Below are positions 1 to 64,000 of a stretch of 64,000 nt of DNA, one piece after another. The notes below the pieces were generated by a model. The model did no database searches and was not told the DNA's origin. It saw nothing but the letters and a program-made list of their open reading frames with translations. This stretch comes from Thelonectria olida (taxonomy: Eukaryota; Ascomycota; Sordariomycetes; Hypocreales; Nectriaceae), in contig JAGPYM010000058.1 in the NCBI GenBank assembly GCA_020736575.1, positions 62,001 to 126,000 on the forward strand. Direction: 5' to 3'. A program made the position numbers and the translations under genes. The stretch's first letter is position 1. Every line of letters starts with the position of its first letter.

Positions 1-1965
1 AATAATAGGCTGAGACTTAAGGCCTGCTTCCTCCCACTTAAAGGCTATAGACTTGTTACTAACTCCATTTGGCCAAGGACTGCTATGTCCAGCTGGCGGA
101 TTATGCTCTTTAGGGGGGCGAATGGGAGGCAATTGACTATAGGATATTAGGTATCAGTGCATGCTGAAACCAGGCTTAGGAAGATCTATAGTAAACGGGC
201 GCGCTTAAGTTAGGGTCTGTGGATTAGCATTTGCATTCATTTAGAATATATCCTTAGGCTGTGGCTTCTAATAAGCTGTAATGGCAGAAGTATGTTTTGT
301 ATGGGCAATTGGTATGTTTTGGGAGGTTGCTGGCTCCTTTTATCTTTCTATAGAAGATATATCCTATAAGCTATAAACCTAATTAATTAGAGCTCTTTTG
401 GTTATAGAGGGGCGTTTATAGATCACATTCCATACTATTCGGGCTTCTCTTATTACTATGGGTTCGCTTAGTAATGTTTCTTGGGTGGTTTGCATTTATT
501 AGTGTTGCGCAGATTATGCCATATTCTTCTTCGGACTTGCCGATATAGCATCTTCTCTATTATCTGGTTGGCTGACGGCTGGAAATGTTATCCGAACTAC
601 ACTCTTATGTGGACCTGCAATTAGTTCTTGCAGGGAATCTCTCGTTATGACTCTACGGTTCTAGTTGCGGGGAGATTGATCTAGATGTCTCTAGAGTAAT
701 GAAGTGTTATTGACGCTTTATGGCGTATGCTCGGACGAAGCCTCTTCGCGGGGAAAGGTAATATTAACGAGTGGTATTATCATTGGTGTCGCGGCTGTAT
801 CAGATTGAGAGTTGTCTATTGCCTCCTGGTCCCTTGAAGTCAATAAAGCAGGAGATCCAGGGCTTCGAGCTTGCTCCTCTGTTTTGCGACGGTAAAGGCC
901 TTATCAGCTATGTTCATATCCATATATTAAACCTCGCGTTGATTCCCATTATGTGCACTTACTATTTTGGTTGATAACGATAGAGTCTCTTGTTCCAGCC
1001 TTGGGAGCAATCTTCTGCTGGCCCGCGCTCTCCCGAGCTTCTAGATAATCTAGGACCTATTGGTTGTGTTCGATAAGATTCTGCGGCTCTAAGGTATTCT
1101 AACCTATTTTCCTTTTGCGTTTCCTGGTGTGGTTAGCAATCGAAGAAAGTGTTATTTTATTACTACTCGCATTGTCGACTATAAAGTGAATGAAGGGAAA
1201 TTTTACGCTTATTATATACCGGGCTGTCTTAGGCTATTTTCCTCTATTTTCGGTTTGTAAATACTGGCTTGTGTGCTGCAAATGATCTGGTTCGTCTAGG
1301 CATAAATTGTTGGAGGTAGTCTCTCGCGCTGTCGTAGAGTGGCGCGAGCCCAGCACCCTAATTATGGATTCGCCGGGGAAAAATGCGTCTGGGCCTTGCG
1401 ATTAGAGTACGAACCGGCCACCAGGCCCGCACTAGAAATGTGGGAAATGCAAAAGGAGATAATGAATTTCAGTGTTGTGATGTAGAAGAATGGCGCGAGG
1501 GTTTCCAGATAGGTGCAGCCTGGGCTACGACCCTCAGTTTAAATAACTCGTTCACCCTGGATCACTTCGTGAACCAGAGTGAACCACGGACAAGTTCACT
1601 CAAGATCACTCAGTGAACCCCCATGAACCCTTCGAGGATCATTAACATATAACACATTCACTTAGAAAATTAGATAGACACAGTTTCCTCAGCTTTTAAT
1701 ACAACTTGGTTACACTCATCTACTTTAAGCACATCACCAGACGTAATACCGCGCCTTTCACTGCTCAGACCTTAACGCCCTAATCTCTCTGCCAATATAA
1801 ACCTAGAACCCTCTAGTCTTATCCGTTGGGAGTTGACCAGATCGTTACAATATCCATTAGGGGTTGGCTCGTAGTATTGCTCCAGTTATTAAACTCAAAG
1901 GAAGCTGGAGGTAACTTGTAGGAAAAGGTTATTTTCTTCCAAGCTAGTATTATACTAAAGACATC
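1..1965. other. AT-rich gene-free stretch, probably decayed repeat
   Basis: No intact gene is visible. The first 1.3 kb is rich in TA steps and broken by stops in all frames; the longest open frames (771-974 and 1383-1616, plus strand) show no recognisable domain. Some minus-strand stretches read for 20-50 codons between stops, which fits a decayed transposon or repeat damaged by RIP, but I could not name a family. A cluster of short GTGAAC/GTTCAC motifs at 1549-1630 is listed separately. Confidence 0.4.
1549..1630. repeat. Cluster of GTGAAC / GTTCAC short repeats
   Basis: Within about 80 bp the hexamer GTGAAC or its complement GTTCAC occurs about five times, with near-copies GATCAC and ATGAAC between. 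Dense, inverted and direct short motifs like this are typical of the subterminal zones of hAT-type DNA transposons, where transposase binds. No partner end, target duplication or transposase was found, so the assignment is tentative. Confidence 0.3.
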
Positions 1966-3429
1966 CTAAAACTGGGCATTGCTCCCGCAAGAAAACACTC
2001 CTCGGATCGAGCTATCGTCAGCCTCAAATAAATCAAGCAGCTCGGTCACAGATGACCAGATGCCCGCCCCGTTCATAAACAATGACATAATAATAAGCAG
2101 GGTGTTGAGAATAGTCAATGCGATTTGCTTCCACCCGCGGAACATACTGTCCCAGTTCGCGTGAAACCAAAACACAGAGGAGAAACCGTAGGTAAACCAG
2201 GAAATGGTTGTCGCCGATGCGATAGAAAGGATTGAGTCAAAGATGGGAATAACGTTGGATATAGTAAACACCACAATCCAAAAGACCGTAACAGACAGAA
2301 TCCATGTAGTCCACGACTTGACACTATTGTCCGTGACCTGGTGGAGCGCACCCATCTTGCGCATGGCCAACACGTAGATATATTTACCACCAGTATGGCC
2401 GTAGGCAATTCCAGTAGCAAACACAGCGGGCAAGACAACTCCATATGCAACCTTTGCTGGGACCGTTGGGGCAGAACCTAGCGCAGGAGAGGTAGCATAC
2501 TGACCCGCCAGGCAGTAAATGGCAATGGCGACAATGACATAAAGTGTTGTAGCCCCAACCTCAAGAAAGGCCAAGCAGAAAGCAAAGTCTCTTGCAGGGT
2601 CGACCATTTCTGCCATATAGCCAACAAAGGCAATGTTGGCGGCATATGCGTAAACGACCTTCAGACAGGCGTTGAGGCCATCTCGGAAGTTTGGGTGCGC
2701 AACGACCACGATTTCCTTGTGCCAGCCGTCGACTGTCCCGCGAGGTGAGCTCACTCCCAAACTAATCATGACAACTAGGGCCGCTGCGAGAACAGCAATC
2801 GCATTCGGGATGCCGCTATGAGACACAAACTTCATCGTTCGTGGAATGCAGAGTATGTAGCATACTATGCAGGCAATAAAAATGAAGACGACGGTGCAGA
2901 CGGCGTGGTCGCTGATGGTATTGAACGAGATGGAGAGCGTTACGACAGCCGAAGCCGCCACAAAGACAACTTGGATCATCATCATGGTGCCGGCGACAAT
3001 CTCGAACCATCTCCCCCCAACAACACGAGTCATATCGACGACATTGACGACGTGCGGGTAGAGTTTGTAGAACTGGAGCAGCACATATGCCGTGTACCAT
3101 GAAAGCGCGCCAATCCCAACAATTGCGATGATTCCGGGGACAATCCCAAGTGTCTTCAGGACGGCAGGCAAGGACAGAATGCCGAGACCAACTTGATTGG
3201 CTAACAAGATAAAGATGGTATCCCATCGTCGCATCGTTCGGTAACTCTTGCCACCTTCGCCTCCTTGGTCGAAGATGTTGGAACTCTGGACAGGCCCAGC
3301 AGGGACTGACTGAAAGTCGCCATCTCCATGGCTCATTTCGTTCTTGTCATGATTGTTGTCAGATTCGCTTGTATCCTGGAGGATATCATCGCCCTTGGCT
3401 GCCCCCTTGGAAGTAACAGAGAACTTCAT
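1966..3429 (-). CDS. AAAP-family amino acid permease (Mtr-like)
   Basis: Single exon, 487 residues. After a hydrophilic, acidic cytoplasmic N-terminus of about 68 residues, the TMRRWDTIFILLANQVGLG segment opens the first membrane helix; the GLGILSLP motif there (about 81-88) is the hallmark of the Aa_trans (AAAP) fold. About 10-11 hydrophobic helices follow, and the protein ends in a short hydrophilic tail. Fungal relatives such as Neurospora Mtr import neutral and aromatic amino acids by proton symport at the plasma membrane; exact substrate here is an inference. The first ATG is chosen because it gives the usual family length and N-terminus. No intron is needed. Confidence 0.85.
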   Translation of the reverse strand: MKFSVTSKGAAKGDDILQDTSESDNNHDKNEMSHGDGDFQSVPAGPVQSSNIFDQGGEGGKSYRTMRRWDTIFILLANQVGLGILSLPAVLKTLGIVPGIIAIVGIGALSWYTAYVLLQFYKLYPHVVNVVDMTRVVGGRWFEIVAGTMMMIQVVFVAASAVVTLSISFNTISDHAVCTVVFIFIACIVCYILCIPRTMKFVSHSGIPNAIAVLAAALVVMISLGVSSPRGTVDGWHKEIVVVAHPNFRDGLNACLKVVYAYAANIAFVGYMAEMVDPARDFAFCLAFLEVGATTLYVIVAIAIYCLAGQYATSPALGSAPTVPAKVAYGVVLPAVFATGIAYGHTGGKYIYVLAMRKMGALHQVTDNSVKSWTTWILSVTVFWIVVFTISNVIPIFDSILSIASATTISWFTYGFSSVFWFHANWDSMFRGWKQIALTILNTLLIIMSLFMNGAGIWSSVTELLDLFEADDSSIRGVFSCGSNAQF

Positions 3430-5872
3430 AATGAAGGTTTCGAGGCAATGTGTTGATTGATACCAGTTTGGTCAACGCTAAGTTTTAGAATGGTGAATGA
3501 TGCTGGTTGCCGAAGCTGGGTCGGTGTCGTCTAGGTCGTATCACGGCCACTCAATGGTATGTCAAAGTTTGTAGTTTTCGATGGTGTAAAGAGGAAAGAC
3601 CAATGTCGAATCAGATAGGGTAGAATAGTGAGGGAATTCGAGACTGCGGGAGATTGGAGCCTCTTGTATCGAGTGGCGGCAATGTCGTCTTCTTAAGTAG
3701 GTTGGAAACCAGCTGATATGGGGCATAGGAGTTGACACTCTTCAAGGGCATGGGGTCTTGGGCCAACGGCGAGTAAGTCATACAAAAGAGAATTGATAAC
3801 AATTCCATAATTGCCAACTCCTGGGCTATCTATGCACATACACCGCGGGCCGGTTATGGAGCAATGGGGTGGGGAAACTATCGTGATATGCTGTCTAACC
3901 CCGTGGGGTAGACAATCGGTTTGAGGCGACCCTGCGGATGGTTGGGTGATAACGGCCGTCCTGACATGCCAATAAGTCTCTTGATGACCTTGACTGACCT
4001 CAGCAAAAATGCACCCGAAACCTGGGGCCGAGGGTCCGCGGTTCTGTTAGCCACACCCACATTTCATGGATCCGGCTTCGGGAGCATGAAGGTATCATCA
4101 GCAGCCAAGACGGTTACCTTACGAGTAGTACCGTGTTCCATTGTGAGTTGGATGTTACGAGACGTAATAGACAATACTATGTGGGGGGCCAAGAGGTATT
4201 TCATCCTCTCCCGTGGGTCCCATTTCGCCTTCACCGGTTTGAAACTTGTCAATTGCCTCAAAGGTCCCATCTTGTAGGTAATAGAAACATATCGCATTCG
4301 CGCCTTGGTGTCTTGGTACTTCCTTATTTGGAACGCTGAGTCTTGGAGCTTCAACTTCGACAGTGACTTCCGAGCCATTCAGAGAGCAGATGGGGTGGCT
4401 AAACCGAAGCTGACGCCAGTTCATTAATGCCGTAAGCGATACGTGTGCTGATTCTTGATAATGCTCTTGGGAAACCTCAGCTGTTCTGGCCCACAGCCAG
4501 CGATAGTTAGGTTTAAATACCACTCTCTTACCCCTTTCTTACCCCATCAATTCTGGGCAAACGATGTAGTGGATCGGAGGAACATGCACATTGTCGTTAT
4601 GGAGTTACGCAGATCCATCCGATTGGTATTCGATCTTGAGCCGCTTGCGACAGCGAGCCGCAAGTGCACAATTCGGAAAGACCCCTGGAACTTGATGTCG
4701 TAGGAACCGGCTTCTCGAAGGCGAACCTGCCATCAGCCACAGTTATGCGCGGACCTGGGCTGCACAGACCTGTTCCTCCTGTCTGCAGACTGTGGCATTG
4801 ATGCATGATATGATAACCAATATATGCACTTGGGCCTGCCTGAACTGAAGACTTTGTTGCTATGTATCCATGCTCGAGATGTAACGTCTGGTCGAGCACT
4901 GTTTGTCGACTCATGTTCCCTGAGAGACGTCTTGGTTTCTCCGTGTGCCCTGATCCCAAACCGAGCGGGTCATTAGTCAACTTACTCCGGCGCTCCACAA
5001 GATGCTCCAGAGTCCAGTCTCACATTTGGATGGCATTAATGAACGCAAGGAGTTGATGACTCGTGCGTGAACGTATCGCTCTCAGCTGCCTCTAGTGATA
5101 TCAGGCCACCTTCCACTAGGAAAGCTTGTAGATTCCTGCCGTTAAACTCTGAGACTTACACTGGGTTGAAACTTGCAAGCGGCTCCCGCCACAGCTAAAA
5201 ATGATGAGTATGATGCGACCTTCCACCTAGTCCTCTCCCATTAGATGCACGCTTCATTAGTCCACTGACGCTCATGTCCATAATTACTGAGAAGTACCGA
5301 CCTAGCAAGAGTTTATACTCTCCCCATCTCTCCTCCCTTGGGCATGAATTCGGTCAGGCTTCACCAGTGCAGGGGTGTGGTGTACTGATGATCTCCGTAA
5401 CGAGTTCAAGTTACCTCATTGTCCATGGGATGATAATGGAACAGTAAGAAAACCGCGCAGAGACTGGAGTATTGCCAAGACGTTCCGTACGTAAGCCAAA
5501 CGTTTCTAGAAGATTTCTGGTGTGAAGCCAAGGCGGCGTTGCCGGTCCGTTACCAGGAATGGGGCGACCAATCGGAGGAGAGCCACGAGCTCGGCCTGTT
5601 TTCGCTTCACTTATGTGCAAGACAAGATCACACGTTTGTGTAAGTATGTGCAGCACGTGCCATGGCCAGGTCAGCACTTGACCAGGCCCGGCAAACTTCG
5701 GAACTACCTTGAGCAGCTTGTGACAAGTCAGAATCCATTCGATCCGCTACTGGTACGACCTCATCCTAATACTCTATGACTCCAGCTACCCACGGCCAAC
5801 ATGCATGGTTCCATGGGCCTTTGCGCCGATTTATTCAAATACAAAGTGAACACTCCATACGTGTTAGCACTG
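3430..5872. other. Gene-free stretch between permease and laccase
   Basis: No supported gene. Minus-strand open frames at 4064-4378, 4155-4523 and 4597-4998 overlap in different frames, show no domain, signal peptide or shared splice pattern, and are treated as chance. A decayed gene here cannot be excluded. Confidence 0.4.
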
Positions 5873-7638
5873 TTAGACACCAGAGTCCTCTTGCTCGATT
5901 GAGTTTTCGTTTTGGAATGACTCCCAAGCCTCGCAAACCTCCGTTAGCGTCGAGTTATCGACCATGGCCGCAATCTCGCTCTGACGCTCGACAAACTGAA
6001 CAGCAAATCCCTCTGATGTATGCCAACCAATGTGGCAATGCATCAACCACACTCCTGGATTATCCGTCTCCCAGGCCATGACCAAGTACCCGGATGCGGG
6101 AAGCATAGCAGTGTCTCGACGAGGAGGATTGCTTGTGTTGAGAGTTATCGATGACGAGTATGTCCCGGTACCCTGGGCAAGAATGAAGAAATCGTGGCCG
6201 TGTAGATGGATTGGATGAGGAACGGCGAGTGTTGTCTGCACGACAAAATACACCCACTGGCTGGCTTCGCTCAATTCAATGACAGCATCTTGTGTATCGT
6301 ATTCAGTTGTGCCATTTACCACCATTTCCAAGGTCGGATTCTCCCAGTCCACCAGCATCGTGGTACTATTGAGATACCACTTGAACAGGCCAGCCGAATT
6401 CTTCGACACTGAGGCCGTCTCCAGCTCATTCCAGTCCGCCGAAGAAATGGTCTTGGATATATAAGGTGAGATATTGTCCGTCTCATCGTCGCAGCTATCC
6501 GTGTAGGCATAACCAGTCGTGGATGGTGTGTCGGGCTCATCGCCGTAGTACACGATTCCTCGAATGTTATTTGTGCTATCGTTGTCGGAACAGGCTGACT
6601 GTGGAATGGCTCGCATCCAAAAGTTTTCCGCAAGGTCGGCCTGGTCTGCAGAAACAACAATGTCGTACCGTTGCCCTGAACCATATTAGCGGCGATGATT
6701 CAATGCCGTAGAACTGTGCACTTACCCATGCCGATATCCAAGACGGTCGTGTTGTAGGGCTCAATGGGAACCAGGTCGGCACCCATCACCAGCATCGTGT
6801 GATTGTCAATTGAGAACTTCCAATGCGTATCGACAGCGGCGTTCACTAGCCTCATGCGATATGAAGTCCCCGACGTGAATGAAACGTTAAATCTTGTTCC
6901 AGTCTGGGACGAGGAGCCGTCGTCCCCGTAAACATTGGTACCGTTGATAAGACCGTTGTCTAGGGTCGGTGGCCCGTTTGTCTCGGCAGACGAGTACAGT
7001 TCGTCGACTGTTTGGTGATCCCAATCATTGAGGAAGACCATTCCCAGGTCCTCATCATAGTTTGCAGTGGAAGGGCCGTTGATAATTAAGCCGCCAAAGA
7101 TACCTTGCCATGCCTGAAGAGCAAAGTGGGAATGGTACCAAGATGAACCATATTGAGTCGCCTTCCAAGTGTATGTGGTTGTTTCTCCGACAGCCAGTGG
7201 ACACTGGGTGATAGAAGTGACACCATCGTTTTGGTTCGTATAGTTCTGGCGAATACCGTGCCAGTGCATGCTTGTGCCATTGAGAGACGTGGAAAGAGAG
7301 TTGGTGACATGGACGGTGACAGTATCACCCCAGTCTGCAAAGAGTGTTGGACCAGGAACAGAGCCATTGACAGCCATGGCTGATCGCGAGACCCCATCTG
7401 GGGCGACAGTTACGTCTGTCAACTCGAGCCAATACTCTCGAGTAACCCCAGTGTCGATGACCTCTGTCATGTAGTCAGTGTCAATTGAGTAGTCGCACCA
7501 TTCGGAGCGTGTGGAAGGCGTATTTCCGCTGCAGGACGACCTAGTGACCAGGCTTTCCAAGCGAATGGGGCTGACCCCGGGCAAAGCCGAGGCCAAAGTG
7601 CCGGTAAGGCTGCCGGCTAATACAAGAAGCGAGAGCAT
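5873..7638 (-). CDS. Secreted laccase (ascomycete multicopper oxidase)
   Basis: Two exons, 7638-6726 and 6675-5873, with a 50-bp GTAAGT...CAG intron; 571 residues after splicing. It oxidises phenols and reduces oxygen to water outside the cell. A signal peptide (about 1-18) precedes three cupredoxin domains. All four copper signatures are intact: HWHG at 125-128, WYHSH at 167-171, HPIHLHGHDFF at 458-468 and HCHIGWH at 517-523. The residue ten after Cys518 is Phe528, the axial position of the type 1 copper; Phe there is linked to higher redox potential. The protein ends in DSGV, the C-terminal processing and plug motif of ascomycete laccases. Many NxS/T sites occur. The splice restores the MGQRYDIVVSADQ block. 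Unspliced, the frame would stop at 6700. Divergent from a small secreted protein gene. Confidence 0.95.
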
Positions 7639-8721
7639 TGTTGTACGTATATTCGGCTGGGGAGACTGAAATCAATGAAACGAATGACAGAGAAGGCCAA
7701 ACTTGATTTATGCTGTAATGTCGAATGCTCAATGTCTCAATATGCAAGTGAATCGTTCTGGTATTTAAAGGGGCCTACTTACCACCATATGATAAGCTCT
7801 TATAGCCACGGCGTCCTATCCATGGCCACTTTGGGCTATTCTGCAACTCGTTGGGGGCCATTTGTGAGCGTTGCTAAGCCACGCAGTCAACAATGGTATG
7901 CTGATCCTTGGACACGATGGTCAGGCCCAGACGCTCGACTCAGGCAAGATGTGCCCTCGCCGGGCGGAGTCTATTCAGATGCAACCTCTGGTTACGTGGA
8001 GTCTCCCAACCTCAAACCTAGTTGCTATACTTGGCTTCGGTCGAATAAGGCACTTCGAATGACCGCAAACACCGTCGAGGTATCAATGGCTCTCGCACTT
8101 GCTAGAGCAAGTCAAGTCAGGGATATCATGGCGGAAGGTGAATTGCCGATGCAAGATGTCGGCAGATAGACGAATCACGGGGACTCAGCCTTTCGATTCT
8201 CCACCAGTTGACGCGTTGGCGACGCTGACGTACCTTACTCGTTTGTCTGTTCGTAGATAGGTAGGTATGCACTGTCCTAGGGTTTGTGTTATACGGTCAG
8301 TGCGCATACGAGGCCGATTTTAATCTTTCGCGTGCGCGTATGCTTTGCAGCTTCGTTCCCATTGCGAATATTGTCTCTGTCGGATTTGCTCCCGTGTGTC
8401 CGCGTTGAGTGGTGAAGTCGAGGTTGCAATGGTTTCGGAATTCGCAATCAGTGTTCGTACGCGTCCGCCCCCATGTCGCATTGAAGTTGTCGAAATCTGC
8501 CTTGACTGAACCCAGTTGCCCCTTTCCACGCGACCTGAAGACCGCGTCACTACCATCAACCCCAAACATCCACTTCTCTGCCACTTGAGTCGTAGAGTGC
8601 TGTTAAATACAAACATGATGAACCCATACTTGAATTTCTTTGTCGAACCACCTCGTTTGAGTCATCTCGTTTGAACCATCGAGCTTTCGCCGCAAAACGA
8701 TATCCACGAAACCCTGTCAGC
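7639..8721. promoter_or_regulatory. Divergent intergenic region, laccase / secreted protein
   Basis: This 1.08-kb stretch separates the laccase start (minus strand) from the secreted-protein start at 8722 (plus strand) and must hold both promoters. On the minus strand a TTTAAATA box lies near 7761-7768, about 125 bp before the laccase ATG. A plus-strand frame at 7675-8169 has no domain and is regarded as chance. Confidence 0.4.
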
Positions 8722-9392
8722 ATGCGTTTCACCCACACACTTGCATACCAAGCTTTTTTGCTGCCTGCAATGGCATCTGGAAGCACAGTCCCCCGAGCAA
8801 GCCAACCAGATTCCTTCCAAATTTATGGATATGGTGCAGATATCGGCGGGCTACCCTTGTTTTACTCTGGGGGTTTGTCTGTCCTGCGAAAGCTTCCCTA
8901 CTCAATGCGACGAACTGACCTCGACAGGAAATGCCTACTTTGGCGATTACACACTAGTTGACGACAATGAAGCTGCTCCGGTTGTTTGTACGTGTATTTC
9001 TGCCAAGCAATGTCGCGTTATTTAACGTCCCAGCAGTTACAGCAAGTGATACTACTTGGCTTGGTTCTCCCAATGCGACAGTTTTCTCCAACTCTTCCAG
9101 CGTCCCAAGTTGGTCAAACAAGACATTTGCTGTTCCATCTTCATCCTCTTCAACTCACGAGGTCGGATTCGTCAACGGCACTACTAACTCTAGCTCCTTT
9201 CTCACAGATGGTTTTACCTTTTACGGCACGTTCATTCTTGTGTCTGGTAGTAATGGGGAGCTGGAATCGCTCTGGTACGCCCTGCCATCGGACACGGACG
9301 GGATCTATGCGTTGGAGTGGAATTCGACAAGTGACTCTACCGATGGAAAGATCCTGCTCACGTTGAAGAGGACTCCTCCTTCCAGCACTTAA
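8722..9392 (+). CDS. Small secreted protein of unknown function, three exons
   Basis: Exons 8722-8872, 8928-8987 and 9034-9392 give 189 residues; introns are 55 bp (GTTTGT...CAG) and 46 bp (GTACGT...CAG). The ATG at 8722 was preferred over an upstream in-frame ATG (8671) because it exposes a hydrophobic signal-like start. The core reads FQIYGYGADIGGLPLFYSGG, continuing into NAYFGDYTLVDD across the first junction. From memory this resembles a family of small secreted ascomycete proteins without known activity, but I cannot name a domain. The C-terminal half is rich in Ser, Thr and NxS/T sites, so heavy glycosylation is likely. Read without splicing, the gene breaks into three overlapping frames. 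Divergent from the laccase. Confidence 0.7.
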
Positions 9393-10221
9393 AGATGCAG
9401 CATGTAAGCATGCTTCAATCATGCAATCCTTTACGGCTGCGATGATGGATTCAGATTGATTTAGATTGATTGATGTTATAACATGAAGTCAGTTCAGCTT
9501 TCAGCGATAAGACTTTTGGTTCCCCGACCATATTCAAACCGCTTGTCTTGACCGAAGCTTCGTCGTAACGTTGTCGTGCCACAAACTAGACCATTGTCTA
9601 AGGTCCGCTTCGAAGTGAATAACCCGCAACCCCACAAATGTAGAAATCATCTACGTAACACCACCAACTCGACACCAATCGACTTGGCGCATATGTTGAT
9701 CTGTTCACATACGATTTACCCCCGGGAAGCGGGAGACAAAGAGGTGTCTATGTCGGGACCGGGCGCCCTCGGTCCACCTACCTTACCTCGTACAGTATTC
9801 CATTAGGCCGAGTAACGACGAAACGCTAGAAGTTGCATATTCCAATGGATGATAGAAACAATTGGCTGGCTTGCCAAGGCCTGTCTGGATAGTCAGCAGG
9901 CGCTTGGACAAGACAGACGCCCGGGAGCGTACCCGCGTATCCTCAGCAAGGAATGATGGCCTCGCAGCAGATCAAGTCATCTGACCCAAGTACTCTGAGT
10001 CGGCGAAGTTGTGTCAAGAAAATGAGCTCTTCCTCTAGAGTGTTCACAAAGTAATGGACAGATGCGTGCGCTCGAGTTTGGAACAATGAATGTAAATTAA
10101 ATGGATTCGTATAATGGTATAATGATAGTTAGAGGTCTAATCTCAACGTGTTCCAGTGTCGCAGCATAGGTTCCCACAGTCTTTTGAGGCATTATCTTGG
10201 CACATCAACCGACGCAACACC
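9393..10221. other. Intergenic, nothing recognised
   Basis: Region between the convergent ends of the secreted-protein gene and the phosphate symporter. It should hold their 3' ends and terminators; no gene, repeat or structured RNA was seen. Confidence 0.4.
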
Positions 10222-12186
10222 TTAGTTGAAGTGGGGAGTGTTAAGGGCCAGGCCCATGAGACAGCCACCGATCAGGCCAGCAATGGGGATGGTCATGATC
10301 CAGGAGAACACAAGCAGACCAACTCGCTTCCAGTTGACAGCCTTGAAGGTTCCATTGCAGAGACCGACACCAACGGTAGCGCCAGTGATACACATCGATG
10401 TTGAGACTGGCAGAGAGTATTGGGAGAAGATCAAGACCGTAATGGCAGCACCCATTTCCATAGAGGAGCCTCGGCTGGGGGAGTGGTAGGTGATCTTGTT
10501 ACCCATGACTATTGAAATGAATTAGCTGCTGTTCTTGCCAAAGATAGATGCTGTCCAATTCGTTGTGTTGACACTTACCCTTCATGATGTTGTATCCGTA
10601 GGTAATGAAGCCGATGCAGATGGTGAGAGCAGTGACGGCAAGTTGCCACAGAGGAACGGGGGCCTTGGCGGCAGTAGCCTCACCAGTAGACCAGGCAGCG
10701 TACATGGCAGCCCAGACACCCACAGCGTTGCCGACATCATTGGCTCCATGGGCGAAAGAGGCAGTGCAGGCAGTGATGATCTGAACGAAGGAATAGAGAT
10801 GCTCGACTTCATTGGGGTATTTCTTAGCATGGCTGTACACACGCTCCATGCGCTTGCCTTCAGGCGTTCCATTAATGCCAATCTGTGCGGTGTGAATATC
10901 GTACTGAGTACCGTATAGAAGGGCAACAACGATCATTGGAGGGATTCGCTTGAAGAAGGCGATAAGGTTATGGGTCTCGTGGATGGAGCCGGCACCGAGA
11001 GGGTTGGCATGGAGAGTGCGCATAGCCCAACCCAAGGGGCCCTTGCTCTTTCGGAGGCGGGCATGGTGCTGCTCCTCGGCATGCTTCAGGAGTTTCTTGT
11101 AATCCTCGTGGGTGTAGGTAGCCAGGTTGAGGCCCTTCTCACTGTCAACCGGGGCAGAGTTGTGGACTTCGCCATCGGCGGACTTGAGGTCGCCGCCCTG
11201 TTCCTGGATCTTCTGGTTGGTGGTAGAATCGGAGTCGGAATCGTGCACCTCCTGAACAACAGCGTAATCGGGAACAATGGCGCGCTCCGCATCCGGAGGT
11301 GCGGGACGCTGGAAGAGGAGGGGTCCTCGGAAGATCATCCACCACTTCAAGGTGTAGTCCTTCTTGATGACTTTGGCGTGAACATAGGGGACAAAAAACA
11401 AGCCAGAGAGAACAAAAAGACCCCAGCCGACGCCAAGAGTGACTGAAGCAATGTACCAGGCGGGCTTGTCGGCGAGGCCCAGTCGAGGAGAGCCCTTGTA
11501 GACAATGGACAGTGTGCAGATAGTACCGGCGATGAGGAAGAAGAATGGGGAGGTCCAGACAGCCCAAGGGACGGGGTTCTTTCGTATGTGGACAACACAT
11601 TTCACAAGCATGAAGATGATCGCACCGAAGCACCCGGCGATAGCAGGAGCCATGCCCAGACCGGCGAAGATGGCTCCCAGTCCTTGGCCATCATTCCAGC
11701 CCCACTGGACGCTTGAAGCACCTACTGTCGCAATGCCAACACCAGCAATCGAAGAAATGAGAGAGTAAGTCGATGAGACGTGGGCGTTGTGCTTGGTGCA
11801 CCACATGACCCAAGTAGAGGCACCAGCCGATGCACAAGCGAAGGCAAGGAGTTGGACACCAGCATTGTCCTTGAATGCCTCGATAGGGATAATGCCGTTC
11901 TTAATAGTTTTGGCCGTACGAGCACCCACGGTGAGGGCGCCTAGCATTTCGAAGATAGTGCAGCACACCATGGCCATTGGGTATGAAATAGATCTCGAAG
12001 AGACACTGGTGGCCCAGGCATTGGCAACATCATCTGGAAAGAGAATGGGCAGTCAGCATACGCGTACTAGAGTCAAGCGGATCCAATATTGATTGAGTGA
12101 GACATACTGGCGCCGTTGTTGTAAGCCTCAAGCAAGGCAAAGCAAGTGCCAATGGCAAAAACGTAGGTGTACTCGGTGAGCACCAT
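10222..12186 (-). CDS. PHO89-type sodium/phosphate symporter
   Basis: Three exons, 12186-12108, 12033-10579 and 10508-10222, introns 74 and 70 bp; 606 residues. This is the PiT (PHO4) family: plasma-membrane, high-affinity, sodium-coupled phosphate uptake, best known from yeast Pho89 and Neurospora PHO-4. The paired family signature is present in both halves: GANDVANAW near the N-terminus, formed across the first splice junction, and HGANDVGNAVGVW in the C-terminal half. Two blocks of membrane helices flank a long hydrophilic cytoplasmic loop. The second junction joins NIMK to VMGNKITYHSPSRG, a conserved family block. The start at 12186 (MVLTEYTYVFAIGT) matches the family N-terminus; an upstream in-frame ATG would add 25 unrelated residues. 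Family genes are induced by phosphate starvation. Confidence 0.93.
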
Positions 12187-13079
12187 TGCGAATGCCTTAT
12201 TGTGACAGAGATCGGTGAATCGAGGTCCCGCCGGGCAAAGAAGTAAAGTGAAGATGAACAAGGGGTTGCAGTTTCAGTTGATGAGCGATGGGAATGGTGG
12301 TTCATATAGGAACGAGCCGTTTCCCATCGGAGGGAGACCATGCCTGGAACTACCAGATGCATCTGCTCGGTGAATGGATTGGGCCACCGGGCATAACGAA
12401 AAAGAAAGGGCCCGTTTCTCTTGTTGCCACACGGAGACTGTCGAAACCCAATCAACGAACAGGATCGTGGGGCATGGCAGTGTGACAAGGCTTCCAGGGA
12501 ACAGAGTCACTGGCGATCTGCTGATGAGGACCAGGGACTCGTTGCTTGGTTATTAGTCGCGACGGATCATCGGGTATCCGCAATGGGCAAGGACTCGGCG
12601 GTGATTGGGGCATTCGTGTCTTCATTGTCAAACTTGTCACGAATCCGTCGTCGACGATTGGGCCATGTCGGAGCCGAGAGCCAATGCAGGCAGGGTGTGG
12701 ACTGTTCAAGCTTATCTCAAGCTCCGCCACGCCTCTTGTCCAAGCTTAACCCTTTTCGAGACCGAAGACGAGGACTCGATCAACTTTAATTGTATGCATA
12801 ATCAGAAGACTCCAGCAGGACGTCCAGGCAAAGCAAAAGATGCCTTGTGGTGCGTCTATGGTCTACTCTCGAGTCGTAGCATCATGACAACTCGCCAATT
12901 CGACCTTGATCCAGTTTGATATTGAACTGTGCCTGACAAGCCCTGCGATACCAAGAAGCTTGCATCGCCGAGAAGTGCCCAGAGATCCTGAAGCCATGGC
13001 GTGCACAGAAGGGCGACTCGGCAACCAACATGTGAAGTGGTCCAGGCAAGGCATCTCAAACACTTTACATCCATAGATT

Positions 13080-13093
13080 GGCCCACGTGGGCC
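13080..13093. promoter_or_regulatory. 14-bp palindrome with CACGTG core
   Basis: GGCCCACGTGGGCC is a perfect palindrome about 0.9 kb upstream of the phosphate symporter ATG. CACGTG is the core bound by bHLH factors, including the phosphate regulators Pho4 and NUC-1. A regulatory role for the symporter is an inference; distance and abundance of CACGTG elsewhere make it weak. Confidence 0.25.
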
Positions 13094-13629
13094 GTGTCGA
13101 CGAGCACGTTGGGTAGCGCGGGGTGGCAGGGATGCCGAGCAGTGTGGGCTCTCGCATCTCCCCGGTCTCCCCAGAGTACGAAGTGCGGACATGCACGCGT
13201 CAGCACGAGACCACCTTCCATTGTTCTGGACCATGTAGGCATTGCTTGGAGTGAGTGCAGACGCAGATGCTTCTCTGGCCTACGTACCGAGATATCTGGT
13301 TACTTTGCACATTGAGCACAATGATGAGGCAGTTGAGGCATTTACCTGGGAGAGGTATTTTCTTAACAGCCCTTCCGCCCAAGTTTGCGGGTGTTCCGTT
13401 AATGGAGACCCGCCACATTCCTGCAAAATATCTTCACTCTGCCAAGCCGCTAAGGAAGTCCTCGGCTGCCAAGAAATCTCTCTGTCGGACAATCTCCTGT
13501 CTGGGATGTCGGTATGCATGCAAGCACGTGCAGCGGGAACCTTTGAGCCAGAACCCTCGTCGGTCATCAGAAAGAGCTTCCTCTTGTGGGCGCGACTGGT
13601 CTATTACACAAGGTGGCGCTTTCGTGGTG

Positions 13630-13641
13630 TACTACGTAGTA
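13630..13641. repeat. TACTACGTAGTA palindrome, copy 1
   Basis: A perfect 12-bp palindrome in intergenic DNA. The identical 12-mer occurs again at 23893-23904, and an 11-of-12 copy at 33680-33690. Confidence 0.5.
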
Positions 13642-15100
13642 TGTATATGGACCAAGTAGGACTCATGTTCAGCAACACATACACCGCCCCAGTTCATGTA
13701 TTGGGAAAGTAGTCACATTCATGACAGGTTTTGAGGTTATCCATCAACTCTCCCCTCTTTTTCTTGCTCGATTTCTTGGCCTCTATAAGGACGGACGTTT
13801 GTCATGTAGGCTTGGCTGGACGGTTCCTCTTCAACTCCATTGTTTTCCTTCGCGAGTGTCTTGTCCATTGGACTCCCATAGTTGGGGGGAAAGGTATTTA
13901 GTGTCCGATGTTGGTCGCAAACCGCGCTTTCCAAATACCAAACTTAGACCAAGGAATGTCTGGGCCGGCTGCTAGAGATCCGTCTACCGGCACGAGGTAG
14001 ACAGCGCCCAAAGCATTCGGGGCCCCCAATACCGTGACTCTGGCACGACGGTTTCAAACTCATTCGCCCGCTCCATTAGCTCTGTCAAGACTTTCAAGGT
14101 CGGTATGTGTCGTCACTCAATCCAGATCTTCATTGATCAACGAGCATCTCTGGTACCACGGCAAAAGCCGGAGATTCCACGACAGCGTCAATGTAGTCCC
14201 AGGGGCAATCCCCGAGCTTTCGACTCGAAGACGGATCGCCGACATGCCCATTGTACCGATCGCTGTGTGGATCTGGAGAGCGTGATATTCGACATTGGGT
14301 ATAACCGGTCGTTCTCGATCGATCGTTTGGGCGGGTTAACAGAGTCGACGAGACTCTCAATTGTCGGATTTGTGAACTCGGATAATACGGCTCGATAAGC
14401 TATGCCCGGTTCGGAGGGAAATTAGACATTCCAGTTGACCCAATCCGACGATGGGTTCATGCTGTTATTGCGTGTTTGTTCGTGTTGCGATGCGCGGCAC
14501 TTCCAGCTTCAGAAGTTCAGCCCCCCCCCCTTTCTTTGCTCACGTGCTCTCTCGACCATGCCAGTCCTAGGGTAGGGGCCGACAGTAGATGCTCTCCCTA
14601 GCATGAGAAATGTCCAGTCTTTGTTGTCAGGTCTGTAGATAATTTATCTTATGGATTGTCACATACGAGGTATGATTTTCGATGTTTAAAATAGTTATTT
14701 ACTGTAGTGGTAACTCCATCAGTAACTCACACTCGGGTGTCGCAAAGAGTATCGAATTGGCCATTGACATGCACGTTGATAGAGGCTAGCGACGCGCTTT
14801 TTGTTTGGTGATTGAAGCTGTTGGAAACAGAGTTCTACTATTATCTTGCGCGTGATGGTTTGTCAATGCATTACGTACATAAACGAAGCATTCCAGTCAA
14901 GATCTGCCTACCTAGTTATCGGTCCCTTTCCTCGGTTGTCTTCCCCACACGCGCAATTCGGCGCTCTCTCTGTCCTCCCCAATCTGTAAAGGATAAGCAT
15001 AATTATCCATATTATTACACATGGCTTTGGGAGGCATTCAACTCTATATCAGTGTTCCTTCTCGCCCAATCCAAATTGTTTGTTACTATTAGACCAGTCA

Positions 15101-17145
15101 TTAACACAAAAGTTGATAGACTCTTTTCCATAAAGGCCACCTGCGCCTTTCCTCACGTTCTTGTTCCGTAGCTATATGGACCCGGAAGTACCGCCGACCT
15201 GTCTTGATATCCATCTCATCAACTCGGATAATGCCTGTTCGAAACCACACCTTATGGACCAGATAGAATATGAGAATAATTGGGATAGCCATGACACTTA
15301 GAAAGAAAGCCTGCACTTTACCGGAAGTGCTCTTGTCTGTGGCCTTCAAAGGGGAGATAGCAATCCAAAACTGGGATGCCAGCACCAGAGCGTATCCGAC
15401 AAGCGAAAACCAGGATCCGAAAACACCAACATTGGAGCGGAAAGGAAGCTGTTGGAGAGAATTGGATGAATGTGCCCAAGCCCTGCGAAAGCGAATATGA
15501 CAGAGGGATACACTGGCCCAGGTAAATAACGTGCTCAGGGCACTGATGGACAGAAGCCAGCTGAAGATGGTATCGTGCGCTTCGAGGTCGGCCAAGAAGG
15601 CCATGAGCCCAATGAACGAAGCGAGGAGAATCGCCATGATGGGGCGGCCCTGCTTGTCGATGTACGCGAAGATACGAGGCGCATGCGACTGTTGAGCTAG
15701 CGCGAGAAGGGTTCGCGATGAACCGTAGACTGCAGAGTTACCAACACTAACAACTGCGATGAGAATGATGCCGTTCATAACGCTAGGGAGTATTGTAGTC
15801 CCGGCAGTTTCTATCGCAATGACAAAGGGACTGGCGGATGCATCAGCGCTGCTCTTGCCGTTCAACAGTCGAGGCTCATTGGACGGGACCAGGAGCCCCA
15901 CGAGCATTAAGGAGACGATGTAGAATATGGTAATGCGCCAGAACACTTGTTTGATAGCTGTAGGCAGTGACTTGCGAGGATTGGCTGTCTCGGCTGCCGC
16001 CAATCCTATTAGTTCAGTCCCACCAAAGGACGCCGACGAAGTGACCAAAACACTACAGAAGCCCTTGAAGCCATTGTTGAACGGACCGGGGTTGTTCCAG
16101 TAGGTTCCCCCGATGTAGCCACTTGTTGGCTCTCCGCCAATATTAATAACAATGGCGAGCATGCTGCTTGGTCTTAGTCATTGGCACAAGGCGGTGGGCG
16201 GGGAGACTTACATGAAGCCAATAACGGCAACCACCTTGACAATCGAGAATAGGAACTCGGCTTCACCATATGCCTTGACTCCCAAGAGGTTAATGATGAC
16301 AATAACGGCAAGGAAGATAGCAACAAATATGGCTTTGCTTATGTTCTCATTCCAGTAGCTAATGGTATAGGCTGCTGCGATAATTTCCAAAGGCAATACA
16401 AAGAGCCACTGAAGACAATAACTGAGAGCGCACACAGTTAGCAGGCGGGACAGTAGACAAGCTTGAAGGAAACCCCGATTAAGAAACACGTGTCAATTAT
16501 CATGCAAGGAGACTTACTTCCATCCCATCGCAAAGCCCCACGAAGGGTCGAGGAACCGTGTCGAGAAGGCCGAGAAGGAGCCAGCGATGGGGAATAGAAC
16601 ACACAACTCGCCCAGTGCCTGCATTGTGCAGTATTGCATCGCCCCGATTATCAGATACGAAATAAGGAGAGTGGCAGGGCCTCCATTAGACAGGGAGGCC
16701 CCGGATGCAACGAAGAGGCCGGTTCCTACAAACGTCAGTATTTCCGGGTGGCCTCAACTTGTGGTCATTCCTTGGGGATCGGCTTCCACAGAAGGATCGT
16801 ACCAATGGCACCTCCGAATGCAATCATTTGCAAATGGCGTCCCTTCAACTCTCTTGCAAGTGCTGTGTGTGCAGTCTTTGCATTTGCTGCATCCAAGTCA
16901 TAGCGTTGATCCCCGGCCGCGGGCACTTGGATGGGTTCGGTCTGTTGGTATCCGGCTTTGCGTCCTTTGGGTGATGGTTCCTCAGCACGCCGAAAGCCGT
17001 CGATCCAGTCCGTAGGCTTCTTTGAGGATGGAGTGTGAGCTGCAGAGATATCCCAGGTGGCTCCCTTGTTCTCGTCTCTCCCCTCCCTCATGCTCGACAT
17101 CTCGATCACCTCCACATCGCGCGTCAGGACAATGTCTCCTTTCAT
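15101..17145 (-). CDS. GAP1-type amino acid permease (YAT family)
   Basis: Four exons, 17145-16803, 16725-16518, 16421-16212 and 16163-15101, introns 77, 96 and 48 bp; 607 residues. Members of the yeast amino acid transporter family import amino acids with protons at the plasma membrane. After a polar cytoplasmic N-terminus, RHLQMIAFGGAIGTGLFV spans the first junction and is the canonical first helix. The second junction gives GWNYCLQW, and the third gives VIGFIMLAIVINIGG, both family blocks. About twelve helices and the usual C-terminal WKRVYQLLC tail are present. The ATG at 17145 gives a cytoplasmic N-terminus of about 100 residues; a later in-frame ATG (17091) is also possible. The substrate range cannot be read from sequence. 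Confidence 0.9.
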
Positions 17146-18251
17146 GTTGTCTAATCGCCGTCGAAGAATGATGTCCGGAAGAATGGGACAGCCAGAGGCC
17201 CTGAGGAACGGAAAAAGGAAAGATTCAATCAAGGTAAAATCCTCTGGGAGTGGGGAAGGCCGGCAATTATTCCTCCTCATGCGACTCAAGAGGTTCGCCC
17301 ATCTATCAAACACATGGCGTGAGCCGTTGACGACGCGCCGAGGATGTACCAGCCAGCATTGGGGAAAGATACATGGAGTAGCTGATACAAGTGCGGAGCG
17401 GATGCCTCTTTCGGAATCGATAAGAAGCCACCGCAAGGGGCAGACATATTGTTGGTATCGGAGGGACAGGGGTTTGGCGCAACTTGGTGCGTCTGAATAG
17501 GGGCACTTGGCCTTGGCTCCTTCCCAATTGAATGAAGTGTTGTGATTCCTGGAAAAAAGCCTGGTCGAGACGTTCTCGACGGTGTGCTATGGTGCTTCTC
17601 CGGCGACGGTTTAGACTTGAATGATTCAGTTGCCCGCACCAATATGGCCGGTTCTCGGCCAGAGCTTGACAGGCGGTCCAAGCTCACCTCCGTGATATGG
17701 AGGGTACTGGAGGACGTTCTGCGAACATCGGATCTTATCATCTTATCGTGAGACATCAGTAACTCCACTTACGTGAACGATGATTTGCGGAGTCTATTCT
17801 CCGATATCGTCATTCGGGGCTCGACTTGCAAGCTATGAGAGATCATGCAAGTTGAAATTCTCAAGCAAGGGGCATTTTCGCGGTTGGCTGTACCGGCTAA
17901 GTCGGAATTAAATAACTGCATCCCTTCCTTGCAGGGGTTCGCACATGCATCATTGGTTCTAACCTCAGGGTCAGCACACAGATTCAGCACCACCCAGTGT
18001 CGTCCAGGAGGTCTGATATCATATCAGTAGTTCACAGTGCAGACGGGAACGGAACAGTTCTAAACAGCATATTATTGAAGGGCCCCAACTAGGTAGCAAC
18101 GCATTAAGGCGAGAACTGCAAGGTTGCGTGTGGAAATACTAGCCAAGCGACTCCAACTTTCCCCAAGACGCGTCCAGGACCAGGACTCTCACCCTAAGTC
18201 ACATCAGGCAAGCGTCTGAAATTGACCCCTTTTGCCACCCCCTCCTCCTCC
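17146..18251. other. Intergenic between two transporter genes
   Basis: Holds the promoter of the amino acid permease and the 3' end of the MFS gene. A minus-strand frame at 17286-17768 (160 codons) has no recognisable domain and is not called. Confidence 0.4.
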
Positions 18252-19907
18252 TCAAGGGCGCCACCGGAAAGCGGGATGTTTCCAGTCCAGGTCCTGCACT
18301 TCCTCCTGAGACAGACCGGACAGTTCCTCGTCAATATCCCGGTTGTCTTTCTGCTTGTTGTCCCGAACCATCCACAGTAGTGTCAGAGTGCTAACGATAA
18401 GCACAGTTCCAGATGTTGCCAAATTCAGCCCATTACCAATGTGATAATTCGGGGCATCCCAAGGAAGAAACGTCCATCCTGCGATCAGTCCGCCAATGTT
18501 GCCCATCATAACATTCATACCAATAGCAGCGCTTCTTGCCGTATCGCTCACAACATTCGCCGAGACTTGGGCATTGCTCAAGGGCCCTATTGCAAAGGTG
18601 GATGAAGCAATAAGGAATGTGGCGCCGTACCGAACGTGTTGGTTTTCAGACCCAAGGAACATGCAATAACCGATCATGCACATCGGCGCAGATAGGATAA
18701 AGAAGATTTGGCGTCTATCTAGGCGCCAGCTGAGGAGGGGGAAAAGAATCGTGAAAAAAGCACCGACAACGTACGGAGGGACTGTGTAGAGTTGCTGTTG
18801 AACGACCGATTTGTCCACATAGATAGTTTTGACGATGGTGGGAGCAAAGAACGCGAGGCCCTGGACAGTGACATTGTTAAGAAGAAATACAAATGCCGTG
18901 CTCAGAGTAATGGGCGATAAAATTCCTCGAAGAAGTTTCTTCTTGTCGATTTTATCGAGGATTTCTGTCGTCCCAACTCGTTCCGACTTGACGCGGGCAA
19001 CTGCAAGATCCTTCTCCTCCTGCGTAAGCCATTTGGCTGTTGCAGGGCGGTCAGTCAATGTTAGGAAGCCTAGGAGCCCTAGACCAATCGTAATAATGCC
19101 TTCAATGGCAAATATCATACGCCAAGTACGCAGGCCACCAAAATGGTCGAGATGGAGGATTGCAGAAGCTAACAACCCGCCAAACGCGCCCGCAAGAGGT
19201 GCCATGACGATATAGAGCGAGAGACGGAATGCCAACTCTGCACGTCGGTACCAGCGAGATAGATAGTATGCTATGCCAGGCATCATACCAGCCTCAAAGA
19301 TGCCAAGGAGAAAGCGCACACCAGCAGCCTGGGGAATGGTGTGGACGAAGGCGGTGCCAAGGGAACTAACGCCGAAGAGAACGGTAGTGGCAGGGAGAAA
19401 CCAACCTGGCCCAATCCACTTGCAGAGCAAATTGCCGGGAATCTCGAACAGGATGTATGAGATGTAGAAAATGGAAATGATTTTGTTGTAGTCATATCCT
19501 TCCATCCCAAGGTCCTTCTCCAAGCCGGCGATTTTAGCATTACCTGTGAACAAGTCAGCCATTGTTCGCCAGTGGACGGCGTGTCGTCTCTCTGGGATGG
19601 AAATCAACGCTGCCAGAAACTCACCGATATTTGCGCGATCAATGAAGCAGAAGAGATACATGAGAGAAACGGTAGGCACGATATAGAGGTCAATCTTCAA
19701 GCGCAAGCGACGCTCAGCATTCACGTCATATTCCACTAATGGCTGTCCGTATCTAGGTGGCGATTAGCTCTCCATCTCGTCAACCGTGAGAAAGTGGCCT
19801 TACTTGTCCGTAGCAGCCTGTCCCCGTACGGCTGCGTGGCGAAGACTCGACTCATTGAGAGCCTCGATGGTGTCATGGTTGTCTACATGTGTTGTCTTGG
19901 GTTTCAT
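18252..19907 (-). CDS. MFS transporter, allantoate permease (ACS) type
   Basis: Three exons, 19907-19804, 19752-19625 and 19543-18252, introns 51 and 81 bp; 507 residues with about twelve helices. The anion:cation symporter (Dal5-like) subfamily imports small organic anions such as allantoate, nicotinate, biotin precursors or pantothenate. Diagnostic features are LYIVPTVSLMYLFCFIDR at the first helix, then ANIGNAKIAGLEKDLGM, which forms only when the 81-bp intron is removed; the unspliced frame remains open through it and would insert 27 extra residues. RWYRRAELAFR is the conserved helix 4-5 loop. The first exon supplies the polar N-terminus. A TATAAG box lies on the minus strand about 130 bp before the ATG (near 20038-20043). 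Confidence 0.9.
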
Positions 19908-21683
19908 TGTTGTTCTTGCTAGACACGGAGTCTGTACTGGGCAGAACTAATACGCGGCGATATTGGGGTGTTGAAAGGTGAATGAAGAGAATGGAAGTGA
20001 TTTGAAATAGGCAAAACTTGGGGCGCTCAACAGCCGTCTTATACGTCTGCACTCCGAGGCTCACGCCCACCACCTGAACCAGAACGGGTTGACGCGTGTG
20101 ACCTCGACAATGTTGCAGCGTAAACTTCATCCTACCCAGCAATACCATCATGCCCAGGATGCCCCGTCAAATGATTACGCAATCTGGAGTTACCCCGGAT
20201 TTTCTGGGAAGTGGGCGAACCGGATTCGAGTTTGCCGGTGACCGGGAGGGTTCCGCGAATGTGGGGGTGTTCCGATCCATCTCCGCCACTCAACCTGGCG
20301 AATGCGGGGAAATAAGCCTACATATTGAGTTCAAAAGGAGTAGGGTGTGAAAGATGAGATTGGACAGTTGGTGTGATGGGCCGGCAGAATGGCCGAGGCG
20401 AATGGAAAAGGAGTATGGTTTTGCGGTGTTATTGGCTATCTTGGACCCTCACTTGAATGGATGATATGGAAGTCTGCCTGGTAAACTGATAAACCTGCAG
20501 CGAACGGCCGGAATGCCAACAGTAATCCCGTAAGTAATGATCACGCAAGGAATGCCTCGGGCCCCTGGATGCATTAGGACAGTAAATATTGATACGGTTT
20601 TCTCAAACCTGCTAGATACGAGAAGGTGGCTAGGCATGTAGCTAGGCAGTAATTAGCAGGCTGTCCACAGGGAGCCCCTGTTAAGAATTGTATTTCACTA
20701 CACTAGCAGACCAAGGCTGTGAAGCAACATCCAATCCGAATGTCCTAAAGCTCTAGAAGATGAGGCTGAAAGGATCTCGTTGGAGTCATGTGACATGAAC
20801 ACACCGTAGAAACTCGCGATCGTGTCCAAGCAGAATGGAACCCATTTTGTCTAATACGCGGTAACAGGATGTGGATGGGGTTCGTTGCCCAAGAATTTGT
20901 CACATACGCATTCGCCTTCCTTGGATAGCTCTTCTAAATCAAACCCACGCACGTGTGCGGTATGAGTGCGCGATGGGAGCGTAAGGAGGGTCACTGGACT
21001 GAGAAGTTGCCATATTTGGCAATTACTACATTGACTGAGAAGTCCGAACAATCTATTGTTCCAATTCGCTAAGTGGCCCAGCAGAAACCCAGGATATGTT
21101 GACATACCTCCTTAGTATAGGGTATTAACAGATGGCAAGTAGGCTTGGGGTGGCCTCGTGTCTAGACACCGAACGGGTGTTGTGCGGTCGACCCGTCTGG
21201 CTGGTACAGTTCATTTCTAGTCGTATAGTAAAGCCAAAACGAGCTTGACGTTTTGTGGCATTCTAATAGGAATGCCAACCTCGAGCACGCTAAACAACAT
21301 GTACTCATCGGGACCGCGATCCACTGTCTCAAGCCCTCAGTCGTGAGTGAGGTGCCAAGTCTGATTGATGGCTGAACTGCTAGAGAGGATTTGGGCTAGG
21401 CGCACCTCGTGAAGCAGCATTAGCGCGTTTGTCTAGGGACGATCATCGGAGATCAAGTCAATTGCGAGACAGACCGACGGAGTCTCACGGAGAATTGTAA
21501 GACAGGGAATACACGTGGATACAATCATGAGTATTGTCAATTGAGTTCCCGATACTGGCGGGTTTGAATGAATATGGACGATTACAAGATGAGCTATGAA
21601 GGAGTGTATGTTTGCTGAATTCCCATTCCAATCCTGATATGCAAAAGAAAGGCACTTTGTCATGCATGTGCCACCACACCCGT
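19908..21683. other. Gene-free stretch upstream of MFS gene
   Basis: Contains the MFS promoter at its left side and the 3' flank of the tyrosinase at its right. All open frames are below 110 codons and featureless. No repeat or structured RNA was recognised. Confidence 0.4.
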
Positions 21684-23573
21684 CTACTTCTCTGGAGGGT
21701 TGACCTGCTTCTTCGGTGCCGTGTGTTGCTCGGCCTCCTTATACTCGGGAAGCTGGGTCTCAGTATCAGGAGGGACAACCTCGACATTCTCAAGCTCAAT
21801 CTTCAAGCTTGGCACATCGGCGAGGGGAATGAGAGTACCGTCGTGCTGCAGGTCAAATGGCATTAGTTCATCATCGTTTGAAGCTTGGAGGGTTTATGTT
21901 AGCAACGTACCTTCTTGATCTCAACCCGCAAGCTCGCCAGAAGATCATCAATGACCGAGCTGGTCTTCTCGTCGTTCACCTCCGTCGGATCGGCAGCCTT
22001 GTCGAGGGAGAATTTGCCGTAGAAGAGGCCGGAGGCAGGTTGCTTGAGGACGAAGAAGTTTCCAACGCTCGTCACGTTTGCATAAAGGGCAATGGCACAT
22101 GGACGGTCAAGCTCTTCGACATTAACCTTGACCTGGGCGAAGTATCGTGTAGTCTGCTCGCCGTCTCGCTTCTTGAGCTGAGGACGAGTGGCTCCTGTAG
22201 CGTACAGTCGGTTGATCAATGCCGTGGCATCGGTTTGCATCTGCTTGTCTGACTTCTTCCAGTACTCGAGGGCCTCATAAGTATAGCCGAACTTCTTGAT
22301 GCTCTTGACAGAGTTTGAAGTGTGGAATGTACCAGGAGACGAGAAAAAAGGCTTCAGAGGGCTGCCGGGAGAGATGGTGGTTCCCTCGGGCGTGGAAAAA
22401 CGGGCGCTTCCAGAGTAGGACCGGGTGAAGAGTGCCTGGGAGGGCTTCATCGCCTGCCAATAAGCCCACATACGATCAACGTTGCAGTGGTGCAACATAC
22501 TACATCAATTAGCATTTGCCATACTGGGCATTAGGAGTACGCACAAGAGAGGATCAAATCCAGAGTAGTCGGCATCAAGGAACTGGTAACCGCACGAGCC
22601 ATCCCAGTGGATGGCGTTGTGGATCTGCTCAAGACTGATACCAGAGCTGCCTGTTGAAGCAAACTGATCAAAGGTGGTGGACCTAGTGAAGGCGTCGTAC
22701 TGCGAAGATTAGCCCATTGTCTTTGCAGGGTAGAGAGAGCGGCATACCGTCCACGACTTGTAGGAACGCTGCGACATTGCTTGGTTGGCGGAGTTGGGGT
22801 AGCTCTGCGGGCTACGGCACTTGTAGATCTGGGAGTCCCTGTTGAACGAACCGAACTGACCGTTGATGGCGGACTTGGGGAAACGGTAGTAGCGCAGAGG
22901 GTTCTCGACCTCGATCGTCTTGAGTCCGCTGCCATTGGGGGCCTTGACCTTCACCTTGCCGGGGACGGTCGCGGCGGGAACATTTGGGCTTGCGGCCCAG
23001 TCCCAGAATGGTGCACGAAGAGTCTTGGCGGCATTTTGGTACTGTGCTCGGTATTGGGAAGGATATTGGTTGGCGAGCTTGGTGGCGGTTTCGACCAGGC
23101 GTTGCTACATGACAGTCAGATTGATCCCCAGTATAACAAGATGAGGTATCATACCTCAAAAAGAAGGACATAGGGACGGTGCCACGGTAGGAAGAGGTTC
23201 TCCTAATAGCGGGCGTCAGTTCATCATCGATACACCACGTGGAGTCGTCCCTGCTTACGCCATGGGGACAGTAGCCCATCCAGCCGTTAGATGTCGACTT
23301 GCCGGCGCCGTTCCACTCGATATAGGGCTTTCCATGAATACCGGCAACCTGGAAGAACGAGAGTTGGTTCTTGGCGTCTTGGCTGTACAAGTCGACAAGG
23401 GAACGGATGTAGAGATCCCATTGAGGTCCTCCGTTGCTTTGTAGGGTGTTGATGTTCAGTCTTAGTGGGACTGGGCTGCCCGAGGCGACCTTGACGCCGG
23501 TGATGGGGTAAGCCGACTGGGCAATCGCCACAGAGGCGAGAGCGCACAGTAAGGCGGAGAATCGAAACAACAT
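21684..23573 (-). CDS. Tyrosinase (type 3 copper monooxygenase), secreted
   Basis: Six exons: 23573-23259, 23202-23155, 23104-22748, 22699-22545, 22499-21911 and 21845-21684; introns 45-65 bp; 541 residues. Tyrosinases hydroxylate monophenols and oxidise catechols, feeding melanin synthesis and cross-linking. A signal peptide (about 1-18) is present. CuA ligands are His80 (GIHGKPY), His104 and His113; Cys102-Pro-His104 fits the Cys-His thioether of fungal enzymes. The tiny 48-bp exon supplies ENLFLPWHRPYVLLFE. CuB has His267, His271 and one of His295-His296 in MLHHCNVDRMW. The Y364-T-Y366 motif marks the end of the catalytic domain, and a C-terminal extension of about 170 residues resembles the lid that is cleaved to activate the enzyme. 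All junctions keep frame. Confidence 0.93.
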
Positions 23574-26500
23574 GTTTCAAAGTCAATGCCTCAGAGAAGC
23601 CGTTGGTTGAAGAGAATAAAACGAGAGGAGAGGGTTGGGGACATGGGAAATTGGCTAAATCGACGGGCACGAGCAGCTCTTATTACTCCCCGGAGCGGTT
23701 CAAGACGAACGGCGCTGAAGTGCCGAGTAGCCTGCCCTCCTGGCCTAAACTAACGATGTTCCTTGCTTCTCCGATGCGCCACCAATGGTCCCCCTGGCAC
23801 TCTTTGGAAGGCCAAGAGGAGACTGCATCTGAGCTAGAAGACCTGCCAACCGTCACGGTGGCGCGCATGATTGGAGGGCCTTCGATTGGCAATACTACGT
23901 AGTAAGCTGTGCGGACATGACCACTTTGGTACGGGACATTAAAAATAGACGGACCTCTGCAGACAGAACATCCCTGACAAGCCCCGATTAATAACAAAGG
24001 GGAGGGAGGGATCAGCGGTGATTGGTGCCGGATGCTCCTTTTCTGGCTGCCAATGCTGCGCTTCCCCGGAACTTGGCGCCGGTGGCTTGTTGAACTGACC
24101 TTAAATAACCGTGACCCGGCTTGCCGAAAAAACACGGCGAGTCGTGCCACCACGCGAGAAGCCCAGCAGACGGGACAGGGCAATTTCAACGGCGTCAAGA
24201 CGACCCCTGGCTGGGCTGAGCGGAAATGAATTGGCGGTTGCGAAAAGACGGTAGAGCCACGCGCAGCCTCCAGAGCGCCACAGGGCCGCATTGCCAACTC
24301 CTGTCTGGTTCACCGTCGATGCACCAATGCATCAATACGAGGTCTTTTCCGTCACACGCGCCGCCATATCTTCCAAAGGAGGCACGCAAAAGCTTTTTTT
24401 GCAAATATGCATGGCGCATATCCTTATTCTGAATACGACCTCTTGCCCAGCAACAACAAGAAGCTAACGCCTGCGCTAAGGGCAGCCACCGCCGCGACAG
24501 CAACAAGTAAAACGTCCTTGGTCGAAACGGGTTAGAGTGCAGACTATTGGATACGAACTGCAGCCGCCCTGATGCAACAATCTTGTCAAGATGACACAGC
24601 TGACCCGAGTGGGCGTGCTGGGCTGGGACCACGAGCTCGCCGTTGCGAGAACCCCTCATCAGCTGTCTCTGGTCTCGCTCATGCTGCTGGCTTCGAATGC
24701 CTCTTTGATCTCTCGGCCGAACGAACCCCCTTTTGTTCCATCCATGCCAAAATCTCAACATGGCCAGCAACTGCTTGCGTCCACCACCTCGTCCAATCGG
24801 ATGGGCCGGCTTCCTCAGCCAAGCTGAAATGCAACGCCTTCTCGACCTGAAAGCCTCACTGAGTTGTCAACCCTCCATGACCAAAGCCAAGACCGTCGTC
24901 GGCCAATGTTGTTTGCTTTCTGCGTCTATTGAAAGACATTGCCTAAGCGTGCAGTAAAGACGTACGCCGTAAGCATCGGCCCCCGAGGCCTCTGAGTATT
25001 CTCAATTGAAAGGCCGCCTCTTCTCGGTGGTCGTATCCGGCTTGCTGTCTTCAATCGCATGCATCTTGGTCAGGGCAATAACTTGGAAGCAGTCAACCAT
25101 TGCCACTCTTCTCCTGTTCTTATATCGAATGCTTGACGCCACAGGACCCTGCCTTCTCTCTCTCGGATCTCCCAGTGCACCTCAAGTGAGATCTATCTAT
25201 CTAAGGTAACTATGTATCAACCACGACTCTGAATGTCTCCTTGCCCCCCTCCCTCATCTTCCCCACACGGTGGCGTGTCTAACACCTCCAACAGATGCAG
25301 CTAGCCGCTGATCAACCTTGCCTGCCGATCCCCAGCTGGCCAGTTGCCCAGGCCAGGTCAGCTCACGAGCAAGACCAACGAGTGAGCTGCAAGAATTGCA
25401 CAGCGCCTCGGCATTGGTGCTTCCCCTGCTTCAATTATTGGACCACGTTGTCAGATTCTTGAGGAGGTGGACATCGGGTAAGCAGCGATTCACCTTGTTT
25501 CCGCCTCTGCGGGATGTGAGCCCACCGGATCCCGCCGGATCAGCCAATTGAGACATTTGGTTGCAGCGACGTGCGTCATACCCCAAGATGTCCGGCGGTA
25601 ACCCGTCGTATTGCCTGAATTGGCCATGCGAAGTGAGACTAGGCTTGATGAATAAGGTACGCAGACTCAGCCGTCGCTCAGCTGCAAGGAGTTGCCGAAT
25701 ACGGGCAACGTCATGTCAGACTGGTACTTAATGAAGAGGCGATGCGGTCAGTGTGCGCAACGCATATGGTGTGTCGATTTTTACGCGGAGTTGCTGTCTC
25801 GGAGCTTTGCAGGAGAGATGAGATTCCCCGTGAGTGTTACTCGATCCATGTCAATTGTCATCGTCATCATCACTATTAGCACTCGTGGCTATTTCGGCTG
25901 GGCCTATAGAGTGAGTTGAGTTGGGCAACTTATTTTTAAAACTTTAACGGATTAAACACAATTTTAGAACTTTATAACAAAGGCATCCATCCTATGGGTG
26001 TGCAGTCTATCACCGGTAGCCAGTGTTAGTCAAGATCGCGCGATATTGCCAAGATTGAACGCATTGCTTGATTCAATCCCGGATTGCTCCGGCTTGAAAG
26101 GACAATTTTGTGCCGCTCAATGCAGGGTTTGTTGCAACTTTTTATCTACCCAGCCCTCTTTGAGAACATTGGACAATCTTACGTAGTAAATAACGTAATT
26201 ATGCAATGGGTACGTGACATCATTTCCCTGCGTTTGAAAGCGAAGATTAACAAGAAACTTCTTCGGCCGATTTGAAGTCGGATAGTCATAATGGGGTTCT
26301 TTAAGTAATATCCAACTGCAGTAACATGTGTGAGAAGACAAGATCATTGGAAGTGCCTACTTGGTGCCAACACAATCTTGAGCAGGGCAGGGTAGAGAAG
26401 AGGAAGAATAAGGGTCAAGATAAGCTCACGGAGCTGGATTAACTGGGCGGTGGCGCAGTACCTACAGCTATCAAGCTGCTCACACAAAGTAGAATAGTAA

Positions 26501-27106
26501 ACGTGACAACAACCCCGGAGCGTCAGGTGAGGTGGGCAGTGGTGGCTGTGTTAATATGCTACACATTGGCACTATGGCTACCACAGGTGTATTTATAGCA
26601 GGACTGGTCAGAGCTGATGTTAATCTTTGGCTTGGTTAAATATTTTGCTTGATTATTTCAACTTTGTACCTATGTGAGGTGTGATAGCCAGGCAAGAGCT
26701 AGGCTCACAACTAATATAATTATGATTTGCTTCTATCAGTTGCAATAAATACGTTTCCACAATCTGGATGTCTAGATTCACTACGCAGTATTTCTAAAGT
26801 AATAACACAAGCAATTGATATAAGCAGCCTGCCGCTGGCTAATAAACTCAGGGCTTGTATAATAACGCAGGATGTATATAAGATGCTAGTTAGCAGCGGT
26901 AAAGAAACAGCTTCAGTCAGTTATATGTTTATAAGCATCATGTTTTGCATCTTTAATAATCAACCGTTTTAGTCTAAATCACGCTCAATTCCATACGATG
27001 AGGCGTTATAAATAAGAGCAAAGTTTCAATAAGCGTATGTATATCTTTGATAACTAATGACGCGAAAGAGTGCCATTGAATAATAAACACTGTTGTGCTT
27101 GTTATA
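23574..27106. other. 3.5-kb gene-free stretch, right part AT-rich
   Basis: No gene is supported. Minus-strand frames at 23683-24297 and 24195-24770 are long but overlap, lack domains and overlie the tyrosinase promoter. From about 25.9 kb to 27.1 kb the base composition turns AT-rich with many TA steps, consistent with RIP or relic repeat DNA. A TACTACGTAGTA palindrome lies at 23893-23904. Confidence 0.4.
23893..23904. repeat. TACTACGTAGTA palindrome, copy 2
   Basis: Second perfect copy of the 12-bp palindrome, about 320 bp upstream of the tyrosinase start. Confidence 0.5.
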
Positions 27107-28206
27107 TTACCATGGAAACTGTCCATGCTGAATTGCTATTGTTGTATTCTTCAACGGCATGCTTCCAAAATACTTGGGTAAATCCCGCATACACTTCAGA
27201 CGCTTTTCGGGATGACCTTCTGCCTGGCTGATGGCTATCTTGGGTTCCTCATTGGACGGCGGCAAAAGACCATTAACCTGCAATGGAGGCTGACAGGTAA
27301 TTGCCGAGACAAGGAAATTCATTGCGATGTCATCGCAGTTGACCAGCGCATCGACGTAGTCCCGAATCTTGGCCATGAGAGGGTCATCGGACCACCAATA
27401 TTGGAGAAAGGAAATATGAATGAAAACCAAGCCCGTCATGACCACGGAATAGGCATCATGGGCCATTCCAAGAACCCATTGACTGTCATCATCAGCCTTC
27501 ACATGCATACGGGCGAAAGCCCCTACGATCCGGTCTTGACCCTGTTTCCGCCAGGTCTGAAACACGAATTCCATGTCCTCTGGATGATAATAGACATCGT
27601 CATCATGGAGTAGAACGGCCTTTGTGCGATACTTGGGGTTTGGCCAGAATTTCTCGTTCATGCTGTTTCTTGGCGTCTTCCGAAAATGCACAGACACATT
27701 GTGCGCCGAGATGAAGTCCCGTGGTGGTCTTGTATCCTGGTCGTTCCAGACAACGTGCAACTCGAGGAGGGAGGGGACGTGTTCATCGAGGAGGGCGTGC
27801 AGAGTTCTGTTGAGGATCTGTTGCCGTTTGTATGTTTGGAGCACGATTCTGTTGGGAGAAACAAGGTTAGCAATTAATCCCGAGACATGATTACAACTTT
27901 GGAGGGGAGAGGCTTGGCATACGTGAATTTATCGTCAATCAAATGATCAGACTTGGTTTTTGCGGCGTTCCAGATTTCCGGAGAGATATGACGCCGATGC
28001 TCGGGACACTCTGTCACTTTCGCATCTGGCGAAGAATCCAATGTCGCCAAGGTCGAAGAGCGCGGCCTGGGTACTTTGGGGTTCCATCCCGAAAAGGACG
28101 ACATGAAGAAGACACAGGATGCAAGCACGAATATCGTAATGGCGATGGAGACAATTTTCCTCGACAGATAGAGTGGCAGCGCGGAAGGTGTACGAATGAT
28201 GGTCAT
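27107..28206 (-). CDS. GT64-family glycosyltransferase (exostosin-like), type II
   Basis: Two exons, 28206-27923 and 27848-27107, one 74-bp intron; 341 residues. GT64 enzymes are the C-terminal catalytic domain of animal exostosins and transfer N-acetylhexosamine from a UDP-sugar; the fungal substrate is not established. A short cytoplasmic tail and one hydrophobic helix (about 18-36) predict a Golgi type II membrane protein with a lumenal catalytic domain. The domain starts at KFTIVLQTYKRQQ, completed across the splice. The metal-binding DDD motif is at 177-179 (LLHDDDVYY), and CDDIAMNFLVS near the C-terminus is the second conserved block. The ATG at 28206 puts the anchor next to the N-terminus; an upstream ATG would add 47 unrelated residues. 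Divergent from a TPT transporter gene. Confidence 0.88.
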
Positions 28207-28976
28207 GATTGCAGAGCCTCCGAGGACGACGGCATGCAGTGTCGGCCCAAACCTATTGAGATGGAGAATATGTGGCAGAATGTGCCATGTGCGATGGCTT
28301 CCTCTGTGTCTCAGGGGCAAAGAGCGGGTTTCCACTCGCGTTGGCACGCAATTGAGAAATGGCCGTAGTTGAGTTGACTATTGAGAAGTCCTACCCTTCT
28401 TGGCCAAGCCGCCCCTGACACCAGGGGCAATGGAGACGCCACCCTAGTCTCCTCGACGAGTCTTGGTGGCTTGATGCTCTTTATCATCCCGAACGGATGC
28501 GCGGAACGAGGAACACTGGAATTCTCCGCCATCAAGAGGGCAGAGCTTCAAGAAAGACGATACGTACAAACGTGATGACTTAGGGGTGTTGGCTCATGAG
28601 ACAGCGATAAAGAGGCCAATGTCCGTAGAATGAGACGAATGAAGTCATCTCCACTCTCAATTCCAGTAGTGTTTGATAGTGTCGACTGGAAAAGACGGCG
28701 TCCTCCCGCCCCACCGTTCAGGAGAACAAAGACCTTTTATTTTCCTGACATGGTGCCCAACTCTTGGTCAATCGTCACCAGCACGCCCAAACAGGCACCG
28801 GCGGCAACGTGCGACATTCTCTCGTAAACAGATACCGTCCTAATCCAGCTCCAACACAGCGGCTATAGTGAGCACCTCGACTCCGTCTACGTCCATTGTC
28901 CCGAGCCTTGGCACTTGCACATTCATTCAGCCACCAAGGCATCTGAGATCCCTTCGACAACTATTCAGATATCGAC
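28207..28976. promoter_or_regulatory. Divergent intergenic region, GT64 / TPT transporter
   Basis: 770 bp between two divergent ATGs (28206 minus, 28977 plus). It must contain both promoters. No other gene is supported here. Confidence 0.4.
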
Positions 28977-30163
28977 ATGGAAAAGGACTACTCCAAGCTG
29001 CCGGCCCCGGCCTCAGTCAGAACGCCATCTGCCCGCGCTGAATCAATAGTTCACACGACAATTTACATGCTGTGTGTACATATCGTTCACCTAATTTCAT
29101 AGCCCTCAATTGATAATCCCTTGCTAGTGCATGGATCCTCTCCTCCAACTCGACTATCCTGGCCAACAAATGGTTGATCAGTTCGGGTGGTTTTGGTAAG
29201 GTCAGCTCCGAGATGTGGCGAGGATAATGCATCTAACATACCTCGCAAGGCTATCGTACGTGCTCTAAGTGACCCATGCTGGCACCTGCAACTCGGAAAC
29301 TCACACGACATCTAACAGCCATCCTCTTGACATGCTGGCATCTCGTATTTTCGGCCTTTATTACGCAGATTCTCGCCCATACCACAACTCTACTACACAG
29401 TCGCCACTCTCTGCCCATCAGCAGGCGGTTTTATCTACGCACTATCCTGCCTATTGGGTTGGTAGCGTCTGGTTCTCTGGTCTGTACAAACTTTGTCTAC
29501 TTTTGGCTTTCTGTGGCCTTTCTCCAGATGATCAAAGCTGCCACCCCGGTTGTGATGCTGTTTGTTTCTTGGATGTTTGGGGTTGCAGACCCAACACTAG
29601 GCAACGTTATCAACATCATCATCATCGCCGGTGGCGTCGGTATGGCTAGTGCCGGAGAGCTTCATTTCTCGTGGATCGGCGTCGCTTTCCAGTTCACAGG
29701 CATCTTGTTTGAGGCTACCAGAGTTGTCCTGATTCAAATTATGTTGCGTGGCGAGGGAATGAAGATGAACCCAATGGTGGGCCTGTACTACTACGCGCCT
29801 GTCTGTGCCGTCATCAACTTTCTAATTGCTTGCGTGGTCGAGATACCATATTTATCAGTAGCAGGGATGACGACATCTGGGTGGATAATGCTGCTTTTCA
29901 GTGCCCCGATTGCATTCTTCCTAAACTATACCAGTATGGCGTTGGTTCGTGTTGAACACCTTTGGAGACAGGACCAGAGTTGAATTGCTAACAGGATATA
30001 GATCGGGAAGACGTCAGGCGTTGTCATGTCATTAGCGGCGGTATTCAAGAACATCCTTCTTGTTATGTGTTCTGTTTTCATATGGCGCACAAAGATCACT
30101 GGGATACAACTCGTAGGTTACAGTATAAGTCTAGCGGGTTTGGGATATTACTCTATGAAATAG
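28977..30163 (+). CDS. TPT / nucleotide-sugar transporter, KT group
   Basis: Four exons, 28977-29071, 29128-29195, 29319-29944 and 30002-30163, introns 56, 123 and 57 bp; 316 residues, about ten helices. The triose-phosphate/nucleotide-sugar translocator family (DUF250/EamA-like) moves sugar nucleotides or phosphosugars across organelle membranes by antiport. The first two small exons supply the conserved start, AWILSSNSTILANKWLISSG, which runs into ILLTCWHLVF after splicing. The C-terminal exon opens with IGKTSGVVMSL, the Lys-Thr (KT) signature of this subgroup, and ends in GLGYYSMK. Without the first two exons the protein would start at 29276 and lack its first helix. Substrate is unknown; its neighbour suggests a Golgi role. 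Confidence 0.88.
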
Positions 30164-30926
30164 CAGCGCCAACCTGAACAATCCCATCTCCCTAGATAAC
30201 TACCTGATAACTCAGATACGAAAGCTCCTGATAGTGCCACGTCTCAATAGGCACACTTAGCTATTGGGATAATGATTGAACTATTGGTACACACCTACAG
30301 ACAGACACATGCTTATCGCACGATAGCTAGTAGCATTCATGCAGTTTCTCGATCGATGGCAACGACCAGATCTATTCCTGACCCCTCTCTATTGTTGACA
30401 TCCAGAAACAAGAACAATGCAGTCAAAGCCTTGCAGGCGGTGGTAGATACAGCCTTCTGCCTCCTCGGCTTTGCCCGGGAATGGCACCATCAACTCAGTC
30501 TTATCGCGGGGGGTAACCTAAACACACCGGTCCTTGCACTCGTTAAGACACTGTAAAATCCCTTTGGAGCCTGTCCATGAAATAAGACACTGACAAATTC
30601 CATGGATACCTTCTTGGTCCCATCGCTATTGCAAATGACGGCGAGGAAGGGGGGAGGCTACGACGCAAACCGGCTCCGGTCAAAGAACTTCTGTTCGGAA
30701 ACCTCCCCAGCTTCCCCTCGAGGTCCGGTCGTATACGGCCGGATTACACCTTACCTACTTCACTTGGATTCAAATTTAAAAGCGCAAAACGTAGCCCAAA
30801 CATGATAAATTAAGTTGCGTACTACCTAGGCAGTCTCCGTCTTCCCAACATTTACTAGCCCAGCGTTACTCTCCTAGGTAACACCAACAAGGAAAAGGCA
30901 GAACAGTCGTGTTATGCATATCGAGC
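30164..30926. other. Intergenic, nothing recognised
   Basis: 3' flanks of the convergent TPT transporter and subtilisin genes. Short plus-strand frames at 30272-30556 and 30602-30805 show no features. Confidence 0.4.
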
Positions 30927-32229
30927 TTATTTCCCACAAGCGTTGTATGCCACAAGGTTTGCACTGCCTCCGGCATCTCCGACAACACCGCTGATACCAG
31001 CGCCGATAATGCGATTGGTAACAGCAACAGAGCCGGAGAGGCCCTCCTTTGCAATAAAGTAAGCGGCGAGACCAGCAACGTGGGGACTAGCCATGCTGGT
31101 GCCGGCAAGGTACCTGGTGGCAGAGTCGCTGGAATGGTAGGCGCTGATGATGGCGTCACCAGGTGCGAAGATGTCGACAAAAGAGCCGTAGTTGGAGAAC
31201 CAAGTGCGGGTGTTGGTACCCTCAACGGCACCAACGGTGATGGCAGATGGAGAGGAAGCGGGAGAGTAGTATGAGGCGTCGTCGTTCGAGTTGCCAGCAG
31301 CAACAACAACAGTAAGGCCAGCGTCAGTAGCAGCCTTGACTGCCGCATTAACCGAGGCAGTATAGGAGCCACCAAGGGACATGTTGACGACGGACTTCTT
31401 CTGGGCGCCGCGGGCCTTGGCGTTATTGACAGCCCAGTTCAGGCCCAAGATAATACCAGACATCGTTCCGGAACCGTTCTTGTCAAGGACTTTGACAGCC
31501 ACCACGGTCGCACCCTTGGCTACGCCAAACGTCTTGCCAGCGACGGTGCCAGCCACGTGAGTGCCGTGACCAAACTCATCAGTGTTTGGAGAGCCGGAAA
31601 TGAAGTTGGCACCCCAGAGGGCGCGGCCCCCGAACTCCGTGTGGGTAGTCCGGATGCCTGTGTCGACAACATAGACGCGCACACCGGTACCGGCAGTAGT
31701 ATCGTAGTAGTAGCCAGTACCGAAAGAGCCAGGGTCAGTGCCCTTGTGCGAGATGCGGGCAAGGCCCCAAGCGGCGTTTACCTGAGTGGTGTAGGCACGC
31801 TTTTGCAGCTGCTCGGTGCTGGCGGCCACATGAGTGACTTTGACAATGCTATCCTTCTCGATGTAGTCGACCTTGTCACGGACACAGTTAGTACCTATTG
31901 CTTAAAAGACCGAGGTTTGGAAGACAACTAACCAGCTTGGAGTTCGCGATCTCCGTGAGCTCCGCAGGTGGAATCTCGGCAACGTAGCCCTGGTAGGGGC
32001 CAAGGTTGATAGCATCGACAACACCCTTCTTGTTCCCCTTCTTGGCCTTCTTGGTGACGTCCTCTTGGTGCTTCTTTCTGCTGTCGGAGCTGGTGCCGGC
32101 CTTGTAGGTAATAATGTACTTGTTTGGCACAGTAAGTTCGGCCGAGAGGTCAGCATTCTTAACAGGGGCAGCGGCGAGGGCCAGGCTGAGAAGGCCGGCA
32201 AAGCCGCAAAGAGTGGCAGTGAACTTCAT
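30927..32229 (-). CDS. Secreted subtilisin-like serine protease (proteinase K family)
   Basis: Two exons, 32229-31933 and 31871-30927, with a 61-bp intron that has a perfect TACTAAC branch site and an unusual ACAAG 3' end; 413 residues. MEROPS S8A endopeptidase, secreted as a zymogen. Order: signal peptide (about 1-19), I9 inhibitor propeptide (about 35-110) ending VDYIEKDSIV across the junction, then the mature protease. The catalytic triad is Asp169 (VYVVDTGI), His201 (GHGTHVAG) and Ser358 (GTSMASPH), with Asn293 (AAGN) as oxyanion residue. Cysteines are few, as in proteinase K-like enzymes. Related fungal enzymes degrade insect or nematode cuticle or general protein; which applies here is unknown. 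A TATA box sits about 120 bp upstream. Confidence 0.95.
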
Positions 32230-32346
32230 AGTTCTGGTAGCTGATAAACGAAAGAGGGAAGAATGCTAACCGAGCTAAGGAGTGGTTTGTCGGCGGTGGG
32301 TGTGTTGCTACAGGAGAAAGTTTACTCGGGGAGTGCTCGACACTCC

Positions 32347-32354
32347 TTTTATAT
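32347..32354 (-). promoter_or_regulatory. TATA box of the subtilisin gene
   Basis: ATATAAAA on the minus strand, about 120 bp before the ATG at 32229, in a spacing usual for strongly expressed fungal secreted enzymes. Confidence 0.5.
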
Positions 32355-33679
32355 TCCCATTTCCCATTGCCACAAGTTCCTTCTCCAGCTAGGCTGACTG
32401 CAGCCGCCCGCGCAAGAACTTCCGCCATTGCAATTGCGGTAAACAGCCCGAGTCGGGCGAGATTGGGAGAAGGCGTAGACACCGCACTTCGCTTCGCGTT
32501 TGGGTTCGCGGCCTGGGCCATTTTCAGCCCTAGGAGGCTAGAGTTGGAAGTGCCCCTATTCCAAGGCCCAGACCGGACATGGTTGGAAGCTATGTTCTGT
32601 TAGCATTGGGACTATGAGTGCTCTGGCTTGCTCCGGGTGCCGCTAGCCAGTTACTAAAACCTTTATTGCCATTTACATTCCTGCGCGGTCCCCTTGTGTC
32701 CTCCTGCACCTGTCACTCTATTTGGCGGGAGTGGGCGAATTGTCCCAGAATTCCCGAGAGCTTATAAAGTTCGTCGATCCAAATCACATACGGCCGAGTA
32801 TTCCCCGTCATAAAGCCACCACGAAAACTGGGCACACGCCGAATTCCTGGCTCTGCTTTGTACCTTGTACCAGGGTCCAGGGGCCACGGGGCGAGTCAGT
32901 TCGTTGGTCTCCCGAAGCTGAGGATCGTGGGGGGCTGTATCCGCGGAGTCAGCCTTACCAAGAACCCGCGTCTCTCCGCTGGGGTCTCGAACGTCCGTCC
33001 AAGTGACCAAGTCACAACCCCTGAGCACACCTCTGCTGATCCCGATCTTAAATGAAAGCAGCAAGCCACATCACCAATAGCCAAACGCCACTTCACAGTA
33101 GATCCCTCTTGCTACCTGACACACAGTGAATTTTTCTTCGCTCCTCGGCTGTCTCAAAGTACCAACTTCTCCCAGTACCAACTTCTCCCCTTGTCGAAAG
33201 GGAATGCTCAACCTTGCCTCTTGCACTATATTCATTATACAGGTAGCAACAGACCGTTCTCCCTCTTCTTTTTGTCCAAGCTTATGCATGCTCGACGTGT
33301 CCCGTCTAAAAATGCCTAATTCCTCAGCTACTTTATTGTCTCAGTTAACCTTGCGCTGGCGGGATCCACGCGCATACTAGCGTTGACCGATGGGCGAGAA
33401 GGCGATCTCAGCTGACCCAACTAAGAAACAAAGTGGTCACACAGACAGAAACTAAGAAAGGGGCACGACGGATCTAGATTCTTAAATGCAAGCCTGGCAC
33501 TTTCTCGCTCCAACCTCGGAACCGACAGAAAGGCACGAATTCGTACAGAGTGGCAAAAAGTGAACCAATATGCAATGCTACCACTGTCAGTCGATTCTTA
33601 CCATTACCTATACAAAAGGGCACAGCATGATTGATTGGGGACTTGAGACAATTCCCTGGGGCCTCCCTTAAAAGAGACC

Positions 33680-33690
33680 TACTACGTAGT
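33680..33690. repeat. TACTACGTAGT, degenerate palindrome copy
   Basis: Matches the TACTACGTAGTA palindrome in 11 of 12 positions; the last base is C. Confidence 0.4.
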
Positions 33691-34092
33691 CTGGTCGCTG
33701 TTACCCGGAAATCCCGCACCTAAAACGCTCAGCTCATCATGCCACGACTGTTCACAAGGAGTTAGCGCCTTGACGGTCCCTCCCGTGCCTGGTGGTACTT
33801 ACCCTACAGGCTTTCAGATAATGTGAATGAGTCTGGTGATGCTGAAAAACGCGCTGGGGTGATTTGACGAGACGAGGGACAACAACCCAACAGCACGCCC
33901 ATAACCTCAATAGGAGCAATGGACGAAAAGATCGAAAGAAGTGAAGGTCGGATGCGGTGGAGGATTTATCCGTGATTGATCGCGTTAACGGACTTCCCTG
34001 CGAGGGGACAAGATTGACTAGTCGAATGTCAAAAGTAACTCATTCGATCGAACATGTAAAAATAACACAAAAAGCATCTTCCACTTTTACCA

Positions 34093-34272
34093 ATGAAATG
34101 TATCTTTATAGCAGCCGTTGCTACCGTTGTTCTATTTGTTGGTACTGCCCTCGTCGGAACCGTTTCTCACGTGGTTGTAGCCGTTGTTGCTGCCCCTGTT
34201 ACAGCCCCAACAGCCCGTGTTTGTCACGGGCGTGGCCCGATAGTTGTTCCGGGCCGCTGCCACGGAACGTAA
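34093..34272 (+). CDS. Possible 59-residue secreted peptide or gene fragment
   Basis: An ATG at 34093 opens 59 codons whose N-terminus (MKCIFIAAVATVVLFVGTAL) is a strong signal-peptide-like helix, followed by a second Val/Ala-rich stretch and only two further cysteines. No family is recognised. The frame runs straight into GC-rich repeat-like DNA, so this may be the 5' part of a small secreted protein gene cut by an insertion, or a chance frame. Confidence 0.2.
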   Translation: MKCIFIAAVATVVLFVGTALVGTVSHVVVAVVAAPVTAPTARVCHGRGPIVVPGRCHGT

Positions 34273-34343
34273 CCACCTTGGAGCTTGACCAGCTGCAGAT
34301 CGGGCCGAGGGTTAACCCGACCTGTTCGGTAGGTCCGACCCTG
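34197..34343. mobile_element. GC-rich terminus-like segment, possible hAT remnant
   Basis: A locally GC-rich block in AT-rich surroundings, with repeated CGGGCC/GGCCCGAT and GGTCGG/CCGACC motifs in both orientations. On the minus strand it would begin CAGGGTCGGACC at 34343, resembling fungal hAT-type inverted termini with subterminal GGCCCGAT motifs. No matching second end, 8-bp target duplication or transposase was found. Confidence 0.25.
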
Positions 34344-35044
34344 ATAGCTATGGCCGACCTTGACGGATGCATAATTGAGCGGTAAAATTCGGAGGTTGGC
34401 TTAAGTTTGATATGCGAACTAATCGGCACTTCAAGCTCCCCCAATTGTGCACGGGCCGACTATTGTCCAGAGCGACCGTTTTATAGCCTATGCGGATCTG
34501 CAAAGAGCACTGGAGGATGTCTCAATGCCACGATTGAGGGACCATGGGTCATTATAAAGTGTACGAAGTAGATGGCGGTTGATATCTTTAGATCACCTCG
34601 AGTGCTATTAACTGTAAAGTGGCTCTGAGGGTATTCCAAGTTTCTATCATCCTGTTACAAGTTCTTAGGACAGTAGTCCAGACCAAACGCAGAGTGCATA
34701 AACCTTAACAGAGAGAACTATTTCAGGCGAGTGGGTGCATTATCCCGGCAGTGCGCGGATGTCATCCGATGGAGATGTAATAGAGAACCTCTCTATCTCC
34801 AATGCCCCTATAACCACCCAGATTTATAAGAGCAACTCAGCCATAGTCCGCAAGGGGCGAGACATGTTAACAAGTAATGTTAGTCCGACGTTGCTACTGC
34901 ATGAGGTCCCTGTCTAAAAAGTTTGGAAAAGAACCTACTATAAATAAAGGCCTCCCTACTGCAGTAAATATGAAATACTGCTTTAATATTTAGCACTTAA
35001 GCATACCCATTTGCCATACCCCATTTCAAGTTCAAACAGATATT

Positions 35045-35460
35045 ATAAAGTTTACTACTCTTGCCGCTGCCCTCCTTACTTTCGGCCTCGGATCTAACCT
35101 GGTTGCCTGCTCTTCCGTTAAAGAGACACAAGACGGCCTCAAGGCTAGGGCGTGCTGCGACGTTAAAGTCTGTAATGCCTTCAACCTGCAGGGCAACTGC
35201 AAGAATGGCTACTACCCCTATAAAAAGACCTCCACTCTCAACAAGTCTGGACTTGGTTCCATCGCTTCCCTAAAGACTGATATGAGTTGCGTCTGTACTT
35301 ATGGCACTGCATACGTATCTCGTAGTTTGATGACTATGGAATCTTATTACTATGAGCTGACTCGCCGAACAGTAGCGTCTCTTGCGCCACTGTTAACAGC
35401 AAGGGCGTAAAGCAGGTGCCCAATCATTGCCTCACTGGATTAAGGCCGTTTAGTGCTCGC
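35045..35460 (+). pseudogene. Relic of a small cysteine-rich secreted protein
   Basis: From 35045 the DNA reads KFTTLAAALLTFGLGSNLVA, a clear signal peptide, then a mature part with CCDVKVCNAFNLQGNCKN and a later SCVCTYG block. Position 35045-35047 is ATA where ATG is expected: a TG-to-TA change, the signature of RIP on the opposite strand. After the SCVCTYG block the first frame loses its character and stops at 35408-35410, while the +1 frame reads SVSCATVNSKG and NHCLTG, so a frameshift is likely too. The VKVCNAFNLQGNC block recalls small crystallin-like secreted proteins, but this is an inference. Without a start codon and in a broken frame it should not be functional. Confidence 0.6.
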
Positions 35461-36792
35461 CCCTCTAGGAAGCTTAATGCGGTTGGAACGCGCACTTCAT
35501 TTGCAGTGCAGCTTCGGATCAACTTTAGTTTTATGCAGGATGGCTTAAATACTTGGGTATTTAATGCTATGTTGGAAATGGTTTTATTATTCTTAGAAGG
35601 GCAACTTCAGCCAGCAAAGTACATAAATGGAAACAACATAGTGTGCACTCTTGCGCATGAGGGCATGCATACTAGATATGGTTAACAATACTACATATCC
35701 ATCCTAACTGGGTCTTCCTTAATTGTCATATAATTGAAGCCTTCTTACATTTGCATTTCTCTATGCCTTGATATATTCAGTTAATGTAGTAAATCAAAGC
35801 AACGTTAAATGAGAAAATCACATGAGGTAGATAATAAAGACTGGGACATAGAGGTCAAGTCTTTGTGCGAAATCTCGGGGTCACATCAAACGAACGCAAT
35901 ATTACTGCCAACCCTTTTTAGAAGCAAGATGAGACAGATCCCTTTCAGCTCGTAGGCATGGCAACGAATTTCTCGCCCACAAATAGACGGCTTACCGCCC
36001 AGCGATTTCAACTTGGGGATATAATAAAGTATCTCGTCATAGATACCTGGGTCGTGAGAGGTTAAAGTCGCAACGCTTGATGGCGAAGTGTGATCTCGCC
36101 ACCGGTAACTGCCGATGCCCCGAATCACGCGGAAAAAGTAACGACGATCAGCGGTGTCAGGGCACGATCGTGGCTATGTTGGCTCGCCCGCTTGCATCTC
36201 TAACCCTGGCGGCTACGCTCTGCCTTGAACCTCGAAGAGAACATTCATCTAGACGTAAGTTAGTAGCCACAGATCTTCAAGAAGCACCTACTTTCCCAAT
36301 TGAGCGTACTTGCGGTCTTGGACTCGCCGTGGCCAGCGCGTTCCTGAGTCCTGATCATCGCCTGCTCTCGAATTGGTGAACACCTCGGCCATCGCCAATC
36401 ACGATTCGGAGAAAAGTAGGCATACAGGTCCGGCCAAAGCGAAACCCTGCTTGAGATGCTGGCTGGAATGGTGTGGTTGTTAGTGCCTTGAGCCTTGTTC
36501 GCAGCATTCCATGTCGGGGCCCAGATCCGGGTTGCGGACTAGAAGCTGCGGCATTCCTGTCAAGCAGGAGCCGAGAGCCTACAAAGCCTTTGTGATTGAC
36601 CATGGCCACGCTAAACAACGAGTCGCGTGGCCGGAATTGGCCTAGATGTCCGATTACCTTGGATCCGGTCAACTCAATGCTCGTGGATACCGATAGCCTG
36701 GTCGCGTTCACAACAACTATATAGGTAAGCGAAATGTTCTCTGTTCATACCGTGATAACCAAGACACGAATCTTTCCAAACAGTCACCTATC

Positions 36793-37643
36793 ATGCATCT
36801 TATTTCTTATCTCCTTGCCGCCTTGGTCACTATTGGCTTGACTGAGGGAAAGCCCGTGGCCAGGGCCAAGAGCTCGTCTCCCGCACCCACATTCCTGAAG
36901 GGCAAGTATGTGTGTGATGACGGCGACGACGACGCAAAATTCTCCAAGAAGGCTCTTTATACCTTCACGGGCAACAAGTTACCTTCTGGACTGTCGGCAA
37001 GCACCTATAATGTTGGTGGCAACCGGGTTTTTTCTACGTCAAACGTCGTCGTCCGCAACGGCTACCTTGAGCTTCGTGTCCCCGGCGGCCAGAAGGCAAT
37101 GCCCTACTCATGTGGTCAAATCGTCACCGATGTCAACAACATTGTCTCGGCGAGTGTGCGAACTACTGCTATCCTGACCGAGAATGCTGGAACCATCAAT
37201 GGTATGATTGCACTGTTTGCCTTTATGATATACTCGCTAAATTTGTCCTAGGCATGTTCTTTTACGGGGATGATTCTCAGGAAACGGATATTGAATGGAT
37301 TTCTGATGCGAGTTCCGGGTCCAACAATGGCTATCGTTGGCTTTGGTTCACGAACCAAGACTCGAATGGCGACAGGAAACTTACATCCAAGGCAGTGAGG
37401 CCCCCGTCGAACCCAACAACTACCGAGCATGAATATCGCATCGACTGGACGCCAAATTTGACTGTCTTCTTTATTGATGGTGTGGAGATTTGGCGGACGA
37501 CCCAAGATGCACCAAACATTCCTGGCCCTTGGATGTGGAACAACTGGACCAATGGCAATAAGGGTTGGAGTGTCGGCCCTCCTGCTAAAGACTCTGTCTT
37601 TAAGATCAGAAAGATCGAGATGTACTACAATACTGCCAACTAA
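36793..37643 (+). CDS. Secreted GH16 glycoside hydrolase
   Basis: Two exons, 36793-37201 and 37252-37643, one 50-bp intron (GTATGA...TAG); 266 residues. A signal peptide (about 1-19) precedes a concanavalin A-like GH16 domain. The catalytic motif is QETDIEW: Glu147 nucleophile, Asp149, Glu151 acid/base, lying just after the splice junction. Later blocks RIDWTPNLTVFFIDG and GPWMWNNWTNGNKGWS are typical GH16 strands. GH16 enzymes cleave or transglycosylate beta-1,3/1,4-glucans, xyloglucan or cell-wall glucan-chitin; the specificity cannot be told here. There is no GPI signal or carbohydrate-binding module, so a freely secreted enzyme is likely. A TATATA box stands about 75 bp before the ATG (36717-36724). 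Confidence 0.88.
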
Positions 37644-38981
37644 TGAGATGTGCACTCTCTAGTGGTAAGATGATTCATCTTTGACAAACGATGAAACAAA
37701 TATTCCAATTAGATATCTCAGGAGAAATTTATTCGTTGCCAAGTAGGTATTGAGGTTGGGGAAGGCTGTAGTGAGATATCTTATGTCCATCGTTCAAACT
37801 AGTTTCTACCATAACAGTATTGACACATTTTGCCAACTTTGCCAACGTAGTAAATCGCCCAACACGTGTTAGTGTGACGGCCCTTGGGTAATGCAAAGAC
37901 CTCGTGTTGACTCACCACCCTGCCCCAGTATTAAACAGGCTGGCGTTAAGAAGGTGCATCTACAAGGAGAGCTGGTTTGAACAAGACATGACGCTGCCAG
38001 GAGAAAGATTACTATCTCTAGTTCTTAGGACACGCAAGCCTCCTCATGTTCCTATGGCTCAGTGAGACAATTCACGTCTCTACAAAACTTCAATAATCCG
38101 GGGTTCTGGAGCTTGGTTCGACTTGGTATCCCGCCCAAGAGTGAGAGAACAGGGCACCATGCCCAAAGTTTGGAGGAAATACTAGATACACAGTTAAAGT
38201 ATAAAACGAGAAATCAAAACAGCGAGTTGTATAGGCGAGGTTGAGCATTTGTTGAGGTCAATTTCAACGTGAGTGACGGGGTGGCACGAACGACGGCGTG
38301 CCCTTTCGGGCCGCTAACCGCCTATATCTTGGCCCTCTCTCCCAAAGAAAAGATTCCGCCTTGCTTGAAACAATAAAACATGAAACCAGAGGAAGTTTAT
38401 TATTGTGTATATTCAGGCACGTACCTCTATGCAGATGAAAAACATCCAATGGAAGCTGACAAGTCGCTATTCCTAACATGGACACATCGCCGTCGACAGG
38501 GTTCTCTTAATGAACTAGTTGCTGCGTAGGCGAGTTCCGGAGATGTCTCGACCCCTGCAGCCGCCCACTCGATTTTAAGCTTAACCAGATAGAGTCTCAA
38601 GTCCATTCTCGCCGACCCGCCTCATGCCTCACACTTGTTTCAGCTCAGATTGAAGTGTACAGCTCTGATTATCCTCGGGACCTTGGATGGTGTTTCCACA
38701 AATGAAAGCATCGAAACGGCGGTTGCATTGGTCAAGTTTGTTTCGTCCCTGGGGCCTGGCCGCAGACGTCGCATTGAATATCCCAGGGTCCGCGTCGCTT
38801 AGATACAGATCCATGGATCTTATCCATCGTCCTTTATCTCTAAGCAAGAACCGCGGGGAGATGGGGATGGTTAAATAGAAGACATCGAGTCTTCCAGACG
38901 GTTTGTGCCTTGATCACTTTCTTTCCTCGGGTCGATCCTTCAATTTATTTTTCATTCATTTGTTTTCTTATTCATTTCGCT
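37644..38981. other. Intergenic, nothing recognised
   Basis: 1.3 kb between the GH16 and DUF1996 genes. Frames are short and featureless. It should contain the DUF1996 promoter on its right side. Confidence 0.4.
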
Positions 38982-39972
38982 ATGCGATCCCTTTCATTCA
39001 TTCTTGCTGGCGCGGGCGCCGCCTCTGCCTACACCATCACCGTCCTTGACCGCTTCATGTACAAAAACATCGATCCAATTGTCTTCCCAGGCGAGTATGG
39101 CAAAAGTCACATGCATTCGTTCTTCGGATCCGATGCTGTGACGGCCAATACCACGACTTCGGCGGAACTTCAGGCGGGATGCTCGACCGCCGAGAATCCC
39201 AACGACTACTCGATTTACTGTGAGTACCCTAACGAGACTGTGGAGAGGTTTGAGATGTTGACAACTAAACGAATCAGGGGTTCCGACGTTGTATCTTCGA
39301 AACAGTTCTGGCACTCAGCCGATCCTGGTCAACCGGTTCAGTGCCTACTACGTCTCGATAGAAAACGCCGAGATTGCCATCCCGCAAGACTTCAAAACCG
39401 TTGCGGGCAATGTCTCGGCCGTGGACCAATCTGGTGTTGACACTCTGACAGGTGTTCAATGGTTCTGCGAAGGTGATGCGACCGAGGACAAGGATCTGGC
39501 CGCCTTTCCTACGACGACTTGCTCCACGCATTTACAGACTCTGCTCCTGTTCCACGACTGCGTCAACCCGGACACTCTTGACTCTGCGTACTCAGGCACT
39601 CAAAACTGGCGTGATGGTTTCAAGCCTGCAAACCGATGCCCGTCGGGAATGAAGCGTATTCCCCAACTCCGATTCTCCATTCGATACGACCTCCGATCAA
39701 TCCTGCCCGAGGGTTGGTCGGGCCAACCTCCTTTCGAACTGGCATGCGGTTCTTCGTACTGCTCGCATGGCGACTTTATCAATGGTTGGCTTCCGGAGGC
39801 AGCTGAAAACATGCTCCTCGCAAATGACAAGAGAGAGTTCGCAGGTGTGGATGGTCCAGCGGGAGCATACAACGCGGGTTCCGTGTGTGGTGCTGAGAAT
39901 GCTCAAGATGCGGACCCAGAACATGGAACCAGCGACTATGAAGAGAGTCGAGCGCTTCTAGGCCTGACTTAG
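38982..39972 (+). CDS. DUF1996 secreted protein
   Basis: Two exons, 38982-39219 and 39278-39972, one 58-bp intron; 310 residues. A signal peptide (about 1-16) is followed by a full DUF1996 domain, a family common in secreted and wall proteins of fungi with no established reaction. Conserved blocks seen: HMHSFFGSD near residue 45, YWVPTLYLRN restored across the splice, CPSGMKRIPQLRFSIRYD, and SSYCSHGDFINGW. The short acidic C-terminus has no GPI signal or transmembrane helix. The ATG at 38982 is preferred to an upstream in-frame ATG at 38910, which would put 24 residues with a different hydrophobic run before the signal peptide. Convergent with the giant cysteine-rich gene, 626 bp away. Confidence 0.88.
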
Positions 39973-40598
39973 AGGACAGTATATACTATTTGATAGCTAG
40001 TTGGTTAAGCTAGCTCGAAAGATTAATTGATAGCGATTGTCCCAAGCATGGAAAGAAACCTCTTGATTCACTCTGGACATTTGTGGCCATGTACGTCAAC
40101 TGGTCAAGTCAAGTCGAGTTCCGCGTCACCATTGCAGGCCAAGGTTGAGGAATTGATTATATTGGGCAACAATGTCCTGGCCATCTTTGGACCATTACGT
40201 TGCAAATGAGAGACATTCCTCGGAACAAAGGAACTACATACATGACAGATGCGATCTTGGTCGATACAAATAAGAGATGAAGGCTTCACAATATCCGCCC
40301 AACGAATGCGATGAACTCCTCCAAAGGCCCATGGACACGGCAAACTCCGAATATTTCCTGGCCCTCCGATGCCGAGTTCCAAAACCTGATAGTTGGTTTG
40401 CATAAACAGAGAAAAGGGATAATCAAACAAGGTGACATTTTGGTTTGTGAAGACAGATGAAAGCGTGGTGATGGATTGTCTGGGATGACATAAGGAAAGG
40501 GGAATAAAAGACTGCGACAATCTACCCATGAGACTTGAAAGAGCAGGGCAGACGTCGCTGGAGCGCACCTATTCGGAGCATTGTAAATCTCTGCGCTA
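39973..40598. other. Convergent 3' intergenic region
   Basis: 626 bp between the stop of the DUF1996 gene and that of the giant gene. It should hold both terminators; no gene is supported. Confidence 0.4.
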
Positions 40599-43500
40599 TT
40601 ACACACAAAGACCAAGGACACAAATACAGCCCAAGAAGGTTGCGCAAAGGTCGAGACCTAAGAGCTTGCAGTCGTTGGCACTGGCACATGCTCTGTTCTT
40701 GCAAGTGCCACTATTGCACACCTCGCTGCTCGCGCATTGACTGTTGGCAGTGCAAGATGTACACACTCCGCCGACACAGGCCTGGCCAGTGTTGCATTGC
40801 GAGTTGAGTGTGCATGCGCCGCATGCTCCAGAGATACATACCTGTCCGGTATTGCACTGCGATTTCAGCGTGCAGGCAACGCATTTCCCAGAGATACAAA
40901 CTTGGCCACCGCTGCAACCGGCGTTTGAGGCACATCCAGGACCGCAGACACCGCTGTTGCACACGTAACCAGACGTGACGGCGCTGCATTCCGTGTCGAG
41001 CGCACAGGACCTGCAGGCTCCAAGGCTGCAGACTTGTCCCGTGGTGCACTGAGAGGCGTTGGTGCAGGGAATGCACAGCCCAGACTGACATGTGAGGCCG
41101 GTAGAACAGCCCGCGTTGGAGGTGCAAGCCGTAATGCATGTGCCCGAACTGCAGGCTTTGCCGGTGCCACACTGAGAGCTTTGAGTGCACGATCCGCACC
41201 TGCTAGACACGCATGCTTGTCCAGTTGTACATTGAGAGTTGTCTGTGCAGGCAATGCAGTGTCCGGAGACGCAGGCAAGACCTCCGCTGCACCCGGCGTT
41301 GGACGTACATCCAGCTGAACAAACGCCGCTGTTGCAAACATTGCCAGGAACCAAACTGCTGCATTGCGTGTCCGATGTGCATGTACCGCAGGAGCCGCTC
41401 GAGCACACCTGACCGGTTGTGCACTGAGAGCTCGATGTGCAGGCAACGCAGCGGCCCGACGAACATACTTGGCCACCGCTGCAGGCTGCATTGGTGAGGC
41501 ACCCGGTAGTACAGATACCGCCATTGCATATCTGTCCGTTGAGAAGACACTGGGCATCCGAGGTACATGCGCTGCAGGCTCCGGTCAAGCACACTTGCCC
41601 GGTATTGCACTGAGAGTTCAATGTGCAGGCCGTACAATGGCCAGACGAGCACACTTGACCAGCGCTGCAGTCATTGTTTGTAGAGCAAGCCGCAATGCAG
41701 ACTCCGCCGCTGCATACCTTTCCAGAACCGCACTGGCCATCGAGCAAGCAGGCACCGCACAAGCCGGCCAGACAAACTTGGCCAGCATTGCACTGAGACG
41801 TGTCTGAGCAACTGGTGCAACGGAGACTCTGGCAAACTTGGCCGCTCACGCAGTTCGAATTGGACGTACATCCGGCAACGCAAAGACCACTGTTGCAGAT
41901 TTGACCTGTTGCACACTGGGAGTCGGAGGAACAGGCGCCGCAAGCCCCAGAAGAGCAGATTTGCCCAGTGCTGCACTGAGAACTGGCCGTGCAAGCAATG
42001 CAGTGACCCGAAGAGCATATCTGGCCGTTGTTACAGTTCGAGTTGCTCGTGCAAGCTGCGATGCAAAGGCCACTGCTGCAAACCTGGGAAGCGGAACATT
42101 GCGAGTCGGATGCGCAGGCGGTGCAAGAACCGGACTGGCAGATTTGTCCAGCAGTGCACTGGGACGAAGCCGTACACGATGTGCAAGTTCCCGATTGGCA
42201 CACCTCGCCAGTTGCGCAGTTCGAATTGGTTGTGCAAGCCTTGACACATGCTCCGCCACGACAGACGTTGCCAGTTGTGCATTGAGCATCGAGGGTACAC
42301 GTAGAGCAGAGCCCAGAAAGACAAACCTGACCTGTGCGGCACTGAGAAGTGCTCGTGCAACCGACACAGAGTCCCAGCACGGAGCAGACTCTGCCGTTGC
42401 TGCATGCGTTGCCACTAGTATCGAGGAAGTTGCACGTCGCCGCACAAAGACCAGTAGTACTGTCGCAGCCCTGCGTGGGCAGACATGAGCCGCCCAGCGT
42501 GCACAGTCCGCAGAGGCCGGTGGCAGTATTGCAGGTCTGGCCAGCATTGCATTGGCCGTTCGCAGTGCAGGAGACGCAGAGACTCGTACCGGTGTTGCAG
42601 ACGAGGCCGCCGAGGCATTGCGCATTAGAAGTGCAGCCCGCGATACAGAGCCCGTTGCTGCAGACTTGACCGGTGGCGCAGTTCGAGCTGGCCGTACACG
42701 AGGTGCAGGCACCACTGATACAAGCCAGGCCAGTGTCACATTGAGAATTCGAAGAGCAAGAGCTGCAACGGCCAGAGGAACAGACTTGGCCAGTGCTGCA
42801 CTGAGAGTTTGACGTGCAAGTCGCCCGGCAGGCTCCGTTCTGGCAATACTGGCCGATGCCAAGGTTGCACTGTAGATCGGTCGAACAAGCGCTGCAAGAT
42901 CCGAGGAGACACGCTTGGCCGTTGCTGCAGTCCGAGTTGCTTCCGCATGCCACGCAAAGTCCAGACTGGCAAACTCGACCACCGCTGCACTGGGAGTTGG
43001 ACGTGCAGCCAGGATGGCAGACGCCGCTCTCGCAAACGAGGCTGCTGTCGCCACACTGAGACGTGAGAAGATAGGAAGCGCATAGCCCAAGGGTGCAGAC
43101 CTGGCCGTCGCTGCAGTCCGAGTTGCCGGCGCAAGCGACACACAAGCCCGACTTACAGACTTGTCCGAGAGCGCACGAGGAGCTCGACGTACAAGCAGGA
43201 ATGCAGAGTCCACTGCTGCAGACGTAGCCGCTCGAGCACTGCGTGCTATCCGTGCAAGAGCCGCATGCTCCAGACACACAAGCTTGACCCGTTGAGCATT
43301 GGGAAGTGGACGTGCATGCCACACAATGGTCCGATTGACAGATTTGACCGGCGCTGCAGCCGAGACTCGAGGTGCATCCAAGCGTGCAGCGGCGACTGAT
43401 GCAGACTTGTCCGGCGGTCGTACACTCGCCATCAGAAGAGCACCCTTGGCATTCTCCAGACTTGCAGACTTGACCAGCGGTACACTGAGAGTCTTGAGTA

Positions 43501-46500
43501 CAGTCAGTGCAGAGACCGGCTTGACAAACCTGGCCGGTAGCGCAGGCCGAGTTGGACAAGCACGCAGCGTGGCACACGCCGCCATCGCAGACATCGCCGA
43601 GGTCGCATTGAAGGCTGTTGGTGCACGCACCGCAAGATCCAGAGACACATGCCTGGCCGGTACCGCAGTCTGAATTGAGCAGACAGGCCGTACACCTTCC
43701 ATTCGAACACACCTGTCCGCCGCTGCACTGAGAGCTGGACGTGCAGGCAGCTTGACAAGTTCCGGAAATACAAACCTGCCCGGTACTACACTGAAGGTCC
43801 AAGGCGCAGGATGTGCACAGCCCAAGGAGGCAGGCCTGGCCAGTATTGCATTGAGAGTTGGTCGTACAGCTCGCGCAGACGCCGAGGATGCAAGCAAGGC
43901 TGCCGCTGCATTGTCCATTGGATGTGCAGGCAGGGACACATATGCCAAGCGTACACACGTTTCCAGCGCCGCAGTCGGAGTTGAGACTGCAAGTTCCACA
44001 CTGTCCAGCCTTGCAGGCCTGGCCGACGGCGCATTGGGAGCTGTCAGTACAATCGCCACAAGCACCGTCGGAGCAGACATCGCCCCCGCTGCACTGAGAG
44101 CTGAGCGAACAAGAACCGCACACTCCAGCAGTGCAAATCTCTCCGTCTGCACACTGGGATCCCGAGGTGCAAGCGCGGCAGAGACCGCCAACACACACCA
44201 GACCATTGCTGCATGGATTGCTGTCGGAGCAGGATGGAGTGTCGCTGGTGACGCATTGTCCGTTCTGGCACGCCTTTCCAGTTCCGCATTGGCTGTCGAG
44301 AACACAGCCTGTGCAGACTCCAGCCGGGCAAATTTGGCCTTCGCTACACTGCGCCGAAGTGACACAGAGCGGGAGCAGATTGGGAAGACAGATACCGAGC
44401 TGGCAGATCTGAGCCGTGCCGCACTGAGAGCTTGACGTGCAAGTAACGGGCGTCGAGTCTACGCAAAGTCCACTATTACACACCTGGCCCGTCGGACAAC
44501 TCGTCGCCGTGCAGCTGTCGACGCAGGAGCCGAACTGGCAGACTTGGCTGTTGGGGCAGTTTGAATTCGTGCGGCAACCGGCAATGCAGCTGCCGAACTG
44601 GCAGATCTGTTGGGCACCGCAGGCGCTGTCGAGCGTGCACTGAGCGGGCTGCGTGATGCATTTCCCACCGCTACAGGCCTGGTTGCTGCCACAACCCGCG
44701 TTCGATGTGCAAGATGGAGGGCCGTTGTATGTGCAAACGGCGTCGACGCAGGCGCAGAGGCCGAAGAGGCAGATATCGGCTCCCAATACCTTTCCAACAC
44801 ACCGCGAGTCACTGTCGCAGGAGGTGGACGGCACAAGACAGTTTCCGTTCTGGCAAATCTCTCCTGCGGACGTGTCACAGTTTGAATTCGAGACACATGT
44901 CGGGGTTGAGCTGCCAAGTGCGCAAACGCCGTTGATACAGAGACAGACTCCGGGAAGGATGCACAGGTCGACGCCGACCAGACAGTCGCTGGCGCTGTTG
45001 CAGTCCTTCTTGGTGTTGCAGGCGCCGCTCTGGCAGGTTTGGCCAGTCGGGCATTCCGAATCCGCCGTGCATGAGTCGATACTGGGTGACAGCTGACACT
45101 TGCCGCCCTGGCATGTGCAGAGACCGAGAGTGCAGAGCCCCACGCCTAGAAGACAGTCGGCAGCGGTGTTGCATGATACCGTAGAAACGTCGGGAGTGCA
45201 TATTCCAACAGTGCATACTTGGCCCTCGCCGCACTCAGAGTTGGTTGTGCAGGTGAGGGAGCGAGGAGCACAGGCGCCGAGAGTGCAGAAGTAGTCGCTC
45301 TGACAGTCGGAATCAGATGAACATTGGACTGGGGTCGGAGTATGACACAATCCGAGAGTGCAGGTCTGCCCCGATGGGCAAGGGTTGCTGTCGCTGCATC
45401 GAGTCAGAGTTGACACACAAAGACCGGCCACGCAAATTTCGCCATCGGAACCGATGCAAGCGTCGTCGTCGCTGCAGCCGATAACAGCTACAGGGAGGCA
45501 AAGACCGGCTCGGCAATCTTCCCTCTGACCACAGTCGCCGTTGGTCTGGCACCCAGAAAGGCCGCCAGGAAGGCAGATGCCACTACTGCATGTTTGGCCG
45601 GTTGAGCATCCAGCAGAGTCAGTGCAGGTGTTGAGAAGACTCGGGAAGCACACGCCGTTGGTGCAAGTCGACCCCGAGGCACAGTCGGAATCTCCGGAGC
45701 ACCCGGGGAATGACTCGGGCAGGCAGAGCCCGGCTCGGCAAACATTGTTGGCACCACAATCGGAGTCGGCGGTACAGAGGATAGAAGAAGGGACGCAAAG
45801 GCCAGACTCGCAAGCCTGGCCGTCGCGACATTCTTGGCTGTTAGAACAGCCAGTCAGCAGTCCAGGGAGACAGGTTCCCAGGCGGCAAGTTAACCCTTCG
45901 GCACACTGGTCGTTCTCGCCACAAGCCGGGAGAACTTGGGGAATACAGACTCCGCCGGTGCAGGTCTCACGCTGAGCGCATTCAACCGAGGACTGACACG
46001 TCGTGAGTGAGGAGGGAAAACAAACGCCGGACCGGCAAGTTTCATCGGCACTGCAGTCAGTATTTGACTGGCAGCCGGGTAGGAGCTCAGGAATACAGAT
46101 GCCGCCAGAGCAGGATTGACCGGTTGCGCAGGCAGCATTGGATGTGCAGGAAGTGATAGTGCGAGGCACACAGAATCCAAGCCTGCAAACTTCGGTAACT
46201 TGGCAGTCTGAATCCGTGGTGCAGCTCGGGAGGAGGCTGGGAAGGCAGACCGCGGCCACGCAGGTTTGACCGACGTCACAGTCACTGGTGGCCGAGCATC
46301 CGTTGAGAGTTTCCGGAAGACATAGACCGGACACGCAGTCTTGGTTGGAGCCGCAGTCAGCCGCCCTGGTGCAAGTTGGGAAGACGGTCGGGAGGCAGAG
46401 GCCGGCTGTGCAGGTCTGGCCCGTTTGACACTGGTCGTCGGCTGAGCATGTCACCGAAGCCCGAGGAATACAGACGCCAAGTCTACACACCTCGGCGTTG

Positions 46501-49500
46501 TCGCATTCAGAGTCAGCCTCGCACGATGGGAGAACGCTCGGCAGGCACACGCCTCCAGTACAGGCCTGACCCGTCTCACAGTCGCTGGCGGACTGGCATC
46601 CGGTGAATGTATTCGGGAGGCAGAGTCCGGAGAGGCACGTCTCGTTGTCGCCGCAAGCCTGCCCCGACCCGCAGTTCGGGATCGAAGTCGCAAGGCAGAC
46701 GCCAAACGTGCAGGTTTCAGTCGCTCCGCAATCAGTGTTGGCGACACATATGCTCAGGTTTTCGGGAATACAGAGACCGAGCCTGCAGGCCGAGCCGGAG
46801 CCGCATTCCGCATCAGATTGGCACGAAGGCAACACCTCCGGGAGGCAAACCCCAGACACACAGCTTTGGCCATCTTCACAGCTGGTTTCGTCCGTTGCGC
46901 AATCGCCAAGAGAGCTCGGAAGGCACACGCCAGCGACACAGTTGTCGGCGGCTGCACAATCTGCCTTGGTGCTGCAAGCTGAGAAGACTGGAGTGAGGCA
47001 CAATCCGTTGTTGCAAACCAGGCCGCCCGTGCAAGCAGAATCACTGCCGCAGAGAGAAAGCGACTCGGGAAGACACACTCCAAGTCGGCAAACTTGGCGA
47101 GAACCGCATTCAGAGTTGGTCGTGCACGAAGGGAGGCCGCTAGGAAGGCAGACGCCCGAGCTGCACGTTTCTCCCGTGTTGCACGCGGTGCTATCGACGC
47201 ACGTGGGGAGAAGAACTGGGAGGCACACGCCGCCAGTGCAGGCGTTGCCAGAGCCGCAGTCGCTATCTTCTTGACAAGGAGGGAAGACCTCGGGGATGCA
47301 TATGCCAGCAGAGCAAATCTCTCCCTGGCCGCATGACGACTCCGTCTGGCATGTATCCAGTGTCCGCGGCAAGCACACTCCGAGCCTGCATACGCTGCTG
47401 CTTCCGCAATCTGAGTCGTCGCTGCAAGTTGGAAGCTGAGCAGGAATGCAAAGTCCTCCAACGCATGAACTACCCGTAGGACATTGATCGCCAGTTCCAC
47501 ACGCGGCAAAGACGTTGGGGAGACACCGGCCAGCCTCGCAAACCTGGCTGGTGCTGCAGTCGGAGCTCGTCGTGCAAGGAGGGAACACTTCAGGGACACA
47601 CACGCCGGCTGCGCATGTCTGGCCATCTTGACACGACCCGCCGCCTTCACCGCCGCAGAGAGCGGACGTCGAAGGAAGACACACGCCCAGTCGGCATACT
47701 TGACCAGTACCGCAGTTCGCGTTGCTTGTACAGGCGGGCAGGTACTCGGGTAGGCAAACTCCTTCGTTGCATTTGAGGCCATCGTCGCATGCATCGTCGC
47801 TCTCGCAGGTGGGCAAGATGCTCGGCAGGCAAAGTCCGGCCTTGCAGGATAGGCCGTTGGCGCAATCGCCGTCTTCTTCGCATGGCGGGTAGACTTGAGG
47901 GAGACATATACCTCCAGCACAGGTCTGACTCTGGCCGCACTGGTTGTCGCTTGTGCACTGAGTCAGCGTTTCGGGGATGCAGAGATTCAGCCGACAAACT
48001 TGTCCAGAACCGCAATCCGAATTAGCCTGGCAAGCCGAGAGGCCTTCAGGGAGGCACACGTCGGAAACGCAGGTCTGGCCTTCGCCGCACGTGTCGTCGG
48101 TGCAAGCGCCCAACACGCTGGGGAGACACACGCCCGCTGTGCAGGTGTTTCCTCGTCCGCAATCCGAGGCGTCTGAGCAGGGCGGGAAGACTTCAGGGAG
48201 GCAGATGCCGCCTGTGCAGGTTTGGCTGGTGCCGCACTGCGCGTTCGTTGTGCACTGGTTGAGTGTTTCTGGAATACAGAGATTGAGGCGACAAACTTGG
48301 CCACTCGCGCAGTCAGAGCTGGATCCGCATGAAGACAGGGCGTCGGGCAAGCATATTCCAGAAACACACTGCTGGCCCGTCGCACAGTCGCCTTGGTTCT
48401 GGCAATCGTCGAATACGCCAGGGATGCAAATGCCACCGGTGCACTCTTGTCCACTGATGCAATCGCTATCGGCGGAACATTGAGCGAAGGCTTCGGGAAC
48501 ACAGAGCCCAGCTGTGCAAGTCTGACCATCGTTGCATTGGCCGTCGCTTTCGCAAGTCGCGATCACATCGGGGATGCAAAGTCCGAGCCGGCAGACTTGG
48601 CTAGAGCCGCACTCGCCATCCGTGGTGCACGTCGGGAGATTAGCCGGGAGGCACACACCGGAGACGCATGTCTGGCCATCGCTACAAGCTGAATCGCCCG
48701 TGCAAGCAGGCAAGGTTCTGGGTAGGCAAACGCCGTTGTAGCATTCCGCGCTGCTGCCGCAATCCTGGGCAGTCTCGCAAGCTGGGAAGACTTCCGGGAC
48801 GCACAAGCCGGCTGTGCATATCTGGCCCGCGTTGCAGTTACTTGCGCTGGTGCAAGAGATGAGAGAATCCGGAATGCAGAAACCAAGGCGACAAACCTGG
48901 TTGGAGCCGCAATCATTGTCGGTGCCGCAGTCGCCCAGAGTACTCGGAACACACACCCCAGACGCGCAGGTTTGCCCGTCGAGACATGCATTCTCATCCT
49001 CGCAGCTGGGGAGGATACCGGGCAAACACACGCCGCTGCGACAGGTGTTGCCAGTGTCGCAGTCCCCGTCGGCTTCGCAGGTAGGGAATACTGGAGAAAG
49101 GCATATTCCCGCTGTGCACACCAGGCCACCAGTGCAGCCTGCATCAGACGAGCAAGTGCTGAGAGTCTGGGGCAGACAATAGCCGAGTCTACACACCTTT
49201 CCTGTGGCGCATTCCGAATCGCTCTGGCATGTAGGAAGGGAGGCCGGAAGGCAAACTCCAGACACACAAGTTTGGCCATCGTCGCAAGACTCCTCGCCAG
49301 AGTCCGAGCAGGTAGGGAAGACTCCAGGAAGACAAATGCCGCCGGTGCAGGCCTCGCCTTCGCCGCAAGAAGAACTCGACGCGCAAGGGGGGTAGACTGG
49401 CGAAAGGCAAATGCCCGCGAGACAGGCGAGCCCGTTGTCACATTCGCTGTCGGTCGTGCACGTCGCAAGCTGTTGAGGGATGCAGTATCCCAGCCTGCAA

Positions 49501-52500
49501 ACCTGCGCAGTATCGCATTCCGAGTCGCTTGCACATGAGGGTAACAGAGTAGGAAGACAAACACCGCTTCTACACACGCGACCCGTTCCGCATGTAGTGT
49601 CGCTGGTGCACGTCTCTAGGGTTGTTGGGAGACAGGTGTTGGAAACGCAAGACTGTCCTTGGGCACATTCGGAATCCACACTGCACGATGAGAAGAGAGG
49701 GGGAATGCAGAGACCTGAAGTGCAAATGAAGGTGTTGGAGCAATCGCCGTTGCTCTCGCACGTCGAGAGGGACCGCGGAAGACACACGCCAAGCCTACAG
49801 ACTTGACTGAAGGCACATTGAGAATCGGTGCTGCACAGGGGCAAAGAATCCGGTAAACATACTTCCCCAGTGCAGACCTGATTGGCACCGCAAGGGCTGC
49901 TATCGTCGCAGCCGGTTAGGGTGGTAGGTAAACAGGCGCCGCCTCTGCACACTTCACCGTTGTTACAGTCTTGGCTGTCCGTACAGCTCGAGAAGACTTC
50001 CGGCAGGCAAAGGCCGCCGAGGCAAGTCGCTCCTCCAGTGCACTCGGAGTCAGATGTGCACACAGTGAGGGCATCAGGTATGCAGTAGCCGAGCCGGCAC
50101 ACATCGTCACCCGAGCATGTCGCGTCCGTGGTGCACGTCTGGAGAATGTCGGGAAGGCAAAGTCCCGAAACACAAGCCTGGTTGGCACCGCACGACTGAT
50201 CCGAATCGCAGGTAGGGAGGGCGCTCGGTAAGCATACTCCGGCCGTACAAACTTGGCCACTATTGCAGTTCGAGTCGCTTTGGCAGGGAGGGAAGACGGC
50301 GGGCACGCAGAGCCCACCGAGGCAGCTCTGGCCAGCTTCACATTGACTGTCGGTTTGACAAGCGTCAAGCTCGGATGGGAGACAGTGGCCGAGTCGGCAA
50401 ACTTGGGCTCCGCTGCAGTCGTCCTCACTTGTGCAAGCGGGTAAGAAATCAGGGAGGCAAACACCGTTGGAGCACGACTGGCTAGTGCCGCAGTCTGACT
50501 GGCTTTGACAAGTGTCCAAGCCTGAGGGCAAGCAAATACCGGCAGTGCAAGACTGGCCGGATGTGCAATCCGTTGCTGACTGGCAAGGTGGGAAAAGCTC
50601 CGGGACGCAGAAACCAGCAACGCAGTTTTGACCGTCGTCACATCCGCCATCATCAGTGCAGTCCACGATAGTTCGCGGCAGGCACACTCCCAAGCGACAA
50701 ACCTGGGTGCTCGTACACTCAGAGTCCTCGGAGCAGGATGGAAGGACACTCGGGACACAGACGCCACTTGCGCACGTCTGATCCGATGGACAGGTGTTTC
50801 CTTCGCCGCACGAAGAGAGGACGTCAGGAAGACACAAACCGGCGGTGCATGTTTGCCCACTCCCACAGGAAGCACTGGACTCGCAACCGGGGAAGGCGGT
50901 GGGCAAACAAATACCGGCTGTGCAGGTCTGGCCTGAACCGCATGGCGTTTCCGAGTTGCAGCCGGAAATCGTTCTGGGAATGCAGACACCGAGTCTACAC
51001 ACCTCGTTGTCTTCGCATGCAGAATTGGACGAGCAGCTGGAGAGGGTGCTCGGTAAGCATATTCCGTTTGTACACGTTTGTCCGGTGGTACATGCGCTGT
51101 CGTCTTGACACGAATTGAGGAAATCCGGTAGGCACAGTCCCGCGTTGCAGACTTGTCCTTGGGAGCAATCTGTAGAGGTTGTGCAAGTCGAATACGTGTC
51201 CGGAACGCACAGTCCGGCAGCACACGTTTGACCAGAGCCACAATCCTGGCTAGTAGTACAGCTGGTGAGATCGCGAGGAAGGCAAACGCCCAGCCTGCAC
51301 ACCTGAGTGCTGATGCACTGGGAGTCGGACGAGCAGGTCGGTAAGAAGTCAGGGACGCAAAGGCCGCTCGCGCATCTCGCTCCGGTTCCACAGCTTAGAT
51401 CATCAGTGCATTGGTTGACCAAGTCTGGGAAGCATGAGCCTGAGATGCACACGTTTCCACTGCCGCAGTCCTGGGACGTAGAGCAGTCGGGGAATGCAGT
51501 CGGTAAACAAAGACCACCTGTACAGCTCTGTCCATCCAGACATCCGCTGTCCGCCTCGCAACTAGTAAGTGACGTGGGTAAGCAAAGCCCAAGTCGGCAA
51601 ACTTCTCTATCGTCGCATTGAGCGTTCGAAGAGCATGTTGATAGCACGTTCGGAAGACAAAGACCGGCAGTACAGGTTTGGTCGGATGGACAAGGGCTCT
51701 CGGAGGAGCACGGAGTAAGTGTGTTCGGGAGACAAACGTTGTTTGTGCAAGTTTGGCCCTCTCCGCAGTCGGACGTTCCAGTACACGAAGGGAAGAGAGC
51801 GGGAACGCAGAGTCCAGCCGCGCACGTTTCCTGAGAACCGCAATCGGAGTCGCCAGTGCACAGATTGAGATCAGCCGAGACGCAGACTCCAAGACGACAG
51901 AGTAGCAGGAGAGAAACGTCGCAGTCTTCGTCCAAGGTACATCGGTCCAAGCCACTGGGGAGACACACGCCGCTGGTGCATGTCTGGCCCGTACTGCAAG
52001 TTGAACTATCGGAGCATCCAACGATTGCGGAGGGGAGGCAGATACCGCCAGTGCAGGATTGTCCACTGCTGCATTCCTGAGAGCTCTGGCAAGGGGAAAG
52101 GGCCTCGGGCAAGCATAAACCGCCTGTGCACACCTGGTTGGCGGCACATCCGCTGTCTTGCTGGCAGAGAGTGAGGTCCCGCGGAATGCAGAGACCGAGC
52201 CGGCAGGCCTGATCGCTTCTGCACCCAGAGTCCGCGGTGCAAGAATCCAACCCAGACGGGAGACAAATTCCCGCCGTACAGGTTTGACCGGCCGCGCAAG
52301 TGTCCCCGGATCCGCATGAAGGAAGGACATTCGGAAGGCAAATGTTGTTTCTGCACACGTTGCCGTTTCCACAGTTTGAATCCGTCTGACACGGGGGGAA
52401 AGCTGCCGGAAGGCAAATGCCAGAAGTGCAAACTTGGTCGATCCCGCATTGCTCGTCGACAGCGCATAATGAGATGTCGGTGGGAATGCAAACACCCAGG

Positions 52501-55500
52501 CGGCAAACGTGATCACTGGCGCATGCCTCGTCGCCTGAGCAGAGAGGCAACGTATCCGGAAGGCATACGCCGCCAGTGCATTTCTGGTCCGTACTGCAGT
52601 CCTCGTCGCCAGTGCACGTGTCGAGACCTTGCGGAAGGCAAAGGCCTCCGGCACAGGATTCCGTGTTTCTGCAGTCCTCGTCGCCTTCGCAGCTTGGGAA
52701 GACCTTCGGTATGCATATAGAACCCGCACACGTCTCGTTGTCGGTACAGTCGCTATCGGCGGTGCAGGTGTTGATAATTTGAGGAAGGCACACGCCCAGA
52801 CGGCAGACTTCGCTACTGTCGCACTCGGTATTCGTGGCGCAAGTAGGTAATGTGGGAAGGCAAGCGCCTGATGTGCAGGACTGCTCGTCACCGCAGTCAG
52901 AGTCGCTTGTACACGAGCCGACGCCTTGCGGCAAGCAGATACCGCCCGTGCAAGCCTCGTCCGAGTCACAGTCTCCAGCTCCGGTACAGTCAGGGAACGG
53001 GGACGGGAGGCAAATTCCGCCAATACAAGATTGTCCTTGGGTGCAAGAACTATCTGTTTGGCAAGTGTTGAGAGCTTGAGGAAGGCATACGCCCAGTCTG
53101 CACACTTGCGAGGCCTGGCAGTCGCTCGTAGCCGTACAAGTGGGCAACACACTAGGGAGACAGGCTCCCGATGTGCATACCTGGCCGGAGCTGCATTCAG
53201 AGTTGTCGGAGCAAGCGTCGAGACCTTGCGGAAGGCAGACGCCGGCGGTGCAGCTCGAGCCTTGAGTGCAGTTGGCACTGGCAGTGCAGCCGTTGAACAG
53301 TGGAGGAACGCATATTCCGGCCTTGCATTCGTTGTCGCCAACGCATTGGCCGTCCGAGGTACAGCTGGTCAACTGCTGCGGAATGCAAAGACCGAGTCGG
53401 CACAGCTGATTGCTGCCACAGTCGGAATCGCCAGTGCAGCTGGGCAGTGTGACGGGCAGGCACACCCCCGAGACGCAGCTTTCAGCACCGCCGCAGTCAG
53501 ACGAAGACGAGCATTGTTCAAGTATGTTCGGCAAGCAGGTGCCGTCTCTACACGAGGAGGAGCTTGCACAGTCCGTATCAGAGCGGCAGGGCGGATATAG
53601 AGCCGGAGTGCACACACCGGCAGTACACGTCTGGCCGGATCCGCAGGCACTATCGTCCTCGCACGTAGTGAGCGTCGGTGGTAGGCACACCCCGAGTCGG
53701 CAAACATTAGAGCCGCTACACTCCGTGTCGACAGTGCAAGCCGGCAAAATCGCTGGAAGGCAGGCTCCGGATCTGCACGCTTCGTCTTGACCGCAATCGT
53801 CATCGGTCGTACAGCTTTCGAACCCTCCAGGGAGACATGTACCGGCTATGCAAGCCTCGCTCTGACCGCAGTCAGTGCTCGACTGGCAGGGAGGGAATGC
53901 TGAAGCCAGGCAAATGCCCGCAACGCATCCTTGACCTTGAGTGCAGTCGGAATCCACTGTGCAGGCTGTGAGGGACCTAGGAACGCAAACACCGAGCCTG
54001 CACACCTGTTCTGCGGTGCAGGCAGAGTCGCCCGAGCAGGTGGGTAAGAGAGAAGGAAGGCACACGCCGGATCTGCAAGTTTGGTCGATATCACACTGGT
54101 CGTCAGTTGCGCACCCTTCGAGTCCGGTGGGGAGGCAAAGTCCCGATGTGCAGGTTTGTCCGTCAGCACATGTGCTGCCGCCAGATTCGCACGAGGGGAA
54201 CACCTCTGGTAGACAAAAACCGAGCGTGCAGACTTGGCCTGCACTGCAAGCTTCGTTGCCAGTGCACGCTGTAAGGTCTCGAGGCACACAAACGCCGAGC
54301 CTGCATAGTAGATCGATGGCGCATCCACTATCATCAGAGCATGGCGGCAGGATTGACGGGAGACACACGCCGTTGGTGCAAGACTGCCCAGTTGCGCATT
54401 CCGAGTTGGCGGTACAAGTGACGAGCCCTTGGGGCAAGCAAGTGCCAGAAGTGCACGTCTCATCCTCGTCGCAGTTCGAATCGGTGGTGCACCCAGGGAA
54501 CACCGTCGGAAGGCATATTCCGGCAGTACACGTCTCGCCTTGGCTGCAACCACTGCTTGACTCGCACGAGGTCAGGTCTCTCGGAATGCAGAAGCCCAGT
54601 CTGCACACTTGTTCAACAATGCACCCACTGTCGTCGGAACAGGGAGACAAGGCTGACGGCAGGCACACTCCTTCAGTACAAATCTGACTGCTGGTACAAT
54701 CGGAGTTGACAGAGCAGGTGTCCACGCCAGGGGGCAAGCAGAGTCCCGAAGTGCAAATCTGGCCGCCAGTGCAATCGGTCGTCTCGTCGCAAGTTGGGTA
54801 GACCTCCGGGAGGCAAATACCGGCCGTGCAAACTTGGCCGTTGCTGCAGTCGCTTTCAGACGTGCAGACGGTGACGACGCGAGGAACGCACACACTAAGC
54901 CTGCAGACTCCGTTGTCACTGCAATCGCTATCGACTGTGCACGCGGGCAGGATAGACGGGAGACACACGCCGCTAGTGCAGATCTGGTTCGAAGGACACT
55001 CGGAAGACGAAGTGCAAGTATCGATGTCGAGGGGCAGGCAAAGGCCAGCCTTGCAAGCCTCTCCCGTCCCACAGTCCTCGTCAGCTGAACAGCCAGGGAT
55101 GGCTGTAGGTAGGCAAATACCGGCGGTGCAAGCTTGCCCTTCGGAGCAGTCGGCGTCGAAGGAACAGACGGTAAGGGCTCTCGGGAGGCAAACGCCAAGG
55201 CGGCACACGTCCGTACTGTCACACTCGGAGTCGGTGCTGCACTGCGACAATGCTGCGGGAAGGCACACTCCTCCAATGCAAGTCTGACCAGTCCGACACT
55301 CATTGCTAGACGAACAGCCTTCGAGGACAGAGGGTAGACACAAGCCCTCTCGACAGACTTGGCTTGTGCTACAGTCCGTATCGGCTTCGCAGTTTGGATA
55401 CACCTTCGGCAAGCAGATACCCGCTGTGCAGATTTGGCCGCTTTGGCACGCGTTGTCGCCTTGGCAGGTCGTCAGGGTTTCCGGTATGCACACGCCAAGT

Positions 55501-58500
55501 CGACAGACTTGATCGCTATCGCAAGCCGAGTTTGATGAACAAGTCGGGAGGATCGCAGGGAGGCACACTCCGCCAGTGCACGATTGACCTGAGCCACAGT
55601 CTGACGGGTTCGTGCAGCCGTTCAGCGTGGAAGGAAGGCATATGCCTCCGAGACAGGCTTCGTTGTCGCCACAGTTCTGATCGACACTGCACTGAGGGAA
55701 GACACCGTCAATGCACACTCCCAGTGTGCAAACTTGTCCGTCTTGGCAATCGCCCACATCCGCACAAATAGTCAGCGAAGTGGGAAGGCACGTTCCGAGA
55801 CGGCAGACTTGATCCGAAGGGCAGTCATTGTCGCCAGCGCACGTCGAGAAGGAGTCCGGAAGGCACACGCCGGAGGAACAGGTCTGGCCTGGTCCACATG
55901 GATTGCCATCTCCGCATTGTGTCAAGCCTTGAGGCAGGCATATTCCGGCAAGACAAGATTGGCCTTGGTCGCAGGTTTCGTCAGTGGTGCAGGCGGGGAA
56001 GATTTCCGGCACACAAAGTCCCGCCACGCAGATATTGCCGCTCTGGCACGAACTGTCGCTGTCGCAGGTCGTGAGTGTTTTGGGAATGCAGACACCGAGA
56101 CGGCAAACCTGATTGCTATTGCAACTCGTGTCAGATGTACATGGTGAGAGGGTGCTCGGGAGGCACACTCCGTTGGTACAAATCAGGCCTTCGGCGCAAG
56201 AGTCATCAGTTCCGCAGGAGCTGAGGCCGGCAGGGAGACAAGCACCTCCCAGGCATGATTCTCCTTGGCCGCAGCTGTCGTCCGAAGTACAGGCAGGGAA
56301 GATTTCAGGGACACAAATTCCACCAGTGCAAATCTCGCCACTGCCGCATCCCGTGTTCGTCTGGCACGCGGTAAGGGTTTTCGGAAGACACACACCGAGT
56401 TGACACACCTGGTCTCTTTCGCAGTCCGTATTGGCGCCGCACTGGCTGAGGCCGGTGGGGAGGCAGGCGCCGGATGTGCAAGTCTGACTCTCGGCACAAT
56501 CTTGATCGCCTTGACATGTGTTGAGCCCCTGCGGAAGGCAAACTCCTCCAATGCAAATCAGTTCTCGACCGCAGTTCTGATCCGATGTGCACGTCGAGTA
56601 AACCTGGGGTAAACAGATACCGCCAGTGCAGGCCTGATTGGCGTTGCATTGGTCGTCCGAGGTACAGGTGTTGAGAGTCTGGGGGATGCAAAGTCCAAGA
56701 CGGCAGACCTGATCGGTAGCACAATCGGTCGATACAGTACATGCATCAAGCCCCTCGGGGAGGCACACGCCGGATGTGCACGTTTGTCCGGATGTGCAAG
56801 GTTGGTCGTCTCCGCACGTCGAGAGACCAGCAGGTAAGCACACGCCGCCAACACATTGCTGTGCCTGGGCGCAATTCTGGTCGGATGCACACGTAGGGAA
56901 GACCTTAGGCAAGCATATGCCGCCGGTACAGGCCTCGTCTTCGTCGCATTGAGAATTCGATGTGCACGTTGACAGCGTTTTCGGAACACATACTCCAAGG
57001 CGGCATACATCACTGCTACCGCAGTCTGCATCCGCTGAGCAGGTTGAGAGAGTCGACGGAAGACACACGCCAGAAGTGCAAGTTTGTCCCTGGCTGCATG
57101 GAGTGTCCGTACCACAGCTGGCGAGGCCACCGGGAAGGCATATACCGGCCAAGCAAGCCTGACCCTGTCCGCAGGTTGCATCGCTAACACAGGTGGGGAG
57201 AACTGGAGGCACGCAAAGCCCGCCGGTACAAACGTTGTTGCCTTGGCAGTCGCTTGTCGAGGTGCAGGTAGAGAGTGCTTTGGGAATACACACGCCGAGG
57301 CGACATGCGGCGTTGCCACCACAGTCCGTATCCGTAGAGCACGTAGGCAGGTCGGGAGGGAGGCACACTCCACCAACGCACGTCTGGCCGTCTGTGCAAA
57401 GAGTATTGGAGTCGCAGCTGGCGAGGCCTTGGGGAAGGCATATGCCGGCAGTGCAAGATTGAGCCTGGCCACACTCTTGGTCCGTTTCGCAGGTTGGGAA
57501 AGCCGTGTTCAGGCATACGCCAAGGGTGCAGGTCTGAACCAAAGTGCAATCACTGTTGGTTACACATAGCGTCAGGTCTTCGGGAATGCACAATCCCAAG
57601 CGGCAGGCTTCGTTGCTGCCGCACTCGTTGTTTTGGCTGCAGGCAGAGAGGGCGTCCGGAAGGCACACGCCGGACCTGCAGGTCTGACCCTGGCCACAAG
57701 GTGTATCGGTGCCGCACGAAGCGAGCCCCTGGGGAAGACAGATACCGGCGAGACAGGCCTCATTCTCGGCACAGTTGGCATCGGTTGAGCAAGAAGGGAA
57801 GACTCCGGGCAGGCAAATTCCGCCGGTGCACAGTTGAGCTTCGGGGCAGCCACTATCGGATGTGCACGGAGTGAGAGTGCCGGGGACGCAGACGCCCAAT
57901 GTGCACACGGTTTCACTGCCGCAATCGCTGTTTTGGCTGCACAATGGCAGGTTTTCGGGAAGGCACACGCCGGACGTGCAAGTTTGTCCAGAGGCACATG
58001 GCGTTTCGTTGTCGCAACTGGCGAGCCCGGCCGGAAGACACACGCCAGCTGTGCACTCTTGGTTGTTCGCGCAGTCACTTGGCTGTTGGCAAGTCGGGAA
58101 CAGCTCGGGAACACAAATTCCAGCTGTGCAAGCTTCGCCGGTTGAGCACTCGCCATCGCTGTTGCAAGCTGTAAGGGTTTCCGGGAGGCACAGCCCAAGA
58201 CGACACACCTCGTTGGACTCGCAGCCAGCGTTGTCGGAGCAGGAGGCCAGCCCGATCGGCAGGCATATACCGGAAACGCAAGCTTGGTCTTGGCCGCACC
58301 CGGAATTGCCAGAACAAGTTGGCAGCGAACTAGGTAGGCACACGTTTACCGTGCAAGTCTGGCCAGGAGCGCAGTCCTGTGAGGTCTGGCAGGGAGGGAA
58401 GACGTTCGGAACACAAGCTCCACCGGCGCAAGACTCGTCGTCGCCGCAGTCGCCGCTTTCCGAGCAGGCTGGGAGCCTGGGGACACAAAGACCGGCTGTG

Positions 58501-61500
58501 CAAGTGTTGGTGTTTGAACACTGCGCATCATTCTGACAGCCCGTAAGCGTCCGCGGCAGGCACACGCCAAGCCTGCATGCTTCATTGTTGGTGCACTCTG
58601 AGTCGAGGGTGCAGGATGTCAGGCCCGCGGGGAGGCAAAGACCGGATACGCAGCTTTGGGCGTCGCCGCATTCTGATGCAGCGGAGCATGGGGTCAGCGT
58701 GCTCGGGAGACATGTATTCGCCGTACAAGTCTGACCAGAGCTGCAATCCTGGGATGTTCGGCACGGAGGTAGGAAGGTAGGGACGCAGTGGCCCAGGGTG
58801 CAAGACTCGTCGGAATTGCAATCGGTGTCCTGCGAGCAGCTGGAAAATAAGGGCACGCAAATGCCAACGGTGCAGGTCTCGGTGGTGGAGCATTCCGAAT
58901 CGCTCACACATATGCTAAGGTCCTGGGGAACACACACGCCGAGTCTGCACGCTTCTGTAGCATCACAGTCCGAATCGACAAGGCAGGTAGGCAAATCTGC
59001 TGGTAAGCACACGCCGTTTGTGCAAGACTGGCCTTCTTGACAGCTTGAGCTATCCGAACAAGCACTGATACCCGTGGGCAGACAGTAGCCGGCGATACAG
59101 CTCTCGCCAGTTTCGCAAGTGTCGGCAGTCTCGCAAGTCGGGATGATGGTGGTCGGGATACAAAGACCGGCCGCGCAGACCGCACCGGAGCCGCAGTCGG
59201 CGTCGGCGGAGCAGAGAGAAAAGGTCGGGGGGAGACAGGCGCCGAGTCTACACACTGCGTCACCTTCACAATCGGAGCTGGTGGTGCAGGGAGGTAGGCC
59301 CGACGGAAGACAGACGCCACTGGTACAAGACTGGCCTTGCTCGCAAGACGAGCTGTCGGCACAGGTCGTGACGCCCGTGGGAAGGCACAGTCCGGCGATG
59401 CAACTCTCGCCAGCACCGCAAGTGTTGTCGCCAGAACTGCAGGATGGAATGATGGTATTAGGAAGGCAAAAGCCTGCCGTGCACGTTTGGCTGCTGGTGC
59501 AGTCTGTGTCGGAGGCACAAGTAGTGAGGCCTTGCGGAATGCAGGCTCCGAGCCTGCAAACTTGAGTGTTGGGACACTCGGAGTCGCCTGCACAGGTGGC
59601 GAGTCCCTCAGGAAGGCACACTCCCTCTGTGCACACCTGACCCGGGGCGCAATCGACGTCAACAGCGCAGGTTGCGATGCTTGTGGGCAGGCAAACGCTC
59701 GCAGTGCAAGCCTGCGACTCGTCACAGTCGGAGTCTTGGGTGCAGGAGGGGAAGATGGTGGAGGGAACGCAGAAGCCGGCCGCACACGTGTTGCCAGTCG
59801 AGCAATCGTTGTTCGATTGACACAGAGACAGGGTTTGCGGAATGCACACGCCCAATCGACACAGCTGGTTGACGGCACAGCCAGAGTCAGAGGTGCAGTC
59901 GGTGAGGAGATCAGGAAGGCAGATTCCGTTCGTACAAGACAAGCCGCTCGCGCAGGGCGTGTCGGAGCAGCTTTGAAGACCGGAGGGCAAGCACACGCCA
60001 ACCGTGCAAGACTGATCATCGCCGCAATCAGAGTCCTCGGTGCAGGTAGGATACACGGCAGGGGAAACGCAAAAGCCGGTGCTGCAGATGTCTCCGTTGG
60101 AACAGTCGCCGTTCGAGTCGCACAGAGACAGGCCTTGCGGAAGGCACACGCCTAGTCGACAAATCTGGCCACTTGCACATGGCGAGCTGCTGCTGCATTG
60201 AGGGAGAGTTTCCGGGAGACAGATTCCGCTAGTGCATGATAGACCGGTGCTGCAGGGGGAGTCTTGTGAACATTCCGCAAGTCCGGTAGGTAAACAGGTG
60301 CCAGCGGTGCAGCTTTGACCTTGAGCACATTGAGAAGTCTCGGTGCAAGAAGGGAAGATTGTCGAAGGCACACAGAAGCCAGCGGTGCAAGTTTGGCCAT
60401 CGCCGCACTCAGAGCTCTCGGAACAGAGCGAGAGATCCGTGGGAATACAGATTCCGAGCCTGCACACTTGCCCGTTGCCGCAGTCAGAGGTGTCTTGGCA
60501 CGTCGGAAGATCAGGCAAGCAGACCCCAGAGACGCAAGACAAGTCCTGGCTGCATGGAGATGTCTCAGAACAGCTTTGGAGACCCGTCGGCAAGCAAACT
60601 CCGCCAGTGCACGTCTGGTCTTGGGCACACTGAGACGAGGCTGTGCAGGTCGGGAATATCGTAGTCGGGACGCAGAAACCCGCGACACAGCCCTCGTCTT
60701 GACTGCATTCAGAGCTGTCAGAGCAGAGCGAGAGGTCCGTCGGGACGCACACTCCCAGTCTGCACACCTGGTTGTTACCGCAACCCGCTTGGTTTTGGCA
60801 GGTTGGGAGAACATCAGGTAGGCATACGCCATTCGTGCAAGCGAGACCCGGGCCACAGCTCGAGGCATCGGAACAGCCTTGGAGACCGGTCGGCAAACAG
60901 AAACCCGCCGTGCAGGTTTGGCCTTGGCTGCATTGAGACGATGCTGTGCAAGAGGGATAGATTGTGTTCGGGATGCAAAAGCCGGCCGCGCAGGTCTGGC
61001 CCTCGGCGCAGGATGTATTATCGGTGCACAAGGAGAGATCTGAAGGAACACAGACTCCGAGGCGACAAAGCTGGTCGCTACTGCACCCGCTGTCGTCTTG
61101 ACAGGTGGGTAGCAAGTCGGGGAGGCACACGCCGCTGGTGCAAGTGAGGCCCTGGTCGCATTCAGAGTCATCGGTGCAGGTTTGCAGCCCTGTTGGGAGA
61201 CACACGCTCGCAGTGCAAGTCTGATCCTGGCCACAATCGGAAGAATCGGAACAAGGAGGGAAAACCTGGTTGGAAACGCAGAATCCAGCGGTACAAATTT
61301 CGTCTTCGGCGCATGACGAACCATCTGTGCAGAGAGACAAGTCTCGGGGAATGCACACTCCAAGCCGACAAACCTGGCCAGTAGCGCAGCTCGAGTCTCC
61401 TGAGCAAGTCGGCAGGAGATCCGGAAGGCAAACACCGCCGGTGCAGACGAGACCCTGACCGCAGGAGGAGCTGCCGGCACAAGTGTCTAGCCCTGTGGGT

Positions 61501-62792
61501 AAGCACACGCCGCCGGTGCATGATTGTCCGTCGGCGCAGGTGTTGCTGCCGCCATCGCACGTAGGGAAGACAATCGTAGGGATGCAGAAGCCCGCCGTGC
61601 ACGTCTCGTCCTGCTCGCAGGTGGAATCGTCGGTGCAGAGACTCAGGTCTGAGGGAATACACACACCAAGCCGGCAGACCGTGACGGCATCACAGTTGGA
61701 CTGATCTCCGCATCCCGACAGGACATCAGGAAGACACACTCCGGATGTGCACGTGAGGCCTTGTCCGCAAGGCGAGTCATCTGAGCAGGTCGCCAATCCC
61801 GTGGGCAAGCACACGTTGGCGATGCAGGCTTGTCCCTCGTCGCAGTTGTCGTTTTCGTCACTGCAAGTCGGGAATATTGGAGACGAAACGCACAATCCTA
61901 GTGAGCAAATCTGGCCCTGAGCGCAATCGGACAGCTCGGCGCAGATGGACAGGTCCGGAGGAAGGCAAACTCCAAGTCTGCAAACCTCCTCACCCTCGCA
62001 GCCAGAGTCTCCTGTACACGTGGGAAGCGTACTAGGGAGGCACACGCCGCCGGTGCAGGTAAGGCCTTCGGCGCAGCTTGAACTGTCTGAGCAAGTCTCG
62101 ATTCCTGTCGGTAGACATATACCGGCCGTGCAACTCTGTCCGGCTGGGCAGTCATCGCCGCCGTCGCAGGTGGGAAATATTGGATTGGGAATACACAAAC
62201 CAGCGGTGCAGATTTCTCCCTCGCCGCAAGACGAGCTGTCGGTGCATGCGGAGAGATCAGTCGGAAGACACACACCGAGCCGACACACTTCGTCATTAGT
62301 GCAGTCAGTCTGGCCGGAACACGTCGGTAAAGATCCAGGTAAACATGCACCGCCAGTGCAAGTGAGACCATCGGCGCAGTCAGAGTCTCCTGTGCAGGCA
62401 GCAATCCCATCAGGGAGGCAGGTCCCGGAAACACATTGCTGGCCGTCTGCACAGTCGCCCTGGCCCTGGCAATCGTCGAAAATGGTAACGCAGATGCGTG
62501 CAATGCACTGTTGGCCATTGATACAGTCGCCATCGACCGAGCATCGGGTAGGTTCTCCTGTGTTTGAAGTTGTTGTGGTTGGGTTGGCAGTGATTGTCGT
62601 CGAAATGCGTTCTGAGGCTGCATAAGAAGTCGTCGAGTTGACCAGGCCAGGAGTTATTGTTGGCATAATAACAAACGTTGTCTGAGACGACGGGAATGGA
62701 GGCAATAAGGTAACAGCGCGACATCGACCAGCATCAACGTCGGTAAAATAAAACGCTGCGAGAGCGAGGGCGACAATCCTGAAGTTAGCCAT
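40599..62792 (-). CDS. Giant secreted cysteine-rich modular protein, 7,397 residues
   Basis: A single 22-kb frame without an intron or stop. The ATG at 62792 has a good context (A at -3, G at +4) and gives a signal peptide, MANFRIVALALAAFYF; the longer frame from 62885 would bury it behind 31 residues. A Ser/Thr-rich linker leads into about 285 modules of the pattern C-x5-C-x5-C-x4-C with spacers of 2-7 residues. Zone 1 (to about residue 5,650) repeats an ordered tetrad; a hinge (about 5,870-6,020) has variant modules; zone 2 (to the end) has shorter modules. Cys is about one residue in six. There is no enzyme domain, transmembrane helix or GPI signal. The cysteine spacing recalls EB, Dickkopf or EGF-like modules, but no family is certain. 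Role unknown; a disulfide-rich fibre, wall or surface protein is an inference. Confidence 0.85.
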   Translation of the reverse strand: MANFRIVALALAAFYFTDVDAGRCRAVTLLPPFPSSQTTFVIMPTITPGLVNSTTSYAASERISTTITANPTTTTSNTGEPTRCSVDGDCINGQQCIARICVTIFDDCQGQGDCADGQQCVSGTCLPDGIAACTGDSDCADGLTCTGGACLPGSLPTCSGQTDCTNDEVCRLGVCLPTDLSACTDSSSCGEGEICTAGLCIPNPIFPTCDGGDDCPAGQSCTAGICLPTGIETCSDSSSCAEGLTCTGGVCLPSTLPTCTGDSGCEGEEVCRLGVCLPPDLSICAELSDCAQGQICSLGLCVSSPIFPTCSDENDNCDEGQACIANVCLPTGLATCSDDSPCGQGLTCTSGVCLPDVLSGCGDQSNCDAVTVCRLGVCIPSDLSLCTDDSTCEQDETCTAGFCIPTIVFPTCDGGSNTCADGQSCTGGVCLPTGLDTCAGSSSCGQGLVCTGGVCLPDLLPTCSGDSSCATGQVCRLGVCIPRDLSLCTDGSSCAEDEICTAGFCVSNQVFPPCSDSSDCGQDQTCTASVCLPTGLQTCTDDSECDQGLTCTSGVCLPDLLPTCQDDSGCSSDQLCRLGVCVPSDLSLCTDNTSCAEGQTCAAGFCIPNTIYPSCTASSQCSQGQTCTAGFCLPTGLQGCSDASSCGPGLACTNGVCLPDVLPTCQNQAGCGNNQVCRLGVCVPTDLSLCSDSSECSQDEGCVAGFCVPTTIFPTCTASSQCAQDQTCTGGVCLPTGLQSCSETSPCSQDLSCVSGVCLPDLPTCQDTSDCGNGQVCRLGICIPTDLSLCSESSECGDGQTCTAGFCVPSTIFPSCTETSQCAQGQSCTAGTCLPTGLAECSQDSPCSTGLSCTSGICLPETLPQCSSSSPCASGQICRLGVCLPQGLSLCDSNGDCSNGDICSTGFCVSPAVYPTCTEDSDCGDDQSCTVGVCLPSGLQSCSDTPCASGLSCTNGICLPDLLTDCTSDSGCAVNQLCRLGVCIPQTLSLCQSNNDCSTGNTCAAGFCVPSTIFPSCTQDSDCDESQACTASVCLPTSIATCAVDVDCAPGQVCTEGVCLPEGLATCAGDSECPNTQVCRLGACIPQGLTTCASDTDCTSSQTCTAGFCLPNTIIPSCSSGDNTCGAGESCIAGLCLPTGVTTCADSSSCEQGQSCTSGVCLPSGLPPCTTSSDCEGDAVCRLGACLPPTFSLCSADADCGSGAVCAAGLCIPTTIIPTCETADTCETGESCIAGYCLPTGISACSDSSSCQEGQSCTNGVCLPADLPTCLVDSDCDATEACRLGVCVPQDLSICVSDSECSTTETCTVGICVPLFSSCSQDTDCNSDESCTLGHCVPTFLPPCRTSQDCSSGQTCTANTCLPSTLTPCSAASECGDAQSCVSGLCLPAGLTSCTLDSECTNNEACRLGVCLPRTLTGCQNDAQCSNTNTCTAGLCVPRLPACSESGDCGDDESCAGGACVPNVFPPCQTSQDCAPGQTCTVNVCLPSSLPTCSGNSGCGQDQACVSGICLPIGLASCSDNAGCESNEVCRLGLCLPETLTACNSDGECSTGEACTAGICVPELFPTCQQPSDCANNQECTAGVCLPAGLASCDNETPCASGQTCTSGVCLPENLPLCSQNSDCGSETVCTLGVCVPGTLTPCTSDSGCPEAQLCTGGICLPGVFPSCSTDANCAENEACLAGICLPQGLASCGTDTPCGQGQTCRSGVCLPDALSACSQNNECGSNEACRLGLCIPEDLTLCVTNSDCTLVQTCTLGVCLNTAFPTCETDQECGQAQSCTAGICLPQGLASCDSNTLCTDGQTCVGGVCLPPDLPTCSTDTDCGGNAACRLGVCIPKALSTCTSTSDCQGNNVCTGGLCVPPVLPTCVSDATCGQGQACLAGICLPGGLASCGTDTPCSQGQTCTSGVCLPSTLSTCSADADCGSSDVCRLGVCVPKTLSTCTSNSQCDEDEACTGGICLPKVFPTCASDQNCAQAQQCVGGVCLPAGLSTCGDDQPCTSGQTCTSGVCLPEGLDACTVSTDCATDQVCRLGLCIPQTLNTCTSDDQCNANQACTGGICLPQVYSTCTSDQNCGRELICIGGVCLPQGLNTCQGDQDCAESQTCTSGACLPTGLSQCGANTDCERDQVCQLGVCLPKTLTACQTNTGCGSGEICTGGICVPEIFPACTSDDSCGQGESCLGGACLPAGLSSCGTDDSCAEGLICTNGVCLPSTLSPCTSDTSCNSNQVCRLGVCIPKTLTTCDSDSSCQSGNICVAGLCVPEIFPACTTDETCDQGQSCLAGICLPQGLTQCGDGNPCGPGQTCSSGVCLPDSFSTCAGDNDCPSDQVCRLGTCLPTSLTICADVGDCQDGQVCTLGVCIDGVFPQCSVDQNCGDNEACLGGICLPSTLNGCTNPSDCGSGQSCTGGVCLPAILPTCSSNSACDSDQVCRLGVCIPETLTTCQGDNACQSGQICTAGICLPKVYPNCEADTDCSTSQVCREGLCLPSVLEGCSSSNECRTGQTCIGGVCLPAALSQCSTDSECDSTDVCRLGVCLPRALTVCSFDADCSEGQACTAGICLPTAIPGCSADEDCGTGEACKAGLCLPLDIDTCTSSSECPSNQICTSGVCLPSILPACTVDSDCSDNGVCRLSVCVPRVVTVCTSESDCSNGQVCTAGICLPEVYPTCDETTDCTGGQICTSGLCLPPGVDTCSVNSDCTSSQICTEGVCLPSALSPCSDDSGCIVEQVCRLGFCIPRDLTSCESSSGCSQGETCTAGICLPTVFPGCTTDSNCDEDETCTSGTCLPQGLVTCTANSECATGQSCTNGVCLPSILPPCSDDSGCAIDLLCRLGVCVPRDLTACTGNEACSAGQVCTLGFCLPEVFPSCESGGSTCADGQTCTSGLCLPTGLEGCATDDQCDIDQTCRSGVCLPSLLPTCSGDSACTAEQVCRLGVCVPRSLTACTVDSDCTQGQGCVAGICLASAFPPCQSSTDCGQSEACIAGTCLPGGFESCTTDDDCGQDEACRSGACLPAILPACTVDTECSGSNVCRLGVCLPPTLTTCEDDSACGSGQTCTAGVCTPALYPPCRSDTDCASSSSCRDGTCLPNILEQCSSSSDCGGAESCVSGVCLPVTLPSCTGDSDCGSNQLCRLGLCIPQQLTSCTSDGQCVGDNECKAGICVPPLFNGCTASANCTQGSSCTAGVCLPQGLDACSDNSECSSGQVCTSGACLPSVLPTCTATSDCQASQVCRLGVCLPQALNTCQTDSSCTQGQSCIGGICLPSPFPDCTGAGDCDSDEACTGGICLPQGVGSCTSDSDCGDEQSCTSGACLPTLPTCATNTECDSSEVCRLGVCLPQIINTCTADSDCTDNETCAGSICIPKVFPSCEGDEDCRNTESCAGGLCLPQGLDTCTGDEDCSTDQKCTGGVCLPDTLPLCSGDEACASDHVCRLGVCIPTDISLCAVDEQCGIDQVCTSGICLPAAFPPCQTDSNCGNGNVCRNNICLPNVLPSCGSGDTCAAGQTCTAGICLPSGLDSCTADSGCRSDQACRLGLCIPRDLTLCQQDSGCAANQVCTGGLCLPEALSPCQSSQECSSGQSCTGGICLPSAIVGCSDSSTCSTGQTCTSGVCLPSGLDRCTLDEDCDVSLLLLCRLGVCVSADLNLCTGDSDCGSQETCAAGLCVPALFPSCTGTSDCGEGQTCTNNVCLPNTLTPCSSESPCPSDQTCTAGLCLPNVLSTCSSNAQCDDREVCRLGLCLPTSLTSCEADSGCLDGQSCTGGLCLPTAFPDCSTSQDCGSGNVCISGSCFPDLVNQCTDDLSCGTGARCASGLCVPDFLPTCSSDSQCISTQVCRLGVCLPRDLTSCTTSQDCGSGQTCAAGLCVPDTYSTCTTSTDCSQGQVCNAGLCLPDFLNSCQDDSACTTGQTCTNGICLPSTLSSCSSNSACEDNEVCRLGVCIPRTISGCNSETPCGSGQTCTAGICLPTAFPGCESSASCGSGQTCTAGLCLPDVLSSCGEGNTCPSDQTCASGVCVPSVLPSCSEDSECTSTQVCRLGVCLPRTIVDCTDDGGCDDGQNCVAGFCVPELFPPCQSATDCTSGQSCTAGICLPSGLDTCQSQSDCGTSQSCSNGVCLPDFLPACTSEDDCSGAQVCRLGHCLPSELDACQTDSQCEAGQSCLGGLCVPAVFPPCQSDSNCNSGQVCTAGVCLPSALPTCDSDQSCGANQACVSGLCLPDILQTCTTDATCSGDDVCRLGYCIPDALTVCTSDSECTGGATCLGGLCLPEVFSSCTDSQDCNNGEVCRGGACLPTTLTGCDDSSPCGANQVCTGEVCLPDSLPLCSTDSQCAFSQVCRLGVCLPRSLSTCESNGDCSNTFICTSGLCIPPLFSSCSVDSECAQGQSCVSNTCLPTTLETCTSDTTCGTGRVCRSGVCLPTLLPSCASDSECDTAQVCRLGYCIPQQLATCTTDSECDNGLACLAGICLSPVYPPCASSSSCGEGEACTGGICLPGVFPTCSDSGEESCDDGQTCVSGVCLPASLPTCQSDSECATGKVCRLGYCLPQTLSTCSSDAGCTGGLVCTAGICLSPVFPTCEADGDCDTGNTCRSGVCLPGILPSCEDENACLDGQTCASGVCVPSTLGDCGTDNDCGSNQVCRLGFCIPDSLISCTSASNCNAGQICTAGLCVPEVFPACETAQDCGSSAECYNGVCLPRTLPACTGDSACSDGQTCVSGVCLPANLPTCTTDGECGSSQVCRLGLCIPDVIATCESDGQCNDGQTCTAGLCVPEAFAQCSADSDCISGQECTGGICIPGVFDDCQNQGDCATGQQCVSGICLPDALSSCGSSSDCASGQVCRLNLCIPETLNQCTTNAQCGTSQTCTGGICLPEVFPPCSDASDCGRGNTCTAGVCLPSVLGACTDDTCGEGQTCVSDVCLPEGLSACQANSDCGSGQVCRLNLCIPETLTQCTSDNQCGQSQTCAGGICLPQVYPPCEEDGDCANGLSCKAGLCLPSILPTCESDDACDDGLKCNEGVCLPEYLPACTSNANCGTGQVCRLGVCLPSTSALCGGEGGGSCQDGQTCAAGVCVPEVFPPCTTSSDCSTSQVCEAGRCLPNVFAACGTGDQCPTGSSCVGGLCIPAQLPTCSDDSDCGSSSVCRLGVCLPRTLDTCQTESSCGQGEICSAGICIPEVFPPCQEDSDCGSGNACTGGVCLPVLLPTCVDSTACNTGETCSSGVCLPSGLPSCTTNSECGSRQVCRLGVCLPESLSLCGSDSACTGGLVCNNGLCLTPVFSACSTKADCAAADNCVAGVCLPSSLGDCATDETSCEDGQSCVSGVCLPEVLPSCQSDAECGSGSACRLGLCIPENLSICVANTDCGATETCTFGVCLATSIPNCGSGQACGDNETCLSGLCLPNTFTGCQSASDCETGQACTGGVCLPSVLPSCEADSECDNAEVCRLGVCIPRASVTCSADDQCQTGQTCTAGLCLPTVFPTCTRAADCGSNQDCVSGLCLPETLNGCSATSDCDVGQTCVAAVCLPSLLPSCTTDSDCQVTEVCRLGFCVPRTITSCTSNAACATGQSCSGGICIPELLPGCQSNTDCSADETCRSGVCFPSSLTTCQSSVECAQRETCTGGVCIPQVLPACGENDQCAEGLTCRLGTCLPGLLTGCSNSQECRDGQACESGLCVPSSILCTADSDCGANNVCRAGLCLPESFPGCSGDSDCASGSTCTNGVCFPSLLNTCTDSAGCSTGQTCSSGICLPGGLSGCQTNGDCGQREDCRAGLCLPVAVIGCSDDDACIGSDGEICVAGLCVSTLTRCSDSNPCPSGQTCTLGLCHTPTPVQCSSDSDCQSDYFCTLGACAPRSLTCTTNSECGEGQVCTVGICTPDVSTVSCNTAADCLLGVGLCTLGLCTCQGGKCQLSPSIDSCTADSECPTGQTCQSGACNTKKDCNSASDCLVGVDLCILPGVCLCINGVCALGSSTPTCVSNSNCDTSAGEICQNGNCLVPSTSCDSDSRCVGKVLGADICLFGLCACVDAVCTYNGPPSCTSNAGCGSNQACSGGKCITQPAQCTLDSACGAQQICQFGSCIAGCRTNSNCPNSQVCQFGSCVDSCTATSCPTGQVCNSGLCVDSTPVTCTSSSQCGTAQICQLGICLPNLLPLCVTSAQCSEGQICPAGVCTGCVLDSQCGTGKACQNGQCVTSDTPSCSDSNPCSNGLVCVGGLCRACTSGSQCADGEICTAGVCGSCSLSSQCSGGDVCSDGACGDCTDSSQCAVGQACKAGQCGTCSLNSDCGAGNVCTLGICVPACTSNGQCSGSLACILGVCASCTTNSQCNTGQACLLGLCTSCALDLQCSTGQVCISGTCQAACTSSSQCSGGQVCSNGRCTACLLNSDCGTGQACVSGSCGACTNSLQCDLGDVCDGGVCHAACLSNSACATGQVCQAGLCTDCTQDSQCTAGQVCKSGECQGCSSDGECTTAGQVCISRRCTLGCTSSLGCSAGQICQSDHCVACTSTSQCSTGQACVSGACGSCTDSTQCSSGYVCSSGLCIPACTSSSSCALGQVCKSGLCVACAGNSDCSDGQVCTLGLCASYLLTSQCGDSSLVCESGVCHPGCTSNSQCSGGRVCQSGLCVACGSNSDCSNGQACLLGSCSACSTDLQCNLGIGQYCQNGACRATCTSNSQCSTGQVCSSGRCSSCSSNSQCDTGLACISGACTSCTASSNCATGQVCSNGLCIAGCTSNAQCLGGLVCNTGTSLCVSCTANGQCNAGQTCNTATGLCGLCTLGGSCLPTQGCDSTTGLCAATCNFLDTSGNACSNGRVCSVLGLCVGCTSTSQCRTGQVCLSGLCSTCTLDAQCTTGNVCRGGACVKACTTNSNCATGEVCQSGTCTSCTASSQCTAGQICQSGSCTACASDSQCSASQVCSSGLCIAACTSNSNCNNGQICSSGHCIACTASSQCSTGQICSSGACGACSSDSQCATGQICNSGLCVAGCTSNSNCVSGQVCQSLRCTSCSDTSQCNAGQVCLAGLCGACLLDGQCGSGKVCSGGVCIAACSTNNDCSAGQVCSSGHCTACTLNSQCNTGQVCLTGACSACTSDAQCLLNGQICNGGICTTGCLTNAACSGGQVCSSGRCVACTSSSQCTTGQVCSSGSCGTCTSDTQCSSLVPGNVCNSGVCSAGCTSNAGCSGGLACVSGHCIACTDNSQCTTGQACVSSRCGSCTQSSQCGTGKACSSGTCITACTSNAGCSTGLTCQSGLCIPCTNASQCTTGQVCSLGACRSCALDTECSAVTSGYVCNSGVCGPGCASNAGCSGGQVCISGKCVACTLKSQCNTGQVCISGACGACTLNSQCNTGQACVGGVCTSCTANSQCASSEVCNSGTCKNRACASANDCKLLGLDLCATFLGCICVLGLCV
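40640..44700 (-). repeat. Short-module array, about 65 modules of ~20 residues
   Basis: Modules such as CTSNSQCSTGQVCSSGLC follow each other with spacers of only 2-3 residues, often grouped in threes. Ser, Asn, Thr, Gly and Gln dominate. The CRLGVC and CTAGFC signatures of the tetrad array are absent. The frame ends with a CxC module like those of the hinge (DCKLLGLDLCATFLGCIC). Confidence 0.7.
44740..45185 (-). repeat. Hinge of variant CxC modules within the giant protein
   Basis: Three modules here break the pattern: DCLLGVGLCTLGLCTCQG, DCLVGVDLCILPGVCLC and CVGKVLGADICLFGLCAC. Each has a hydrophobic loop and a C-x-C pair. They separate the tetrad array from the short-module array. Confidence 0.7.
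45880..62550 (-). repeat. Tetrad super-repeat array, about 54 copies of ~303 bp
   Basis: Four modules recur in fixed order: one ending CRLGVCLP, one ending CTAGFCIP, one opening [IV]FPxC, and one opening TGLxxC and ending CTSGVCLP. Counting the CRLG module gives about 54 copies between about 62,280 and 46,190, a spacing near 303 bp (101 codons, 16 Cys). Copies differ at many positions, so the array is old and diversified, not a recent slippage product. Single-residue insertions occur in spacers (for example GGSNTCADG-type loops). Confidence 0.85.
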
Positions 62793-63254
62793 GATAGTGT
62801 CGGGTCGCAAAGGGCTGTTCGGGGTTGGTGCTGCCGTTGCCTTGTTGAAAGCCCGATGGGGGGCCATCTCATGTAAAGATGACAAAAGACAATATGAAAA
62901 GGAGAAGTAGAGGCAGAAGGCATATAACAGCAGGAAGAGAATCGACGCTGGAATGTTGGGAAAACGTTATGAGGGTGTTTTCCATTTCCGGTTGCTCTTC
63001 CGCTTCGGAACTTTTTCACAACCTTTGGAATCCTCGACAGGAATGCTGTGCGACGTCATGTTCCTTATGCGCGCAGAGCGGTAATGCATTCAGTGAGCAG
63101 AAGGCGGCTATTGACGCGTTAGCCAAGGCTGCTATAATGGTCAATTGAGCATCTTACCCTGCTTTTGAAAGCGTATGCACTCGTGTGTTGTGTAGCAAAA
63201 CGTGGCGTTTGCTGCGACAAATAGCCGTATGCATGGCATTCCAAGGGACCTTGT
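62793..63254. promoter_or_regulatory. Promoter region of the giant gene
   Basis: About 460 bp between the ATG and the minisatellite. The minus strand reads a pyrimidine-rich tract with a TTATATG box around 62,925, the kind of CT-rich leader seen in well-expressed fungal genes. No other gene is supported. Confidence 0.35.
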
Positions 63255-64000
63255 GTCAACAGCGGCACCGTTGTGTGAAGGTCTAGGAGGAAGTTGATGT
63301 ATGGGACCGTTGTGTAGAGTCTTAGAGAAGTACTGTTGTACGAATAATCTTGGAGAGGCACCGTCGTGCAAAGGTCGGGGGGAAGTCGGTATAGAGCATC
63401 GGGGGGGAGGGGCACTATTATGCGAAGGTTAGGAGGAGGTCGGTGATAGCATCGGGGGGAGGAGGGGCACCGTTAGTAGAGTATTCAGAGAGCCACTTCA
63501 CGCAAAGGTTAGGAGAATTCAGTGTGCAGCATTGGGGGGAGAAGGCATACTGTTATTTAAAGTCTTGGGTTGTATAGAGTCTTGCAGAGGCACCGTTGTG
63601 TGAAGGTCGGGGGGAAGTCGGTATATAGCATCAGGGGGGAGGGGCACCGTCAGTAGAGTATTCAGAAAGCCACTGCCGCGCAAAGGTTAAGAGGATTCAG
63701 TGCGTAATATTAGGGGGAGAAGGCATACTGTTATTCAAAGTCTTGGGTGTGTAGTCTTGGAGAGGCACCGTTGTGCGAAGGTTCTTGGAGGCACTGCTGT
63801 GCGAAGGTTAGGAGGAAGTTGGTGATAGCATCGGGGGGAGGAGGGGCACCGTCAGTAGAGTATTCAGAGAGCCACTGCCGCGCAAAGGTTAGGAGGAAGT
63901 CAGTGTGTAGCATTAGGGGGAGAAGGCATACTGTTATTCAAAGTCTTAGTTGTGTAGAATCTTGGAGAGGCACCGTTTGCGAAGGTTGGAGAGGCACTGC
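63255..64000. repeat. Complex minisatellite running to the window edge
   Basis: Short GC- and G-rich units (GGCACCGTTGTGCGAAGGT, GGGGGGAGGAGGGGCACCGT) alternate with markers such as GTATTCAGAGAGCCAC (63481, about 63658, about 63858) and AGGCATACTGTTATT (63543, 63721, 63925). The marker spacing gives a higher-order period of about 178-204 bp, with three copies in view and the array continuing beyond the window. Minus-strand open frames inside it are by-products of the repeat. Confidence 0.75.

Follow-up and report, generated by a model that had tools for sequence, protein, structure and literature searches.

A single minus-strand frame of 22 kb in Thelonectria encodes what looks like an unstudied extracellular fibre, a very long and very regular array of small four-cysteine modules. 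The module type itself is already catalogued (as Pfam DUF7107, a domain without assigned function), and what appears new is an array of this length and regularity: the gene is an extreme example of its family, with 25-residue, putatively disulfide-bonded beads encoded in one exon. The window referred to below is the whole stretch of DNA analysed, 64 000 nucleotides, corresponding to positions 62001–126000 of contig C120 in an assembly of 52.5 Mb and 165 contigs.

The open frame and the layout of its product

The frame is free of stops over 7,455 codons (window 40602–62966, with the stop codon at 40599–40601), where a mean of 204 would be expected from 100 first-order Markov simulations, in none of which did the longest open stretch exceed 315 codons. 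Translation from the ATG at 62792 (22,194 bases including the stop, about 59% G+C) gives 7,397 residues, of which 1,212 are cysteine; an alternative ATG is found 25 codons further upstream. No intron is needed, because successive matches to the module pattern are at most 19 residues apart. The other five frames contain from 40 to 194 stops. The frame with only 40 (window 40602–62966) is on the same strand as the gene and includes one open stretch of 870 codons, which probably arises from the codon pattern.

The initial annotation had described a frame open for 22 kb, in a window where every other gene for a secreted protein has introns. The 7,455 stop-free codons bear out the first part; the second holds for the genes looked at, the pieces of a multicopper oxidase and those of a DUF1996 protein each being split over two frames. 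Two further genes are nearly complete in a single frame, one for an amino-acid transporter (487 aa, profile positions 6–408 of 410) and one for an MFS transporter (494 aa, profile positions 22–346 of 347), but as membrane transporters they fall outside a claim about secreted proteins. The order of leader, Ser/Thr linker and modules given in the same annotation is confirmed by the translation, with the leader read by eye (Table 1), and the modules run from residue 84 to the protein end. Its figure of about 285 modules is better replaced by two counts, 300 by a relaxed pattern and 267 with exactly the spacing C-x5-C-x5-C-x4-C. It had also reported neither catalytic domain nor membrane anchor: no domain other than the modules exceeded its cut-off where the protein was scanned, but the hydrophobic C-terminus makes the statement about an anchor insecure.

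Table 1. Features of the giant gene and its product (positions are those of the window)
Feature	Position	Strand	Basis
Whole gene: 7,397-residue secreted-looking four-Cys-module protein, single frame	40599..62792	-	ORF and pattern count
Signal-peptide-like start, about residues 1–21, hydrophobic, ending ...DVDA	62730..62792	-	Cleavage site by eye
Ser/Thr-rich linker, about residues 22–83, with a counterpart in the C80 paralogue	62544..62729	-	Translation, comparison
Zone 1: 229 modules, mostly of 25-residue period, 7-residue LP-type linker, four-module (100-residue) superperiod	45396..62543	-	
Transition zone: 14 matches to the module pattern with irregular linkers, three six-Cys type-B modules among them	44241..45395	-	
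Type-B six-Cys module 1	45096..45173	-	
Type-B six-Cys module 2	44922..45002	-	
Type-B six-Cys module 3	44733..44819	-	
Zone 2: compact modules, linkers for the most part of 2 or 3 residues, weak three-module superperiod, matches TIGR04201	40689..44240	-	
Terminal type-B six-Cys module, hydrophobic, Kyte–Doolittle 2.2 over 19 residues	40605..40688	-	

Only 12 of the 1,212 cysteines lie outside modules. Seven-residue linkers account for 213 of the 299 between modules and a period of 25 for 205 of the 299 steps, with a longest unbroken run of 57; the commonest periods overall are 25 and 20. Among the exact-spacing modules of zone 1, identity at non-cysteine positions peaks at a lag of four modules (three stretches give 0.469, 0.391 and 0.340, while lags 1–3 give 0.237–0.295), and one module of the four-module unit carries CRLG in the consensus. 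The 57 modules of zone 2 have linkers mostly in the order 2-2-3, and a weak identity peak at lag 3 (0.448, against 0.370 at lag 1 and 0.404 at lag 2). Four modules are of the six-cysteine type B: the transition zone has three of them, and the fourth closes the protein. The mature protein would be of about 732 kDa, with a pI of 4.05 and 695 Asp+Glu against 154 Lys+Arg. Ordinary trypsin proteomics would probably largely miss such a protein, which has 155 Lys+Arg in its full 7,397 residues.

The module and its relatives

Each module is predicted to form a β-hairpin, which a short helical turn precedes in nearly every case. The zone 2 model is the more confident (mean pLDDT 91.5, pTM 0.65); that of zone 1 has middling confidence and a low pTM (mean pLDDT 75.6, pTM 0.41), so any stiffness of zone 1 is putative. 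Neither the zone 1 nor the zone 2 model shows disulfide pairing. The hairpin core matches the squash trypsin inhibitors, which are knottins (EETI-II, PDB 1w7z), locally over 24–28 residues with an rmsd of 1.0–1.9, but the scores are weak, there is no sign of homology, and the modules lack the third, knot-forming disulfide. A knottin, or inhibitor cystine knot, has three interlaced disulfides, and the modules compared have four cysteines each (the comparison applies to the four-Cys modules, which are the ones modelled). The core of a knottin, the CSB motif, is a small sheet stabilised by two disulfides. Min-23 is a known CSB-motif peptide with two disulfides (PMC2659701). The top Foldseek row for zone 2 was the N-terminal region of Dkk4 (PDB 5o57), with an E value of 1.0 and an rmsd of 6.6.

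By profile, the module is the same as that of DUF7107 (PF23416; cut-off 24.6 bits), which scores 598.8 bits in residues 1–2500 (68 stretches) and 255.3 bits in residues 5398–7397 (45 stretches); residues 2501–5397, which are filled by modules, gave DUF7107 matches along their length in the genome profile search. The C-terminal zone also matches NCBIfam TIGR04201 (Myxo_Cys_RPT), with 180.3 bits over 40 stretches against a cut-off of 25, while residues 1–2500 gave no TIGR04201 match at E 1. The proposal that the gene represents something undescribed therefore has to be narrowed, since the module and the C-terminal zone both match profile families and bacterial arrays exist, but it may stand for the length and regularity of the array: in searches capped by length and by number of candidates, none of 177 proteins had more than 50 exact-spacing modules, and the best locus among those scored had 58 in the 1,466 residues covered, against 267 here.

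Resemblances to other named proteins are more distant. Dickkopf_N (PF04706; cut-off 25) reaches 78.1 bits in residues 1–2500 but only 20.3, below the cut-off, in residues 5398–7397, and scores more weakly than DUF7107. Dickkopf proteins have two distinct ten-cysteine domains, and the giant protein, with its four-Cys modules and four six-Cys modules, is not one of them. Dumpy of Drosophila shares the general plan of a giant modular disulfide-rich extracellular protein, but its DPY module (PF21164) gave only a weak echo in the protein pieces (19.5, 19.9 and 23.7 bits, below the cut-off of 27), and no EGF family was among the Pfam matches of the scanned pieces. QID74 of Trichoderma is described as cell-wall-associated and protective, with tandem cysteine-bearing repeats (PMC13170347); its 13 repeats of 59 residues have another motif and a length different from the commonest periods here, and its tridecapeptide motif has no match in the giant protein. 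TraA of Myxococcus xanthus, a TIGR04201 protein, is likewise secreted with tandem repeats, and in the account given in PMC3325183 its related cysteine repeats occur together with a PA14 domain. No PA14 domain was among the Pfam matches of residues 1–2500 and 5398–7397, and modules fill residues 2501–5397, so the giant protein is not placed among TraA-type adhesins.

At least 121 DUF7107 matches were found in the same genome (150 of 325 candidates scored), all on contigs C120, C100, C59 and C80. C80 has one open frame of 316 codons, for a leader, a Ser/Thr linker and eight modules, 33% identical to the start of the giant protein over 248 columns. A second giant locus, of about 19.5 kb, lies on C100 (2955032–2974561), where cysteine modules are mixed with Ser/Thr-rich repeats of the GGxISDAGST type in three overlapping long frames (2,885, 1,691 and 2,128 codons), the last of which ends, as the giant gene does, in type-B modules. 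C59, a contig of 15.6 kb, has 99.955% identity with C100 in the 6.6 kb that were compared, where it shows three gaps and loses the frame; it is most simply read as a redundant contig.

The genome collections compared were prokaryotic, viral, plasmid or metagenomic. Three protein searches gave 2, 56 and 153 matches, with 120 of the last set listed; in the second and third, scores were computed only for the candidates that shared most words. Twelve of the listed matches name an organism: seven are from Myxococcota, Myxococcales or Archangium, two from Deltaproteobacteria, and one each from Phycisphaerae, Woesearchaeota and Pseudomonadota; one further listed match has a eukaryote transcriptome source (P0116). 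A scan of prokaryote genomes yielded 30 stretches, four of which hold relatives. The best of the four, on a stretch of 4,402 bases in a record named 'Myxococcales bacterium', is a protein of 1,466 residues or more, made up nearly throughout of four-Cys modules, in an open frame of 1,756 codons; 23 contigs of the same genome carry at least 43 DUF7107 matches between them (with 150 of 835 candidates scored). Its 58-module stretch has 49.3% G+C, against 69–70% in the other three relatives, so its binning deserves care. Judged by sequence, then, shorter arrays of the same module occur in myxobacterial records.

Age of the array and selection on it

Repeat units were compared as 35 units of exactly 100 residues, kept from 57 possible starts in one phase and giving 595 pairs. 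Their DNA has diverged far (best identity 0.647, median 0.527), and non-synonymous differences remain well below synonymous ones: pS and pN are 0.773 and 0.378 over all 595 pairs, with means of 0.704 and 0.314 for the 30 most alike, or 0.678 and 0.386 for the 30 most alike when shared cysteine codons are left out. In the 15 most alike pairs listed, omega is 0.15–0.43 in the 11 with measurable dS, values that are rough because dS is close to saturation; the other four pairs are saturated. Homologous cysteine codons at lag 4 are identical in 471 of 820 pairs (0.574), against 0.591 expected if they were independent; they thus differ as often as independent draws, and the residue has therefore been kept while the third base has come to equilibrium. 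All this argues for an old module array, long kept under purifying selection on the protein. The initial annotation had taken the open frame to imply such selection and had named a dN/dS near 1 across modules as the contrary outcome; the absence of stops, the low pN beside a nearly saturated pS, and an omega between units far from 1 in those 11 pairs, rough as it is near saturation, all agree with its view.

Possible roles

The best reading, and in our judgement a fairly probable one, is that of an extracellular fibre or coat protein locked by disulfides, favoured because of the size, acidity, regular spacing and scarcity of cutting sites of the protein, and because no other domain exceeded its cut-off where scanned. 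The gene would give a single secreted, very acidic chain of about 730 kDa, in which some 300 beads with two disulfides each follow one another, with bridges inside the beads that may join cysteines 1–3 and 2–4. Such a chain might be an extended or partly rigid fibre, whose length would come very roughly to half a micrometre if beads are of the usual size. It could belong to the coat, sheath or adhesive matrix on the surface of hyphae or spores and there resist proteases and stress, by analogy with other giant disulfide-rich matrix proteins. The paralogues on C80 and C100 share layout traits with it (leader, linker and modules in the one, a type-B ending in the other). More tentatively, and with the balance of probability against it, the protein may represent a new class of structural polymer, in which about 300 minimal hairpin beads with four- and three-module super-repeats make a near-micrometre covalent fibre of the fungal surface, whose register has been kept by selection until synonymous sites were saturated. 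A fibre or coat of this kind raises three questions: how a single chain with 1,212 cysteines is folded in the secretory pathway, what accounts for the great age and regularity of the repeats, and whether the bead serves surface contact in fungi and myxobacteria alike.

The hydrophobic C-terminal module makes a wall- or membrane-anchored adhesin the main rival; its array would be a stalk holding out a binding part, and its anchor would be that module or a GPI signal. Many fungal adhesins carry long Ser/Thr-rich repeats, and the C100 locus pairs modules with repeats of this sort. The C-terminal 19-residue windows reach a Kyte–Doolittle value of 2.2, and related cysteine repeats are combined with PA14 in myxobacterial TraA (PMC3325183). 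We nevertheless consider an anchored stalk unlikely, as no binding domain is listed at either end of the protein, and the hydrophobic stretch contains Cys and Asp and is part of a six-Cys module, a type with further copies inside the protein. If the 7-residue linkers were loops displayed on mini-knottin cores, the array could be a many-headed inhibitor or decoy that blocks hostile proteases or titrates them away; we regard this as improbable.

A store of peptides to be cut out by Kex2 is excluded because the 7,397 residues include a single KR/RR pair and a single KK/RK pair. The same scarcity of dibasic sites, together with the strong net negative charge, makes an array of antimicrobial or defensin-like peptides very improbable, although cysteine-rich repeats of other spacing have been likened to β-defensins (PMC6339383; PMC7379824); the rusticalin-type spacing given in the first of these sources, Cx6Cx6-7Cx8Cx7CC, has no match in the giant protein. 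With 1,212 cysteines, an extracellular metal or redox buffer acting through reduced thiols might be imagined, but the signal peptide (read by eye) and the hairpin models favour disulfides, and the whole protein, unlike metallothioneins, has no CC pair and only four CxC, so that this reading seems scarcely credible. Least probable of all is an assembly product or a decaying gene. The lost frame in C59, a near-copy of C100, does indicate that the assembly may contain such errors, but the 7,455 codons of the giant frame are interrupted by neither stop nor frameshift, and collapse or false duplication is implausible among the 35 units compared, whose DNA identity never exceeds 64.7%.

The DNA around the gene has some features of its own. 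Pieces of GH16 and DUF1996 genes (window 37110–39972, plus strand) adjoin it in convergent orientation. Imperfect minisatellite DNA, with units of about 54 and 203–221 bases and others, lies just upstream (window 63367–64000) and continues for 1672 bases past the window end. Low-G+C blocks occur in RIP-eroded or heterochromatic DNA of ascomycetes, and an abrupt block of 9–19% G+C is found near the contig end (C120:130001–132000), about 5 kb from the start of the giant gene.
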